Assembly (NCBI GenBank): GCA_015178975.1
Contig: WHVD01000002.1
Coordinates: 124,001 to 188,000 of the forward strand
Direction: 5' to 3'
DNA length: 64,000 bases
DNA from: Hysterangium stoloniferum
Taxonomy: Eukaryota; Basidiomycota; Agaricomycetes; Hysterangiales; Hysterangiaceae
The notes beneath the pieces are model-generated. The model had not been told where the DNA came from. It ran no database searches and saw only the letters and a program-made list of their open reading frames with translations. This document shows positions 1-64,000 of the stretch, piece by piece. How positions within the stretch are numbered: the first letter of the stretch is position 1; each line of letters starts with the position of its first letter. The translations under genes and the position numbers were made by a program.

Positions 1-1164
1 ACCTCAACGGCTTTCTGCTGTTATGTATCTACCGTTATCAGATATACATGGAACTTTTTCAGCCCACTTACTTTCCATCCTGATTCTCTTTCAACCACTG
101 CTCTTCCACCATGGCATCCTGCTGTTTCTTCTCTCCCTCTTCCCACAACCTCTGATCTTCCATAACCTTCTGCAACCACATCTTTCTCTTTTCCTCCACT
201 GCTTCCTTCTCCACCTTCACCTGCTCCAACTCCCACTCTTTCCACTTCTTCCACCCCTTTCAATTCCCACATCAACACTCTCCTCCTCCTCTAGCTGTCG
301 CTTCAACTCCTCCATCCTCTGTCATTTTCATTTAAGTTCTTCAACCTTTGACATTTTGGCTAGTATGGAAATTTCAGCATCTGAATCTTCCGGAGTGTTG
401 GCAAATAACAGTTGATGAATCGACATGCAAGTTATGGTTAAAGAAACAAAATTGTTAATTTGAATATTTGGGAGTTTTTATACTCAGACCAGCAGCCAAA
501 ACTCTGACTTCCAGAATTGTGTAAATTTCACAACACATAATGATCAACTGTTGCTTCAACACTCAGTACCTAATTGCCTCTATGGGACTTCAGCCTAACA
601 GGGGGGTACTGTTATGACCCATTCCCAGATACTTTAATATCCAATATCATCCGAAACATCTGACCTCCACCTTAATATCTGACCCCAATGTCTATGGAAC
701 ATTGATAGTTCCTGTACTTCTGGATCTCACCTTTGTTCCACAATTAGTAACTTGTCAACTGACAAGTATTCACTTGTTTACTTATTGTATTTCCATTTCA
801 GAATATTTTCCCTAGTCCATCTTATTGTATTCCCATTTCGGAATATTTCCAATTTCATCTTATTATGATCCTAAATTTGTAGTACAATAACGAGATGATC
901 TATATTAGTTCCCACAAATTGTACTTTACTTTAGATCTGATATCGACTTAGTTTCTTATTCCCTTTTCCATCTTTCTGTACACTTGATATTTGGAACTCT
1001 TAAGAACCCTTAATATCCATATATCTGAAATTAAGGACTCCCAAGTGTTTGTGTAGAGGTGCAGCACATAAGCTGAAGCTGACATCCTGACCCTATCCAA
1101 TAGTTTCTGAGTTCCTGGTGACTTTCTGATAGTTCCAGAATAGATTCCAACACAGCACATAACA
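1..1164 (+). mobile_element. 3' end of a plus-strand Ty3/gypsy-type LTR retrotransposon
   Basis: Only the 3' end lies in the window. A polypurine tract, GGGGGGTAC at 601-609, directly abuts an LTR that starts TGTTATG at 610 and ends CATAACA at 1164, its exact inverted terminus. Tract plus TG...CA LTR fixes the orientation as plus. The part before 601 is strongly pyrimidine-rich on the plus strand (20-320) and has a low-complexity open frame at 23-415 that I do not trust as protein. The 5' LTR and one target-site copy lie outside the window, so the duplication cannot be checked. Confidence 0.7.
610..1164 (+). repeat. 3' LTR (555 bp) of the plus-strand gypsy element
   Basis: Bounded by TGTTATG and CATAACA, a 7-bp perfect inverted terminal pair, with the polypurine tract immediately upstream. 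The next five bases, CTTTC, would be the target-site copy. Confidence 0.7.
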
Positions 1165-2099
1165 CTTTCTGACTTTTAGCTCCTACTGCACATATTCACA
1201 GCATTCCATTATTGCTCTCCACCATTTCTGCAAAGACCATCCATTTTTCTCCAGGGGGAGGGGAAATACTTGCAGTCAAGATGTGGCCTGCTCAGATTCT
1301 TTCCTCCCTTCTTTGGGCCTTTGGGGGTACACCCACTTGTGCTCCTCTTTCTTTGTAGTCTCATAGAAATTTCTCTCTCCTTTCTCTTTTACATTTCTTG
1401 TCCTGTTGACTTCAAGCATCATGTTCTTCATTTTGGTGACACTTCTGAGCTTCTTCTTTGGGTGAGAGGTTGGGATGACTTGATCGAGAGGTCCTTTTCA
1501 GGTAACTTCCATCAAACCCCAAGGTCTTGAAGAAGGATACCAAGAGTCTGAAGGGGAAGTTTCACAATGAGGGGCAGCAGACTCAACCCTTTCAGTGCAA
1601 GGTGACTCTTGAGAATCACTCTCAAGGAGGTATCCACCAACTCCCTAGATCTCAAAGAGGAAGACTGGGGATTAGAGAAAGGGGCCTCATGATAAGAGAT
1701 GACATGCTTGACTTTTTCAGTGCAAGGTGGCCCTTGAGAAGTGGAGGCAGTGTCTACTGGGGGCTCCATGGCAGGTAGTTGTGGGATTCTCTTGAAGTTA
1801 GGGAATTTGGGTCTCATGTTGGGTGGTTGTGACATGTTGTAACTATCTACTGTACAAGTGATACATGGTGATGATAGTTGAAGAGCAAAAAGAGGTTAGG
1901 AATTTTCTCTAAGTGATTTTACATTTTGTATCCTTAGGGATTTGAACTCCACTTGGTTACTGGCATGAGGTGGTGAGGTAATGGGTCAAGGACTGGTGCT
2001 CATGAGGTAGGAGTGAGATAGTAAGATCCAGATCACAAGGAAAAGAAAGAGAAAAGGAAAATTAAAAATAATATAATATAGAATAAAATAAACTGTGAC
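1165..2099. other. Sequence between two retrotransposons, no gene recognised
   Basis: Probably the 3' portion of the minus-strand gypsy that follows, into which the plus-strand element inserted. A minus-strand open frame at 1512-1835 is proline- and serine-rich with no domain I recognise; the plus frame at 1527-1778 overlaps it. An AT-rich tract lies at 2060-2090. No LTR boundary for the minus-strand element could be found. Confidence 0.4.
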
Positions 2100-2104
2100 T
2101 TAGA

Positions 2105-2399
2105 GTTATTGGAAAAGGAGGAATTTCAGGTACAATGCCTTGTATGCTCTGAGTAGAGGGAGAGCATTTCAGAGGTCAGCATCCTTTAGTCAGGAATCCT
2201 CTTCCAGTCCATAACCCTTCCATCTGACTCGGAAAAGCAGACGATTTCGAAGTTTCTTGTGGCCAGTAATGGCTTTAACTTTGTATTCTTCTTCGTTCAA
2301 ATTCAGTTTTCTGGGGTTCTTAAGCAGTTCTCTTTGACCGAACTCCTCAGGGGAAGAATGATACTTCTTAAGATGGCTCTGATTAATCACTGGGTGCAT
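2105..2399 (-). pseudogene. Chromodomain of the gypsy polyprotein, with stop codons
   Basis: The minus-strand frame contains HPVINQSHLKKYH, matching the conserved strand before gypsy chromodomains, then EYKVKAITGHKK and FRVRWKGYGLEEDS, the core of a chromodomain that tethers integrase to histone-marked chromatin. Immediately after EEDS, at 2190, a TGA stands where these proteins usually have Trp, and a second in-frame TGA follows six codons later. The C-terminal helix (NALPLLRAYKAL) is still readable beyond them. Confidence 0.8.
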
Positions 2400-2599
2400 T
2401 TGGTAGAAAACCTAAGAGTTAATCCTCTCCATAACTTCAAATGGCCTGATTCATTTTTGAATTAGTTTCCTCCCACTTCCTTTGATCTTCATGAGTTCTA
2501 AGGAGTGGGGATTGACTAACACTAGATCACCTTCAGAGATCTCTTCAATGGGTAAATGCTTGTTGTAAGATCATGCTTGCATCTCCTGTGCTCAAGCAA

Positions 2600-3540
2600 T
2601 TGAGTCCCTCACCATCTGTCAGTGATTTTCCAACTCTAAAATCCATGAGTCCACCATCAGGCTTTCCAACAGTTCCTGAGGGATCACAGGATCGTCCCCT
2701 CCTAGTACTCTGGACATTCCTCTGGGTAAGTACCCCATCAGGAGGAAGGCTGGCACATAGTTAGTTGAGCTGTGCACAGTAGAATTGTAAGTGTGGGCCA
2801 CTACTGAAATCCATTTTGACCATTCCTCCTTGGATGATGAGCAGTAAGCTCTCAATATCTGTTTGAGGGTGGCATTTATATTTTCAGTCTGTCTGTCTTT
2901 TTTTGAGGGTGGTGTGAAGAGGGTATGGCAAGAGCAGTTCTGTAAATCCTACAAAATTCCCTCCAAAACCTACAGGTGCATCTTTTGTCTCTATTGCAAA
3001 TAATCCTAGATGGCAATCCAAAGGGTACTGTCACTCGGCTTATGAAGATCTGTGCAAATCCTTCAGCAGACAGATTCAAAGAGATGGATTCACAGATCAC
3101 AAATTGCATTAGTGTATTGACTGCTACAAAGATGGCAGAGTAAGAGTCATTTCCAGAAATCAGTAGTCCAGTTATGAGGTTCATTGAGGTGACTTCAAAC
3201 AGCTTGAATGGCACATCAGCTGGCCTAAGGGCTCCTTGTGGGGCTGTGTGATTGACCTTAGTTTTTTGGGAGATATTGCAACTGCAAGCATATGCCACAC
3301 AGTGTTGTAGCATTCTGGGCCAAAAGAAATGGTCTTTCATGAGCAAAAATAGTCTGTGCCCCCCCAGTGTGAGCTCCCTCAAATGGATTATCATGTATTA
3401 ATTTTAGTATTGCAGTTGTCATGTTATTGGGCACACAGATTCGACTTTTCCAGTCTGAATCATGGAAATATAACAATCCTTCTTTACTGATGAAACAGTG
3501 CAATGGAGTGGCTATGGCATTTGGGGAAACTGAGTCCTCA
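2600..3540 (-). pseudogene. Integrase zinc-binding and catalytic region, degenerate
   Basis: From 3503 downwards the minus strand reads the pre-integrase segment (GLLYFHDSD...RICVP), a zinc-binding region with YACSCNISQKTK where a CxxC is expected, and the core (SMNLITGLLISGNDSYSAI, then CRFWREF). The distal core (WSKWISVVAHTYNSTVHSST) continues at 2855-2619 in another frame. Two positions that normally hold catalytic Asp appear as Asn (SMNLITG and ICNRDK). At least two frame changes are needed, so it cannot encode an active integrase. Confidence 0.8.
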
Positions 3541-4046
3541 ATGTAGTGGCTCCTGAATGCAGGGTCCTTTCAATATCCCTCTAAGAATTCCTTCAAATAT
3601 TTCTCATCCAGGCTGATGAGCAATTGCAGGTTAAGGGAGGCAAATAATGACTTGTCCACTTCATCATCTCTGGGAAGGTTATGTAGCTCCCATTCTGTTT
3701 GTGGGACCATCTTCAGGGTTCTGACAGGTTCTACCAATTCCTGCTGTGTAGCAAAGATGGCTCTTCTAGCTGGTGTATCCTCCCATGGTTTTTCCTCAGC
3801 TCCCTTGCTGAGCAAGCTTGACACAATCATTGGGAGGTTATCTCAGGCTGGGCTTACTGAGCTGGGTGCTCACAGTAACCTGGATAGAGGTCAACATTAC
3901 TATGTACTCATCCAGCATGGTATAGTATATCCAGACCTGGATATGCTGCATACACTGCCCCCTATGTGGCCAGTTGTCAATTGGTGTTTTCATATGATCT
4001 GGCCCATTGTAAAAAAGCATGGTCCATGATGAGAAGTATGTGCTCT

Positions 4047-4380
4047 TGTAAGATATGTTGTGCTGTGAGCACAAAATATCTAATGTGAAAAGATGAGTAA
4101 AATCTGATGATATTCTAGGGAACTTGGGAGACTTTATATACAGCAAAACTACGAGTGGCGCAATCTTAAAGAACAAAAGCATATGTTGAGGACAATGGGA
4201 AAAAGAGGAACAATGGGTGGAATGTTCTAGCAGATGACAATATAATCAATGATATAGAACAAAGGACATAGAAACAATAAGAAAGAAACACGTGGCTATC
4301 TACCGCTCAACACAATAGGACACGTGATGTCACGTGTATTGATGACATAATTGCAGTGTAGGGAGTCTCACTCCCTTACA
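4047..4380. mobile_element. Solo LTR (334 bp) inside the gypsy RNase H region
   Basis: Starts TGTAAG and ends CTTACA, perfect inverted termini of TG...CA form, flanked by CTCT at 4043-4046 and 4381-4384, a 4-bp target duplication. Removing it rejoins the gypsy reading across the gap. Contains AT-rich stretches and a short inverted repeat, GGGAGTCTCACTCCC, near its right end. No open frame of note. Orientation and parent family unknown. Confidence 0.75.
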
Positions 4381-4483
4381 CTCTCCTTCCAGGAATGGCT
4401 GGAAGTGAACTAGACACTCCTTGGCTGCTAATACTTCCCATTCCATGGCAGAGTAATTCCATTCTGGCTTCTTGAGAGTGTGG

Positions 4484-4669
4484 TGTTAACTTTTGGGAAT
4501 TTGGTAAACGAGCGGCAAGGACTCAGGGCTATTAATAAGCGGGTTACTAGGCTATATAAGGATGAGTCATGTATAGTAGTACTCATCCGTTTACAACGAG
4601 TTAACTGTTACCTACTCAGACAAACGGAAAGTTATACGGTCTAAGAACAGCGCCACCGAAAACTTAACA
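4484..4669 (+). repeat. 5' LTR of the non-autonomous element
   Basis: 186 bp, TGTTAA...TTAACA, with a TATA-like GGCTATATAAGG near 4552. Paired with 6289-6474. Confidence 0.9.
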
Positions 4670-4712
4670 TAAACGGATCACGGCTAGCTACCGTTAACCA
4701 AAGCTAGGTGCT

Positions 4713-5177
4713 GTGCAGACCACCTTTGATCTCGTCGCTACAAATCGCCGTTCCGCGCACTGTCGTTCGTCACGTGGACTTCATTCGTCGCATACCACTC
4801 ATTCTTATCGTCATTCTCACACACCATACAAGGCCTTCTGCAATATCCTGGATCTCGAATACGCTTCCAATAACGCTGTGGTGATCTGGCTGACCGAGGT
4901 GCCAAAGATCCTAGAGCCGCTGAGCCTGAGGATGGCAACCCGACAGGTCATTCGTGAGCTGGAAAGACAGGGTGTCTTTGCCAGAGGGAATGCTATGACT
5001 GTTAAGTCTTGGAGAGCTGCCGTGCATCAGGATGGAGTTGCTGTAAGGAAGATCAGACTGTGGGGAGAGTTGGACAGTATGTATTCTCCATTTGAGGGAG
5101 TGGGAATGGTCACTGCGAGCCCCTCACACTCGAGGGAGTGCAATAGATTTGGGATAGCGAGGGATAGCGAGCATTAG
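4713..5177 (+). CDS. Uncharacterised 154-codon frame inside the LTR element
   Basis: The longest open frame of the interior, starting 44 bp after the 5' LTR, where gag would start in an autonomous element. The product is Arg/Ser/His-rich at the N terminus and more ordered around residues 75-125 (ATRQVIRELERQGVFARG). No CCHC knuckle or protease motif. It may be a gag remnant, a captured gene piece or chance. Confidence 0.3.
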   Translation: MQTTFDLVATNRRSAHCRSSRGLHSSHTTHSYRHSHTPYKAFCNILDLEYASNNAVVIWLTEVPKILEPLSLRMATRQVIRELERQGVFARGNAMTVKSWRAAVHQDGVAVRKIRLWGELDSMYSPFEGVGMVTASPSHSRECNRFGIARDSEH

Positions 5178-6288
5178 GACTCGCGGCACAACATGCAGGG
5201 ACTGCCACGTATGCAACAGCCAGGAACTGCTGTCTACGTCACACGCATCACGGGTGGCTCCCGTTAACCACAGCTGAACTGCGAACATGTGAGACCTCGA
5301 ATCGAGACGACTCGACGTACAAAGACCCGTGGGCAGTTCCGGGCATCGAAGAAAGTCCTCACCTTTTCGAGGCACCACCAATCACAACTACCGCCAATCT
5401 TGCAATCGACGACAGTTGCGATAGAGATGGATGCGAAAGTATGGCGTGCAGGAACACCCAGCGGATGACTGAGGTAGCGGCCGATCGCAGTCTCATCGTG
5501 AGCCAGAGGGACGGAAGAGCCTTACTGGAGGGAATGCTGACCCGGGTGATTAGCTAGATGGGCGAGATGTTGGTGATGGGGTGACGAATTGGAAGAAGAA
5601 AATTAAGAATTTTACTTCGAGGCACATCACAGGATGACGACAACTGGCGACCGACTTTCTCACCAACGCACGAACTCACACACGTTTCGGATTGTTTGCA
5701 CCTCAATGCTGCATGATATTTTTCCGAGCCTCTACGCTTGAGGGAGTGTATTGGAGTATTACAAGCACTAGGGCTCGAGTCGCAATGGTGAGGGACTGTC
5801 CGCATCCACGATGATTCAAGGCTGGCACGTAACCGCCATTTATCGCCACGTATCAAGAAACTGACTGTCCTTTTTTTTCAACGTCGCACATTGTTTATCA
5901 TTTATCACACATCACATTGGCACTACGACACTAATTCACGCCTACATTCACACAGCGGCAACACTTATGATCTGCGTTTATCATTGCCCACCCATTGGAA
6001 GAGCCAAATCGCGATTTTACTACTCAGCAGGTTTGTCCTGGATCACTGTCGAACATCACTACTTTCCAATATCGCCTGTAATATCCGCGATAGGATTTGC
6101 GATTGGATTGGGAGTGGGAGTCGAAGTGATGGTCAACTGTGTGGGAGTACTCGGGGTTCAAGGAGCGCATTTGAGAGGGACTTAGAGGTTGTTGCAGTCG
6201 TCTCAGGGAGTTCAGGCAGATGAATTCAGGGAACTTAGGTTTCAGGGAGTGCTATGGTTACTGTGAGTCCCTTTTGCTCGAGGGAGTG

Positions 6289-6474
6289 TGTTAACTTTTG
6301 GGAATTTGGTAAACGAGCGGCAAGGACTCAGGGCTATTAATAAGCGGGTTACTAGGCTATATAAGGATGAGTCATGTATAGTAGTACTCATCCGTTTACA
6401 ACGAGTTAACTGTTACCTACTCAGACAAACGGAAAGTTATACGGTATAAGAACAGTGCCACCGAAAACTTAACA
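6289..6474 (+). repeat. 3' LTR of the non-autonomous element
   Basis: 186 bp, nearly identical to 4484-4669, followed directly by the TGTGG target copy. Confidence 0.9.
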
Positions 6475-7040
6475 TGTGGCTTCAGTATGTGATAATGTGC
6501 TCTATGGTAATGTAGGTATCTTCAAATGTCTGTGCCCAGGAGTCCATCCAAGTAATTTCTGGTACTTTGGCTTTATAGTGGGTGACAAAGGTTGGTACTA
6601 CTTTTGACTGTGCAAATGCCAATTCTGCTTGGACATAAATTTTGGTGTCCTTGAGGTCTCATAAGGTCATTTTTTGCACTTGCTGGAGACAACACCCTAA
6701 GGCAAAATCAGAGGCATCCGTGTAGAGATGATAGGGCATCCCACAGGTAGGGTGTCCTAAGACTGGGGAAGAGCTTAAGGGCTATTTTGATGTCATTGAA
6801 GGCTCTTTCCTGGTCTGCTTCCCCAATATTACCTGTGAATCTATCTATATCCTGCCTGGCATAAACAAGTTGAGTCCTGCTCTGCCCTATCTCAATGCCC
6901 CCCACAAAAATATATATTGAGAAGTCAATTTAAATATCAGCTGCGATTTTTAGATGTCTTTCTCAATAATGGGAACTCCTAAGTCCTCTGTGATGGTGCA
7001 TGCTCATCTGAACCTTTCTTTCTTCAGATCTGCACCAATG

Positions 7041-7434
7041 AATTTGCCAAGTGTTTGTTGCTTTCATAGTTAGGACCACTGAAAATTTGTGGAAAGGATA
7101 CGGCCTAAAAGCTGAGGCCAACGCCTTACCTACATTAACCTACATTAATATCCAAAAAATTCTGGATAAACTGTCACTGTCACTGGAAGGAAACTTCAGC
7201 TGCGGACTGTACAATAATATTCCAATTGACATTAGTATCCAAATTAATTATTAATACAACCCTGCTTCCCATTGTGAGATAGTCAAGTATTTAGGAACAG
7301 GCACGGGGTGATACTTCTTTCTGTCACTGAGAACCTTTTGAGCTTTACTTCCCTAAATCGCGACAAAATACCTCAATTCCTCCACTTCATCATCTGCCGA
7401 TGATGCGTTAGATGGCCACGCCACAAACTCGCAT
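7041..7434. other. Gap between the retrotransposon and the DUF6533 gene
   Basis: Holds the 3' flank of the minus-strand gene downstream. A 67-codon plus frame (7051-7254) has nothing to support it. No repeat or RNA gene seen. Confidence 0.4.
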
Positions 7435-9464
7435 CTACCCCGTCCGAGTATCTATTTCCTGTATTTCGTGATAACTGCTGTCGAAGTTACTTTCCAAAAT
7501 TGGAAGAGATGAAAGCCCGCGTTCCGACTTGGTTTCATCCAGCAGCACCGAGCCGGCTGATATCATGGCCATCATTTCATAGTCGACCGTTTTGTCGATG
7601 CGGTGTTCGGTTCCTGCCTTGTACACCCCGGTCTTATTAGTAACATCACCTTCAAGGAATAATATGAGTCGCGATCCCTAATGAACAGATGATGTATCAA
7701 TGAAATCGAATTTCATTTGGGAGGAGAGTACGTACAGTTATTGAATATGCCGCAACGAGGAATCTTGTAAAGGTCCTGAGAATAAGCGTGTGTTACGGAA
7801 AAACAGTTCTCTTGGACGTACGGTACTGCCGCGTAGGCGATAAAACGGTCAGGGAACAGAGCACAGTACATAAAATTGACCAGGACCACCCCTATGAGAC
7901 ATGAGCAATGCAATATAAACGTGAACATTGCAGTTTTACCGAGTGTCCTTCAATGGTGGATATACGACATGAGTGGCGTCTAAGAAATCAGGAGAGAATA
8001 TGCTCACGAAAAGTAAAACAGAACAGTGTCCCGTAATAGGAATGAAAAGATAGATACCATATTTTGACCGTCCCCCTCGGTCATTAGAGTACGCAAGAGA
8101 CCACGTTCTCCCAGGTGCTTCATTACTTTATAGATGGCAAGACCAAAATACATCGCTATGGTACGCGTCAGACGGCATCCGCCATATGTATGTCGCATTT
8201 TCTTACATATCAGCACAAAATTTGGGATCCTTCACAGAAACACACACACTATCAGTACGAGGCGGATAGGCAATTGCAGATATACCAACGTAGTAACGAA
8301 AGGCGGAAACGAGTGCATCACAACCATAGGGCATGATGGCAATATTTTGGTTTGAGGAACACGGACCGTTGCCGTGCGAGTGAGGACTAGCAGAGCTGTA
8401 ACCCCCTAATATGATGTGGTTAGTAGTGATATGCAGGGCTGTCTGAAAGCCATACAATATTCTCGGCTGAATCAAACACGATGTGAGAAAGTGTTATTTA
8501 AGGATATACTGAACGAGAATGTTGCGAACCTATATAGAGAGCGATTAAAACGAAGCGAACTTGAAGAATACCGTAAAAAAATATGCCGTCAAGAGGAGAG
8601 CACGAGAATTAAACACACAATATTTTACGTCTCGAAAGAGGGCATGTAACCGCATTGCTAAGAGAGCGTTACAGGGGATGGAGGAGGCCAGTATGACACC
8701 GCTAAATAATAATAATCATTAGAATTTTTGAAAGTCCCAATCTGACGTGGTCGTCAACTTACAAAACTCCATACCAGGACCAAATATTACATCTGCCATC
8801 GTCTATCAGCGCACGCAACCACAAAAGGGAATTCCAAAAACTAACATCTAGTTCATATTGAAATTATATCAGCAGCTTTGGGTTTTTCTTTAGTCGGACT
8901 TACCTGTATGGAAGGCTGGTTGCTGCTTTGCACTAGTAACGTATAAAAAGTTGAACAAGTAACCGCAACACATGTCGATCACTATTCACCTAGAAATTGT
9001 AGACTTGACAATAGACGGTTGTCAGTTCATCCAAACGCATTCAACAACAAAGACTTACAGGCCGTTGAATACTCCCAAGTATCGACTCAGAATATATAGG
9101 ACCTTCGTAAGTGACCAGTTACGCCTAAAAATATCGTCAGTATCAAGTGTTTTCAATTGCGGCTACTCGTTGAAATAATGACCTCCATATGTACTGAATC
9201 TGTAGTGGAGCAAGCAAATGATTAAAAGTGTTAGAAAGCTTGGGTTTGTGAGCTTACCTCGACATCTAAAGTGAGGGAGATATCGAAAAGCATGACAGCA
9301 AACGCCGCGGCTGATGGTAGCTCATCGTAAGTATATTTGGTGCTTAAAGTAAGTAGGGGGCACGGACCAGACGTCCGAGTGACCATCAGATTGTCAGCAA
9401 CAAGCTGGAGGACAGTGGGAGGCAGCGCGGCAGATCCCATGCTCGAGTTTGGGGCATTTGACAT
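7435..9464 (-). CDS. DUF6533-type seven-helix membrane protein
   Basis: Hand-spliced exons from the start codon at 9464: 9464-9368, 9310-9258, 9199-9183, 9124-9059, then less certainly 8932-8904, 8802-8763 and one starting at 8701. Joined reading frames give MSNAPNSSMGSAALP, VADNLMVTRTS, FAVMLFDISLTLDVE, IQYIWRRNWSLTKVLY and ILSRYLGVFNG, the hallmark first helices of basidiomycete DUF6533 proteins. Later exons give NALLAMRLHALFRD (8675-8600), the helix CRLTRTIAMYFGLAIY (about 8170), GVVLVNFMYCALFPDRF (7890-7840) and SRLILFLEGDV before the stop at 7435. Introns are 40-130 nt with GT-AG ends. The function of this family is unknown; members are plasma- or endomembrane proteins by their helices. 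Exon joins between 8600 and 7700 are unresolved, so a break cannot be excluded there. Confidence 0.75.
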
Positions 9465-10591
9465 CGCGGCCTGTGCAGCCAGCAGCTGCTATCAGAATCT
9501 TACAATATGGAACTTCCCCGTTCAAGCTGAGACAGACTGGAAGATCGAGGCCCGGCGTTCAGCCTTGGAGGAGCGGTTCGTGCCAGTCACAGGGAGGGCA
9601 GAGCATCGTCAAATATAGCTTCCAGTTAGGAGTCTCAGTTCCTGTAACGTGCCCAGAGTGGGAACATATCATATTACCATGATGGCGCATATCAAACTTT
9701 CTCGGCATACAGGAACATCGTGTACCGAGCGTTCTTACCCCCTTTTGTTCCCACGGCTAGCTAGCTGAGCTCTGGCTGCAAATAAAATCCTGGATACACT
9801 TAACAGCAGCTCGTCGTTAGAATCCTTGGTGATTGTTGGGGCAATAGAATGGCCCCCTCCCATTAAACGGGGCAACCGCCTTTGAGCTGCACCTCAAAAC
9901 AAGACCGTTTCGCTTATGTTACTAGGTATAATTTCGGCTCAATATCCATGCTTATTCGTAACAAGATGGTCAAGGCGATATCTATCCACCATCTAGTAGC
10001 GATGATAGCACTTGATTAATAGTTCCTAACCGGGCTGACTATATGTCGTCTCCAATACGACCATAAGCGGAAGCACCCACGGCTTGCGTAGCTTTCGATA
10101 GCTTAAGAACATATAAAGAGTAACCGTTGATCGGGTTCTGTTCTTCTGCATTTGGCCATCACGTTACTTACTGACAGAAGTGCCAACTCTGTCGATCAAG
10201 CAGAGAACGGTAGAGTAATAGGCTCCAGAGACACGTGACGTAGGAACATTTTCAACAGGAAAATAGTTCCCGTTTTGGAAGGCTTTCGCCCCCCCTCAAT
10301 CAGTTTAGTTTTCTACCAGCGTCTCGCCATGCAAAGTTCCACAAAATAACGGAGAAAATAGAAGCTGTATTCGTTATCGGATCGTGTCCATGGTTGATCG
10401 AGACATGTGTATCACGGGAAGTTGGACGACTTCTCCCACACAGGTCGACTCGGCAATCCATAATGTATTACAATTTTTAATATGGCACAGCTCGATCGAG
10501 AATTTCATTGGCAATCGCCGCACCCACTCTCAGCTCACAGCTCACAGCAAGAACGCGCCCGCAACCAACCACCCGCGCCGCACCAAGCGCG
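9465..10591. other. Intergenic region between DUF6533 and BuGZ-like genes
   Basis: About 1.1 kb, upstream of the DUF6533 start and downstream of the BuGZ-like stop (both minus strand). Small overlapping plus frames at 9337-9682 and 10384-10756 lie antisense to exon 1 or to the BuGZ last exon and look like shadows. No gene recognised. Confidence 0.5.
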
Positions 10592-12184
10592 CTACAAAAA
10601 GTCCTCGGCCCTAGCCCTTTTTGTGCCTCTCGGCCCATCCGCCTTCATACCCACGCCAGATCCAGTCTGCTCATCGCCCAGTTGCGGAATATATTGATAC
10701 TTTGGATCTTGTGCGCGTTTTTCATTCTAGATAGAGAGCATCAGAAAGGTGTCTGAGAAGAACCGAAATAAAACCATGAAAAGCGAAGAAGAAGAAAGAA
10801 AGAAAGCGTAAGAAGTGAATCGAAATAAGGAACGAAAGGAAAGGAAGGAAGAAAAAACCACTCACAGGCGAATAATTCGCATCCTGCCAAACCAGAACCG
10901 TACCCGCCTTTAAAGGCGGATTCGTCTGCGGCGGATTCGGCGCAACTGGGGTCCGTACGCGACGCGCGGGTGCGGGTGCCGATGCCGATGCAGGGGCGGA
11001 TAGTGCAGAGGGTTGCGCTTGAGAAGCAACACCGTCTGACGGCGGTGGTGCGCCAGATGAAGTCGGCGGTAAGGGAAACGCTGGTGTTGATGTTGCTGGC
11101 GCCGCGCCGAGCGGTGGTGGGCCTCCAGCACCAGGTGGGAAAGGCGGCATAGGCATACCAGGACCGGGAGGGCCTCCTTGGCCTGGTCGTAGAAGGCCTG
11201 GGGGCGGGAACGAGAATCCCGGAGGCGGAGGGCTAAAAGTGGGGGCATCGGCAGAGCGAATCAGGAATCAGTACATAGAAAAAGGATTCAAATCAGACAT
11301 CACACATACCCAGGCGGAAACCCAGGCGGTGGGGGACCACCGAATCCAGGAAACGGCGGTTGGCCTGGAAACCCTGACGGAATCCCGCCAGGAGGAAATG
11401 GCGGGGGCGGGGCACCAGGAGGGCCCATCATCCCCGGCGGGGGCATAAACGGCGGGCCACCCTGCGGCGGCGGGGGCATAGGCGGGTTAACATACGCCTG
11501 CGGCGCAGCATTATACACCGCCGCGCCGCCCCCCACCGCGCCGTTCGCGCCCGCCCACCCGGCGGCGCGGCCGCATCCCCCCCACCCATCAACGCCTTGT
11601 GCGCCTCCAGCTGCGCACGCAGCTCCTCCTCGCTCAGCACGCGGTTCTCGATCCGCGGACGCTTGTTCTGCTGCAGCCCCTTGCCGGACCCGGAGATGGA
11701 GCCCGCGGGGAGACCGAGCTCCTGCTCCTTGCGGCGCTTGTAGTCCGCGACGTCTGGGGCGGGTATCCCTTCCATCCCGAAGATTTCGACTTCGTACCCG
11801 TCGCGCCCGGGCATCGCGTTGTCGATGCGGGGTAGTCTGTGTGGGGGTTAGGTCGTGTGTTTGTTATTGGTTGGAGTACGTACTGGTCGGGGTCGAGCTT
11901 GTGCACCTGCTGGATATGGACTGCCAATCCACCTGCAGTATTTAACCGACGGGGACATTGATTACACTTGAAATGTTTCGCCTTCTGGTGCTGCATCAAC
12001 ACTAGATACAATAAGTAAAATAGACTGAAATGTGGGTGTAGCCAACTCACCTTTTTCATCCTCGAATTCACGTTCACAGTACCAGCACCATGGCCTAACA
12101 ACCTTGATATAAACACGTTAGATATCGCTGACATGAGTATCAAGACGACCAAAATCCTACAATCTTGTTCTTCTTCTTTGCCAT
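10592..12184 (-). CDS. BuGZ/ZNF207-type zinc-finger protein, six exons, one apparent frameshift
   Basis: Exons: 12184-12161, 12102-12051, 12001-11884, 11836-11310, 11232-10866, 10726-10592. The spliced N terminus reads [20 protein letters not shown] and contains two adjacent C2H2 fingers (C14, C17, H30, H35; C38, C41, H54, H59) joined by [10 protein letters not shown], diagnostic of BuGZ/ZNF207. Next come [20 protein letters not shown], the conserved family block, a basic/acidic helix ([12 protein letters not shown]) and a long Pro/Gly-rich low-complexity tail. The last exon supplies [14 protein letters not shown] and ends KRARAEDFL. In animals BuGZ binds Bub3 and microtubules in mitosis and also affects splicing; I saw no clear Bub3-binding GLEBS motif. 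Exon 4 needs one extra base between about 11,540 and 11,590, a GC-rich stretch with a run of seven G on the coding strand. Confidence 0.88.
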
Positions 12185-13085
12185 CTCCAAGGAGTGCGTG
12201 TGGAGGGGTTACGTCAGCAAGCGGAGTTTTAAGAGCTGTACACCTCTGAATAAAATCTTGACAGCTGACTGCCCTCATACATTGAATTTTCAACGATCGC
12301 GAAGTGTCGTTATCGCCACAGTGTCGAATATTAAATCCCTACAAAGTATCTCAATCTCATATAACAGTGGCATATAACGGACTGAGGTATAGTATATACG
12401 TGATGACAGAACAATCACAGCGTTTTAGGGCTTGTATATAGATGAATTACTGTGAAAGCACCTATTCATCCCGATGATAAGCCCAGCTAAATGACCTGGT
12501 GCATTCCAGATTGGCATTACATAACATGTCCATTTTTGACATGATCTAATCGAAACGGGACCGAGGCCGGCATGCCATTGCTTGAATCACTGCAGGTAAT
12601 TTTGACTTTCCCGGCTAGCCAGTCTTGTGAACGGTGAGAATGGCTCAAACAAGATCTACTTGTGTAGATATTGTAATTTTAATTTTTTGCGAGGATCCAC
12701 TCATCTCTAGAACAAACCTGCTAGTTAAGTATGTACTACTTTCTGGCCTTCTGCCTTAGTCCCTATGCTCTTCACATGCCGAGTCGTACTAGTCGACTCA
12801 AACCACCTCGAGAAGCTGGCCAGAGCGTTAAACTATCAAATTATAAGACCAGTTTCAATGTTGTTACCTCCACCTTCACCTTGCTGTATGGACATCGGCA
12901 AATCCGGTCCAGCAGGGAAACCTGCTGGCCCCGGTACACGCTCCCAACCGTATACTACCCACCACTGGGTCACCAAGATTCTCAGAGCTCGATGCACGCG
13001 TAGGTCGGCACGAATCGACTATCTTATCACTCCCTTTGGACCAGGCTCAGTAGTAGACTCCTAATCAGTAATTCTGGATGGGCGA
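12185..13085. other. Region upstream of the BuGZ-like gene, no gene confirmed
   Basis: Contains the BuGZ promoter area. Plus-strand reading at about 12,630-12,710 gives IYLCRYCNFNF with a CxxC, faintly like a BED finger. An open frame at 12765-13064 (99 codons, ending just 22 bp before the hammerhead fold) has no recognised domain. Confidence 0.35.
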
Positions 13086-13141
13086 AACGGTCGGGGTAGC
13101 GGTATCCCCCTGATGAGAGCTCTCGTCGGCTCGAAACCGTT
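13086..13141 (+). ncRNA. Predicted type III hammerhead self-cleaving ribozyme
   Basis: All invariant core positions are present in order. Stem III 5' strand is AACGGT (13086-13091), with the cleavage site after C13092 of the GTC triplet. Stem I is a hairpin: GGGGTA (13093-13098), loop GCGG, TA-T-CCCC (13103-13109) with one bulged T. The core CTGATGA is at 13110-13116. Stem II is GAGC (13117-13120), an 8-nt loop, and GCTC (13129-13132). GAAA is at 13133-13136, and the stem III 3' strand ACCGTT at 13136-13141 pairs perfectly with AACGGT. With stems I and II closed and III open this is the type III topology. It is the only such motif I found on either strand. Cleavage is predicted, not shown. 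Confidence 0.75.
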
Positions 13142-13564
13142 ACTATCCCGTTTCCCCTAGCCACCCTCTACACTAGCTGACAAAGTTCAATCTTCGGAGA
13201 CAACTGTTTGCGGCGAGTGATAAGGTGGTGGTCCGCCCAGCGGCGCTAATGGTGGACGCTGGTGACCTCGCGTTGTCAAGGTCAGCTGGCTATTGCCACA
13301 AATTCACAAGCTGAGATCGGAATGTGGGGACCTCTTTATCAACCAGCAGTACGATTTGTAATTTGGGTCCCAATCTATAATATTTGGGCACACTATATCT
13401 CGAAAGTTCACACACCAGGCCATCCATTTGGATATTTCATATCTTGACACTATTATCCCATACCACAAACTTCGCAATGCGAATCCGCATTTAACCAATT
13501 AAGCAGGGAATCTTCGCGTCTCGGGATCTCCCCAACCTAACAAATAATAATGTCGTTCTGATAT
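13142..13564. other. Spacer downstream of the hammerhead fold
   Basis: No gene recognised. A 61-codon plus frame (13262-13447) and a 64-codon minus frame (13304-13498) overlap each other and neither has a supporting motif. Confidence 0.4.
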
Positions 13565-14356
13565 TCAAGAATTGCGTTGACGGATGCGAAATACCCCAAG
13601 AAAGTAGAACCCAAATCTCTTCAATATATCCCCTGTACCGCACGCGCGCGCCGAATGATGCCCCCCAGTCATATTCCTAATTAGCCGGGCTGGGACGGCA
13701 AAATTGAGAATGTAGCTAGTAAGATTGGTCGAAAGTTTCTCCAAAACTGTGAAATTCACTTGTACCTTTGGTTCCAAGCTTTGCAATGTACCTGCCAGCT
13801 CTTGCGCAGTATGTATAGAACTATTTTTCTCCTCGACATTGTCAATTGGGACACCATCAGTTTGATATGCCGGTTTATTTCGTATAGAATAGATTTGGGT
13901 GCTTGTGCTTGGCGCTGCAATGATTGCAGTTGATTACTATGTCGACCACAGTTTGATTAATCGTCTGTTGCAATTGCGTGTATACTTTGTTCGCAAAGTA
14001 TTGTCCTTCGTCTGCCAAAGTTGTCAATTGTGTTATTAGGTTGTGGACAAGTGACAGAGTTTGATTAACCGTCTGGAGCGTTGGTAGGCCGGTGAGGAGT
14101 TGTCCTCGGTCGGTCAAATTTTGCAATTGATTTGCTAGGTTGCCCGCAAGTAACTGACTTTGATTAATCATCTGTTCCAATTCACCACCTAACAGCGCTG
14201 CAAATGGAATATTATCTCTCCCAACATTTCCAGGAGGGACCGAGAGCTGCCGAGATATCTGGAAAACATCGGGACAGCCGGCCTTAGGAATCAATTCTAA
14301 TTACTTACCACTGAAGGTGCGGGAACTTCCACCCCAGCGTCCACTACAGGAGACAT
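13565..14356 (-). CDS. Unrecognised heptad-rich protein
   Basis: Start codon at 14356. Exon 1 (14356-14309, 16 codons) joins in phase across a 50-nt GTAAGT...CAG intron to exon 2 starting at 14258. Exon 2 is rich in Gln/Asn/Leu with a repeated pattern (MINQSQLLAGNLANQLQNLT, VNQTLSLVHNLITQLTTLAD), suggesting amphipathic helices or a coiled coil of about 90 residues. A further open segment ends at 13565 and contains LQSLEPKVQVNFTVLEKL, probably the same protein, but it lies in another frame. Either an intron between about 13,970 and 13,800 or a frameshift joins them; I could not choose. No family recognised. Confidence 0.5.
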
Positions 14357-15862
14357 GGCTGTAATTCCAGTTCGCTTCGGGACGTGCATTATGGATTCGG
14401 TGCCGCAAAGATGGGTATGGAAATGATGATTAGCTGGAGAAATCGGCTCAAAAGACCCATCGCTTTGACAGATATGACAGTAGTGGGAGTTAGAGTGAGA
14501 TTGGATTCAAGCGGCCAGAATTACTTGGCACTTTATACTAGAACTAAGAGGTGTGCACGGATAGAGTAGCAACTACTCACGTGAAATCATGGAAAAAATG
14601 TTACTGCCACCTATGGTTGGAAATAAACTTTCGCAGTATATGGGTGTACCATGATTTAGAATGCGCCAGTCAGAGATGTCAGAACTGGATTATACCGCCC
14701 GAGACGAGCGGGAGGAACCCCCTCTATAGAAGACAGTTGTCTATGAATGATTACGTATGTAGGTCCTAGCGACAATTCACCTTCAGTGTTCTCGACGCAA
14801 TTATTGAATTTTGGGAACCGGCACCACTTGAAAAGGTGTTACAATGTCGTTGAGTGTGCGCGCCCAGGGGTCAAGAAGAGCAGATCCGGCGGATGAGGTT
14901 ATCGGCCTCTGGCCATCTTTATGCTACCTCTCTTTTAATGTGGAATCCTATCATTCTGATGTTACGAGGAGAGCTAGGTTCCCCTGCGCGGACTGACACT
15001 GCTCACACTGATACTAGGTCGTGGGACCGCTTATCGTCGGCCTCATCGGGGTGCTTCCGATTTTCTCCATAATTTCAAGGAGCCAACAATGACACATTTG
15101 ACTGAATTGTGTCAGGAGGTCAGAGGAGGTCTTTCCACCGCCTGGTTTGAAGGTGTTGTCGTGGCCGTCCCCCCCCTAATTTTTAAGGTCATTCAACTTC
15201 ACCATTGGCCTATAAACCTTCTAGGGAGCACACTCACTTTTGTCAGCCTATTATGTGCATTTATATTAATTAACTACTCAATCAATTTTTCCCTTTAGGA
15301 TACCTATCCTCCGACCTTCGTTGAATTCAGTAAATTGGAGGACCTTTTGCTCGACATTTTCTTAGCGATGGAAACGGAGAAATCACGGATGTGACCTATA
15401 ACATTTTACAGTGACCTCGGGGCATCGCTGAAAATTGTCCGAGATCTCAGAAAAGTAGGATTTTTAAAAGGGAATCTGTAGGCAGGCGTTCCCGCAAAGA
15501 AGACTCAGATGGCATAATGTCTACATTCGTCCAATCAGAGTACGCGATCTTTTAAATCAATGGACGCCTTTTGGCTCAAGGTTAACTTGATGTATGTTTT
15601 CGTAAACAGTTCCTTCCCTGACGGTTTCTAAAATACCCATTACATCGTGATTTGGGATGTTGTAAGTACACTAGAATGCGCCATTATATCAAATATCCTT
15701 ATACAGACGTGGAGCCGAAGGTGCAACTGGGACGATGTTAGCGTCCAACTAAGTACTATTGTACTTTCCTCTGTATGTTCTGCTAAGGTAAATGCATAAC
15801 CTTGACTTATGTTATTATTCTGACACTACCACCACCCCATCAATCAATGAATGGGAATATCT
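14357..15862. other. Gene-poor stretch, contents unresolved
   Basis: Short frames on both strands only. The plus frame 15089-15298 encodes a hydrophobic stretch (STLTFVSLLCAFILINYSI) that would make one membrane helix, but no upstream exons or start context support it. Possible unrecognised multi-exon genes cannot be excluded. Confidence 0.3.
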
Positions 15863-16191
15863 TCACCGACTTATATATGTTGAGTGTCCGTTTGGGGGTG
15901 TAAAATGGACGAATTTAATAGATTTTATTGGGAGATGACTAAATAAAATATGTATATGAACTTCAATTATGCGGGGGATAGCAACTGAATACGATGGTAT
16001 ATTAGTTCAAGACTTACATCATGGCTTGCTTTGGGGGACCTGGTTGCTTCGATGCTCTCTCGGCCTTTGGGCTAATATGCATTGCTTCCTTGTAGAACTC
16101 GTCAATGGAGCAGTTCTTCGGTAACACACCTCGTAAGAAGTAAACAGACTGAGATAGCAACCTCGAAGCAACTATCTCAGCGTACGGGTTG
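15863..16191 (-). CDS. Last two exons of an unrecognised gene (weak HORMA-like segment)
   Basis: Two exons join cleanly: 16191-16018 and 15938-15863, separated by a 79-nt GTAAGT...TTTAG intron, in phase and ending at a TGA at 15865-15863. The upstream exon reads SNPYAEIVASRLLSQSVYFL then RGVLPKNCSIDEFYKEAM, and the last exon adds IKFVHFTPPNGHSTYISR. The pattern of a helix followed by YFLRGVLP recalls the start of HORMA domains (Hop1, Rev7, Mad2), but only about 40 residues are visible and the match is by eye. The acceptor before 16191 (AAACAG) implies further 5' exons that I could not place. Confidence 0.5.
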
Positions 16192-16980
16192 CTGTTTAGC
16201 GGCTATGATAGGTATCCATGATGAATCCAATATTGGATGTAAGGTTGGCATGTAGTATCAAATGGGTCCACCGTCAGTCCAGACGTCAAGTAAACTATCG
16301 CCTTCTTTATTAGGCTAATCCTATTCCTTCATCAAAGTATCAGGAACTTGCAAGAATTCCCTAACGGAGATTTGGGAGCTTACAGATACAATCAGGAGAA
16401 TTGCTCCTCCGAACACGGGCCTTGCATTGTTTGTTTCAATTGTCCGGCCCCCCCACCGACCGCGTTTGTTTTAGGCTTTTCACATCTACAACAAATCATA
16501 ATTATTATCAGCGAGAAATTTCTATCATTCACAATGCTGCGCGCAATATCTGGGATTGGGTATCACACTGCGTTTCGCCGATAGCATTGCAATGAAAACC
16601 CTGGAGCGCAAGGATACATCTTTTTAAATATATATTTTTATTTGACAGTCCCTCTCCTTCCTTTAGGAAGCACGTGTCGAGGGTGCTGCCCATGTCAATG
16701 GAAAAAGACAAAAGGGGACGGAATAGCGAAACATGGTAATGTAGAAGACGAAGACTAATAGGATGAATACATGATCCACTAATAACTATGTCTTACTAAT
16801 GAGTTGCTCGTTGGGAACCTACTTACTATGTCAGACGGAGAATTATTTCAGCACATGGTGACTGCTTTTTGGGAAACATTTACTGCCTATCTTGTAATGG
16901 CCCGACGTTAATTTTACGGATGGAACAGTGAAATAAATATGGGGTCGATCAGTCATTGTTCAACCATTCTACTCAAATGT
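16192..16980. other. Probable upstream exons/introns of the previous gene, unresolved
   Basis: Minus-strand reading near 16,440-16,380 gives NNARPVFGGAILLIVS before a GTAAGC donor-like site, a possible exon. Plus frames at 16348-16595 overlap it. Nothing else identified. Confidence 0.25.
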
Positions 16981-17800
16981 AGGTCCACGATCACAGTGTG
17001 CCTCCCTTCCACTGGAGGCACCCCAATGTTTTTGGAGTTAAAAAACCTTCTGAAAATCCTACTATGTGGCCAAATTTTCTGAGAATTCTTTGAACTGATA
17101 AATTTATTGAAAATTTTAAGTTTTAGCAGGATTTTCCACACTGGAAAATCATATCTGAAAACTTTAAATATTTGTATTAGAAAATCTGAGGAAATATCAT
17201 CAGTCAGAGTTTCTTGATACAAATTTTCAAGGTTTTCAGATATGATTTTCACTTTGGAAAATCCTACTAAAACTTAAAAATTTTAAACAATTTATTAGTT
17301 CAAAGAATTCTTAGAAAAGTTGGCCAAATATTAGGATTTTTGGAAGGTTTTTAAACTCCCAAAACATTGGGGTGCCTCCAGTGTTCGTGGGTTAGAGAGA
17401 TGGTTCAACTCGCTGTCAGTCATTTATAATTGGGTTTCTATAGGAAATAACTGGACCGTTGTTCCTTAGTCAACGAATTAAATAGTGACTTCAGTATAGC
17501 AGGACCGAGAGTGTGTCAGGATTATATGGTCATCTAACTTTTGAAAACCAAAAGAAGTATTACCCTTGTTCGGTACCATTTCTTGCCTAAAATAACATGG
17601 CTTAAAATAGCATTAAGTTGGAATCGTTGAACCGGCAATCATCACCCTGATTCTAGAAGTAGTTTGTGCGCAGCCAGACATTTCGGAGTTATCACGAGTT
17701 CGCTATCGTGTTCATGATGTTGCTCCATCGCTCTGCCCACCATCCAGCCGAATATTCCACTTGAGATTGAGAATTTCGGAACTAGATGACTGCGGCCCTG
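16981..17800 (+). repeat. Duplicated segment, direct copy of 20822-21262
   Basis: Apart from the MITE inside it, this segment aligns along its length with 20822-21262 in the same orientation, beginning AGGTCCACGAT in both and ending near GAGAATTTCGGAACTA. Non-coding as far as I can see. The copy at 20.8 kb bridges the spacer and the start of the right arm of the 3.8-kb palindrome. Confidence 0.75.
17010..17383. mobile_element. MITE with CACTG termini and 3-bp target duplication (CACTA-like)
   Basis: 374 bp, AT-rich, almost a full-length hairpin: the first ~150 bp (CACTGGAGGCACCCCAATGT...) is the inverted complement of the last ~150 bp, ending CCTCCAGTG. Flanked by TTC at 17007-17009 and 17384-17386. 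The paralogous segment has a single TTC at the matching position (about 20,846), the unoccupied site. CACTG termini with a 3-bp duplication fit the CACTA (CMC/EnSpm) superfamily. No coding capacity; a 99-codon minus frame is part of the hairpin. Confidence 0.88.
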
Positions 17801-18864
17801 ATGCGATCTTACACTTTCTTAGCTTAGATATAACCGCCCTGTGAAAGCCCGTCGTCAATTGGGCTCACTGGTCCGCAGTCACAAGGTTGACAGGACCACG
17901 TCGTATCGTTCGAGGAACTAGGAAACAAACAACGGGTGTACAGGACAGGAAAAAACCAGCCAGACCGACCAATGATACTCGTCGATAACTGACATTGTTC
18001 AAGTTTAAATGGGCGAAGAAACTTACGGTCGGCGATGGCCTCTAGTAGCAGCAATAATATTGCTCTCACTAGTATGCACAAGTCGGATGGTCCCAATCCA
18101 GTAAGCATTGGGGACTCTATCTGAGTCAAGAGGGTGTGATTACTTTCCTAGATCGCCGGGTCACCTAAAATCTCCCTTCCAGTCACATGAAAGCAGCACG
18201 CCATTCACTGAGAGAACTTATGCCACCACTAACGAAGAATACTTGAAAGACGCAGTCTGAAATATCAATGTATGGCTACGAAAGGATCCTCAGCGTTTAT
18301 CTTATCGAAACATAAAAAATAGTCAAGTTCAATCGTGATTGTGCTATGCATTGAGCTTTCAACAAAGAGTTTGTGAGGGAACAAGTTGCGTATTACCGAA
18401 CTCCGAGGTAGCCTGGTTAAAGTTACTACAACCTGAACAGTCAAAGCGACAAACTTGAATAAAATAAAGAGGCATAAGGCAGGGCACGTCGAAGGACAAC
18501 TTTGACGAAAAAAAAGACCCGGGACAATGCTGCCAAAGAGGAGCAAGCGTCTCGACAATGAAGCCCCAGAAGGGGAAGCAAGTGTCCCGAGTAGAATAGT
18601 CCGCCTTCATGGAAGGGAGAAAGAAGGAAGTACAACATAATTCCAAAGACGCCTTTGCGATTTTATCAACTGCTAGTGAACTGAGTGTAATAAGGATAAT
18701 TAAAGTGTTGTGATTAGGAAGATCAATGGGAATTTTATAATATTTGTTATTGACTGGCGCAGTCAACAAATTCAACTGATAATCATTTCATCAGCCACAT
18801 TGGAGATTATCTCGAAGATGCATCCAGTCAATGATGTTCCAGTGAAACAAATTCATAGTTCAGT
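17801..18864. other. Region with possible minus-strand exons, unresolved
   Basis: A minus-strand reading ends DLCILVRAILLLLLEAIAD at 18027. It splices through a 39-nt GTAAGT...CAG intron to 17988, continues LIDEYHWSVWLVFS and stops at 17918; this could be the C terminus of a membrane protein. Another minus frame at 18359-18775 overlaps smaller frames and has no known motif. Low support for both. Confidence 0.3.
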
Positions 18865-20447
18865 AAATTTCCTTTCAAGCACTCAAATCAAGACTTCTTT
18901 TAACCGAGTTCAGCTTTCAATCACTTGCATTATTATATTGTTTGGTTATGATTGGGGGAGAGCCCAAAATTTGCGAGTCTTGCGGGGGTTGATAGAACTG
19001 GAATGTTTTTCCAACCCGCCCCCCGAGAATAACCCTACTCACCGAGGATAAATAATGCTAGTAAATTTCCAACAAAATCCACTCTTGACATCCTTTGAAG
19101 GTGTTCCGTAGGAAGCGTCAGGTGTTTTAATGGAATGCACTAGCGAAAACATTAATCACTAAGATGGAGAATACTCTTCATTAGAAGAACCCATTAAATA
19201 GAGAGTATGGAACTTGTAGGAAGGTACTAGTAGACACAAGCTCGTGTTAAGATTAAGAAAGACATCCCTAACAAAATCATTGGGCTTTTCAATCGCTATC
19301 CAAAGCCCCAAGGGATCAGCCTCCTCCCCCATTGGCTGTCTGCACCGTCTCATTACACATATTTAATGGTCGGGGATATTTCTGATTTTCGAGGGAAACA
19401 TCGCGGTAGGTCAAATACATAAGAGTCGCAATGATCGAGGGATGATAAGGGTGTGGTAGAAATTTTTGCCTTTGTTCGAAGAGCTGTGCGAAGGTGCTAA
19501 CATGCCCCCAAATCCGTACGAGGACTGTAGAATTTCATATGCCACTGCATAATCCTTCGACTGTGTGTAAGAAGAGGTGATGATGGCGATGATAATGATG
19601 AGGATGAGTGGCGTGGTTGTCAACATGTGGAGGAATATTTCTTAGAGATCTTCGACGACGGTATATACGGAGTTGCAGCACCAATACCAAACGATGATTG
19701 CAGGGTCCCAAATGCAGATGCATAGTCTTTTGGGGGTCGTTGTGTGGTCGTAGAAGACGACTGTGATATTTTGGAGGATCTACTCGAGCTTAACGAGGAC
19801 GATGATGTAGTTCGTTTGGTGTTGAGACTAAGAGATGCGTCTTTTGGCATGTTTATGAGTGAAGATGCCTGTAGAAACGACCTGATGCTTATGTTGTTGG
19901 TGTTAAGTTGGTTGCATCTGGACAAACGAGCATCTCTCTTATAAACCTTTGAACGAATTTCAGCAAAAACTTAGCTTTTCCGTTTCAGGCATATGCAGAT
20001 CATTCAAGATAGTATCTTCTAATGAGTCGTTGCGGCAGTGACTATGGCTGCGGCACAGTGAACGGATGTTGTGCACTCCGAGGGGCAGGCCGAAGGGTGT
20101 ATCTCTCAGAACGGTTGAAATAAATAACCCACTGCGCCTGTACCATGGAGCTTTGGCGTCTCCGCTAGCTAAAGTTGAGATTTTTGGCCTGCCGATTGAC
20201 AGGATATGACAAGATAAGTATAGTATAATAGTGAGTCACAGGGCGTTTACGTCCTAGGACCGCAGACATTTAGTTCCAAAACTCTCAACCTTACTCATGC
20301 AAAAGTGGAGTATTCAGCTGGATTGTAGGCAAAGTAATGCAGCAACATCGTGAGCATGATGGCGGACTGATAACTCCGAGTTGTGTGGCTGCGCACAAAC
20401 TACTTCTAGAATCAGGCTAGTTCAACAATTCCAACTTAATGCTATTA
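18865..20447 (+). repeat. Left arm of a 3.8-kb palindrome
   Basis: Pairs base for base, with few differences, with the reverse complement of 21060-22670 across a 612-bp spacer. Positions of paired features sum to about 41,506, so the axis is near 20,753. The arms share the open frames described separately. The right arm has a roughly 36-bp extra stretch near 22,615 and lacks or alters a GC-rich patch present at about 19,000-19,050. Confidence 0.9.
19411..19925 (-). CDS. Small Ser-rich repeat protein, left-arm copy
   Basis: Two overlapping minus frames (19925-19620 and 19626-19411) encode successive copies of one unit: PKDYASAFGTLQSSFGIG and SKDYAVAYEILQSSYGFG, each followed by a Ser-rich linker. 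DNA of the two units is also similar, so this is an internal tandem duplication of about 220 bp, with a frame change between units that either an intron or a shift must bridge. The first frame has a Ser-rich N terminus (SSSSLSSSRSSKISQSSSTT). Family unknown. Confidence 0.45.
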
Positions 20448-21059
20448 GAGGCCACAAGAGCCGAGACGGTACAGAACAAGCACAATAAGAGAGTTTCACT
20501 AGGATTCGCAACATAAACAATTACCAGATGGTCAAAAGAAGAAATAAAGCCACAACATACCTGAATACGTTCCCAGATCATCGCCCGCTACGCTTGGATT
20601 TCTTCATTATGGGCTTTGAGGAAACGAAAAACCCAGCCTTTTATTGGTGATCATGGATGTGAAATGGTACCAACGTGTCGAGATAGTGATTATACTGCAT
20701 ATTGGACCTGCCACAAAAATGAAGCTGTGTTATTCAAATCCCCAATACTTGGTGATCCACCACTGGCAGAGTCCTGGACAGGGCCCCGGATATCATTCCT
20801 CGGTGCATCCGTTTCCTATTAGGTCCACGATTATAGTGTGTCTCCTTCGTGGGTCATAGAGATGCGTCAAGTCGCTGTCGGTCATTTACCATTTCTATAG
20901 GGAATCATTGGACCATTGTTCCTTAGTCAACGAATTAGATAGTGAGCGTCAGTATAGCAGGACCGAGAATGTATCAGGATTGTATGGCAACTTAACTTTT
21001 GGAAACCAAAAGGAGTATTGCTCTTGTTCTGTAGCGTCTCAGCTCTTTATGGCCTAAAA

Positions 21060-22670
21060 TAGCATTAAGTTGGAATTGTTGAACTAGCCTGATTCTAGAA
21101 GTAGTTTGTGCGCAGCCACACAACTCGGAGTTATCAGTCCGCCATCATGCTCACGATGTTGCTGCATTACGTTGCCTACAATCCAGCCGAATACTCCACT
21201 TTTGCGTGAGTAAGGAAGGAGATTGAGAATTTCGGAACTAAATGTCTGCGGTCCTGGACGTAAACGCCCTGTGACTCACTATTATACTATACTTATCCTG
21301 TCATATCCTGTCAATCGGCAGGCCAAAAATCTCAAATTTAGCTAGCGGAAACGCCAAAGCTCCATGGTACAGGCGCAGTGGGTTATTTATTTCAACCGTT
21401 CTGAGAGATACACCCTTCGGCCTGCCCCTCGGAGTGCACAACATCCGTTCACTGTGCCGCAGCCATAGTCACTGCCGCAACGACTCATTAGAAGATACTA
21501 TCTTGAATGATCTGCATATGCCTGAAACGGAAAAGCTAAGTTTTTGCTGAAATTCGTTCAAAGGTTTATAAGAGAGATGCTCGTTTGGATGCAACCAACT
21601 TAACACCAACAACATAAGCATCGGGTCGTTTCTACAGGCATCTTCACTCATAAACATGCCAAAAGACGCATCTCTTAGTCTCAACACCAAACGAACTACA
21701 TCATCGTCCTCGTTAAGCTCGAGTAGATCCTCCAAAATATCACAGTCGTCTTCTACGACCACACAACGACCCCCAAAAGACTATGCATCTGCATTTGGGA
21801 CCTTGAAATCATCGTTTGGTATTGGTGCTGCAACTCCGTATATACCGTCGTCGAAGATCTCTAAGAAATATTCCTCCACATGTTGACAACCACGCCACTC
21901 ATCCTCATCATTATCATCGCCATCATCACCTCTTCTTACACACAATCGAAGGATTATGCAGTGGCATATGAAATTCTACAGTCCTCGTACGGATTTGGGG
22001 GCATGTTAGCACCTTCGCACAGCTCTTCGAACAAAGGCAAAAATTTCTACCACACCCTTATCATCCCTCGATCATTGCAACTCTTATGTATTTGACCTAC
22101 CGCGATGTTTCCCTCGAAAATCAGAAATATCCCCGACCATTAAATATGTGTAATGAGATGGTGCAGACAGCCAATGGGGGAGGAGGCTGATCCCTTGGGG
22201 CTTTGGATAGCGATTGAAAAGCCCAATGATTTTGTTAGGGATGTCTTTCTTAATCTTAACACGAGCTTGTGTCTACTAGTACCTTCCTACAAGTTCCATA
22301 CTCTCTATTTAATGGGTTCTCCTAATGAAGAGTATTCTCCATCTTAGTGATTAATGTTTTCGCTAGTGCATTCCATTAAAACACCTGACGCTTCCTACGG
22401 AACACCTTCAAAGGATGTCAAGAGTGGATTTTGTTGGAAATTTACTAGCATTATTTATCCTCAATGAGTAAGTTTATTATAGGGACATGTTGGGAAAAAC
22501 ATTCCAGTTCTCTCAAGTCTCGCAAGACTCGCAAATTTTGGGCTCTCCCCAATCATAACCAAACAATATAATAATGCAAGTGATTGAAAGCTGAACTCGG
22601 TTAAAAGAGAAATTTCCAGGCTCATGGAGATTCAAAGAAATCTTGATTTGAATGCTTGAAAGGAAATTAG
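21060..22670 (-). repeat. Right arm of the 3.8-kb palindrome
   Basis: Inverted copy of 18865-20447. Its first 200 bp also matches the direct duplicate at 17.6-17.8 kb, so palindrome formation and the segment duplication are linked events. Confidence 0.9.
21656..22095 (+). CDS. Small Ser-rich repeat protein, right-arm copy
   Basis: Mirror copy of 19411-19925, with frames 21656-21886 and 21880-22095. Protein differences from the left copy are few (for example TLKSSFG against TLQSSFG). That both arms keep both frames open suggests either selection or recent duplication. The paired frames 19159-19353 and 22153-22347 farther out (RRCRQPMGEEADPLGLWIA) are also open in both arms. Confidence 0.45.
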
Positions 22671-24115
22671 GTATGTTTACCCACCTAACAACAGCGCCTT
22701 ACGACGAACTTCTGGCCGCCAGATTACAGAGTTCTCACGGAACTCCCAAGAGCAAAATGGCAGTCGGTACGATATTTTTATGATAGACAGTATTTTCTAT
22801 CAAGTGAACACAATAAGTAAAAAAATATGGAAACCTTTAAGAAGATCGGTGGAGGTTTATGTCGGGGTCAATGCAAGCATGCCCAACAGAATCACTGAAC
22901 TCCTGGATCACCTCTAAATAATCACCGACCAGCCCCTTCTGGGATACCCTCCTCCCTCGAGATTGGCCACACAGAAATACGGGTTAACTGTCTGCACAGC
23001 ACACGCATGTCAGATTACGCATATGTCATCCTCGTGGAGACTGCCGATTCGAGGGAAACATCGAAGTGAGTCAATTCCATAGTCTCATTGATCGAAGAAC
23101 GGGAAGCACAACATAGAGGTTTTGGCGTCTGTTCGAATGGCTGCTCAAATGTGCGTACAATCCTCCTTAGGAGGATTGCAGCGCTCCAATTGAAGTTGCA
23201 CGGCTAAAACATAATGGTGACTGCATGCTCACCAATGTAGGGGCGTACTAGCTGGTTGAGAGACGTGGTTCCATCATAGAAGAGGAGTGTAATGACTCGG
23301 AGAATCTACTCAAGGATAATGACGGTGATGACGGCTGCTGCACAGTGAATTCATGGTTGAAGGAGGAAATCACTGTAAGTGGCTTGGGAACAGAAGGGAC
23401 AGTGAAGTGACTCAGGGCGATTCCTGTACCAGCAATCTCACGCTTCCCCTGAATTCATGATTAGGCTTCCTCAGTCTGTCAATTAACAGGATATAACAAG
23501 GATAGATATATAATCAAGAAGATGAGTACATCAACACGGTATCGCAAACTATCCCCAAACCTCTTGTTGAAGTAACAAACTGTGGTTGAGGTTACAAAAA
23601 GCATGAACGAGAAAGGATCCTAAAAAAATCATTGAACCGTCCAGGACCTTGCCGAGCTCTTTCCCTTCGAGACCGGACAGACAGAAGTGCAGCTCTCTGT
23701 GCAAAAAGTACACCTCTCACTGTAAGATCTTGACAGTATAGCGAAAACGGACAAAGTTTATTTACAATGACTAAGCTACTGTAAAGTACAAAATAGCCGA
23801 GCGTTGAGATAAAATGCGTCAACGGCTTGCAATACAACGTACTCTAGCACTCACTGCACATATATACTAGTCTTGGAAAATGCTGATTTTTGAAGGAAAT
23901 GTCTCCCGATAAATCAAATGCATACTAGTCGCAAAGGATGGGAAGTGCCGATGTGCCTGCAACCCCTTACGAGGACTGCAGAACTCCATGTGCTGCTTCT
24001 TAATCCTTAGAAAGAGTACACGAAGAGGGTGGTGGTGGTGAGGAGGAGGAGTGATGACGAGCACGTTGAGAAATATTTCTTAGACGTCTTCGACGATAGA
24101 CACAGAACTGCACTA
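22671..24115 (-). repeat. Decayed relatives of the palindrome-arm sequence
   Basis: Two weaker copies of the arm sequence in minus orientation: about 24,110-23,860 (TTTCTAAGAAATATTTCTCA, then the AAGGATTA and CAGTCCTCGTA landmarks) and about 23,350-23,030. Frames are broken in both. The stretch 22,671-22,980 and 23,400-23,830 between them shows no gene; a minus frame at 23592-23837 is unsupported. Confidence 0.6.
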
Positions 24116-24539
24116 GTAGATTGGAGTTGCTGATCGTCCTAAGTTATGGACAAATTAATCCTAGTCCGAAATTTTCGACATGAGGTATTCAGAGGACGAA
24201 TATTTACCAGGTTTGCCATATTGTAATCACCCTAGCTACCACAATAATTGTAATATATTCAAAGTACAATTAATGACTCCCAGAACATTGTGGATATACG
24301 TTTCTGAGCTGTTCTTGAATTTTTAGGATAATCCGTGACAAATAGACACTGAGTGAAGTCACTAGAAAATATTTCTTGTGGGATTAAAGCAACAGGTATT
24401 ACCTAGGTATGGCATTGGCGATTAACAACATTGCAAAGTACCCGACCTAGCTAATCTCTCCGATTAGCAATCTATTTGATTGTATCTTCCATATTTCATC
24501 TTATCCCTTAATAAATACGCAGTGCAAATATTAGGTTCT
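24116..24539. other. AT-rich spacer before the amplicon
   Basis: No open frame of note, no repeat boundary recognised. The homology with the next unit begins at about 24,540. Confidence 0.5.
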
Positions 24540-27500
24540 ACACCAACAAACCGGTGGCGGAGTCTGCCTGTGGCAGCATGTGGTCAGGAGCGATACCATT
24601 CCCTCCCGATATGTGCATGACTCAGAAACACTGCTTACATCCGAATATTCACGTTATAATCACACCATTTCTTGTAACGTAACCATCCGTCTATATTGTG
24701 AATCCAACTAGTATTAACCAACCTAAACTGCGCTTATGTCTCAGTCTAGTCGTAAAATTGTTTCCCAGATGGTTCTCGGTACCTTCAGTGTTCTGATAGT
24801 AGAGGAATAGTAGCGGACATAGTTTTCTCCTTGCACACTTCATCACCTTCGGGGTATGGAGGGGCCGCAGCTTTAGCACCAGGATTAAACTTTCTGGTAG
24901 CTTCCCCACCTCGCACCTCGCACGCCCCTTGTTATAAAATCCGTTAGCTTGTGTCATGGGACGTAAGCAAAAGGGAGTTCACATCAACGTGGTTTACACG
25001 TGTTGAGCTACGGCAACCCTAGATTCTACTAAACTGACGCCCGTTGATTACCACGGACACATTCACCCAGCCTCTTCCCTGGCGCATATCGTAAATCACC
25101 CCTTATAAAGTCATACCCGTGAGAGGTCACAATAGGGAAGCAGGAAACATAATTTCCGTCTCCAAGGGCCCATGATGCCTTCATTGATTACCTCGTACAG
25201 CCACCGATTAAAACATCCTACTAGTTCAAGGTCCTCAATAGTCGTCATCCTCTCAGGCTCCTCCGTGTTGGGTAATTGTATTGTACGGCTAATACCCCGA
25301 GATGTTCGCCGTCGGTATTACACTAGATCCATACCAATTTGAAATGACAATATGCATCACAGAATGCAACTTAACTCTAGAAGCAAATGCAGCTGTATTG
25401 ATACTTGATATTTTCACATAAGTATGGAAAAATGACCAGAAGATGTTTGTTAGAAGTTCATAATTTCATCATATGTTGAATGGAAAGGGGATTTCGTTCA
25501 TTTTCAAAACGGCCCATCTGGGAACTCACAACCTTGAAACCATTGCACTGTCCATCACAGTAGAAGCCTCCTCACCTAGACAACTATTTTGGGGTTTAAA
25601 TGACTGGAAATGCCGGAGAATCTTTCTCAACGCTGACAGATCGATAGGTTGGATATGGAAGAAGCGAGCGATGTACAACATCGTGTGATACCCAACCTAA
25701 ACTGTAATTAGATCTCCACAGATTTTCAATGTCGTAAGAACAGTCAAATTAACCACTTCCACCTACTTGGCCTATTTTTATCACTGGACATGTGGATAAC
25801 ATTCGCAATTTGAGATTCTTGTCTAGATACCAAGTTATCCTTCCCCAAACGATTAAACACTCAGGGCCGCAGCTGATTAACGTTCCGACGGCTATTGCTA
25901 ATACCTGACCCATTCACAGCGCTCACTGGGTTATGAAATAGTAAGATGGATGGCTATTTAATAATATGGTCTCTGGTATGGTTAACCGTGATACTTATGT
26001 TTTGCTATCAAAGGAATTAAGAGGGGCCGCTCATCCACACAGCCACACCAAGGTTAACCATGTTAAATTATGTATTAAGCGATCTGGGCACATGAATTGC
26101 CCTTAACAGAAATACGAAGTAATAGAAGCTAGGGCTGTTAAAGAGGAAATGATACACGCCAAGAATATTTTGACATAAATTCATTTCAGCTTGGCTAAAA
26201 GTGTTTAAAAGGGCATACGACAATGGCTTCGCCTGCACACAACGGGATGTATCGGTAAGACTATCCGATTAGGGCGGTCAAAAGAATTCCGAGACTATTC
26301 TTGATGAGGGATCGAAGGACCATATTTAAAGCTTTGATGTGTCATGAGTGTTTAGGTGAAAGTCACCAATATCATCGGCTCAAAGATGGTTGCGTTACGG
26401 TATATATATCCAGTCGCACCAGCAGGATTGACGGTACAGGTTACAGCCATTTATTGAATTCCAGGCTCAAGTCCACCAGGCTGGTTTTCGACCTGTATAG
26501 CTTTTGAGGTCCTTGTGTCAGCAAGGTCCCTCAGGTACATGTTACATGCGCTTCGGCCGCCGACTTGCCAGGTACTGCCAGGGCACATCTGGACCTTGCA
26601 GATTCGTACTAGCATTGCATATAATTGCCCATAATTATGAAAGGGATTTCTATGGCGTTATAGCTATTCCGAGTATCTAAGACAGAGTTCAAAATTTAAA
26701 AAAATCCCACTGTCTTATGAAATCTAGGAAGAATTGAATGAAGGGGAACCATTGAACTGATATTTGATTGGATGTTAAATAGCACATCATAAGACCATAT
26801 ATATATAGATCTATACTATATTATACCCATCCTAAATTATTGTGTGACCTTACAAGCTCTCAGCCAGCACAAAACAGTTTTTTCCGGTTTTGTTCATGTC
26901 ATTAAATCCTTGATCAGTATGCGAAACAATATCTGCACATCTGACCGTTGTCTGCGGTGTGGAAGACATGCGAGCTATGAGCTACATGGTAATTACGGGA
27001 ATCATGTCACGAATACCGCATACTCACTAACCTGTCATTGACTTCCATCAGATTTCACATCCTCAGTCAAATATTGTGAGTGATTTCAACATGCCGAAGC
27101 TGAGATAATAATATAATGCACACCTCACTTCGTTGAATACATTCTTTGACTAACCCCTGCAATAATACCAGTCGTATCACCGCGGAACATCGGGGATGAA
27201 TGAACGGCCGGCTATTTGACACATCAGGTTTCACGGAGGGTCGTTCGCAGGCGCACGATCCGTCTCGGTGTCACATGTACAGCTTGTTGATAGTCTCGTG
27301 ACTTCCTCCAGAACGCGAACGTCTTGTTTTTGTCTCATTTCTAGTCAAGACATACTCGTTAACTTGGTAACTACTCAGTCTGAAACAAGTCGGACACCCT
27401 ACCGACCCATGCTGTGACGGCAAAGAACCAACATTCCGATAGCACCCCCACAGCCGAAACCCTCTTCCAACCCAATTTTGGAACAAAGATAACCTTGTCT

Positions 27501-29880
27501 CAGAGTGCCGTCTTTTCCAATTAAATAAAGCTCTGGAAGATGAAAATGGCGGGTCATCATCATCATCAGAAGATCCATGTGGTAGGGCTTGCGAATCAAA
27601 TTGATTTCTCCCTCTAGGGATTCGATCACAATTGACGTCATTCAAGGAAATAGGAAGGCTCGGAACCGTAAATCCCAATACACATTTAAGGTCAAGCTTG
27701 GCCTATTGATGATATTACACCGTTGTTGAGCCGTGTGGTCTCCATGCGAGGCAAATCTTCCCTATTGTGCCAACATTCAGTAATTTAGAAGAATACAATA
27801 CCCTGGAATCGTTTCCGGAGAAGATCGACTCCGGATATCTTTAGTACGCCATGCTCATTGACAGTATATAGGCAGTGAGTGTTGCGGATCTCTTTAATGA
27901 GACGGCCCGGGAGCGTTTCACGCTGGAAGGCCTAATGTACACAGTGCATAATCCGACAGAATCAGTGGTGTGAAAAATGCCTCTTTTCCGATCACTCCCC
28001 GGGAGTCGTCTTGGAGAAGCCGAACTGCGTTGATTATACTGTTCCAGTGTTTTTAGGCCCCAAATAACCTACAATTTTTTGGTTGTCGGACTACGACCAT
28101 CAAATGCACATAGTTGTTTTAAGAGGGCTATGGAATATGTCTCTAACTTATAATCGCTGTTTAGTATGGCTCCCCATGTCAAGCCATTGTGGCACTGTTC
28201 TCCGTGGCAGTCATCCCCTACTTCCAGGAGATGACCCAGAGCTTCGTGTGGAAGGGTGGGGTCCATACATACACCACATAGTTTCTGGTCTGTGGTGATT
28301 GTGCTTCAATCAATGAGAATATATAGACTATCTGGCAAGTATTTGGTGATAATCACAGTGGTCAGTACAGCTAAGCGCATCGCCCGGACGGATGAAGACG
28401 TACTACCAAGGTAATGGATGTCCCGTATGGCGCAGGTACGCTCGTTGTACAGGAACGTTCCTGTCTAATTTGGAAGATCGTTGGACCAGGCGAACACAGC
28501 CAAATATGTAAATGACACGGATCGGCTATTCGTTTGTACCCGGTGAATCAGCCCAAATGCAGCCCAAGAAGCGCCTCTAGATGCCGGCATTCCGCAGCAG
28601 AACCACCTTCATGGTTCCTTCGACTTCCTCCCACACATACAGTCGAGCGATTCCGCGAGGTAATCAAGGAAATCAATTTGAAATCATCGCATGCGATGCA
28701 CGAGTTAGGGCTTTGGGCTTCGAAAAGGCAATACCAACAATTGTTACGATATTATCAAGGCTTATCAAAGCCGACCCTTCAGATTAACTGAGATCCCCCT
28801 ATAAAGTACTAAGGTCAATGGGCAGACATCATACAATTCCCTCCCGACGCGCATTCACAAGAAGCACACCTACTATGGTCGGCTACCACCATTACTCTCA
28901 AGACCAGTGGCAGGAAAACGAAGGTCATTACTCTCAAGCGCAAGGGGATCAACGTCAACATAATTCCCGAAGTGAAGAAGTTCCACCCAATCATATATCC
29001 CGAATGGAACCATTTATGCACTACGATACACAGTCCATCGGCGGGATGGACCCCCACATGCAAGCCTACAATAGTCCCCTTCTGACATCCTACCCCTTCC
29101 CTTCCAACCATGAAATCGCCCACGGCCAACACTGGGGGTCAGCTGGATATACTTCCCCTACTGCATCAGAAATAACCCACGTCTCATGTGCGTATCGATG
29201 GATATATATTGACAAAGTGCCTGACCAACACATCACCAGACCCGGATGACAACCTGTATGTTGGCTTGTTCGATGGCCCTTCAGACTATCGCAGTGCGTT
29301 TCTCATTGCGTGTCTCGATTTCCTGTTTGATTTACTTCCTTTCAGGTTATGATCCTGAGTCCTTTCGCGCTGGATCGAATCCCGTGGTACACCAAACATG
29401 GCGGGTCGATACTGGCGAAGAAGAAGCCACCCGACGATATTTTCACCGCGTTACAGATATGGAAAAGAGACAAATACAGCTTCCTCTGGCCCAACGACCA
29501 ATGTTCATATGCAAGGTCCCTAATTGCTCCGCATGGCTATTCAACAGAGCCCAAGTCAAGCAACATCTGCAAGACCATAATATAGTATTTGATAAACCAT
29601 TCAAATGCACTTGGTAAGAGTCTCTCCTCCGGGTATTTGATCAATGCGATTAAAACATCCTATCTTTGAATAGCGGCTCAGAGTTTGGACGCAGTGTCGA
29701 AGCGGATCGTCATGTCGAGGACAAGAGACCTTGCGATATATGGTGAGTTTCCCACTCGCTCTTATTATCTCAGTCAGATCATTAAACATGCCTCATAGTC
29801 ATCGTTCAGGTCGTAAGTCCAAGAACAGTTTAACTTGCCTTCGATGTTGCCGGCAGAGGTCGTCAGAATAAAGATTGCCC
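24540..29880 (+). repeat. Amplicon unit 1 (direct, diverged copy of unit 2)
   Basis: Landmarks recur in the same order in 29,880-33,540: GATATGTG.ATGACTCAGAAA (24,615 and 29,955), GTTTACACGTGTTG (24,992 and 30,280), TGAATGG.AAGGGGATTTCGTT (25,476 and 30,483), GGCGCACGATCCGTC (27,250; similar at 31,570) and the zinc-finger gene start (28,875 and 33,187). Unit 1 is longer, with extra sequence mostly between 25.7 and 27.1 kb. No gene other than the terminal zinc-finger gene was recognised; frames such as 27271-27678 are conserved only as DNA. Confidence 0.75.
28875..29871 (+). pseudogene. Zinc-finger family copy L1, frameshifted in exon 1
   Basis: Exon 1 starts at ATG 28875 (MVGYHHYSQDQWQENE), exon 2 is 29346-29613, exon 3 29674-29742, exon 4 29799-29871. 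It carries the family modules: CKVPNC...HLQDH finger, FKCTCGSEFG segment and CLRCC tail. Compared with the open copy at 36.1-37.2 kb there is one extra base near 29,235 that runs exon 1 into TGA at 29247. The intron 1 donor, GTTTGT in the intact copy, is altered to GCTTGT here. Exons 2-4 remain open. Could still be expressed in a shortened form. Confidence 0.75.
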
Positions 29881-32800
29881 GATTACTGATGTCGTAAGTC
29901 ACGGCGAGTCCGCCTGTGGATGCATGTGCTCTAGAGCAATAGCGTTCCCTTCCGATATGTGTATGACTCAGAAAGACTCCTTACATCCAGCACTTCACAA
30001 TGAACATCATCCCATTTCTCGTAATGTAATAATCCGTCTATATGGCGAATCCAATTAATTTCAGTCGAGCGTTTATGAAATAAAATATATGGTGATAACA
30101 GGCCCAAACTCTTGTCCCAGCATCGTGTTGTGCATTCGAAACACAGAAACACCGCAGAAACACCGCAGCTTTAGCACCAAAATTAAATCTTCTGGTGGCT
30201 TCCTCACCTGCCATGCCCCACGCCGTTATCATTTCGCTTGTGTATTTGGACATAATCAGAAGGGGAGTTCAATCAACGCAGTTTACACGTGTTGGGGCAC
30301 GGCAACACTAGATTCTACCGGACCGACGCTCAATTGATAAGCATCCAGCCGTTTCCCTGGCCCATGTTGTAAATCTCTCCTTATTTGGCCATGCGCGTCA
30401 TTAAATGGGGTGGCAGGGAACCGCCGCCTGTCTCCGAGCGCCCAAGATCCTTCATTGACTATCAGATCAATTTATAAGATATTGAATGGTAAGGGGATTT
30501 CGTTTATTTTCAAAGTGCGTTGGAGCCGTCTTGGGACTCACGGGCTATTGCACCACGGCCAGTATAAACAATCGTTTCCGTCTGGATTACTCGACATGCC
30601 GATGACCTTTCCCACAATTGACAGATTGACAAGTTGGAAATGAAAGAAGCTAGCGTATGAGCGATATTCAACATCATGTGATACCCAATATAAACTTTAG
30701 GCTTAGATCTTCATAGATTTTGATAGTTGTTAAATTTAGTCATGTCAACCTATTTACCCCGTTTTATCGATTAAAATGTCGAAAAACGGTCGTACTTTCA
30801 GATTCTTCTGATGCCAAGGTGTCCTTCCTCAAACGGATAGACATGGTCCGCCGCTGGTTAACATTCCAACGGTGACAGTTACCATCCGATCCGTTCATAG
30901 CGCTGACTTTCTCTGACAACTTGAAAGTTACACACAAGATATAAGTACTAAACAACAGAATAAAGAAAACTTAGAACGCAATTCTAAGATTAATGCTGAT
31001 ATCAAAATCTATCAAAGGGTCAAGCGTGTCACCCACACGAAAGAGCCTGAGGGGTTTCCTACCCGCCGAAATGTCAACATAAATAGCTCATGAATCCTAT
31101 TAATGCAGGCAATGCTTTTGGATGACGCGGCAACCATACCTGAAACGTACCTGGAAATACCACGTTGGCTCGCTGAAATCACATTAATGCATACCGTGCT
31201 TGTAAACAATGTAGCAATCATACACGTAACCATACCTGGACGCACCACGCTTGCCCTGAATGCGCAAGGGTGTGCAGTGATGCAATATAACGGGATAGCT
31301 ATAAAAGGCATTACCATGGACTTCAATTCTTCATGACGTGAGAGGGTCAAAAGTGCTAACCAATACAAAACAGTTTTTTTCCTGTTTTGCTGATGGATAT
31401 GATTTCACGAATGTATACACACTGACCCTTCATCGCACCAGACTTCAAGGTGCGAAGCACCTACATATAATAATATAATTTACATCCCAGTTCGCTGGAT
31501 CCACGGCTGGATGCTTGACATATCACGTTTCACAGTGAATTCTCAAAGGCACTTTCGTACAAGAACTTCGCAGGCGTATGATCCGTCGCGGTGTCACAGC
31601 TTGCTGATAGCCTCGTAACCTTTCTTTAGACCGTGAACCTCTCATTATTTGGCTCATTTCTGGTCAAGAACTAACTTGGTTATTATTCAGCCTGATATAA
31701 GTCTCACTTTCGACCGATCGCTGTCGCTAACATTGCGATTTCAAAACAAAGGTAACCTCAGGTTTGTCTTACAGCGCCATCTTATCCAACTAAATATAAG
31801 ATCTGTAGGATGAAAATGGTAGATCAGCACCATCAGACTATCCAAGAGCCTGCGAGTCAGATTTGCTTTTTGCCTCTAGGGATTGGATCACTCACTATTG
31901 ACGTCACTGTAAATAAATCGCAATCACGACTCCTAGTGTACATTTGATGTCAAGATTGACCTGTTGATGGTATCACACTGTAATAGTCTTAGTTGAATCG
32001 AGTGCCTTCCACACAATCCGAAGGCATGTCTTCTCCACGCGCCGACATTGAATAATTTGAAGCAATCCAATGGGTTGGAAACTTCCGGAGAATATTGACT
32101 CCGGATGTCTTTAGCACGGCATGCCCATTGGCCGTATATGGGCGGTGAGTGCTGCTTCTATGAACGGATCTCCTTACTGAGATGGCCGGAAAAGATTTCA
32201 CACTGAGTGCCTAAATAAGTGACGCAGTACAGAATCTGACAGAATCAGTGGCCCTGATAATGGATCCCCCACCGATAATGCCCAGGGACCATCTCAGTGA
32301 AGTTGAACACTGGGCAGATTATACTGGTCCGAGTGTTTTTACGCCCTGCATAACGTACGATTTTCGGCGTCGGGGTACAGCCATCAAGTGCAAGTAGTAA
32401 TTTAAGACGGTTCTGGAATGTTGTATCCAGTTTTTAATCACTTTTTTTTTATCGACGTCAATGTGAAGCCACTGTGGCATGTTCTCCGTGGGCAGTCTTT
32501 GCTTCCAGAGGATGACCTTTGTTTAGAAGGCTAGAGTCTTAACATACATAGATCACATGGGTTATGGTCCTTGGGCTCTATGGTTCGTCGACGGGTCGGT
32601 ATATAGACTATCTGGCAAGTATTTAGGGTGGTGATCACAATGTTCAGTGCAGCCAAACGCATCGCCAGGACGGATGAAAACATACTACCGAGGTAAGATA
32701 TGATATGGTCCGTAAGGCGCAGGCACGCTGTTACACTGGAAAGGACCATACCCAGTTTGGAAGATCGTTGGACCAGGCCACATGTACAGCTTCGTTTAAA

Positions 32801-33540
32801 ACATGTCTACGTCTAAAAATACGTCTATTTGGTGTTTGTTTGTTTTGTAGCCGGTCCTTCAACCCGAATGCGGGTGACGGGCGCCTCAAGATGCCGACAT
32901 TGCGAAGCAGACCCACTTCGTGGTTCCTTTAGATCTCCCACACATTCAGTCGAACAATGGCGCGAAGTATTAATTTCCAATCATCGCCCACGACAGCCTG
33001 GTCAGGGTTTTGGGCTTCGAAAAGCTATACTAACGACATGATTACGATATTATCAAGCTCATCAAAGCCGTATCTTCGAAATGAGAGAAATCATGTTATT
33101 TTTTCCATATATAAAGGGCCTGGGTGGATTTCTAAACATCCACACCCCCTCCGCCGACGCCCTTTCACAAGAAGCACACGTCTATTATGGGCAACGACGA
33201 CCACTACATTCAAGACCGTCAACGGAGACTACACTCAAGACCAGTGGCAGGTCAACGAAGATTATACTCAAGACCAGTAGCAGGTCAACGAAGACCATCA
33301 CTTCCAAGAACAGTGATATCAACATCAATATCATTCTCGAAGCGGAGAACCGAATATCCATCCCGAGCAGGGCCATTTATGAGCTACGATACACAGGACA
33401 TCGACGGGATGAACCATCACATGGAAGCCTAGATCATTAAGCATGTCTTACAGTCACCGTTCAGGTCTGAAGACCAAGAATAGTTTAACTTGTCGTTGAT
33501 GTTGTCCGTAGAGACCGTGAGAATAAAGGTTCCCCGATTT
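29881..33540 (+). repeat. Amplicon unit 2
   Basis: Second direct unit, ending in a deletion-broken zinc-finger gene. All of it also belongs to the left arm of the giant inverted repeat. Around 31,012-31,368 the minus strand shows a ladder of short GT...AG intervals (GTATGG...TTTCAG, GTACGT...AATAG), which suggests a multi-exon gene with tiny exons, present also at 62,059-62,420, but no protein could be assembled with confidence. Confidence 0.7.
33187..33511 (+). pseudogene. Zinc-finger family copy L2, internal deletion
   Basis: Begins MGNDDHY like copy R2, but the frame slips inside the 30-bp tandem repeat (QRRLHSRPVAGQ is the shifted reading) and later returns to PFMSYDTQDIDGM. At about 33,432 exon 1 is joined straight to intron 3 and exon 4, so the C2H2 finger is missing. 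The right-arm partner keeps about 720 bp at this point. Confidence 0.85.
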
Positions 33541-36107
33541 CACTCGATAGGTTTATTCAAACTTTTTTCGTCATAATGGCAGCGTCAGAGTTCGAACAAC
33601 ATTCCATGTATTACAAAAATACTAGTAGAGGTTAATATCTGATAATCTATTTAACGATCATTTATTTTTGAGCATAGCAAAAAATTGAGTCTATAGGCAC
33701 CCTTTTTTAAGAATTCTTTTTTTGTGTTCAATAAATTAAGTTGATCGGCGGCATATCTTTCGGCAATAGAAATAACAGATACAGTATTATACAGAAAACT
33801 GTTTAGTCTACTTCCAGGACGTTGTTGATGCCAACATCAAGGATTAGGTTTACTGTAGCTTCTGATCCCATTGTTCCGTCTAGGGGTAGGCTCTCCGTGT
33901 AAACCTCCCTTCTCAATACCAACACGCCTCAGCACCGCAAGAGGCTCAATTGTCTTCAGGGCATGATCGTGATTGATCTGTTCGCCACCCATACAAAATC
34001 GCAAGGGCTGAGCTCACGCCATCGAAGATGATCTTCAATAGGCGCCTCCTGACTGCTTCTCGTACGCCAGATGATTGTCATCGAGAGTGAAACTGCATAG
34101 CCCCACGCCATCAGAAAAACGGGAGGACTATTAGTGAGACTTACAAGATATACTGGCTGATATAATAATACAACAAGCCGGAGCTGCCAGGGTTCTGTAA
34201 GACTAAACTCCCTTGCCTGTTTGAGCCGGCTTATCATCTTGTCACGTGGTTTTCATGAACTTGTACCTTTCAAGTCGACCAAAATAATGATCGGAAAGAA
34301 TTTATGGCGATCATCTGCCCAAGCAAAAAGTAGCCAACAGCCTCCTGAAGATCCTGGGTGGCATAGGCTTAACCCCGCATATTTGCATCGTTGTCGCGGG
34401 GTATTTGCGAAGTGATATTTATTAGCAAACTGAATTCTGTGCCTCATATGACTATCAAGGATTCCATTCATCTATCAATATATCACTAACTGCAAGTCAG
34501 GGTCAATCATGATCGCCCTCTGAAGACAATTGAACCAATGCTCCCAGCCACCAGCACCTGGCATTCCTGTCACAGCCATAACCGCTCCACCGGAACATTC
34601 CGCCCACGTCAATAAAACATTCCTGCCGCAACTTTAGAAATATCCATCATGCCTTCACCGATTCCCTTTATAAATAACTCCAAAATTTCTTAAAAATGTG
34701 GAGATTAATAATAAATCAGCAATAAATATCCAAGAATCTAATATCCCTTAATAGATTATGTATTTCTCAAAATTATATACTGAATCCCTTTATCAATCTA
34801 GGGAACCATACACCATAAATTTAAAGGCATATAATTATTAAAGTCTTCAATTTCATATGTGCGACATTTATCCAATTATACGTGAGTGTCCCAAAATATT
34901 TCCATTGGACATCTTTATCGAATGCGAGTTGTCCCAAATTATCAAGAAGCTCCCAAAGTTTAACCCCCCAAGTCCCATCACTTCATCAGTTAAGCCAGAG
35001 GCTTCTGTGAAATTAGAAAGATGTCTACAAAGGATTCAAACTCTTGTGAGTTAAAACATGTTTTTCGGTGCCATTTACGCTGAGAGGGACCATGTAATTC
35101 TGGTCAGGGTTGGCTCGAGGGGGCCGAACATCATACCCTCACCCTCGACCCCTTGATGATAATAAATTACAAGCCACATTTCTTACAGAGTGAAACCAAT
35201 GTATCGCAGCTTCTCAGTCCACTATTCCTCGAGCATGTGTTGGCTCCGCTTATCCTTGGCTCACATTTTATTTTATTTTAATCACTGCCCACTGGCTCTA
35301 ATACCATTATCCTGAACGGCAGTCAATTTTTGTGTTCTGACCGGAAGGTGACGTGGCTACTGCCTGATGAAGAGATAAGGTTCACAGGGGTTCTCCAGGT
35401 ATTAAATACTATTATTAATTTATTGAGCTCTTAATCTTATAATTTGAATTCCCTGGAGGTGGGGTATCAATACTGACAACCAGTAGTGAAGTGAGGCGAC
35501 GCTCCGGTGAAACGACACTCCGATGCAGTGATGCGACCGGAAGGTGATCCGTTGCGACCGTATCAGGTCATGAAGAGTTCTCACTCACTGAGTGTTTATA
35601 TTAGCTCTGCAATTAAATACTTCAACACCATCAAAAATCACACAAGTGCTGTTCCTTTTGCAATTTCTTCGCGGGAGGATTTTGTGGCTGTGCTTGTTGC
35701 CTCGCTGATCATGTTTGTATACGTAGCAAGTGAAAGAACTTTGATTTATTAACGCCGCTCGTCCGCCAATAGTCACATCAATATTGCTTCGTAAGTAAAG
35801 CAAAAGGCTTTCGGAGTGGCGCTGTATCCGTAATTTTTAGTGGCGGAAAGAGGCAAACGAGGGCATGTCACTGATCAACTTTATTTATTAAATACAGAAA
35901 ATAATGATCTTAAAGGGATGTTTATGTAACCGTACTTTCCGGCCATGGTTGAAAATAAATGATCATTGGGTAGACTACCAGAGACCAACCACTGTTGTGA
36001 CTTCTATTTTATTTTGTGATACGTGGGATGTTATGCGAATGCTCGAGCCACCACTATTGCACGAGAAGTTGAATATAACCTGGGGTTGAGTCGGAGACTC
36101 GTCATTT
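33541..36107. other. Left-arm region without a recognised gene
   Basis: AT-rich, with poly-T runs near 33,700. Paired with 55,959-59,192. A plus frame at 35507-35752 encodes 81 residues with a hydrophobic segment (FVAVLVASLIMFVYVA); its right-arm counterpart is interrupted by about 75 extra bp. GATCATTTATTTT blocks occur near 33,655 and (inverted) 35,950. The empty site of the LTR at 57,642-58,143 is at about 34,535. Confidence 0.5.
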
Positions 36108-37193
36108 TTAAGGGGTCTGTTGGCGACATCGGCGGCAAGTTAGACTGTTCTTGATCTTACGGCCAGAACGATGACTATGAGACATGTCTAGCGATCTAGG
36201 TAAGACAGTAGGAGCGGGTGGGAAACTCACCATACATCGCAAGGTCTCTTATCCTCGATGTGGCGATCCGCTTCGACACCGCGTCCAAACTCTGAGCCAC
36301 TATGCGATGATAATAAGACGTATTAATCACAATATTCAAGTATCCAGAGGAGAGCCTCCTACCAAGTGCATCTGAACGGTTTCTGAAATATTATGTTATG
36401 ATCTTGCAGATGTGGCTTAATGTGGCTTCTGCTGTATAGCCATTTTGGACAGCCAGGGAACTTGCACATGAATATTGGTCGAGGGGCCTGAGGAACGTAC
36501 ATTCGCCGCTTTTCCTCATCCGTGAACCGGTGGATAAATCGTCGTATGACTTCTTCTGCGTTAGTATTGACTTCCCATGTTTGGTGTACCACGGAGTTCG
36601 ATCCAGTGCGAGAGAATGGAGGACCATAACCTGACAACAGAATTAGTTAAACTGGAAAGCTCAGGACAGACATAGGGCCGCGCACCCTGACGCTCTGAAG
36701 GACGATTAAACAAACCAACGTGCGGGTCGTCATCTGGGTGTGAGAATGCGTGGTCAGGAACTTTGTCAACATATTCTCGTCGCTGCGCACATGAAACGTT
36801 GGTCACTGCTGATCCAGTAGGGGAAGAAGCGCAGCTACCTGGTCCCTGGCATCGACCATGGGCTATTTCAGGGGTGGGACGGTGGATATATGATGTGAGA
36901 GGCTGGCTATAGTAGGTTTGGATGGGAGGGTCCACTGATCCGTTGTACTGTATGCTATAGCACACAGATGGCCTATCTGGGGACATGTGATTGGATAGAA
37001 CTTTCCCGCTTCCAGAATGATGTATATCCCACTGTCCTTGGGAGTAGTGAACATTGTTTTCCATTTCGCTGTTGTACTGTGCGTTGTAGGGCATACATGA
37101 CCTTTCTCGGGATGGGTGATTGGGTGGAACTTGCTCACTTCGAGAATGACGTTGATCCCACTGTTCTTGACAGAAATGAGAGTGGTTTTCCAT
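36108..37193 (-). CDS. Zinc-finger family copy L3, the only fully open copy (293 codons)
   Basis: Exons 37193-36716, 36630-36363, 36299-36231, 36174-36108; all three junctions are in phase and lengths total 882 nt including the stop. Introns have GTTTGT, GTAGGA and GTGAGT donors and CAG or TAG acceptors. The N-terminal ~155 residues are His/Ser/Gln/Asn/Tyr-rich with a repeated unit (QEQWDQRHSRSE; GQWDIHHSGSG). The C-terminal third holds a C2H2 finger C215-x4-C220-x12-H233-x3-H237, then C247-x-C249-x12-H262, then C269-x2-C272-x12-C285-x2-C288, a C4 arrangement. The nine Cys and three His suggest a nuclear, nucleic-acid- or protein-binding factor; no named family was recognised. All other copies in the window are damaged or cut off. 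Confidence 0.82.
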
Positions 37194-39082
37194 GATAGCT
37201 GTGTTATTCTTGTAAGAGGGCGTCGTCGAGGGAAGTGAGTGGTGTCTGATCATCGACCTTAGGCCTTTTTATTTGGAAAGAATCTAATAACTATAATAGC
37301 GGGACGCGTAGTTATCGCTGGCATCGCTTTATGAAGCTTATAGCTCTAACCAGGGTATGTCTGCGAGGATACCCGAGGAAACCTTATGTAACTACCTTGT
37401 GAATCAGTTCTGTTAGAATATGTGGGAGGAAGTCAAGAAGAATCATTCAACAGTTCTATGGATACTTTAATCGTGATGGTTATCCATTCAGATCTTTGAT
37501 TTGGATGACAAGATGGCACTGAGAGAAAAGGTTACCCTTCTTCCCAAATTCGGAGGTGAAGAAGCTTCAAGCGGTCTTTTCGGGATCATGACTCATCGCT
37601 GCACAGCGTAGGTTGGTAGGGCATTGAAACATCTCTCTAACTCAATAGTAGACAGTAGTAAAAACCTCCGCATACTCGGAGTGGCTATGCGCATGTTGTG
37701 CCATCTTGACGGATTGTGCGGCTTACCAAGCTCTTGTACGAGGATAAGAATTAGATGTCCTTTGAGACTTTGATATGTCGAGTATCCGTTGATTTACCAC
37801 ACATGACGATTGGCACAAACCCCATCACGGAGTTCTCCATGTCTCAGTAATGGTCCATGGTGAAGGATTATACCGGAAACTGATCAGTGATCGAGTTTAA
37901 TTTCGAAGTTAGGCATGGTCATTGAATGGGGCGCATCAAGTACAGGCTGTTGACTGGGGGGTACTCTGTCGGATCACATTCAGATATATTTCGAAAATTT
38001 AGCGACTTACTCCACGGAAAGATCGGATACAGATGTTCAAAAACAACTGACACGATCAAACGATGTCAGCCAGTAAGGAGTTGCGGTGCCGTATTGACGA
38101 GACCACACTAACTAACAACAGTAAATATTCCTTTCAAGCAATAGAGTGGTGCCAGTTGAATAGAACATCCAGATTAAAGTGTTGTGAATCATAGTACACG
38201 AATAAATTCCGGAACCACCAAATCCCTTCGATCCGTTACGACAATGTAGAGGGATCCAGGGGGGTCAAAGTATTCGAAGCACTTGAGCGATAATAATTCC
38301 CATAACTGAACCTTAACTGTATTTATGCGTCAGAGGCATCGCGGTAGATTCGGTCACTTCCCCTTGAAAACGATCAAGGTATTATGATAGGTCGCGGAGA
38401 AGAGATATCAGGTACGAAGGATATACACACCATCAATCAATATATCATCCTCGATAGATACATCGTGTCACTTGTTGGGGGCAACTTCAAGTTATATTTC
38501 GAGGCAAAACTCGGTGCTGTTTCCGTCGCATCACCCTGACGCCTCCGATAAGTGGTATCATGCATCGTTCCACGAAAGAGATGTGCGTTTGGGAGCCGAA
38601 GTCGTCAAATTCATGCATATAAAGATGTTTTCCAGTATAGGGAATGATGTATATCTAAAAACCGGGATATAAGTTAAAGTTAGATTATCTGAACTTCGAC
38701 AACGTAAAGTCTCACTGAAGTACCGTTCTGCTAGTCATGCAATATTGTCACTATACGTTGAATACATGAGCTCACCTCGAGAAGGTTTATCCAACCGAGA
38801 TGTGAAGTGTGATAGAAGTAGATGGTACGTATTCGTAATACGAGACCCGTAGCGACCATGAGATCGTGTCTTCTGAGCCTCAAACAACGAAGTGAAACGT
38901 GTTCAAACCGCGTCAGTTTTACTCGGTAATCATTGTTATAACAGGATGAAGATCGGGGTGATGGAAATCATTGATAACTTGCTTTGAAAACGAGATCACA
39001 TCTGGCATCGTAAGTTATCAAAAAGGACTTGGTCTTCCCGTGCCCAGAACTCAAGGAATCACTCACATGTGTTACACAATTT
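37194..39082. other. Left-arm region upstream of L3, no gene recognised
   Basis: Promoter side of L3 plus about 1.8 kb with only short frames (for example 38472-38672). Paired with 53,024-54,881. The block GGGATCATGACTCATCGCTG (37,583) belongs to a dispersed sequence family listed in the findings. Confidence 0.45.
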
Positions 39083-39498
39083 TTATTTATGTCGAAGGAT
39101 CTTAGGCATGGGCTTTGATGCTCCAGGAAAATTTGTAGTTATGTTGATTAATACTGTCGTGCCCCGAAACCTGCCGCATGTGGCCAGTGGCTCTTGACAT
39201 CCTCGATAAGCATAAATGTAATACAAAAAGAATTCTCCAAACAACCTTGATGCATTGATGAGCTGAAAATCACTCATCAGCTCAGAAACTAGTTGATACT
39301 TCTTGAGATGCTTGAGTGCAGACCGTAAAGCCATGTAATTTCCGATATATATAATCTCATCGTATTGTGGGAAGGTCTAGCAAGCAGTATAAAATGTTGA
39401 TCAGGGATTTGGCCGTGGGGGAAGGAGGAAGGACTTGAAGTTGAAGCCAGAAAGGTCGAAAACCAAGTGAGGCTGATACTACTAGAGATCAGCAACAT
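39083..39498 (-). pseudogene. Conserved unknown ORF, left-arm copy (frameshifted)
   Basis: The minus frame ends LINITTNFPGASKPMPKILR and matches the 146-codon frame at 52583-53023. An extra base near 39,360 relative to the right arm breaks it into two frames (39289-39498 and 39083-39334). No domain recognised. Confidence 0.5.
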
Positions 39499-40208
39499 AA
39501 CCGTATTTATGGTGACCGTGATAAGGACAAGTCTGCTTCCGTTCCAAATCTATTGAGCCAAAGTGAGGCGACTTCACTGTATACGGAGGCTACCGTTGTG
39601 TCGCTCCACGGATGGTCCGTACAAGATGTGTCTTCCCTGCCTCCCCCACTATATGGGGAGACCTCTGATCTTGGGTCTTCGTCGTCGCAGTATAGGTCGC
39701 TAGGGCATCAGACCTGTGGGTAGTCACCAAGTTAGAGCAGATCGTAGCTAGATATGAGCAAAAGTTCGTGCACGAGGCTATCAGTGGCTGTGACAGTGAC
39801 ACCGTGACGGATCATACGCCTGCGAAGGTCTTTCAGGAAATCCGTTCGGAAATTAAAGATCTTATCGTAAGTGTTGGTAATCAACTGACCATCCCTAGAA
39901 TATTATAGAATATCTTGGAACATACTTAACATAGCTTTAGTAATATCTCTGTCATCCCTTCCAGAACCTTCTCCCCATAGACATATATAATCCCCAGTAG
40001 TTTACTCATAGATAGAAGCCAAGTTATATTCTAATATCTACTGTGGTCTGCGCAAGTTCCCAATAGTAAGAATATAATGTGTATTGGTATATTCGGACGA
40101 TATAACCTACAATGAGATTATACCCATGTGGCACTCGGTGATGATGCGGGGACACTCCAGATGACCCGCTTTTGGTGCACAGCAAATCCTTCCCAAAAGA
40201 GATGAACT
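39499..40208. other. Left-arm region, no gene recognised
   Basis: Includes another copy of the dispersed block (CGGATCATACGCCTGCGAAG at 39,808) and AT-rich DNA at 39,900-40,100. The empty site of the right-arm LTR at 51,693-52,029 is at about 40,108. Confidence 0.45.
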
Positions 40209-40481
40209 TGTTGGAATTGGTAATGAAAACACCCTTTTCCTAGAGGCGGTTCACCCATTTCTTCAAAATTTCATATCAAGATGCTAATTGTGGACCAATG
40301 CATTCTGAGGCTAATGCATGAGAGAACCGGTGTACACCTAAACTAGCACCAAACCTATCATATCAGAAGGTGATTCACTAACTGACACATTGATTAACAC
40401 ACAAGTACTTCTATTATTACAAGTCTATTACCCCCTTGTAGATTGTGTATTACAATAAGTCAATTCATACTATTTTTAATA
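40209..40481. mobile_element. Solo copia-like LTR (273 bp), left arm only
   Basis: Begins TGTTGGAATTGG, typical of Ty1/copia LTRs, and ends TTTTTAATA, a decayed CA end. Flanked by GAACT at 40204-40208 and 40482-40486. The right arm reads straight through with a single GAACT (near 51,600), giving the empty site. Shares about 230 bp of interior with the LTR at 57,642. Confidence 0.85.
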
Positions 40482-40954
40482 GAACTTTTAGAAATGAATT
40501 AATTTTTGAACTAAATTAGAGCTTTGCGGGCACATATCCATCGTGGTGTCACAGCGTGCTGATAGCCTCGTGACTCCAAAGCACAAATTTCTCGTTTCTT
40601 TTGCTCATTTCTATCCAAGATACTCTCTAACTTGGTGGCTGTTCGATCTAACACAAGTCTGACGCCCTACTGACCTATGGTGTGATGCGAAGAACCAACA
40701 TCCCGAAGCGCCCACGGGTGAGAGGTCTCCTCATGCGGTGGAGGCAGGGAAGACACATCTACGGACAATACGGCGGGCGAAACGGCGGGCTGGCCGTATA
40801 CGGTGAAGATGCGTCATGTGGTTCAATTAGTTATGGAACGGACACGGGCTCAATATATTATTATAATTAAGCTCACTGTAAATACGGTAGGTACCAATAC
40901 GTTCCATGGCTTCACGGTCTCTGCACTCAACCATCTCATACAAACCAATGGCAT

Positions 40955-41554
40955 GTGCCCCATCCACGACCATGTGTGTTTCCTGTGGAATTTTTCTTTA
41001 ACAGATCGATGACTTCAACAACTGGACAAAAATCACTATCCATGCTATACACTAATTCTAGAATAATCAATAGGCCAGCTTTCCCGTTTCTCCATGCTCG
41101 TCAGCGATTCTCTAGAAATTTAGCACAATTATCTGTGAAAGGCGATAATAAACTCCTGTGTTCGAGAGACCTGCATCGTCAATTAGGGACGCTTGCACCA
41201 GGGAGTCGTAGAACAGGACATATTCCGCTTGAAAGATGGTTCCAGGAAATGCAAGGCTGGACAAATTGGTGCTTTGAAGGCTTAGTGAAAATACGCTTCG
41301 AGGGCCAAATGTTCCAAGCTCGTACCTCCGACACCACAACCACTGTAATACACCCTCAAAAACCTCCGTTTTACGTAGGCACCAATAAGTATTCAACCAA
41401 CAGCGAAGTCCTCCTCGTTATTCATAGACCTGGCATCGCGCATGCACACAAGCCCGCGACATCCTCGCATGTGGGTATTCGCATATTCATTCCCCCGATA
41501 TGTCATACTGAGATGTATTTCACCTCCACCCAATCGTTGATGGTGCGTGTTTAG
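40955..41554 (+). CDS. Unrecognised 199-codon ORF, open in left arm only
   Basis: Likely starts at an internal Met (MTSTTGQKSLSM). Contains IPLERWFQEMQGWTNWCFEG and ends QSLMVRV. The right-arm partner (about 50,500-51,100, minus) has small indels that break this frame. Substitutions between arms show no clear synonymous bias, so coding status is uncertain. The antisense frame 41112-41396 is an alternative. Confidence 0.35.
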   Translation: MPHPRPCVFPVEFFFNRSMTSTTGQKSLSMLYTNSRIINRPAFPFLHARQRFSRNLAQLSVKGDNKLLCSRDLHRQLGTLAPGSRRTGHIPLERWFQEMQGWTNWCFEGLVKIRFEGQMFQARTSDTTTTVIHPQKPPFYVGTNKYSTNSEVLLVIHRPGIAHAHKPATSSHVGIRIFIPPICHTEMYFTSTQSLMVRV

Positions 41555-41927
41555 CTTGCCTCGCTCTCAAGCTTGCCTCTGAGCCTTAATTAATCATTCT
41601 ATGACCAATTTCCGTTTCTCAAATTTATTTTCTGCTACTCACCCCTCCACGGCATCTGTCCTTAGCATAAACGACGCTTTGACTCATTTCTGTCTCATTT
41701 TTGTAACTCACACAATTATGAGCATGTACTCTCTCAAGGTAGCTTCCTAAGTGTCCTGAATGACCCATCGGAGATGTGGCCTGAGAACACATTGGACGCT
41801 CAGATTTAAACAAAAATAATCTATGAAATGTATGTTAGGACCGTTATTATTGGGGTATGAACGACATTTTATATTCCTTATTTTGACTGAGAAGGTTCGG
41901 TTTCCAAAAAAATGAAACCCGGGTGCC

Positions 41928-42554
41928 GTGGGTTTTAGGTTAAATCGCAGCTCAAAGGGACGTATGGGCATAGCTTCACTCTATTTCACTATTCATCTGG
42001 TCTTCCTTCGCCACCCGATCACGGTAAATGTATTTGTGACATACTTCGTTCTCGAATTCATGCATACATATGATACCATTATCACTATCTCCCAATTACC
42101 CCAAACCATCAATCCTGTTGTTCTGCTGTACTATCAATTTCTCCCCGCAACGTCTCACGCTTCATGGAGAATTGGGGAATCGATGCGGCATCTGCCTAGT
42201 GTTGTTCCAAATTTAAACTATATCAGTGCCACTCATATAGTATATTGAACAGGCTCAACTTTGGGATCCGTGACGCTCCAAGCGTTCCATCTATATGACT
42301 ATCTTATTACAGAGGAATTTTTTCGATATACCGCCGATATCAACCTCGAAACATCAACATTGCGAGCTACATTCATTGCTCCCAAACCCGCCGCAAAGCC
42401 TACCATAAGAAGCTCGTCATTCATCGCTAGTGCGTGTTCTTTACAGCGACCTGTCACTGCCACCTCAGCCACTACAATCTCGAAGCACATACCACGAAGA
42501 ACTCTCCGAATTCAGCTTACTAATGTATATCACTTGGCAAGTACTCTCTCATGA
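41928..42554 (+). CDS. Paired unknown ORFs, left-arm copy
   Basis: Two successive frames, 41928-42248 (ends LNYISATHIVY) and 42261-42554 (starts MGSVTLQAFHLYDYLITEEF), separated by a possible intron ending at GAACAG. Both are also open in the right arm (50068-49856 and 49843-49550). The antisense frame (NDELLMVGFAAGLGAMNVAR) is equally open in both arms, so the coding strand is unclear. Confidence 0.35.
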
Positions 42555-43275
42555 CATTGACTGAGAAGATTATGGTTTAAACGTTTAGTCCATTCCATAT
42601 GTGCTCCAGATAGCTGACATAATTCGTCTGACGGGTGTAAGTCACCACCATATAGTGATCACATAGTTACGTTCAGTACATACGTATCATACCTTTGAAT
42701 TATCTTTGGGAAACTATAGGCCTAGATGTATGACACGCTTCCGAGATGCAGCATGGCTGTTCTGACGCAGCCGAGAAGTGAACGGAATCGAACTTCTCCC
42801 TCCATTATCCAATTCAAGCGATCCCGGGGCGGTAGAGATCATTTCTGCATCGTCTTTCATAGAGGTAAGCCACATTGAATGCAAACGGCAAAATAAAAAT
42901 GTGCAAGCTGAAAAAGAAAGCATCTATCACTGAAATAAATCCCCTAACCTTCTGATAGTTGCCTTTGCAGTAATTTGTATTCCAAGGAACCTTCCCAGAT
43001 CCGGCTATCGGTCACCGACAGCCCAGCCGCACATTTTGCACCTGCTTTTCGAGTCTTTCAGTAAGCGGTCACAATAACGCCTTTGTTGTTCGGAAGTCAC
43101 AGTCACGTGATGCTGAGGACAGCCTTTTCCGCTGTTTGTAGTCCTTTTTTCACACAAGCTGGGGAGGTAACTGGTCTTATTTCAGGCAATGAAATTATCT
43201 TGATTCCCCCTTTTCCCTCGCAGTTCATAGGGGAACATCAGTAACACTGGTTGGGTGGCGTTTTGACAGGTACTG
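42555..43275. other. Upstream region of gene A
   Basis: No gene recognised. Paired with 48,841-49,549. Contains TTTTTTCACACAAGCTGGGG and CACGTGA near 43,105, possible promoter elements. Confidence 0.4.
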
Positions 43276-43283
43276 TATAAAAG
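43276..43283 (+). promoter_or_regulatory. TATA box of gene A
   Basis: TATAAAAG, 77 bp before the inferred ATG at 43360; conserved in the same position in copies B and C. Confidence 0.65.
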
Positions 43284-43359
43284 AAGGTTTCCGGCGTCTA
43301 CCTGACTCTCTTTGTTGTCTTCCTACCACCATCACTTCATATACTGCCACTAAGTCAAA

Positions 43360-45089
43360 ATGTTTCACCATTTCCTTAATCTTTACACGTCACTCTCTGG
43401 ACAAGAGAGGGTTCCATCCGTGAGTGCTATTTCGTATCCTCAATGGCTGAGTGGCTCAGGTGGCGTATCTGAATCCATAGCAACAGCAAGAGCAAAATAA
43501 ATTGCCATATTTACCGGACTTATCAAATCATAGCGGTGTAAATTTCTATTCCACACGCCTATTTACGCTCTCATTGACCGTGAACAAAACTGTAGGAATC
43601 CCCCGGCACTAGAAGCAACACAACAGTCGACCAATTGGACTCTGTGCGTCTGTTCACTCTTGTACCCGGATACATATCACTTAGATATCTCATTATGTTA
43701 TTTTTTCAGAACCTCTCATACGTCTCCCCAAACGTTTGTCGTCACTTGGCTCGAATTTACAGTTACCGTTTACATTTCATTGTAGTCCATACATTATGCC
43801 TCGAATGCTTTTGGGAAAGCCCATGCTCGGAACACTCTCCTCATGGAGTACCCAGACTCAGATCCGTCAGTTATTAATAGCGTAGGTTATTATTATCCTA
43901 TTAGTGAGATTGTTCGTCTGAATCCGCCTTGCAGTGGATGCAGCAGGTGGAGAATCCGATGTAAGTCTTCATTTATGAGCGGAATAGCATCTCCCTTACA
44001 GTCTTTCCTTGTGGCAGAAATCATGGCCATCCGTTTGATAGTGGTTCTCCGTCATACCTAGACAAGGTAAATGATAATCCGGCCCGCCGGATGTTCTCGC
44101 TTACCTACATCTATTATCACAGTGCATTGACACATTAGAAGGGATAAAGTTGTAAGTATGATATGTTTTCCACCTCACAACAATGCTAACTCCCTTTGAC
44201 CTATACCAGGGTTAATAGTTTTACTTACGCCAATACGCCTGCAAAGGAACCAATGCATCGCATTTTACCCCCCGGAAAGAGCATCCTCCGCAAGCCAACG
44301 TCGTCAACCGCGCCTGAACCAACAGGACGACATGCCTCCATCACCTCTCGTCGCTCTAAAGTCGAGCCATATTCGAAGCCTGATCGCTCCCGATTTACTT
44401 CTGGATCTCAATCTGTCAAAAAAGCTCGTCCCTCTCCCTATTGGCTGAATCTCTCTCTGTGTCTTCTACCAAGCAGATCTGTGTGCAATCACAGGGGGGG
44501 CACATCGCCTACCACTTTTGCCGCTCAGCACCCCCACACACTGTTGGCAGAGCCTCAGCCGAAGGACAGCGGAGAAAAGGCGATTTCGGAAATGACCTAT
44601 GAGGAGCTTTGCTATGAGTTGTTTGACGGGCCAGATGATGACGACGATCAGGTGAAAGAAGCAGGGCCCTCTGGTGGCTTGTCTATTGCTCGTTGTGTTG
44701 CGAAAGGGAAGGGAGTCGATCCCAAAGAGAGATGCGGTAGTCTGTCGCTAGGATCTGTAGGTGTCACAATTCTCGTCTGCTTCGTCATATGTTGATTGGC
44801 TTGTTAGTCTGATGATGAAGACAGTGCGGACGATCTCTTTCCTCATCACCTCCACGGCCTCGAATATTACGATGCATCAGAGCCTATCCTACCCGATTCC
44901 AGTTCCGATTCTGGCGCATCTGATGAGGACGTTTTTATGGTGGATGATCTTTCCTCCTCCGACGCTCCAATGGAAGTCACCGAGGAAGATGAAGCATCTG
45001 ACAACTACAACTCTTGGCCTAGAGACTATACCTCTCCATTTTCCTTTTCGTCGTTCCATGCGACGGAGATGATTCAGGTTTGGAATTAA
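43360..45089 (+). CDS. Gene A: unrecognised protein with acidic C terminus, probably frame-damaged
   Basis: ATG at 43360 (MFHHFLNLYTSLSGQERVPS) follows a TATA box; donor GTGAGT at 43420. Middle exons are uncertain; a segment read as NPPCSGCSRWRIR then FPCGRNHGHPFDSGSPSYL precedes exon 44210-44756 (NSFTYANTPAKEPMHR, GKSILRKPTSST, many Ser/Arg/Lys) and the last exon 44808-45089. The last exon encodes 93 residues rich in Asp/Glu/Ser (SDDEDSADDLFPHH, MEVTEEDEASDN) and ends EMIQVWN. The layout is basic middle, acidic tail, likely nuclear. Exon 2 reads into TAG, and four extra bases (GACA) before the donor near 44,070 put exon 44210 out of frame, unlike copy B. No family recognised. Confidence 0.45.
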
Positions 45090-45793
45090 AGGTGTGTCAC
45101 TCGTTACTTTCTTTTTGCTGGCCTGGGTTTTTAACTGTAAGGACCACCCACTAGCTTTCCGTCTCCTTATTCTACATCTATGCCCCTTTCCAGTATCTTT
45201 GTCTCCTTTCATATTCTTGTTTCATTTCCCAAAATCATCTCTGTGCGCGCGGAAACTAGTAGTTGGGCCTAGTTGATACCCATTGTTAATCAATGGATGA
45301 TCACACTATCTGGCCTCGGTGTAAGTCCTCATTTTTTTGCCGCTACTTGGTATTGATTGAAAGCTTGGCGGGATTTAGCCAAGATCTGCGATCATTTTGG
45401 AGATCGTTAGTCCTCTGTGAATTCAATCTCGGGCCAAGTTGGTTCATGCTACTATTTACTCCGCTGACCGTGCTAGCATATTGTGTCATATTGGTTTGCC
45501 GTTTGTAGATATACTTTACAAAATGTCATTGAAATGAAAAACAAAAAATTTAATACCACAACAGATCACTATCATTAACGCTTTTTGTTTGTGTCGTCCG
45601 CATACCGGCGCATACCCCCGAAAGGTCACCACTTCTCCAAAAATGCTTCCTCTCTTTGTAATATTCACGTTGAACCCAGATAGTCTATTGTTGGTTTGTT
45701 GAAGATAAATGCTTTATATAATTGATAATCGCAGAGTAAATATAACACACCTGTCTTGAATTTTTGGGATTTCGAACATCAGTAACACTGATG
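45090..45793. other. Unpaired centre of the giant inverted repeat, left part
   Basis: Downstream flank of gene A and a segment with no partner in the right arm. A plus frame at 45293-45508 (hydrophobic C-terminal half, LLFTPLTVLAYCVILV) is unsupported. CCCCGAAAGGTCACCACTTC at 45,617 recurs inverted near 46,285. Confidence 0.4.
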
Positions 45794-46140
45794 TATAAAA
45801 GAAGGTTCTCGGCGTCTACCTGACTCTGTTGTCTTCCTACTACCATCACCACTATGTATACTGCGACTCAGAAGAAATGAACAATCCCTTCCTTGATCTT
45901 TACACGTCACTTCCTGGACAAGAAAAGGTTCCATCCATTGGTGCTATTTCATATCCTCAAAGGAAGTCCCTTGTCCAGAAAGTGACGTGTAAAGATCAAT
46001 GAAGTGGTTGAACATTTCTACTGAGTCACAGTAGATGTAGTGATGGTGGTAGGAAGACAACAAAGAGAGTCAGGTAGACGTCAAGAACCTTCTTTTATAC
46101 AGTAAGTACCACTCAACCATTGTTACTGATGTTCGCAATC
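45790..46140. repeat. Nested palindrome at the promoter of copy B
   Basis: About 170 bp containing the TATA box, leader and first exon of copy B (TATAAAAGAAGG to GTTCCATCC) is repeated inverted at 45,961-46,110 (AAAGTGACGTGTAAAGATCA to CCTTCTTTTATAC). The two halves abut almost without spacer at about 45,960, close to the axis (about 46,050) of the giant repeat. Confidence 0.85.
45794..45801 (+). promoter_or_regulatory. TATA box of copy B
   Basis: TATAAAAG, 83 bp before ATG 45877, aligned with that of gene A. Confidence 0.6.
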
Positions 46141-47411
46141 CCAAAAACTCAACACAGGTGTGTAATATCTACTCTGCGATTATCAATTATATGAAACATT
46201 TATTTTCAACAGCCCAACAACGGACTATCTGGAACAACGTGAATATTGCAAAGAGAGGAAGCATTTTTGGAGAAGTGGTGCTCTTTCGGGGGGTATGCGC
46301 CGGTATACGGAGGACGCGAACAAAAAGCGACATGTAAGTCTTCATTGCATAGCAGAATAGCATTTCCCTTACAGTCCTTCCTCGTGGCAGACCTCACGGT
46401 CATGCGTTTGATAGTTCTTCTCCGTCATACCTAAGGTAAATGATAATTTGGTCCGATGTCCTCGCTTACCTACATCTATTATCACAGTGTATTGAAACAT
46501 TAGAAGGGATGAAGTTGTAAGTATGATATATTTTCCACCTAACAACAGTGCTGACTCCTTTTGACCTATACTAGGGTGAACAGTTTTACTTACGCCAACA
46601 CGCCCGCGAAGGAACCAATGCATCGCATTTCACCCCTCGGAAAGAGCATCCTCCGCAAGCCAACGTCGTCAACTGCGTCTGAACGAGCAGGGCGGCATGC
46701 CTCCATCACCTCTCATCGCTCTAAAGTCAAGCCATATTCTAAGCCTGATCGCTCCCGCTTTACTTCTGGATCTCGATCTGTCAAAAAAGCTCGTTCCCGC
46801 TCCTTACTGCCTGAATTTCTCTCTGTGCGCAATCACAGGGGGGTTGCACCGCCTACCATTTCCGCCGCTCCGCACCTACATCGTTGGCAGAGCCTCAGCT
46901 GACGGACAGCGGAGAAAAAACGCTGTCAGCAATGATGTATGAGGAGCTTTGCTATGAGTAGTTCGAACTGGCCAGATGATGACGACGATCAGGTGAAAGA
47001 AGCAGGACCCTCTGGTGGCTTGTCTATTGCTCGTTGTGTTGCGAAAGGGAAGTCAATCCTAAAGAGAGATGCGGATCTGTATGTGTCACAATTCCCGTCT
47101 GTTTCGTCATATGTTGATTGGCTTGTTAGTCTGATGTTGAAGACAGTGCCGACGATCTCTTTCCTCATCACCTTCACGGCCTCGAATATTACGATGTATC
47201 AGAACCTATCCTACCCGATTCCGGTTCCGATTCTGGCGCATCTGATCAGCGAGTTTTCATGGTGGATGATCTTTCCTCCTCCCACGCTCCAATGGAAGTC
47301 ACCGAGGAAGATGAAGCATTTGACAACTACAACTCTTAGCCTAGAGACTATACCTCTTCATTTTCCCTTTTGTCGTTCCATGCGGCGGAGATGATTCAGG
47401 TTTGGAATTAA
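45877..47411 (+). pseudogene. Copy B of the acidic-tail gene
   Basis: Starts MNNPFLDLYTSLPGQEKVPS, close to gene A, but the middle is replaced by the nested palindrome and other sequence. From about 46,300 it follows gene A: GRPHGHAFDSSSPSYL, then directly in frame VNSFTYANTPAKEPMHR (lacking the four extra bases seen in A and C). GKSILRKPTSST is kept and a second similar motif, GKSILKRDADL, appears later. Frame shifts near 46,800-46,970 and a TAG in place of Trp in the acidic tail (about 47,338) make it a pseudogene. Confidence 0.7.
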
Positions 47412-47471
47412 AGGTGTGTCACTCGTTACTTTCTTCTTGCTGGCCTGGGTTTTTAACTGTAGGGACCACCC

Positions 47472-48755
47472 ATCACTTAATTGTCATCATCTTCTGGCCC
47501 GTCGAACAACTCGTAGCTCCTCATACATCATCGCCGAAATTCTCCGCTGTCCTTCGGCTGAGGCTCTGCCAACAGTGTGTGGGGCGGCGGAAGCGGTAGG
47601 CGGTGTGGCCCCCCTGTGATTGCGCACAGAGATCTGCTTGGTAGAAGACACAGAGAGATTCAGCCAATAGGGAGCGGGGATGAGCTTTTTTGACAGTTCG
47701 AGATCCAGAAGTAAATCGGGAGCGATCAGGCTTCAAATATGGCTCGATTTTAGAGCGACGAGAGGTGATGGAGGCATGTCGTCCTGTTGGTTCAGGCGTG
47801 GTTGACGACGTTGGCTTGCGGAGGGTGCTCTTCCCGGGGGGTAAAATGCGATGCATTGGTTCCTTTGCAGGCGTGTTGGTGTAAGTAAAACTATTCATCC
47901 TTGTATAGGTCAAAGGCAGTTAGTATTGTTGTTAGGTGAAAAATATATCATACTTACAACTTTATCGCTTCTGATGTCTCAATACACTGGGACAATAGAT
48001 GTTGGTAAGCGAGAACATCGGACCAAATTAACATTTACCTTGTCTAGGTATGCCGGAGAAAAACTATCAAGCACATGACCGTGAGTTCTGCCACAAGGAA
48101 GGAAGGACTGTAAAGGAGATGCTATTCCACTAAGAAATGAAAACTTACATATACTGACTCTCCATCTGCTGCGTCCACTGCAAGGCGGATTCAGACGAAC
48201 GATCTCACTAATAGGATAATAATGACATACGCTATTGATAACTGACCTATCTGAGTCTGGGTACTGCATGAGGAAAGTGTTCCGAGCATGGGTCTGCCCA
48301 AAAGTATTTGAAGGATAATGTATGGACTATAATGAAATGTAAGCAGGAACTGTAACCGAGCAAAGTGGCGGCGAACGTTTTGGGAGACGTATGAGAGGTT
48401 CTGAAAAAATAACCTAGTGAGACATCTAAGTGATATGTATCTGGGTACAAGAGTGAACAGACGCACATAGTCGAAGCAATCGACTGTTGCATTGTTTCTA
48501 GCACCGGTGGATTCCTACAGTTTCGTTCAGGGTCAACGAGAGCGTAAAAAAGGTCTCTGGCATAGAAATTTACATCGCTGTAATTCGGGAGATCCGGTAA
48601 ATATGTGAATTTACTTTGCTCTTGCTGCTGCTATGGATCCATTACGATACGCCACCTGAGCCACTCAGCCATTGAGGATACGAAATAGCACTCACGGATG
48701 GAACCCTCTCTTGTCCAGAGAGTGACGTGTAAAGATTAAGGAAATGGTGAAACAT
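47472..48755 (-). pseudogene. Copy C of the acidic-tail gene, right arm, truncated
   Basis: Mirror partner of gene A: ATG at 48755, exon 2 reads VAYRNGSIAAARAK, then CRNPPVLETMQQSIA, CGRTHGHVLDSFSPAYLDK and the frame 47913-47521 with GKSTLRKPTSST. A one-base excess in a T run (about 48,550) and the four-base insertion shared with gene A break the frame. It ends abruptly at about 47,472, where it meets the 3' flank of copy B head to head; its acidic last exon is absent. Confidence 0.75.
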
Positions 48756-48831
48756 TTTGACTCAGTGGCAGTATATGTAGTGATGGTGGTAGGAAGACAA
48801 CAAAGAGAGTCAGGTAGACGCCGGAAACCTT

Positions 48832-48839
48832 CTTTTATA
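48832..48839 (-). promoter_or_regulatory. TATA box of copy C
   Basis: TATAAAAG on the minus strand, 76 bp before ATG 48755. Confidence 0.6.
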
Positions 48840-48840
48840 C

Positions 48841-49549
48841 AGTACCTGTCAAAACGCCACTCAACCAGTGTTACTGATGTTCCCCTATGAACTGCGAGGG
48901 AAAAGGGTAGAGTGAGGGTTTCAAGATAATTTCATTGCCTGAAGAATAAGACCAGTTACCTCCCCAGCTTGTGTGAAAAAAAAGGACTACAAACAGCGGA
49001 AAAGGCTGTCCTCAGCATGACGTGACCGTAACATCTGACAACAAAGGCGTTATTGTGACCACTTACTGAAAGACTCCTGGGCTGTCGGTGGTCGATAGCC
49101 GGATCTGTGAAGGTTCGACCTTGAATACAAATTACTGTAAAGGAAACTATCAGAAGGTTAGGGGATTTATTTCACAGTGATAGATGCTTTCTTTTTCAGC
49201 TTGCACATTTCTTTTTTGCCCTTTGCATCCAATGTGGCTTACCTCTATGAAAGACGATGCAGAAATGATCTCTGCCGCCCCAGGATCGCTTGAATTGGAT
49301 AATGGAAGGAGAAGTTCGATTCCGTTCACATCTCGGCTGCGTCAGAACAGCCATACAGCATCTCGGAAGCGTGTCATACATCAAGGCCTAGTTTCCCAAA
49401 GATAATTCAAAGGTATGATACGTATGTACTGAACGTAACCATGCGATCACTATATGGTGGTGACTTACACCCTCAGATGAATTATGTCAGCTATCTGGAG
49501 CACATATGGAATGGACTAAACGTTTAAACCCTAATCCTCCCAGTCAATG
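48841..49549. other. Right-arm partner of 42,555-43,275
   Basis: No gene recognised; a plus frame at 49184-49405 is conserved as DNA with the left arm (antisense frame 42714-42923). Confidence 0.4.
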
Positions 49550-50068
49550 TCATGAGAGAGTACTTGCCAAGTGATATATATTAGTAAGCTGAATTCGGAG
49601 AATTCTTCGTGGGATGCGCTTCGAGATTGTAGTGGTTGAGGTGGCGGTGACAGGTTGGTGTAAGGAACACGTACTAGCGATGAATGACGAGCTTCTTATG
49701 GTAGGCTTTGCGGCGGGTTTGGGAGCAATGAATGTAGCTCGCAATGTTGATGTTTCGAGGTTGATATCGGCGGTATATCGAGAAAATTCCTTTGTGATAA
49801 GATAATCATATAGATGGAACGCTTGGAGCCTCACGGATCCCAAAGTTGAGCGTGTTCAATATACTATATGAGTGGCACTCATATAGTTTAAATTTGGAAC
49901 AACACTAGGCAGACGCTGCATCGATCCCGCAATTCTCCATGAAGCGTGAGACATTGCGGGGAGAAATTGATAGTACAGCAGAACAACATCATTGATGGTT
50001 CGGGTTAATTGGGAGATAGTGGTAATGGTCTCATATGCATGCATGAATTCGAGAACACAGTATGTCAC
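49550..50068 (-). CDS. Paired unknown ORFs, right-arm copy
   Basis: Frames 50068-49856 (ends LNYMSATHIVY) and 49843-49550 (starts MGSVRLQAFHLYDYLITKEF) mirror 41928-42554. Same uncertainty about coding strand. Confidence 0.35.
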
Positions 50069-50499
50069 AAATACATTTACCGTGATCGGGTGGCGATGGA
50101 AGACCAGATGAATAGTGAAACAGTGAAGCTATGCCCATACGTCCCTTTAAGTTGCGATTTGACCTAAAACCCACGGCACCCGGGTTTTATTTTTTTGGAA
50201 ACCGAACCTTCTCACAAAGTAAGGAACATAAAATGTCGTTCATACCCCAATAATAACGGTCCTAACATACATTTTATAGGATTATTTTCGTTTAAATCTG
50301 AGCGTCCAATGTGTTCTCAGGCCACATCTCCGATGAGTCATTCAGGACACTTAACATGCTGTTAAGCTCATAATTGTGTGAGTTACACAAATGAGACTAA
50401 AATGAGTCAAAGCGTCGTTTATGCTAAGGACAGATGCCGTGGAGGGTGAGTAGCAGAAAATAAATTTGAGAAACGGAAATTGGTCATAGAATGATTAAT

Positions 50500-51110
50500 T
50501 AAGGCTCAGAAGCAAGCTTGAGAGCGAGGCAAGCTAAACACGCACCATGAACGATTGGGTGGAGGTGAAATACATCTCAGTATGACACATCGGGGGAATG
50601 AATATGAGAATACCCACATACGAAGATGTCGCGGGCTTGTGTGCATGCGCGATGCCAGGTCTATGAATAACGAGGAGGACTTCGCTGTTGGTTGAATACT
50701 TATTGGTGCCTACGTAAAGCGGAGGTTTTTGAAGGTGTATTACAGTGGTTGTGGTTTGGGAGGTACGAGCTTAGAACATTTGGCCCTCGAAACGTATTTT
50801 CACTAAGCCTTCAAAGCACCAATCTGTCCAGCCTTGCGTTTCCTGGAACCATCTTTCAACCGGAATGTCCTGTTCTACGATTCCCTGGTGCAAGCGTCCC
50901 TAATTGACGATGCGGGTAACACAGGAGTTTATTATTGCCTTTCACAAATAATTGTGCTAAATTTCTAGAGAATCACTGACCAGCATGGAGAAACGGGAAA
51001 GCTGGCCTATTGATTATTCTATAATTAGTGTATAGCATGGATAGTGATTTTTGTCCGGTTGTTGAAGTCATCGATCTGTTAAAGAAACATTCCACAGGAA
51101 GCAGCACACA
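50500..51110 (-). pseudogene. Right-arm copy of the 199-codon ORF, broken
   Basis: Aligned with 40955-41554 but with small deletions (for example near 50,925) and a stop created by C-to-T where the left arm reads MFQAR. The antisense frame 50692-50907 is shortened too. Confidence 0.4.
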
Positions 51111-51692
51111 TGGTCGTGGATGTGGCACATGCCATTGGTTTGTATGGGATGTTTGAGTACAGAGACCGTGAAACCATGTAACGTATTGGTACCTACCGTA
51201 TTTACAGTGAGCTTAATTACAATAATATATCGAGCCCGTGTCCGTTCCATAACTAATTGAACCACATGACACATCTTCACCGTATACAGCCAGCCCGCCG
51301 TTGCGCCCCCCGTATTGTCCGTAGATGTGTCTTCCTTGCCTCCCCACCGCATAAGGGGACCTCTCACCTGTGGGCGCTTCGGGATGTGGGCTCTTAGCAT
51401 CACAGCATAGGTCGGTAGGGCGTCAGACTTGTGTTAGATCGAACAGCCAGTTAGAGAGTATCTTGGATAGAAATGAGCAAAAGAAACGAGAAGTTCTTGC
51501 TCTGGAGTCACAAGGCTATCAGCACGCTGTGACACCGCGATGGATATGTGCCCGCAAAGCTCTAATTTAGTTCAAAAATATAATCTATTTCTAAAAGTTC
51601 ATCTCTTTTGGGAAGGATTCGCTGTGCACCAAAAGCGGGTCGGTCATCTGGAGTGTCCCCGCATCATCGCCGAGTGCCACATGGGTATAATC
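51111..51692. other. Right-arm region, no gene recognised
   Basis: Partner of 40,482-40,954; contains the empty site of the left-arm LTR (near 51,600) and one dispersed block (51,515-51,555). Confidence 0.45.
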
Positions 51693-52029
51693 TGTTGAAT
51701 TTTAGGCTCTTGCAGTCGGACCAATGGCTACCCAACACCGTATACGGATACACCACCCCGTATACGGTTATACCAAGCCGCATTATCCCCTGCCTAATAT
51801 ACCACGACTCACTACCATCAACTACGTAATTTAGATATTTTACTATTTAGCCTCGAACGTTTCGATACCCATACCTCAGTCGAATCACTATCTGTGTCGA
51901 CTGAGGTACGTCACTACGAACTATTTCTCGTCTTCGTATTCTTATCTTGATGTAATGTAGCGTGTTTCTTACAGGTAGTAAATCTTAGTCGAATCACTAT
52001 CTGTGTCGACTGAGCGTGTTTCTTACATA
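51693..52029. mobile_element. LTR-like insertion (337 bp), right arm only
   Basis: TGTTGAATTTTAG...TTTCTTACA, TG...CA termini, flanked by TAATC at 51688-51692 and 52030-52034. The left arm has one TAATC-equivalent with no insert (about 40,108). Inside, AGTCGAATCACTATCTGTGT occurs twice (about 51,880 and 51,989), GTGTTTCTTACA twice, and CCGTATACGG twice. Confidence 0.82.
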
Positions 52030-52582
52030 ATCTCATTGTAGGTTATATCGTCCGAATATACCAATACATATTATATTCTTACGATAAGATCTTTAATTTC
52101 CGAACGGACTGCCTGAAAGACCTTCGCAGGCGCATGATCCGTCGCGGTGTCACTGTCACAGCCTCTGATAGCCTCTGATAGCCTCGTGCACGAACTTCTC
52201 GTGGCTTTTGCTCATATCTAACTTGGTGACTACCCACAAGTCTGATGCCCTAGCGACCTATACTATTGGGAACTTGCGCAGACCACAGTAGATATTAGAA
52301 TATAACCTGGCTTGTATCTACGAGTGAACTACTGGATGGGGAAGAAGGTTCTGGAAGGGATGACAGAGATATTACTAAAGCTATGTTAAGTATGTTCCAA
52401 GATATTCTATAATATTCTAGGGATGTCAGGTTGATTACCAACATATACTACGACGACGAAGACCCAACATCAGAGGTCTCCCCATATAGTGAGGGAGGCA
52501 GGAAGACACATCTTGTGCGGACCATACAGGGGAGCGGCAACCTCCGTATACAGTGAAGTCGCGTCACTTCACTCAATAGACT

Positions 52583-53023
52583 ATGGAACGGACGCAGACT
52601 TGTCCTTATCACCGTCACCATAAATACAGTTATGTTACTAATCTCTCGACCTTTCTGGCTTCAACAACTTCAAGTCCTTCCTCCTTTCCCCACGGCCAAA
52701 TCCTGATCAACATTTTATACTACTTGCTAGACCTTTCCACAATAGATGGAATTATATATATCGGAAATTACGTGGCTTTACGGCCTGCACTGAAACATCT
52801 CAAGAAGTGTCAGCCAGTTGATGAACTGATGAATGATTTTCAGCTCATCAATGCATCAAGGTTGTTTGGAGAATTCTTTTTGTGTTACATTTTTGCTTAT
52901 CGAGCATGTCAAGAGCCACGGGCCACATGCGGCAGGTTTCAAGGCACGATAGTATTAATCAACATAACTACAAATTTTCCTGGAGTATCAAAGCCCATGC
53001 CTGAGATCCTTCGACATAAATAA
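52583..53023 (+). CDS. Conserved unknown ORF, right-arm copy (146 codons, open)
   Basis: Contains HGQILINILYYLLDLSTIDG, FQLINASRLFGEFFLCYIFA and a conserved end (TTNFPGVSKPMPEILRHK). Moderately hydrophobic, with one possible membrane segment. The left-arm copy has a one-base insertion. A TATA-like or intron context was not established; the real start may be later than 52583. Confidence 0.45.
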   Translation: MERTQTCPYHRHHKYSYVTNLSTFLASTTSSPSSFPHGQILINILYYLLDLSTIDGIIYIGNYVALRPALKHLKKCQPVDELMNDFQLINASRLFGEFFLCYIFAYRACQEPRATCGRFQGTIVLINITTNFPGVSKPMPEILRHK

Positions 53024-54881
53024 AAATTGTGTGACACACATATGTGAGTGGTTCCTTGAGCTCTGGGCACGGGAAGACCAAGTCCTTTTTGATAACTTAC
53101 GATGCCAGATGTGATCTTGTTTTCAAAGCAAGTTATCAATGATTTCCATCACCCCGATCTTCATCCTGTTATAACCGTGACTACCGAGTAAAACTGACGC
53201 GGTTTGAACACGTTTCACTTCGCTATTTGAGGCTCAGGAGACACGATCTCATGGTCGTTACGGGTCTCATATTACGAATACGTACCATCTACTTCTATCC
53301 CGTTTCACATCTCAGTTGGATAGGCCTTAACAGAATGGTACGTAAGTGAGACTTTACGTTGCCGAAATTCAGATAATCTAACTTAACTTATATCCCGGTT
53401 CTTTAGATATACATCCCTTCCTATACTGGAAAACATCCTTATCTCCATGGACTTCACGACTTCGGCTCCCAAACGCACACCTCTGTCGTGGAATGATGCA
53501 TGATATCACTTTTCGGAAGCGTCAGGGTGGTGCGGCAGAAACAGCACTGGTTTTTGCCTCCAAATATCACTTGAACTCCCCCCCAACAAGTGCCACGATG
53601 TATCCATCGAGGATGATATATTGATTGATGGTGCGTATATCCTTTGTACCTGATATCTCTTCTCCAAGACCTATCATAATGCCTTGATCGTTTTCAAGGG
53701 GAAGTGGCCGAATCTATGCGATGCCTCTGACGCATAAATACAGTTAAGGTTCAGTTATGGGAATTATTATCGCTCGAGTGCTTCGAATACTTTAGCCCCC
53801 CTGGATCCCTCTACATTGTCGTAACGGATCGAAGGGATTTGGTGGTTCCGGAATTTATTCGTGTACTATGATTCACAACACTTTAATCTGGATGTTCTAT
53901 TCAACTGGCATCACTCTATTGCTTGAAAGGAATATTTGCTGTTGTTAGTTAGTGTGGTCTCGTCATTACGGCTGCGGCAACTCCTTACTGGCTGACATCG
54001 TTTGACCGTGTACGTTGTTTTTGAACATCTGTATCCGATCTTTTTATGGAGTAAGTCGCTAAATTTTCGAAATATATCTGAATGTGATCCGACAGAGTAC
54101 CCCCCAGTCAACAGCCTGTACCTGATGCGCCACATTCAATGTACATGCCTAACTTCGAAATTAAACTCGATCACTGATCAGTTTCCGGTATAAGCCTTCA
54201 CCGTGTTGGTACTGAGACATGGAGAACTCCGTGATGGGGTTTGTGCCAATCTTCATGTGTGGTAAATCAACGGTTACTCGACATATCAAAGTCTCAAAGG
54301 ACATCTAATTCTTATCCTCGTGCAAGACCTTGGCAAGCCGCACAATCCGTCAAGATGGCACAGCATGCGCACAGCCACTCCGAGTATGCGGAGGTTTTTA
54401 GTCAAGGACTACTGTCTAATTTTGTGACTATTGAGTCAGCCCTCACGCCCCACCGACCTACGCTGTGCAGCGACGCGTCATGATCCCGAAAAGACTGCTT
54501 GAAGCATCTTCGCCCCCGAATTTTGGAAGAAGGGTAACTTTTTCTCTCAGTGCCATCTTGTCATCCAAATCAAAGATCTGAATGGATAACCATCACGATT
54601 AAAGTATCCATAGAACTGTTGAGTGATTCTTCTTGACTTCCTCCCACACATTCTAACAGAACTGATGCACGAGGTAGTTACATAAAGGAAGCAATTTCCT
54701 CGGGTATCCTCACACAACATACACTGGTTAAGAGCTATAAGCTTCATAAAGCGATGTCAGCAATAGGTACGCGTCCCCATTATATTTATTAGATTTTTCC
54801 AAATAAAATGGGCTAAGGTGGATGATCAGATACCATTCACTTCCCTCGACGACGCCCTCTTACAAGAATAACACAGTTATC
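53024..54881. other. Right-arm region upstream of R3, no gene recognised
   Basis: Partner of 37,194-39,082. Short frames only. Confidence 0.45.
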
Positions 54882-55958
54882 ATGGAAAACGACTATTATT
54901 TCTGTCAAGAACAGTGGGATCAACATCATTCTCGAAGTGAGGAAGTTCCACCCAATCGCCCATCCCGAGAAAGGTCATGTATACCCTACAACACACAGTA
55001 CAACAGCGAAATGGAAAACAATGTTCACTCCCAAGGACAGTTGAATATACATCATTCTGGAAGCGGGAAAGTTCTACCCAATCACATGTCCCAAGCAAGG
55101 CCATCTGTGCGCTACAGCATACAGTACAACGAAGCAGTGGACCCTCCCATCCAAACCTACTATAGCCAGCCTCTCACATCATATATCCACCGTCCCACCC
55201 CTGAAATAACCCATGGTCGATGCCAGGAACCAGGTGGCGGCGCTTCCCCTACTGGATCAGTAGTGACCAACGTTTCATGTGCGCAGCGATGAGAATATGT
55301 TGACAAAGTTCCTGACCACACACTATCAGACCCAGATGACGACCCGCACGTTGGTTTGTTTAATCGTCCTTCAGAGCGTCGGGGTGCGCGGCCCTAGGTC
55401 TGTTCTGAGCTTTCCAGTTTAACTAATTTCGTTGTCAGGTTATGGTCCATTCTCTCGCACTGGATCGAACTCCGTGGTACACCAAACATGGGAAATCGAT
55501 ACTAATGCAGAAGAAGTCATACGACGATTTATCCACCGGTTCACGGATGAGGAAAAGCGGCGAATATACGTTCCTCAGGCCCCTCGACCAATGTTCATGT
55601 GCAAGTTCCCTGGCTGTCCAAAATGGCTATACAGCAGAAGCCACATTAAGCCACATCTGCAAGATCATAACATAATATTTCAGAAACCATTCAGATGCAC
55701 TTGGTAGGAGGCTCTCCTCTGGATACTTGAACATTGTGATTAACACGTCTTATTATCATCACATAGTGGCTCAGAGTTTGGACGCGGTGTCGAAGCGGAT
55801 CGCCACATCGAGGATAAGAGACCTTGCGATGTATGGTGAGTTTCCCACCCCCTCCTACTGTCTTATCTAGATCGCTAGACATGTCTCATAGTCATCGTTC
55901 TGGCCGTAAGATCAAGAACAGTCTAACTTGCCGCCGATGTCGCCAACAGACCCCTTAA
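54882..55958 (+). pseudogene. Zinc-finger family copy R3, single nonsense codon
   Basis: Mirror of L3: exon 1 from ATG 54882 (MENDYYFCQEQWDQHHS), exon 2 55439-55703, exon 3 55767-55835, exon 4 55892-55958, with the same splice phases. A TGA at about 55,290 (SCAQR then stop) stands where L3 has CGA (Arg). Downstream the DDDPHV junction, the C2H2 finger (CKFPGC...HLQDH) and the C4 tail (CRRC) are intact. A shortened protein from a later start, or stop-codon readthrough, cannot be excluded. Confidence 0.8.
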
Positions 55959-57641
55959 AAATGATATGAGTCCCCGACTCAACCCAGGTTATATTCAACT
56001 TCTCGTGCAATAGTGGTGGCTCGAGCGTTCGCATAACATTCCACGTATCACAAAATAAAATAAAAGTCACAATAGTGTTGGTCTCTGATAGTCCATCCAA
56101 TGATCATTTATTTTCAATCATGGCCGGAAATTACGGTTACATAAACATCCCTTTAAGATCATTATTTTCTGTATTGAGTAAATAAAGTTGATTAGTGACA
56201 TGCCCTCGTTTGCCTCTTTCCGCCACTAAACATTACAGATACAGCGCCACTCCGAAAGCCGTTTACTTTACTTACGAAGCAATGTTGATGTGACTAATTG
56301 GCGGACGCGCGGCGTTAATAAAAGTTCTGTCACTTGCTTGCTACGTATACAAACATGATCAGCGAGGCACTTCATCTCTATCCGAAAAAGGGCAACAAGC
56401 ACAGCTACAAGATCCTCCCGCGAAGAAATTAAAACAAAGCTTTGGTAATTGGTTTTTACTGAAACCTACGATATCATTGTTCCAGAAAAAATCTTCAACA
56501 TTGCAAAAGGAACAGCACTTGTCTGATTTTTGACGGTGTCGAAGTATTTAATTGCACAGCTAATATAAACTCTCAGTGAGTGAGAACTCTCTTCATGACC
56601 TGATACGGTCGCAACGGATCACCTTCCGGTCGCATCACTGCATCGGAGTGTCGCTTCACCGGAGCGTCGCCTCACTTCACTACTGGTTGCCAGTATTGAT
56701 ACCACCTCCCAGAAATTCAAATTATAAGATTAAGAGCTCAATAAATTAATAATAGTATTTAATACCTGGAGAACCCCTGTGAACCTTATCTTTTCATCAG
56801 GCAGTAGCCACTCGTCACCTTCCGGTCAGAACACAAAAATTGAGACTGCCGTTCAGGGTAATGGTATTAGAGCCAGTGGGCAGTGATTAAAATAAAATAA
56901 AATGTGACCAAGGATAAGCGGAGCCAACACATGCTCAAGGAATAGTGGACTGAGAAACTGCGATACATTGGTTTCACTCTGTAAGAAATGTGGCTTGTAA
57001 TTTATTATCATCAAGGGGTCGAGGGCGAGGGTGTGATGTTCGGCCCCCTCGAGCCAACCCTGACCAGAATTACATGGTCCCTCTCAGCGTAAAGGGCACC
57101 GAAAAACATGTTTTAACTCACAAGAGGTTGAATCCTTTGTAGACATATTTCTACTTTCACAGAAGCCCCTGGCTTGACTGACGAAGTGATGGGACTTGGG
57201 GGTTAAGTTTTGGCAGCTTCTTGATAATTTGGGAAAACTCGCATTCGATAAAGATGCCAATGGAAATTTTTTGGGACACTCACGTATAATTGGATAAATG
57301 TCGCACATATGAAATTGAAGACTTTAATAATTATATGCCTTGAAATTTATGTATGGTTCCCTAGATTGATAAAGGGATTCAGTATATAATTTTGAGAAAT
57401 ACATAATCTATTAAGGGATATTGGATTCTTGGATATTTATTGTTGATTTATTATTAATCTACACATTTTTAAGAAATTTTGGAGTTATCTATAAAGGGAA
57501 TCCGTCAATGCACGATGGAGATTTCCAAAGTTGCGGCAGGAATGTTCTATTGACGTGGGGGGCATGTTCCGGTGGAGCGGTGGAAATAGGTTATTGCTGT
57601 GACAGAAATGTCAGGTACTGGTGGCTGGCAGCATTGGTTCA
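55959..57641. other. Right-arm region downstream of R3, no gene recognised
   Basis: Partner of 34,540-36,107. The frame 57084-57308 (minus) mirrors 34857-35054, without a known domain. Confidence 0.45.
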
Positions 57642-58143
57642 TGTAAGCCTGGCGCCCCAGTTGTTAAATTTGATGATGAAACACACCTTTTTATAGGGGG
57701 AGTCCACCAATTATTGCAACTTTTCATATGAAGATGCTAATTGTGGACCATGCATTTGGAGGTTAATGTGTGTCAGAACCACTATACACCTCCCAGAGCA
57801 TCCAACCTATATTGTCAGGAGGTGCTACACTAACTGACACAAGATATTGAGACACAAGTACTTTTATTACAAGCTTATTAAACCCTTGTATATTGTGTAT
57901 TGCAATAGAGTCAACTCATACTATTTTTAATACCAGTCTTACCCATTCTCCTTTTGTGCCACTCCTTTGTGCCACTCCTTTTGTTCTAGCACGTGATCAC
58001 AGCATATATAGCCTAGGTAGTTTTCCTTCTCTTTCCTTACCGTACGCTGCATCTGCCTGTATCCTGTTCTTGTTCTGGACAATACACCGTGGTCCTGTCA
58101 ACTCGTGTGACCGCCAGTGATCCCAATTGACAACAGGATTACA
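57642..58143. mobile_element. LTR-like insertion (502 bp), right arm only
   Basis: TGTAAGCC...GGATTACA with 5-bp inverted ends, flanked by GTTCA at 57637-57641 and 58144-58148. The left arm shows the empty site at about 34,535. Contains CATATATAGCC (TATA-like, about 58,004) and a tandem TTTGTGCCACTCC. About 230 bp of its interior is related to the LTR at 40,209-40,481, so the two families share an ancestor. Confidence 0.85.
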
Positions 58144-59192
58144 GTTCAATTGTCTTCAGAGCACGATCATGATTGATCCTGACTTGCAGCTAGTGATATA
58201 TTGATAGATGAATGGGTCCTTGATAGTCATATGAAGTGCAGAATTCAGTTTGCTAATAACTATCACTTCGCAAATTCCCCGCGACACCGATGTAAATATG
58301 CGGGGTTAAGGATCTTCAGGAGGCTTTTGGCTACTTTTGGCTTGGGTAGATGATGGCCATAAATTCTTTCCGATCATCATTTTCGTCGACTTGAAAGGTA
58401 CAAGTTCATGAAAACCACGTGACAAGATGATAAGCCGGCTCAAACAGGCAAGGGGAGTTTACTCTTACAGAACCCTTGCAGCTCCGGCTTGTTGTATTAT
58501 TATATCAGCCAGGATATTTTGCAAGTCTCACTAAAAATAACTATGTCAACTATTCACCTCCCGTTTTCTGATGGCGTGGGGCTATGCAGTTTCACTATCG
58601 ATGACAATCATCTGGCGTACCAGAAATAGCCAGGAGGCGCCTATTGAAGATCATCTCTGATGACGTGAGCTCAGCCCTTGCGATGTTGTATGGGTGGCGA
58701 ACAGATCAATCACGATCATGCCCTGAAGACAATTGAACCTCTTGCGGTGCTGAGGCATGTTGGTATTGAGAAGGTTTAGGTTACGCAAAGGTATAGTCGC
58801 ACGGAGAGCCTGCCCCTAGACGGAACAATGGGATCAGAAGTTACAGTAAACCTTATCCTTGATGTTGGCATCAACAACGTCCTGGAAGTAGACTAAGTGG
58901 TTTTCTGTATAAGACTGTATCTGTTATTTCTATTGCGTAAAGAAGGGTATGCCGCCGATCAACTTAATTTACTGAGGACAAAAAAAGAAAATCTTAAAAA
59001 GGGTGCCTATAGACTCAATTTTTCTGTTATGCTCAAAAATAAATGATCGTTAAACAGATCATCAGATATTAACCTCTATTAGTATTTTTGTAATACATGG
59101 AATGCTGTGTGAACTCTGACGCTGCCATTATGATGAAAAAAGTTTGAATAAACCTAAAGAGTGAAATCGGGGAACCTTCATTCTCACGGGCT
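58144..59192. other. Right-arm region, no gene recognised
   Basis: Partner of 33,541-34,535; only short frames. Confidence 0.45.
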
Positions 59193-60238
59193 CTACGGAC
59201 AACATCGGCGACAAGTTAAACTGTTCTTGGTCTTACGACCTGAACGGTGACTGTAAGACATGCTTAATGATCTGAATGAGAAAATAAGCGAGGGGGAAAC
59301 TTACCATACATCGCAGGGTCTCTTGTCCTCGACATGACGATCCGCTTCGACACTGCGCCCAAACTCTGAGCCGCTATTCGAAGATAGGATGTTTTAATGG
59401 CGCCGCTCAAATATCCGGACGAGAGACTCTTACCAAGTGCATTTGAATGGTTTCCGAAATATTATATTGTGGTCTTGCAGATGTTGCTTGACTTGGGCTC
59501 TGTTGAATAGCCATGTGGGGCAATTAGGGATCTTGCATATGAACATCGGTCGTTGAGCCAGAGGAAGCTGCATCCGTCTCTTTTCCATATCCGTAACACG
59601 GTGAATATATCGTCGCGTGGCTTCTTCTTCGCCAGTATCGACCTGCCATGTTTGGTGTACCACGGGATTCGATTTAGCGCGAAAGCACCCAGGATCATAA
59701 CCTGAAGGAAGTAAATAAAATAACAAAGTCAAGACACGCAATGAGGAACGCACTGCGATAGTCTGAAGAGACATCGAACAAGCTAACATACGGGTTGTCA
59801 TCTGGGTCTGATGGTGTGTTGGTCAGGAGCTTTGTCAATATACACTCATCGATACGCACATGAGACGTGGGTTATTTCTGATGTAGTAGGGGAAGCACAT
59901 CCAGCTGACCCCCAGTATTGGCCATAAGCGATTTCGAAGTTCGTGGGGAGGGGAGGGGATGTGAGAGGGTGGCTATTGTAGGCCTCCATGCGATGGTCCA
60001 TCCCGTCGATGTCCTGTGTATCGTAGCTCATCAATGGCCCTGCTCGGGATGGATATTCGGGCGGAACTTCTCCGCTTCGAGAATGATATTGACGTTGATA
60101 CCACCGTTCTTGGGAGTAATGGTCTTCGTTGACCTGCCACTGGTCTTGAGTGTAAATTTCGTTGACCTGCCACTGGTCTTGAGTGAAGTTTTCGTTGATC
60201 TGCCACTGGTCTTGAGTGTAGTGGTCGTCGTTGCCCAT
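59193..60238 (-). pseudogene. Zinc-finger family copy R2, with exon-1 minisatellite and stop
   Basis: ATG 60238 (MGNDDHYTQDQWQINE). The exon 1 N terminus is a 30-bp tandem repeat giving TQDQWQINEN, TQDQWQVNEI, TQDQWQVNED. TGA at about 59,847 follows CAYR, where copy L1 has TGG; the extra base seen in L1 is also present. Exon 2 (ending 59433), exon 3 and exon 4 keep the finger CKIPNC...HLQDH and the CRRCC tail, stopping at 59195-59193. Its left-arm partner L2 has lost exons 2-3. Confidence 0.8.
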
Positions 60239-63200
60239 AATAGACGTGTGCTTCTTGTGAAAGGGCGTCGGCGGAGGGGGTGTGGGTGTTCGGAAATCCA
60301 CCCAGGCCCTTATATATGGAAAAAATAATATGATTTCTGTCATTTCGAAGATACGGCTTTGATGAGCTTGATAATATCGTAATCATGTCGCTAGTATAGC
60401 TTTTCGAAGCCCAAAGCCCTGACCAGGCTGTCGTGGGCGATGATTGGAAATTAATACTTTGCGCCATTGTTCGACTGAATGTGTGGGAGATCTAAGGGGA
60501 ACCACGAAGCGGTTCTGCTTCGCAATGTCGGCATCTAGAGGCGCCCGTCACCCGCATTCGGGTTGAAGGACCGGCTACAAAACAAACAAACACCAATAGA
60601 CATATTTTTAGACATAGACGTGATTGACATGTTTTAAACGAAGCTGTACATGTGGCCTGGTCCAACGATCTTCTAAACTGGGTATGGACCTTTCCAGTGC
60701 AACGACCGTGCCTGCGCCTTACGGACCATATGCATATTTTACCTCGGTAGTATGTTTTCATCCGTCCTGGCGATGCGTTTGGCTGCACTGAACATTGTGA
60801 TCACCACCCTAATACTTTCCAGATAGTCTATATATCGACTTGACGAACCATAGAGCCCGAGGATCATAACCCATGTGGTCTATGCATGAAGGTCACCCTC
60901 TGGAAGGAGGGACTCCCCACGGAGAACAATGCCACAGTGGCTTCACATTGACATCGATAAAAAACATGTGATGCCAAGCTGGATACACATTCCAGAACCG
61001 TCTTAAATTACTACTTGGCCGTACCCCGACGCCGAAAATCGTACGTTATGCAGGGCGTAAAGATACTCGGATCAGTATAATCTGCCCAGTCTTCAGACTT
61101 CACTGAGATGGTCCCTGGGGATTATCGGTGGGGGATCCATTATCAGGGCCACTGATTCTGTCAGATTCTGCACTGCGTCACTTATTTAGGCACTCAGCGC
61201 GAAATACTGTCCGGCCATCTCAATAAGGAGATCCGTTCATAGAAGCAACACTCACCGCCCATATACGGCCAATGGGCATGCCGTGCTAAAGACATCCGGA
61301 GTCAATATTCTCCGGAAGTTTCCAATCCATTGGATTGCTTCAAATTATTCAATGTCGGCGCATGGAGAAGACATGCCTTCGGATCGAGCCGAAGGCACTT
61401 GAATTCAACTAAGACTATTACAGTGTGATACCATCAACAGGTCAATCTTGACATCGAATGTACACTAGGAGTCGTCATTGCAATTTATTTCCAGTAACCT
61501 CAATAGTGAGTGATCCAATCCCTAGAAGAAGAAAGCAAATCTGACTCGCAGGCTCTTGGATAGTCTGATGGTGCTGATCTACCATTTTCATCCTACAGAT
61601 CTTATATTTAGTTGGACAAGATGGCGCTGTAAGACAAACCTGAGGTTACCTTTGTTTTGAAATTGGATTTCGCAATGTTAGCGACAGCGGTCGGTCGGAA
61701 ATCAGACTTATATCAGGCTGAATAATAACCAAGCTAGTTCTTGACCAGAAATGAGCCAAATAACGAGAGGTTCACGGTCTGAAGAAAGGTTACGAGGCTA
61801 TCAGCAAGCTGTGACACCCCGACGGATCATGCGCCTGCGAAGCTCTTGTAGGAAATTGCCTTGGGAATCCACTGTGAAACGTGATATGTCAAGCCTCCAG
61901 CGGTTTATTCCTATCCGGTGTGATTTCGGCTAGTATTCCTGCAGAGGTTCTGTCCATTAAAGGACGTAGATCCAACGAACTGAGATGTAAATTATATTAT
62001 ATTCATGTGCTCCGCACGTTGAAGTCTGCTGCGATGCAGGGTCAGTGTATATGCATTCGTGAAATCATATCCGTCACCAAAACCGGAAAAAAACTGTTTT
62101 GTATTGGTGAGAACTTTTGGACCTTCTCACGTCATCAAGAATTTTAAGTCCATGGTCAGGCCTTTGAGGCTATGCCGCTATTTTACATCATTGCACACCC
62201 TCGCATTCAGGGCAAGCGTGGTGCTTCCAGGTTTGTTACTGGCATGATTGGTATATTATTTACAAGCACGGTCTGCATTAATATGACTTCAGTGACCCAA
62301 CATGGTATTTCCAGGTATGTTTCAGGGCTGCTGTATCATCCAAATGCATTAATAGGGGTTCATAAGCTATTTATGTTGACATTTGGGCGGGTAGGAAATC
62401 CCTCAGCCTCCTTCGTGTGAGTGACACGCTTGACCCTTCGATAGATTTTGAAATACACAGTCAATCATTAGATTTGATATCAGCTTTAATCTTAGGATTG
62501 CGTTTTAAGTTTTTTTTATTCTGTTGAGTACTTATATCCTGTGTATAACTTTCAAGTTGTCAAAGAAAGTCGGCGCTATGAACGGATCGGATGGTATCTG
62601 TCCCCGTTGGAATGTTAACCAGCGGCGGACCATGTCTATCCGTTTGAGGACGGACACCTTGGCATCAGAAGAGTCTGAAAGTACGAACGTTTTTCGACAT
62701 TTTAATCGATAAAACGGGGTAAATAGGTTGACATGACTAAATCTATCAAAATCTATGAAGATCTAAGCCTAAAGTTTATATTGGGTATCACATGATGTTG
62801 AATGTCGCTCATACGCTAGCTTCTTTCATTTCCAACTTGTCAATCTGTCAATTGTGGGAAAGGTCATCGGCATTTCGAGTAATCCAGACGGAAACGATTG
62901 TTTATACTGGCCGTGGTGCAATAGCCCGTGAGTCCCAAGACGGCTCCAAGGCAGTTTGAAAATAGACGAAATCCCCTTACCATTCAATATCTTATAAATT
63001 GATCTGATAATCAATGAAGGATCTTGGGCGCTCGGAGACAGGGGGCGGTTCCCTGCCACCCCATTTAATGACGCGCATGGCCATATAAGGAGAGATTTAC
63101 AACATGAGCCAGGGAAGTGGCTGGATGCGTGTTTGTGCTTATCAATTGAGCGTCAGTCCGGTAGAATCCAGTGTTGCCGTGCCCCCAGCACGTGTAAACC

Positions 63201-63574
63201 GCATTGATTGAACTCCCTTCTGATTATGCCCAAAGAAGCGAAATGATAGCGCGGCGTGGGGCGTGGCAGGTGAGGAAGCCACCAGAGGATTTAATCTTGG
63301 TGCTAAAGCTGCGGTGTCTCTGTGCTTCGAATCCACAACACGATGCTGGGATAAGAGTTTGGGCCTGTTATCACTATATTTTATTTCATAAACGCTCGAC
63401 TGAAATTAATTGGATTCGCGATATAGACGGATTATTACGTTACGAGAAATGGGATGATATTCAGTGTGAAGTGCCGGATGTAAGCAGTCTTTCTGAGTCA
63501 TACACATATCGGAAGGGAACGCTATTGCTCTAGAGCACATGCATCCACAGGCGGACTCGCCGTGACTTACGACA
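60239..63574. other. Right-arm partner of unit 2, no gene assembled
   Basis: Mirror of 29,880-33,186. Includes frames paired with the left arm (62826-63059 with 30410-30643; 62059-62420 with 31012-31368) without recognised domains, and one dispersed block at 61,800-61,845. Confidence 0.5.
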
Positions 63575-64000
63575 TCAGTAATCGGGCAATCTTTCTTCTG
63601 ACGGCCTCTGCCGGCAACATCGAAGGCAAGTTAAACTGTTCTTGGACTTACGACCTGAACGATGACTATGAGGCAAGCTTAATGATCTGACTGAGATAAT
63701 AAGAGCGAGTGGGAACTCACCATATATCGCAAGGTCTCTTGTCCTCGACATGACGATCCGCTTCAACACTGCGTCCAAACTCTGAGCCGCTGTGCAAAGA
63801 TAGGATGTTTTAATCGCATTGATTAAATACCCGGAGGAGAGACTCTTACCAAGTGCATTTGAATGGTTTATCAAATACTATATTATGGTCTTGCAGATGT
63901 TGCTTGACTTGGGCTCTGTTGAAGAGCCATGCGGAGCAATTAGGGATCTTGCACATGAACATTGGGCGTTGGGCCAGAGGGAGCTGCATTTGTCTCTTTT
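63575..64000 (-). CDS. Zinc-finger family copy R1, partial (5' end beyond window)
   Basis: Exon 2 (to 63850), exon 3 63789-63721, exon 4 63665-63575. Mirror of L1. The TAA that ends L1 is changed (GAATAA to GAAGAA), so the frame runs six codons further and ends RLPDY. The tail CLRCC is intact. The N terminus lies outside the window, so its integrity is unknown. Confidence 0.7.

Follow-up and report, generated by a model that had tools for sequence, protein, structure and literature searches.

An old, diverging inverted duplication that carries zinc-finger-like genes as a probable origin of a 41-kb palindrome in a basidiomycete-like assembly

Human fold-back inverted duplications have spacers of 766-70466 bp between their inverted copies, with a median of 3428 bp at 21 sequenced junctions; the cases described come from patients, are megabase-scale and mostly lie beside terminal deletions (PMC3907307). 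In fungi, a nuclear palindrome is described for Zymoseptoria tritici, in the 500-550 kb interval of accessory chromosome 14; it is flanked by transposon remnants and situated in a large inserted segment that is virtually devoid of genes (PMC3681731). The palindromes of primate X chromosomes have gene-containing arms of tens of kb, a median arm identity of 99.953% and a GC content above that of their flanks (PMC8981503). The palindrome described here spans 41 kb of a 2.01-Mb contig (C112) in a 111-Mb basidiomycete-like assembly, and a literature search of titles and abstract openings found no earlier report of it. We consider an old inverted segmental duplication, now diverging, in a reshuffled, transposon-rich region the probable explanation, with fold-back or template switching as its probable mode of formation.

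The window (the whole stretch of DNA analysed, 64,000 nt) was compared with itself by BLAST, alone and with its flanks, and the arms were aligned pairwise. Arm 1 lies at 26186-44655 on the forward strand, while arm 2, on the reverse strand, occupies 47473-64000, is still running at the window end and continues to 67087 beyond it, giving a contiguous palindrome of 26186-67087 once flanking DNA is added. Both contiguous arms have sharp outer edges. Within the window, six inverted pairs were found (29463-31505/64000-61965, 31503-33431/61904-59979, 33431-34535/59273-58144, 34531-35664/57641-56500, 35662-39697/56430-52441 and 40482-44655/51600-47473), with identities of 88.9-93.8% in the BLAST alignments, far beyond chance. 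Over 17327 ungapped columns the arms differ at 1114, an identity of 93.6%, with the badly aligned stretches 39690-39875 and 40060-40490 excluded. The original prediction, that 29.5-44.65 kb recurs inverted within 47.47-64.0 kb with about 5% difference, was thus recovered, with the recurrence reaching past the window and the estimate close to the measured value. This is low-copy DNA in two inverted copies on a single contig, that is, an inverted segmental duplication; copy numbers from the arm-piece searches are lower bounds (40 of 66 and 40 of 143 candidates scored), as are those from a further genome search (40 of 357), and two other copy searches covered all candidates (5/5 and 16/16).

A diverged, roughly collinear single arm is carried by another contig, C188, and served as a third sequence. 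The arms are each other's closest relatives, both in distances over 28.4-38.6 kb (0.058 between arms, 0.146 and 0.140 from the arms to C188) and in the tree of two of the genes (see below). Private changes have accumulated on both sides, at 241 and 197 sites in 8297 columns. The alignment over 26186-44655 contains 14 gaps of at least 25 bp, nine with the extra stretch in arm 2 and five with it in arm 1; two of them (177 and 181 bp, around 39.7-40.1 kb) are in part the product of segment shuffling and not simple indels. Private transposon insertions facing clean empty sites had been predicted, and two differences fit that description, with the empty sites judged by eye. At 40210-40481 (forward strand), arm 1 carries an element of about 272 bp with a target duplication of 5-6 bp, many copies of which occur in the genome at about 90% identity (best 40 of 1162 candidates scored). 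Arm 2 carries 507 bp at 57642-58148 (reverse strand), containing a diverged (78%) copy of the same high-copy element, and arm 1 is empty at 34530. The prediction fails for a 706-bp difference at 33430, where transposon insertion was rejected: the stretch is kept in the C188 copy, and the difference is an arm-1 deletion inside a gene.

Each arm carries three small C2H2-like zinc-finger genes (g1, g2 and g3), the arm-1 g2 being a remnant. The predicted amplified gene family was borne out, with 11 loci in the assembly, six of them in the palindrome, and members were detected on no contigs of the assembly other than C112, C188 and C191 (E up to 0.001; 30/30 candidates scored). In arm 1, g1 is modelled at 28875-29871 on the forward strand (258 aa; exons 28875-29187, 29240-29293, 29346-29613, 29674-29742 and 29799-29871), the g2 remnant lies at 33187-33540 on the forward strand, lacking the 706 bp noted above, and g3 is modelled at 36108-37193 on the reverse strand (286 aa). 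Their arm-2 counterparts are g1 at 63575-64000 and on to 64591 beyond the window (reverse strand, 264 aa), g2 at 59193-60238 (reverse strand, 275 aa) and g3 at 54882-55958 (forward strand, 283 aa). In the arm-1 g3, the acceptor of intron 1 reads AC instead of AG and the in-frame stop TGA reads CGA, so that translation can continue in frame across the 51-bp intron. The g2 protein resembles C2H2 zinc-finger proteins, its residues 192-264 matching Krueppel-like factor 5 (PDB 2ebt, E=0.0004; next best 0.013); one CX4CX12HX3H motif was identified by eye, whereas the usual C2H2 pattern is not followed by the second finger-like stretch or by a tail of the form CX2C..CX2C. Pfam gave no family for the three of 10 modelled spliced proteins that were scanned, and nothing above cut-off for 10 arm ORFs, where a single weak match (E=0.072) fell under its cut-off.

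In a tree of 10 gene copies, the two arms are sisters for both g1 and g3, and 7/7 inner branches are well supported. The zinc-binding half is under coding constraint: for g1 and g3 together, there are 9 nonsynonymous changes in 575 sites between the arms, against 1114/17327 for the whole arm (p=6e-8). Change in the N-terminal half keeps pace with the average of the whole arm (p=0.43), so neutral drift suffices, and positive selection on this half was rejected on the same ground, its nonsynonymous and synonymous changes between the arms being 50/701 and 6/190 (p=0.044, uncorrected, with counts rounded). The dN/dS table leaves out the g1 of C188, which has a frameshift, and the arm-1 g2 (deleted), which has no model.

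The spacer of 2.8 kb (44656-47472), delimited by self-BLAST and by alignment of a 2.5-kb central unit, holds three parts: the end of the arm-1 copy of that unit, a small inverted repeat (the inner repeat), and a further copy in direct orientation at 46332-47472, which is 87% similar to 43959-45150. The inner repeat (about 45579-45963/45967-46329, span 45579-46329) is 81% identical and thus more diverged than the arms, and arm identity itself drops from 0.95 to 0.86 toward the centre (500-column windows). At the spacer border, 46332-46996 and the first part of arm 2 (48150-47473) match in opposite orientation at 82%, so this short spacer is bordered by inverted homology, which is what fold-back needs. 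Further copies of the unit occur on C33 and C235, with copies on C112, C33 and C235 differing by 9-13% between contigs, and close to the centre it is no longer clear that the two arms are each other's nearest relatives. Judging from these copies, ectopic exchange among them is visible and obscures the age of the centre; the more diverged centre may represent older seed copies, a reading that the exchange confounds.

We infer the fold-back step from this arrangement. A single-arm cluster of zinc-finger-like genes, of which a diverged form is still present on C188, would have been copied in inverted orientation beside itself, likely seeded by a pair of older inverted copies of the 2.5-kb unit that are now central. 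In this scheme a DNA end, broken or stalled, would have folded back, or switched template, between these copies, and synthesis would have duplicated 18.5 kb or more of the adjacent DNA, leaving the 2.8-kb spacer as the remainder of the loop. Independent mutation of the arms, private insertions and the loss of one gene copy in arm 1 would have followed.

Outside the palindrome lies a second inverted pair, detected by self-BLAST with flanks, whose left member (16240-20832, forward strand) has its partner at 84666-91303 beyond the window. Its identity is 85-97% per 500-bp bin across 17.0-20.8 kb (17005-17388 excluded), and 38-67% in a global alignment of the outermost bins (16.2-17.0 kb), where local matches reach 83% and 76%; copy numbers from its genome search are lower bounds (best 40 of 757 candidates scored). 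The intervals that separate the two layers (20.8-26.2 and 67.1-84.7 kb) share just one long inverted match, 21098-22662/81722-80182 at 73%, which is a diverged version of the unit at 18.9-20.5 kb; the remaining matches are short pieces. The outer pair may be part of the same duplication event. A TIR-bearing transposon adjoins the right end of the palindrome, and 4.6 kb past arm 2 there is a gene of NLR type. A mating-type locus, one of the settings originally suggested, is not indicated: all 15 STE3 exon matches are on C553 and the four Homeobox_KN matches are on C519 and C150 only (13/13 and 10/10 candidates scored). The subtelomeric or B-chromosome position, also suggested originally, gains no support from the telomere pattern, none of whose 11 matches is at an end of C112, although a contig may end well inside a chromosome.

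Gene conversion between the arms had been offered as a reason for the persistence of the structure, and in an actively maintained palindrome, such as those of primate sex chromosomes, it would keep the arms alike. Arm divergence is indeed uneven (dispersion 3.8, permutation mean 0.9; for arm-arm against shared differences in 13 bins of 600 columns, chi2 58.9, p=3.5e-8), the ten longest identical runs total 1066 (99% permutation value, 1000), synonymous divergence of g3 is low (3.5 changes in 185 sites), and sequence exchange is visible among central-unit copies on other contigs. The uneven divergence and the summed runs suggest that some old, patchy conversion may have occurred, between the arms or with other copies. 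However, a search by run lengths and by arm divergence relative to C188 found no long recent tract, the longest identical run being 119 bp (permutation mean 113, 95% point 148). Arm identity is well short of the more than 99% that marks gene-converted palindromes, private changes are present on both arms, and arm GC is not raised (about 0.44 in 2-kb bins, against about 0.45 in the left flank, a value that falls to 0.44 when the GC-rich bin of that flank at 10-12 kb is dropped). Active maintenance is therefore unlikely, and given the spacer and mismatches it is also needless. We regard as equally doubtful an assembly error in which a pair of paralogous arms, or else of nuclear haplotypes, was misjoined via the repeated central units. 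Repeats such as those shared with C33 and C235 are typical misjoin sites, but the contig copies differ enough to be separable by long reads, no N occurs in the window or in the other loci checked, both arms terminate within the contig, and the palindrome is bracketed by the outer inverted pair. The left flank (10.5-14.5 kb) has no second full-length copy among the best 40 of 211 candidates, which yielded only a 425-bp dispersed repeat. A fold-back artefact would have arms near 100% identical and free of private insertions; the divergence and the insertions facing empty sites agree with the original prediction of a real, aged inverted duplication.

Much less probable still is that a single giant mobile element accounts for the palindrome, the arms being its terminal inverted repeats. 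The ends are symmetric (TCAGCTTGGC...GCCAAGCTGA) and the transposon adjoining the right end has TIRs of its own, but no target duplication was seen by eye at 26185/67088, the Pfam scan of 10 arm ORFs gave nothing above cut-off, and related pieces on C188 and at C112:291k begin and end at other points. A gene family that lacks a Pfam match, has a freely evolving N-terminal half beside a conserved zinc-binding half, was detected on three contigs only and has an NLR-type gene nearby could mark a fast-turning conflict locus of driver or self-recognition type, in which inverted duplication and ectopic exchange would drive diversity; this reading is very unlikely.

An old inverted duplication, as favoured here, would provide a fungal palindrome of sufficient age, with a usable single-arm relative, for ageing to be followed through two-sided divergence, one-sided gene loss and accumulating insertions, and suggests that a long palindrome may persist without gene conversion. 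Its arms resemble those of primate X palindromes in scale and in containing genes, but are less alike, and their GC is not clearly raised (PMC8981503). Human fold-back inverted duplications, as described, share the few-kb spacer, into whose size range the 2.8 kb falls, and the inverted homology at its border, whereas the palindrome here is small, old and internal (PMC3907307). The palindrome described in Z. tritici is likewise nuclear, fungal and of similar scale, and its transposon remnants have a counterpart in the TIR transposon at one edge here; in contrast to that virtually gene-free segment of an accessory chromosome, the arms on C112 carry genes with open frames (PMC3681731).

Self-BLAST of the window recovered the inverted arms of the original prediction, and when flanks were added (20 kb left, 46 kb right) the contiguous palindrome was found to span positions 26186–67087 (about 41 kb in all), arm 1 (26186–44655) and the inverted arm 2 (47473–67087) being separated by a 2.8-kb spacer. 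The right outer edge (67087) adjoins a transposon that measures about 2.3 kb and bears terminal inverted repeats; relatives of this transposon are scattered through the genome. Global alignment, with two badly aligned stretches excluded from the count, gave 93.6% identity between the arms (1114 mismatches, being 728 transitions and 386 transversions, in 17,327 ungapped columns). Fourteen gaps of at least 25 bp occur between 26186 and 44655, some of them, near 39.7–40.1 kb, due to a shuffled segment; two of the fourteen are read as insertions, with short target duplications, that face an empty site. The 272-bp element in arm 1 is high-copy across the genome. The level of identity and the insertions facing empty sites make a real, ageing inverted duplication, as had been proposed, the most likely reading of the locus, which carries a constrained, unnamed gene family.

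In each arm one small gene of that family is present in triplicate: g1 and g2 share one orientation, g3 has the opposite one, and g2 of arm 1 has been reduced to a remnant by a deletion seen as a 706-bp gap. The g2 protein, searched against the genome, yielded 35 exon matches, which we grouped into 11 loci: seven on the contig bearing the window (C112), three on C188 and one on C191. Ten were modelled, and nine keep an open frame of five exons and 241–286 codons, g1 on C188 being frameshifted. Both the intron 1 AG and the stop within that intron have been lost from the arm-1 g3, which is among these nine. The C-terminal half contains a C2H2-like finger; the g2 protein matched Krueppel-like factor 5 (E = 0.0004), and no Pfam match was reported for the three proteins scanned. 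With g1 and g3 pooled, 50 of 701 nonsynonymous sites in the N-terminal half differ between the arms, in line with the arm average (p = 0.43); for the C-terminal half the figure is 9 of 575, a quarter of that average (p = 6e-8). On C188, g1 and g2 have an unusual intron sequence in common, which may point to conversion between neighbours.

In a tree of the ten gene copies, g1, g2 and g3 separated before the C188 split, and the arms are sisters for g1 and g3. The C188 copy (10–25 kb of that contig) follows a single arm in approximately the same order across 27.4–41.4 kb, the pieces found being 68–84% identical to arm 1; it may be a separate locus or an allele that has diverged strongly. In a three-way comparison of 8297 columns the arm-to-arm distance is 0.058, and the arms lie 0.146 and 0.140 from C188; private changes number 241 in arm 1 and 197 in arm 2 (inequality, p = 0.037). 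A third copy of 35.7–39.7 kb, 88–92% identical to arm 1, is found at C112:291.5–294.9 kb.

Near the centre, arm identity drops to 0.86, and an inner inverted repeat (45579–46329) is only 81% identical. The 2.5-kb unit from which the spacer is built occurs in tandem on C235 and in rearranged form on C33. Between the C33 unit and one C235 copy the distance is 0.004 in one 250-column block and 0.036–0.165 in the other blocks, so copies appear to swap sequence between contigs. On our reading, the duplication of the arms took place at an inverted seed, older than they are, which now forms the centre.

An outer inverted pair, 16240–20832 and 84666–91303, lies outside the main palindrome and is 86.2% identical over 3967 columns when a 374-bp repeat is excluded. 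In 500-bp bins, identity is 85–97% within 17.0–20.8 kb and 38–67% in the outermost bins, yet local matches there reach 83% and 76%. That repeat (17010–17383) is a self-palindromic element, 85% self-complementary and high-copy in the genome. Apart from it, the matches listed for 15.5–19.0 kb (40 of 757 candidates scored) comprise the query's own place on C112 and its inverted partner, which lies inside C112:210491–215303. An original extent of about 75 kb is no more than a possibility, as the sole long inverted match between the layers (21098–22662/81722–80182) is only 73% identical and part of a locally repeated unit. Beside the outer layer lies a further inverted duplication (18896–20487/21016–22608), probably younger because it is 96.8% identical.

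The assembly comprises 111 Mb in 554 contigs, C112 having 2,014,536 bases and the window corresponding to C112:124001–188000. Genome searches placed four STE3-like receptor genes on C553 (our grouping of 15 exon matches) and homeodomain matches on C519 and C150. The flank carries a Plavaka transposase; together with the receptor and homeodomain matches, it suggests a basidiomycete of agaric type. Beyond the window, 4.6 kb past arm 2, is an NLR-type gene (71658–74810 in window numbering) with an NPHP3_N/NACHT match followed by ankyrin repeats of similar units, about 99 bp each. A dispersed 425-bp high-copy element occurs at 12870–13295 (94–98% identity to copies among the matches listed), and a short internal run of TTAGGG repeats at C112:544633–544668.

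Gene conversion between arms had been offered as one reason for the palindrome's persistence. At 119 bp the longest identical run does not exceed chance expectation (mean 113 and 95% point 148 in permutations), and GC in the arms is not clearly above that of the left flank; this speaks against strong recent conversion. Old, patchy conversion may have taken place, as the ten longest runs sum to 1066 (99% permutation value, 1000) and divergence is overdispersed among arm-to-arm windows. PMC7999016 describes palindromes as least stable if they combine long, highly similar arms with a short spacer or none; in yeast, a pair of inverted repeats of 6 kb separated by 280 bp is described there as stable in wild type. 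Given a 2.8-kb spacer and 6% mismatch, special protection is in our judgement unnecessary for persistence here, and the palindrome, ordinary in kind, provides a useful case of ageing in such structures.
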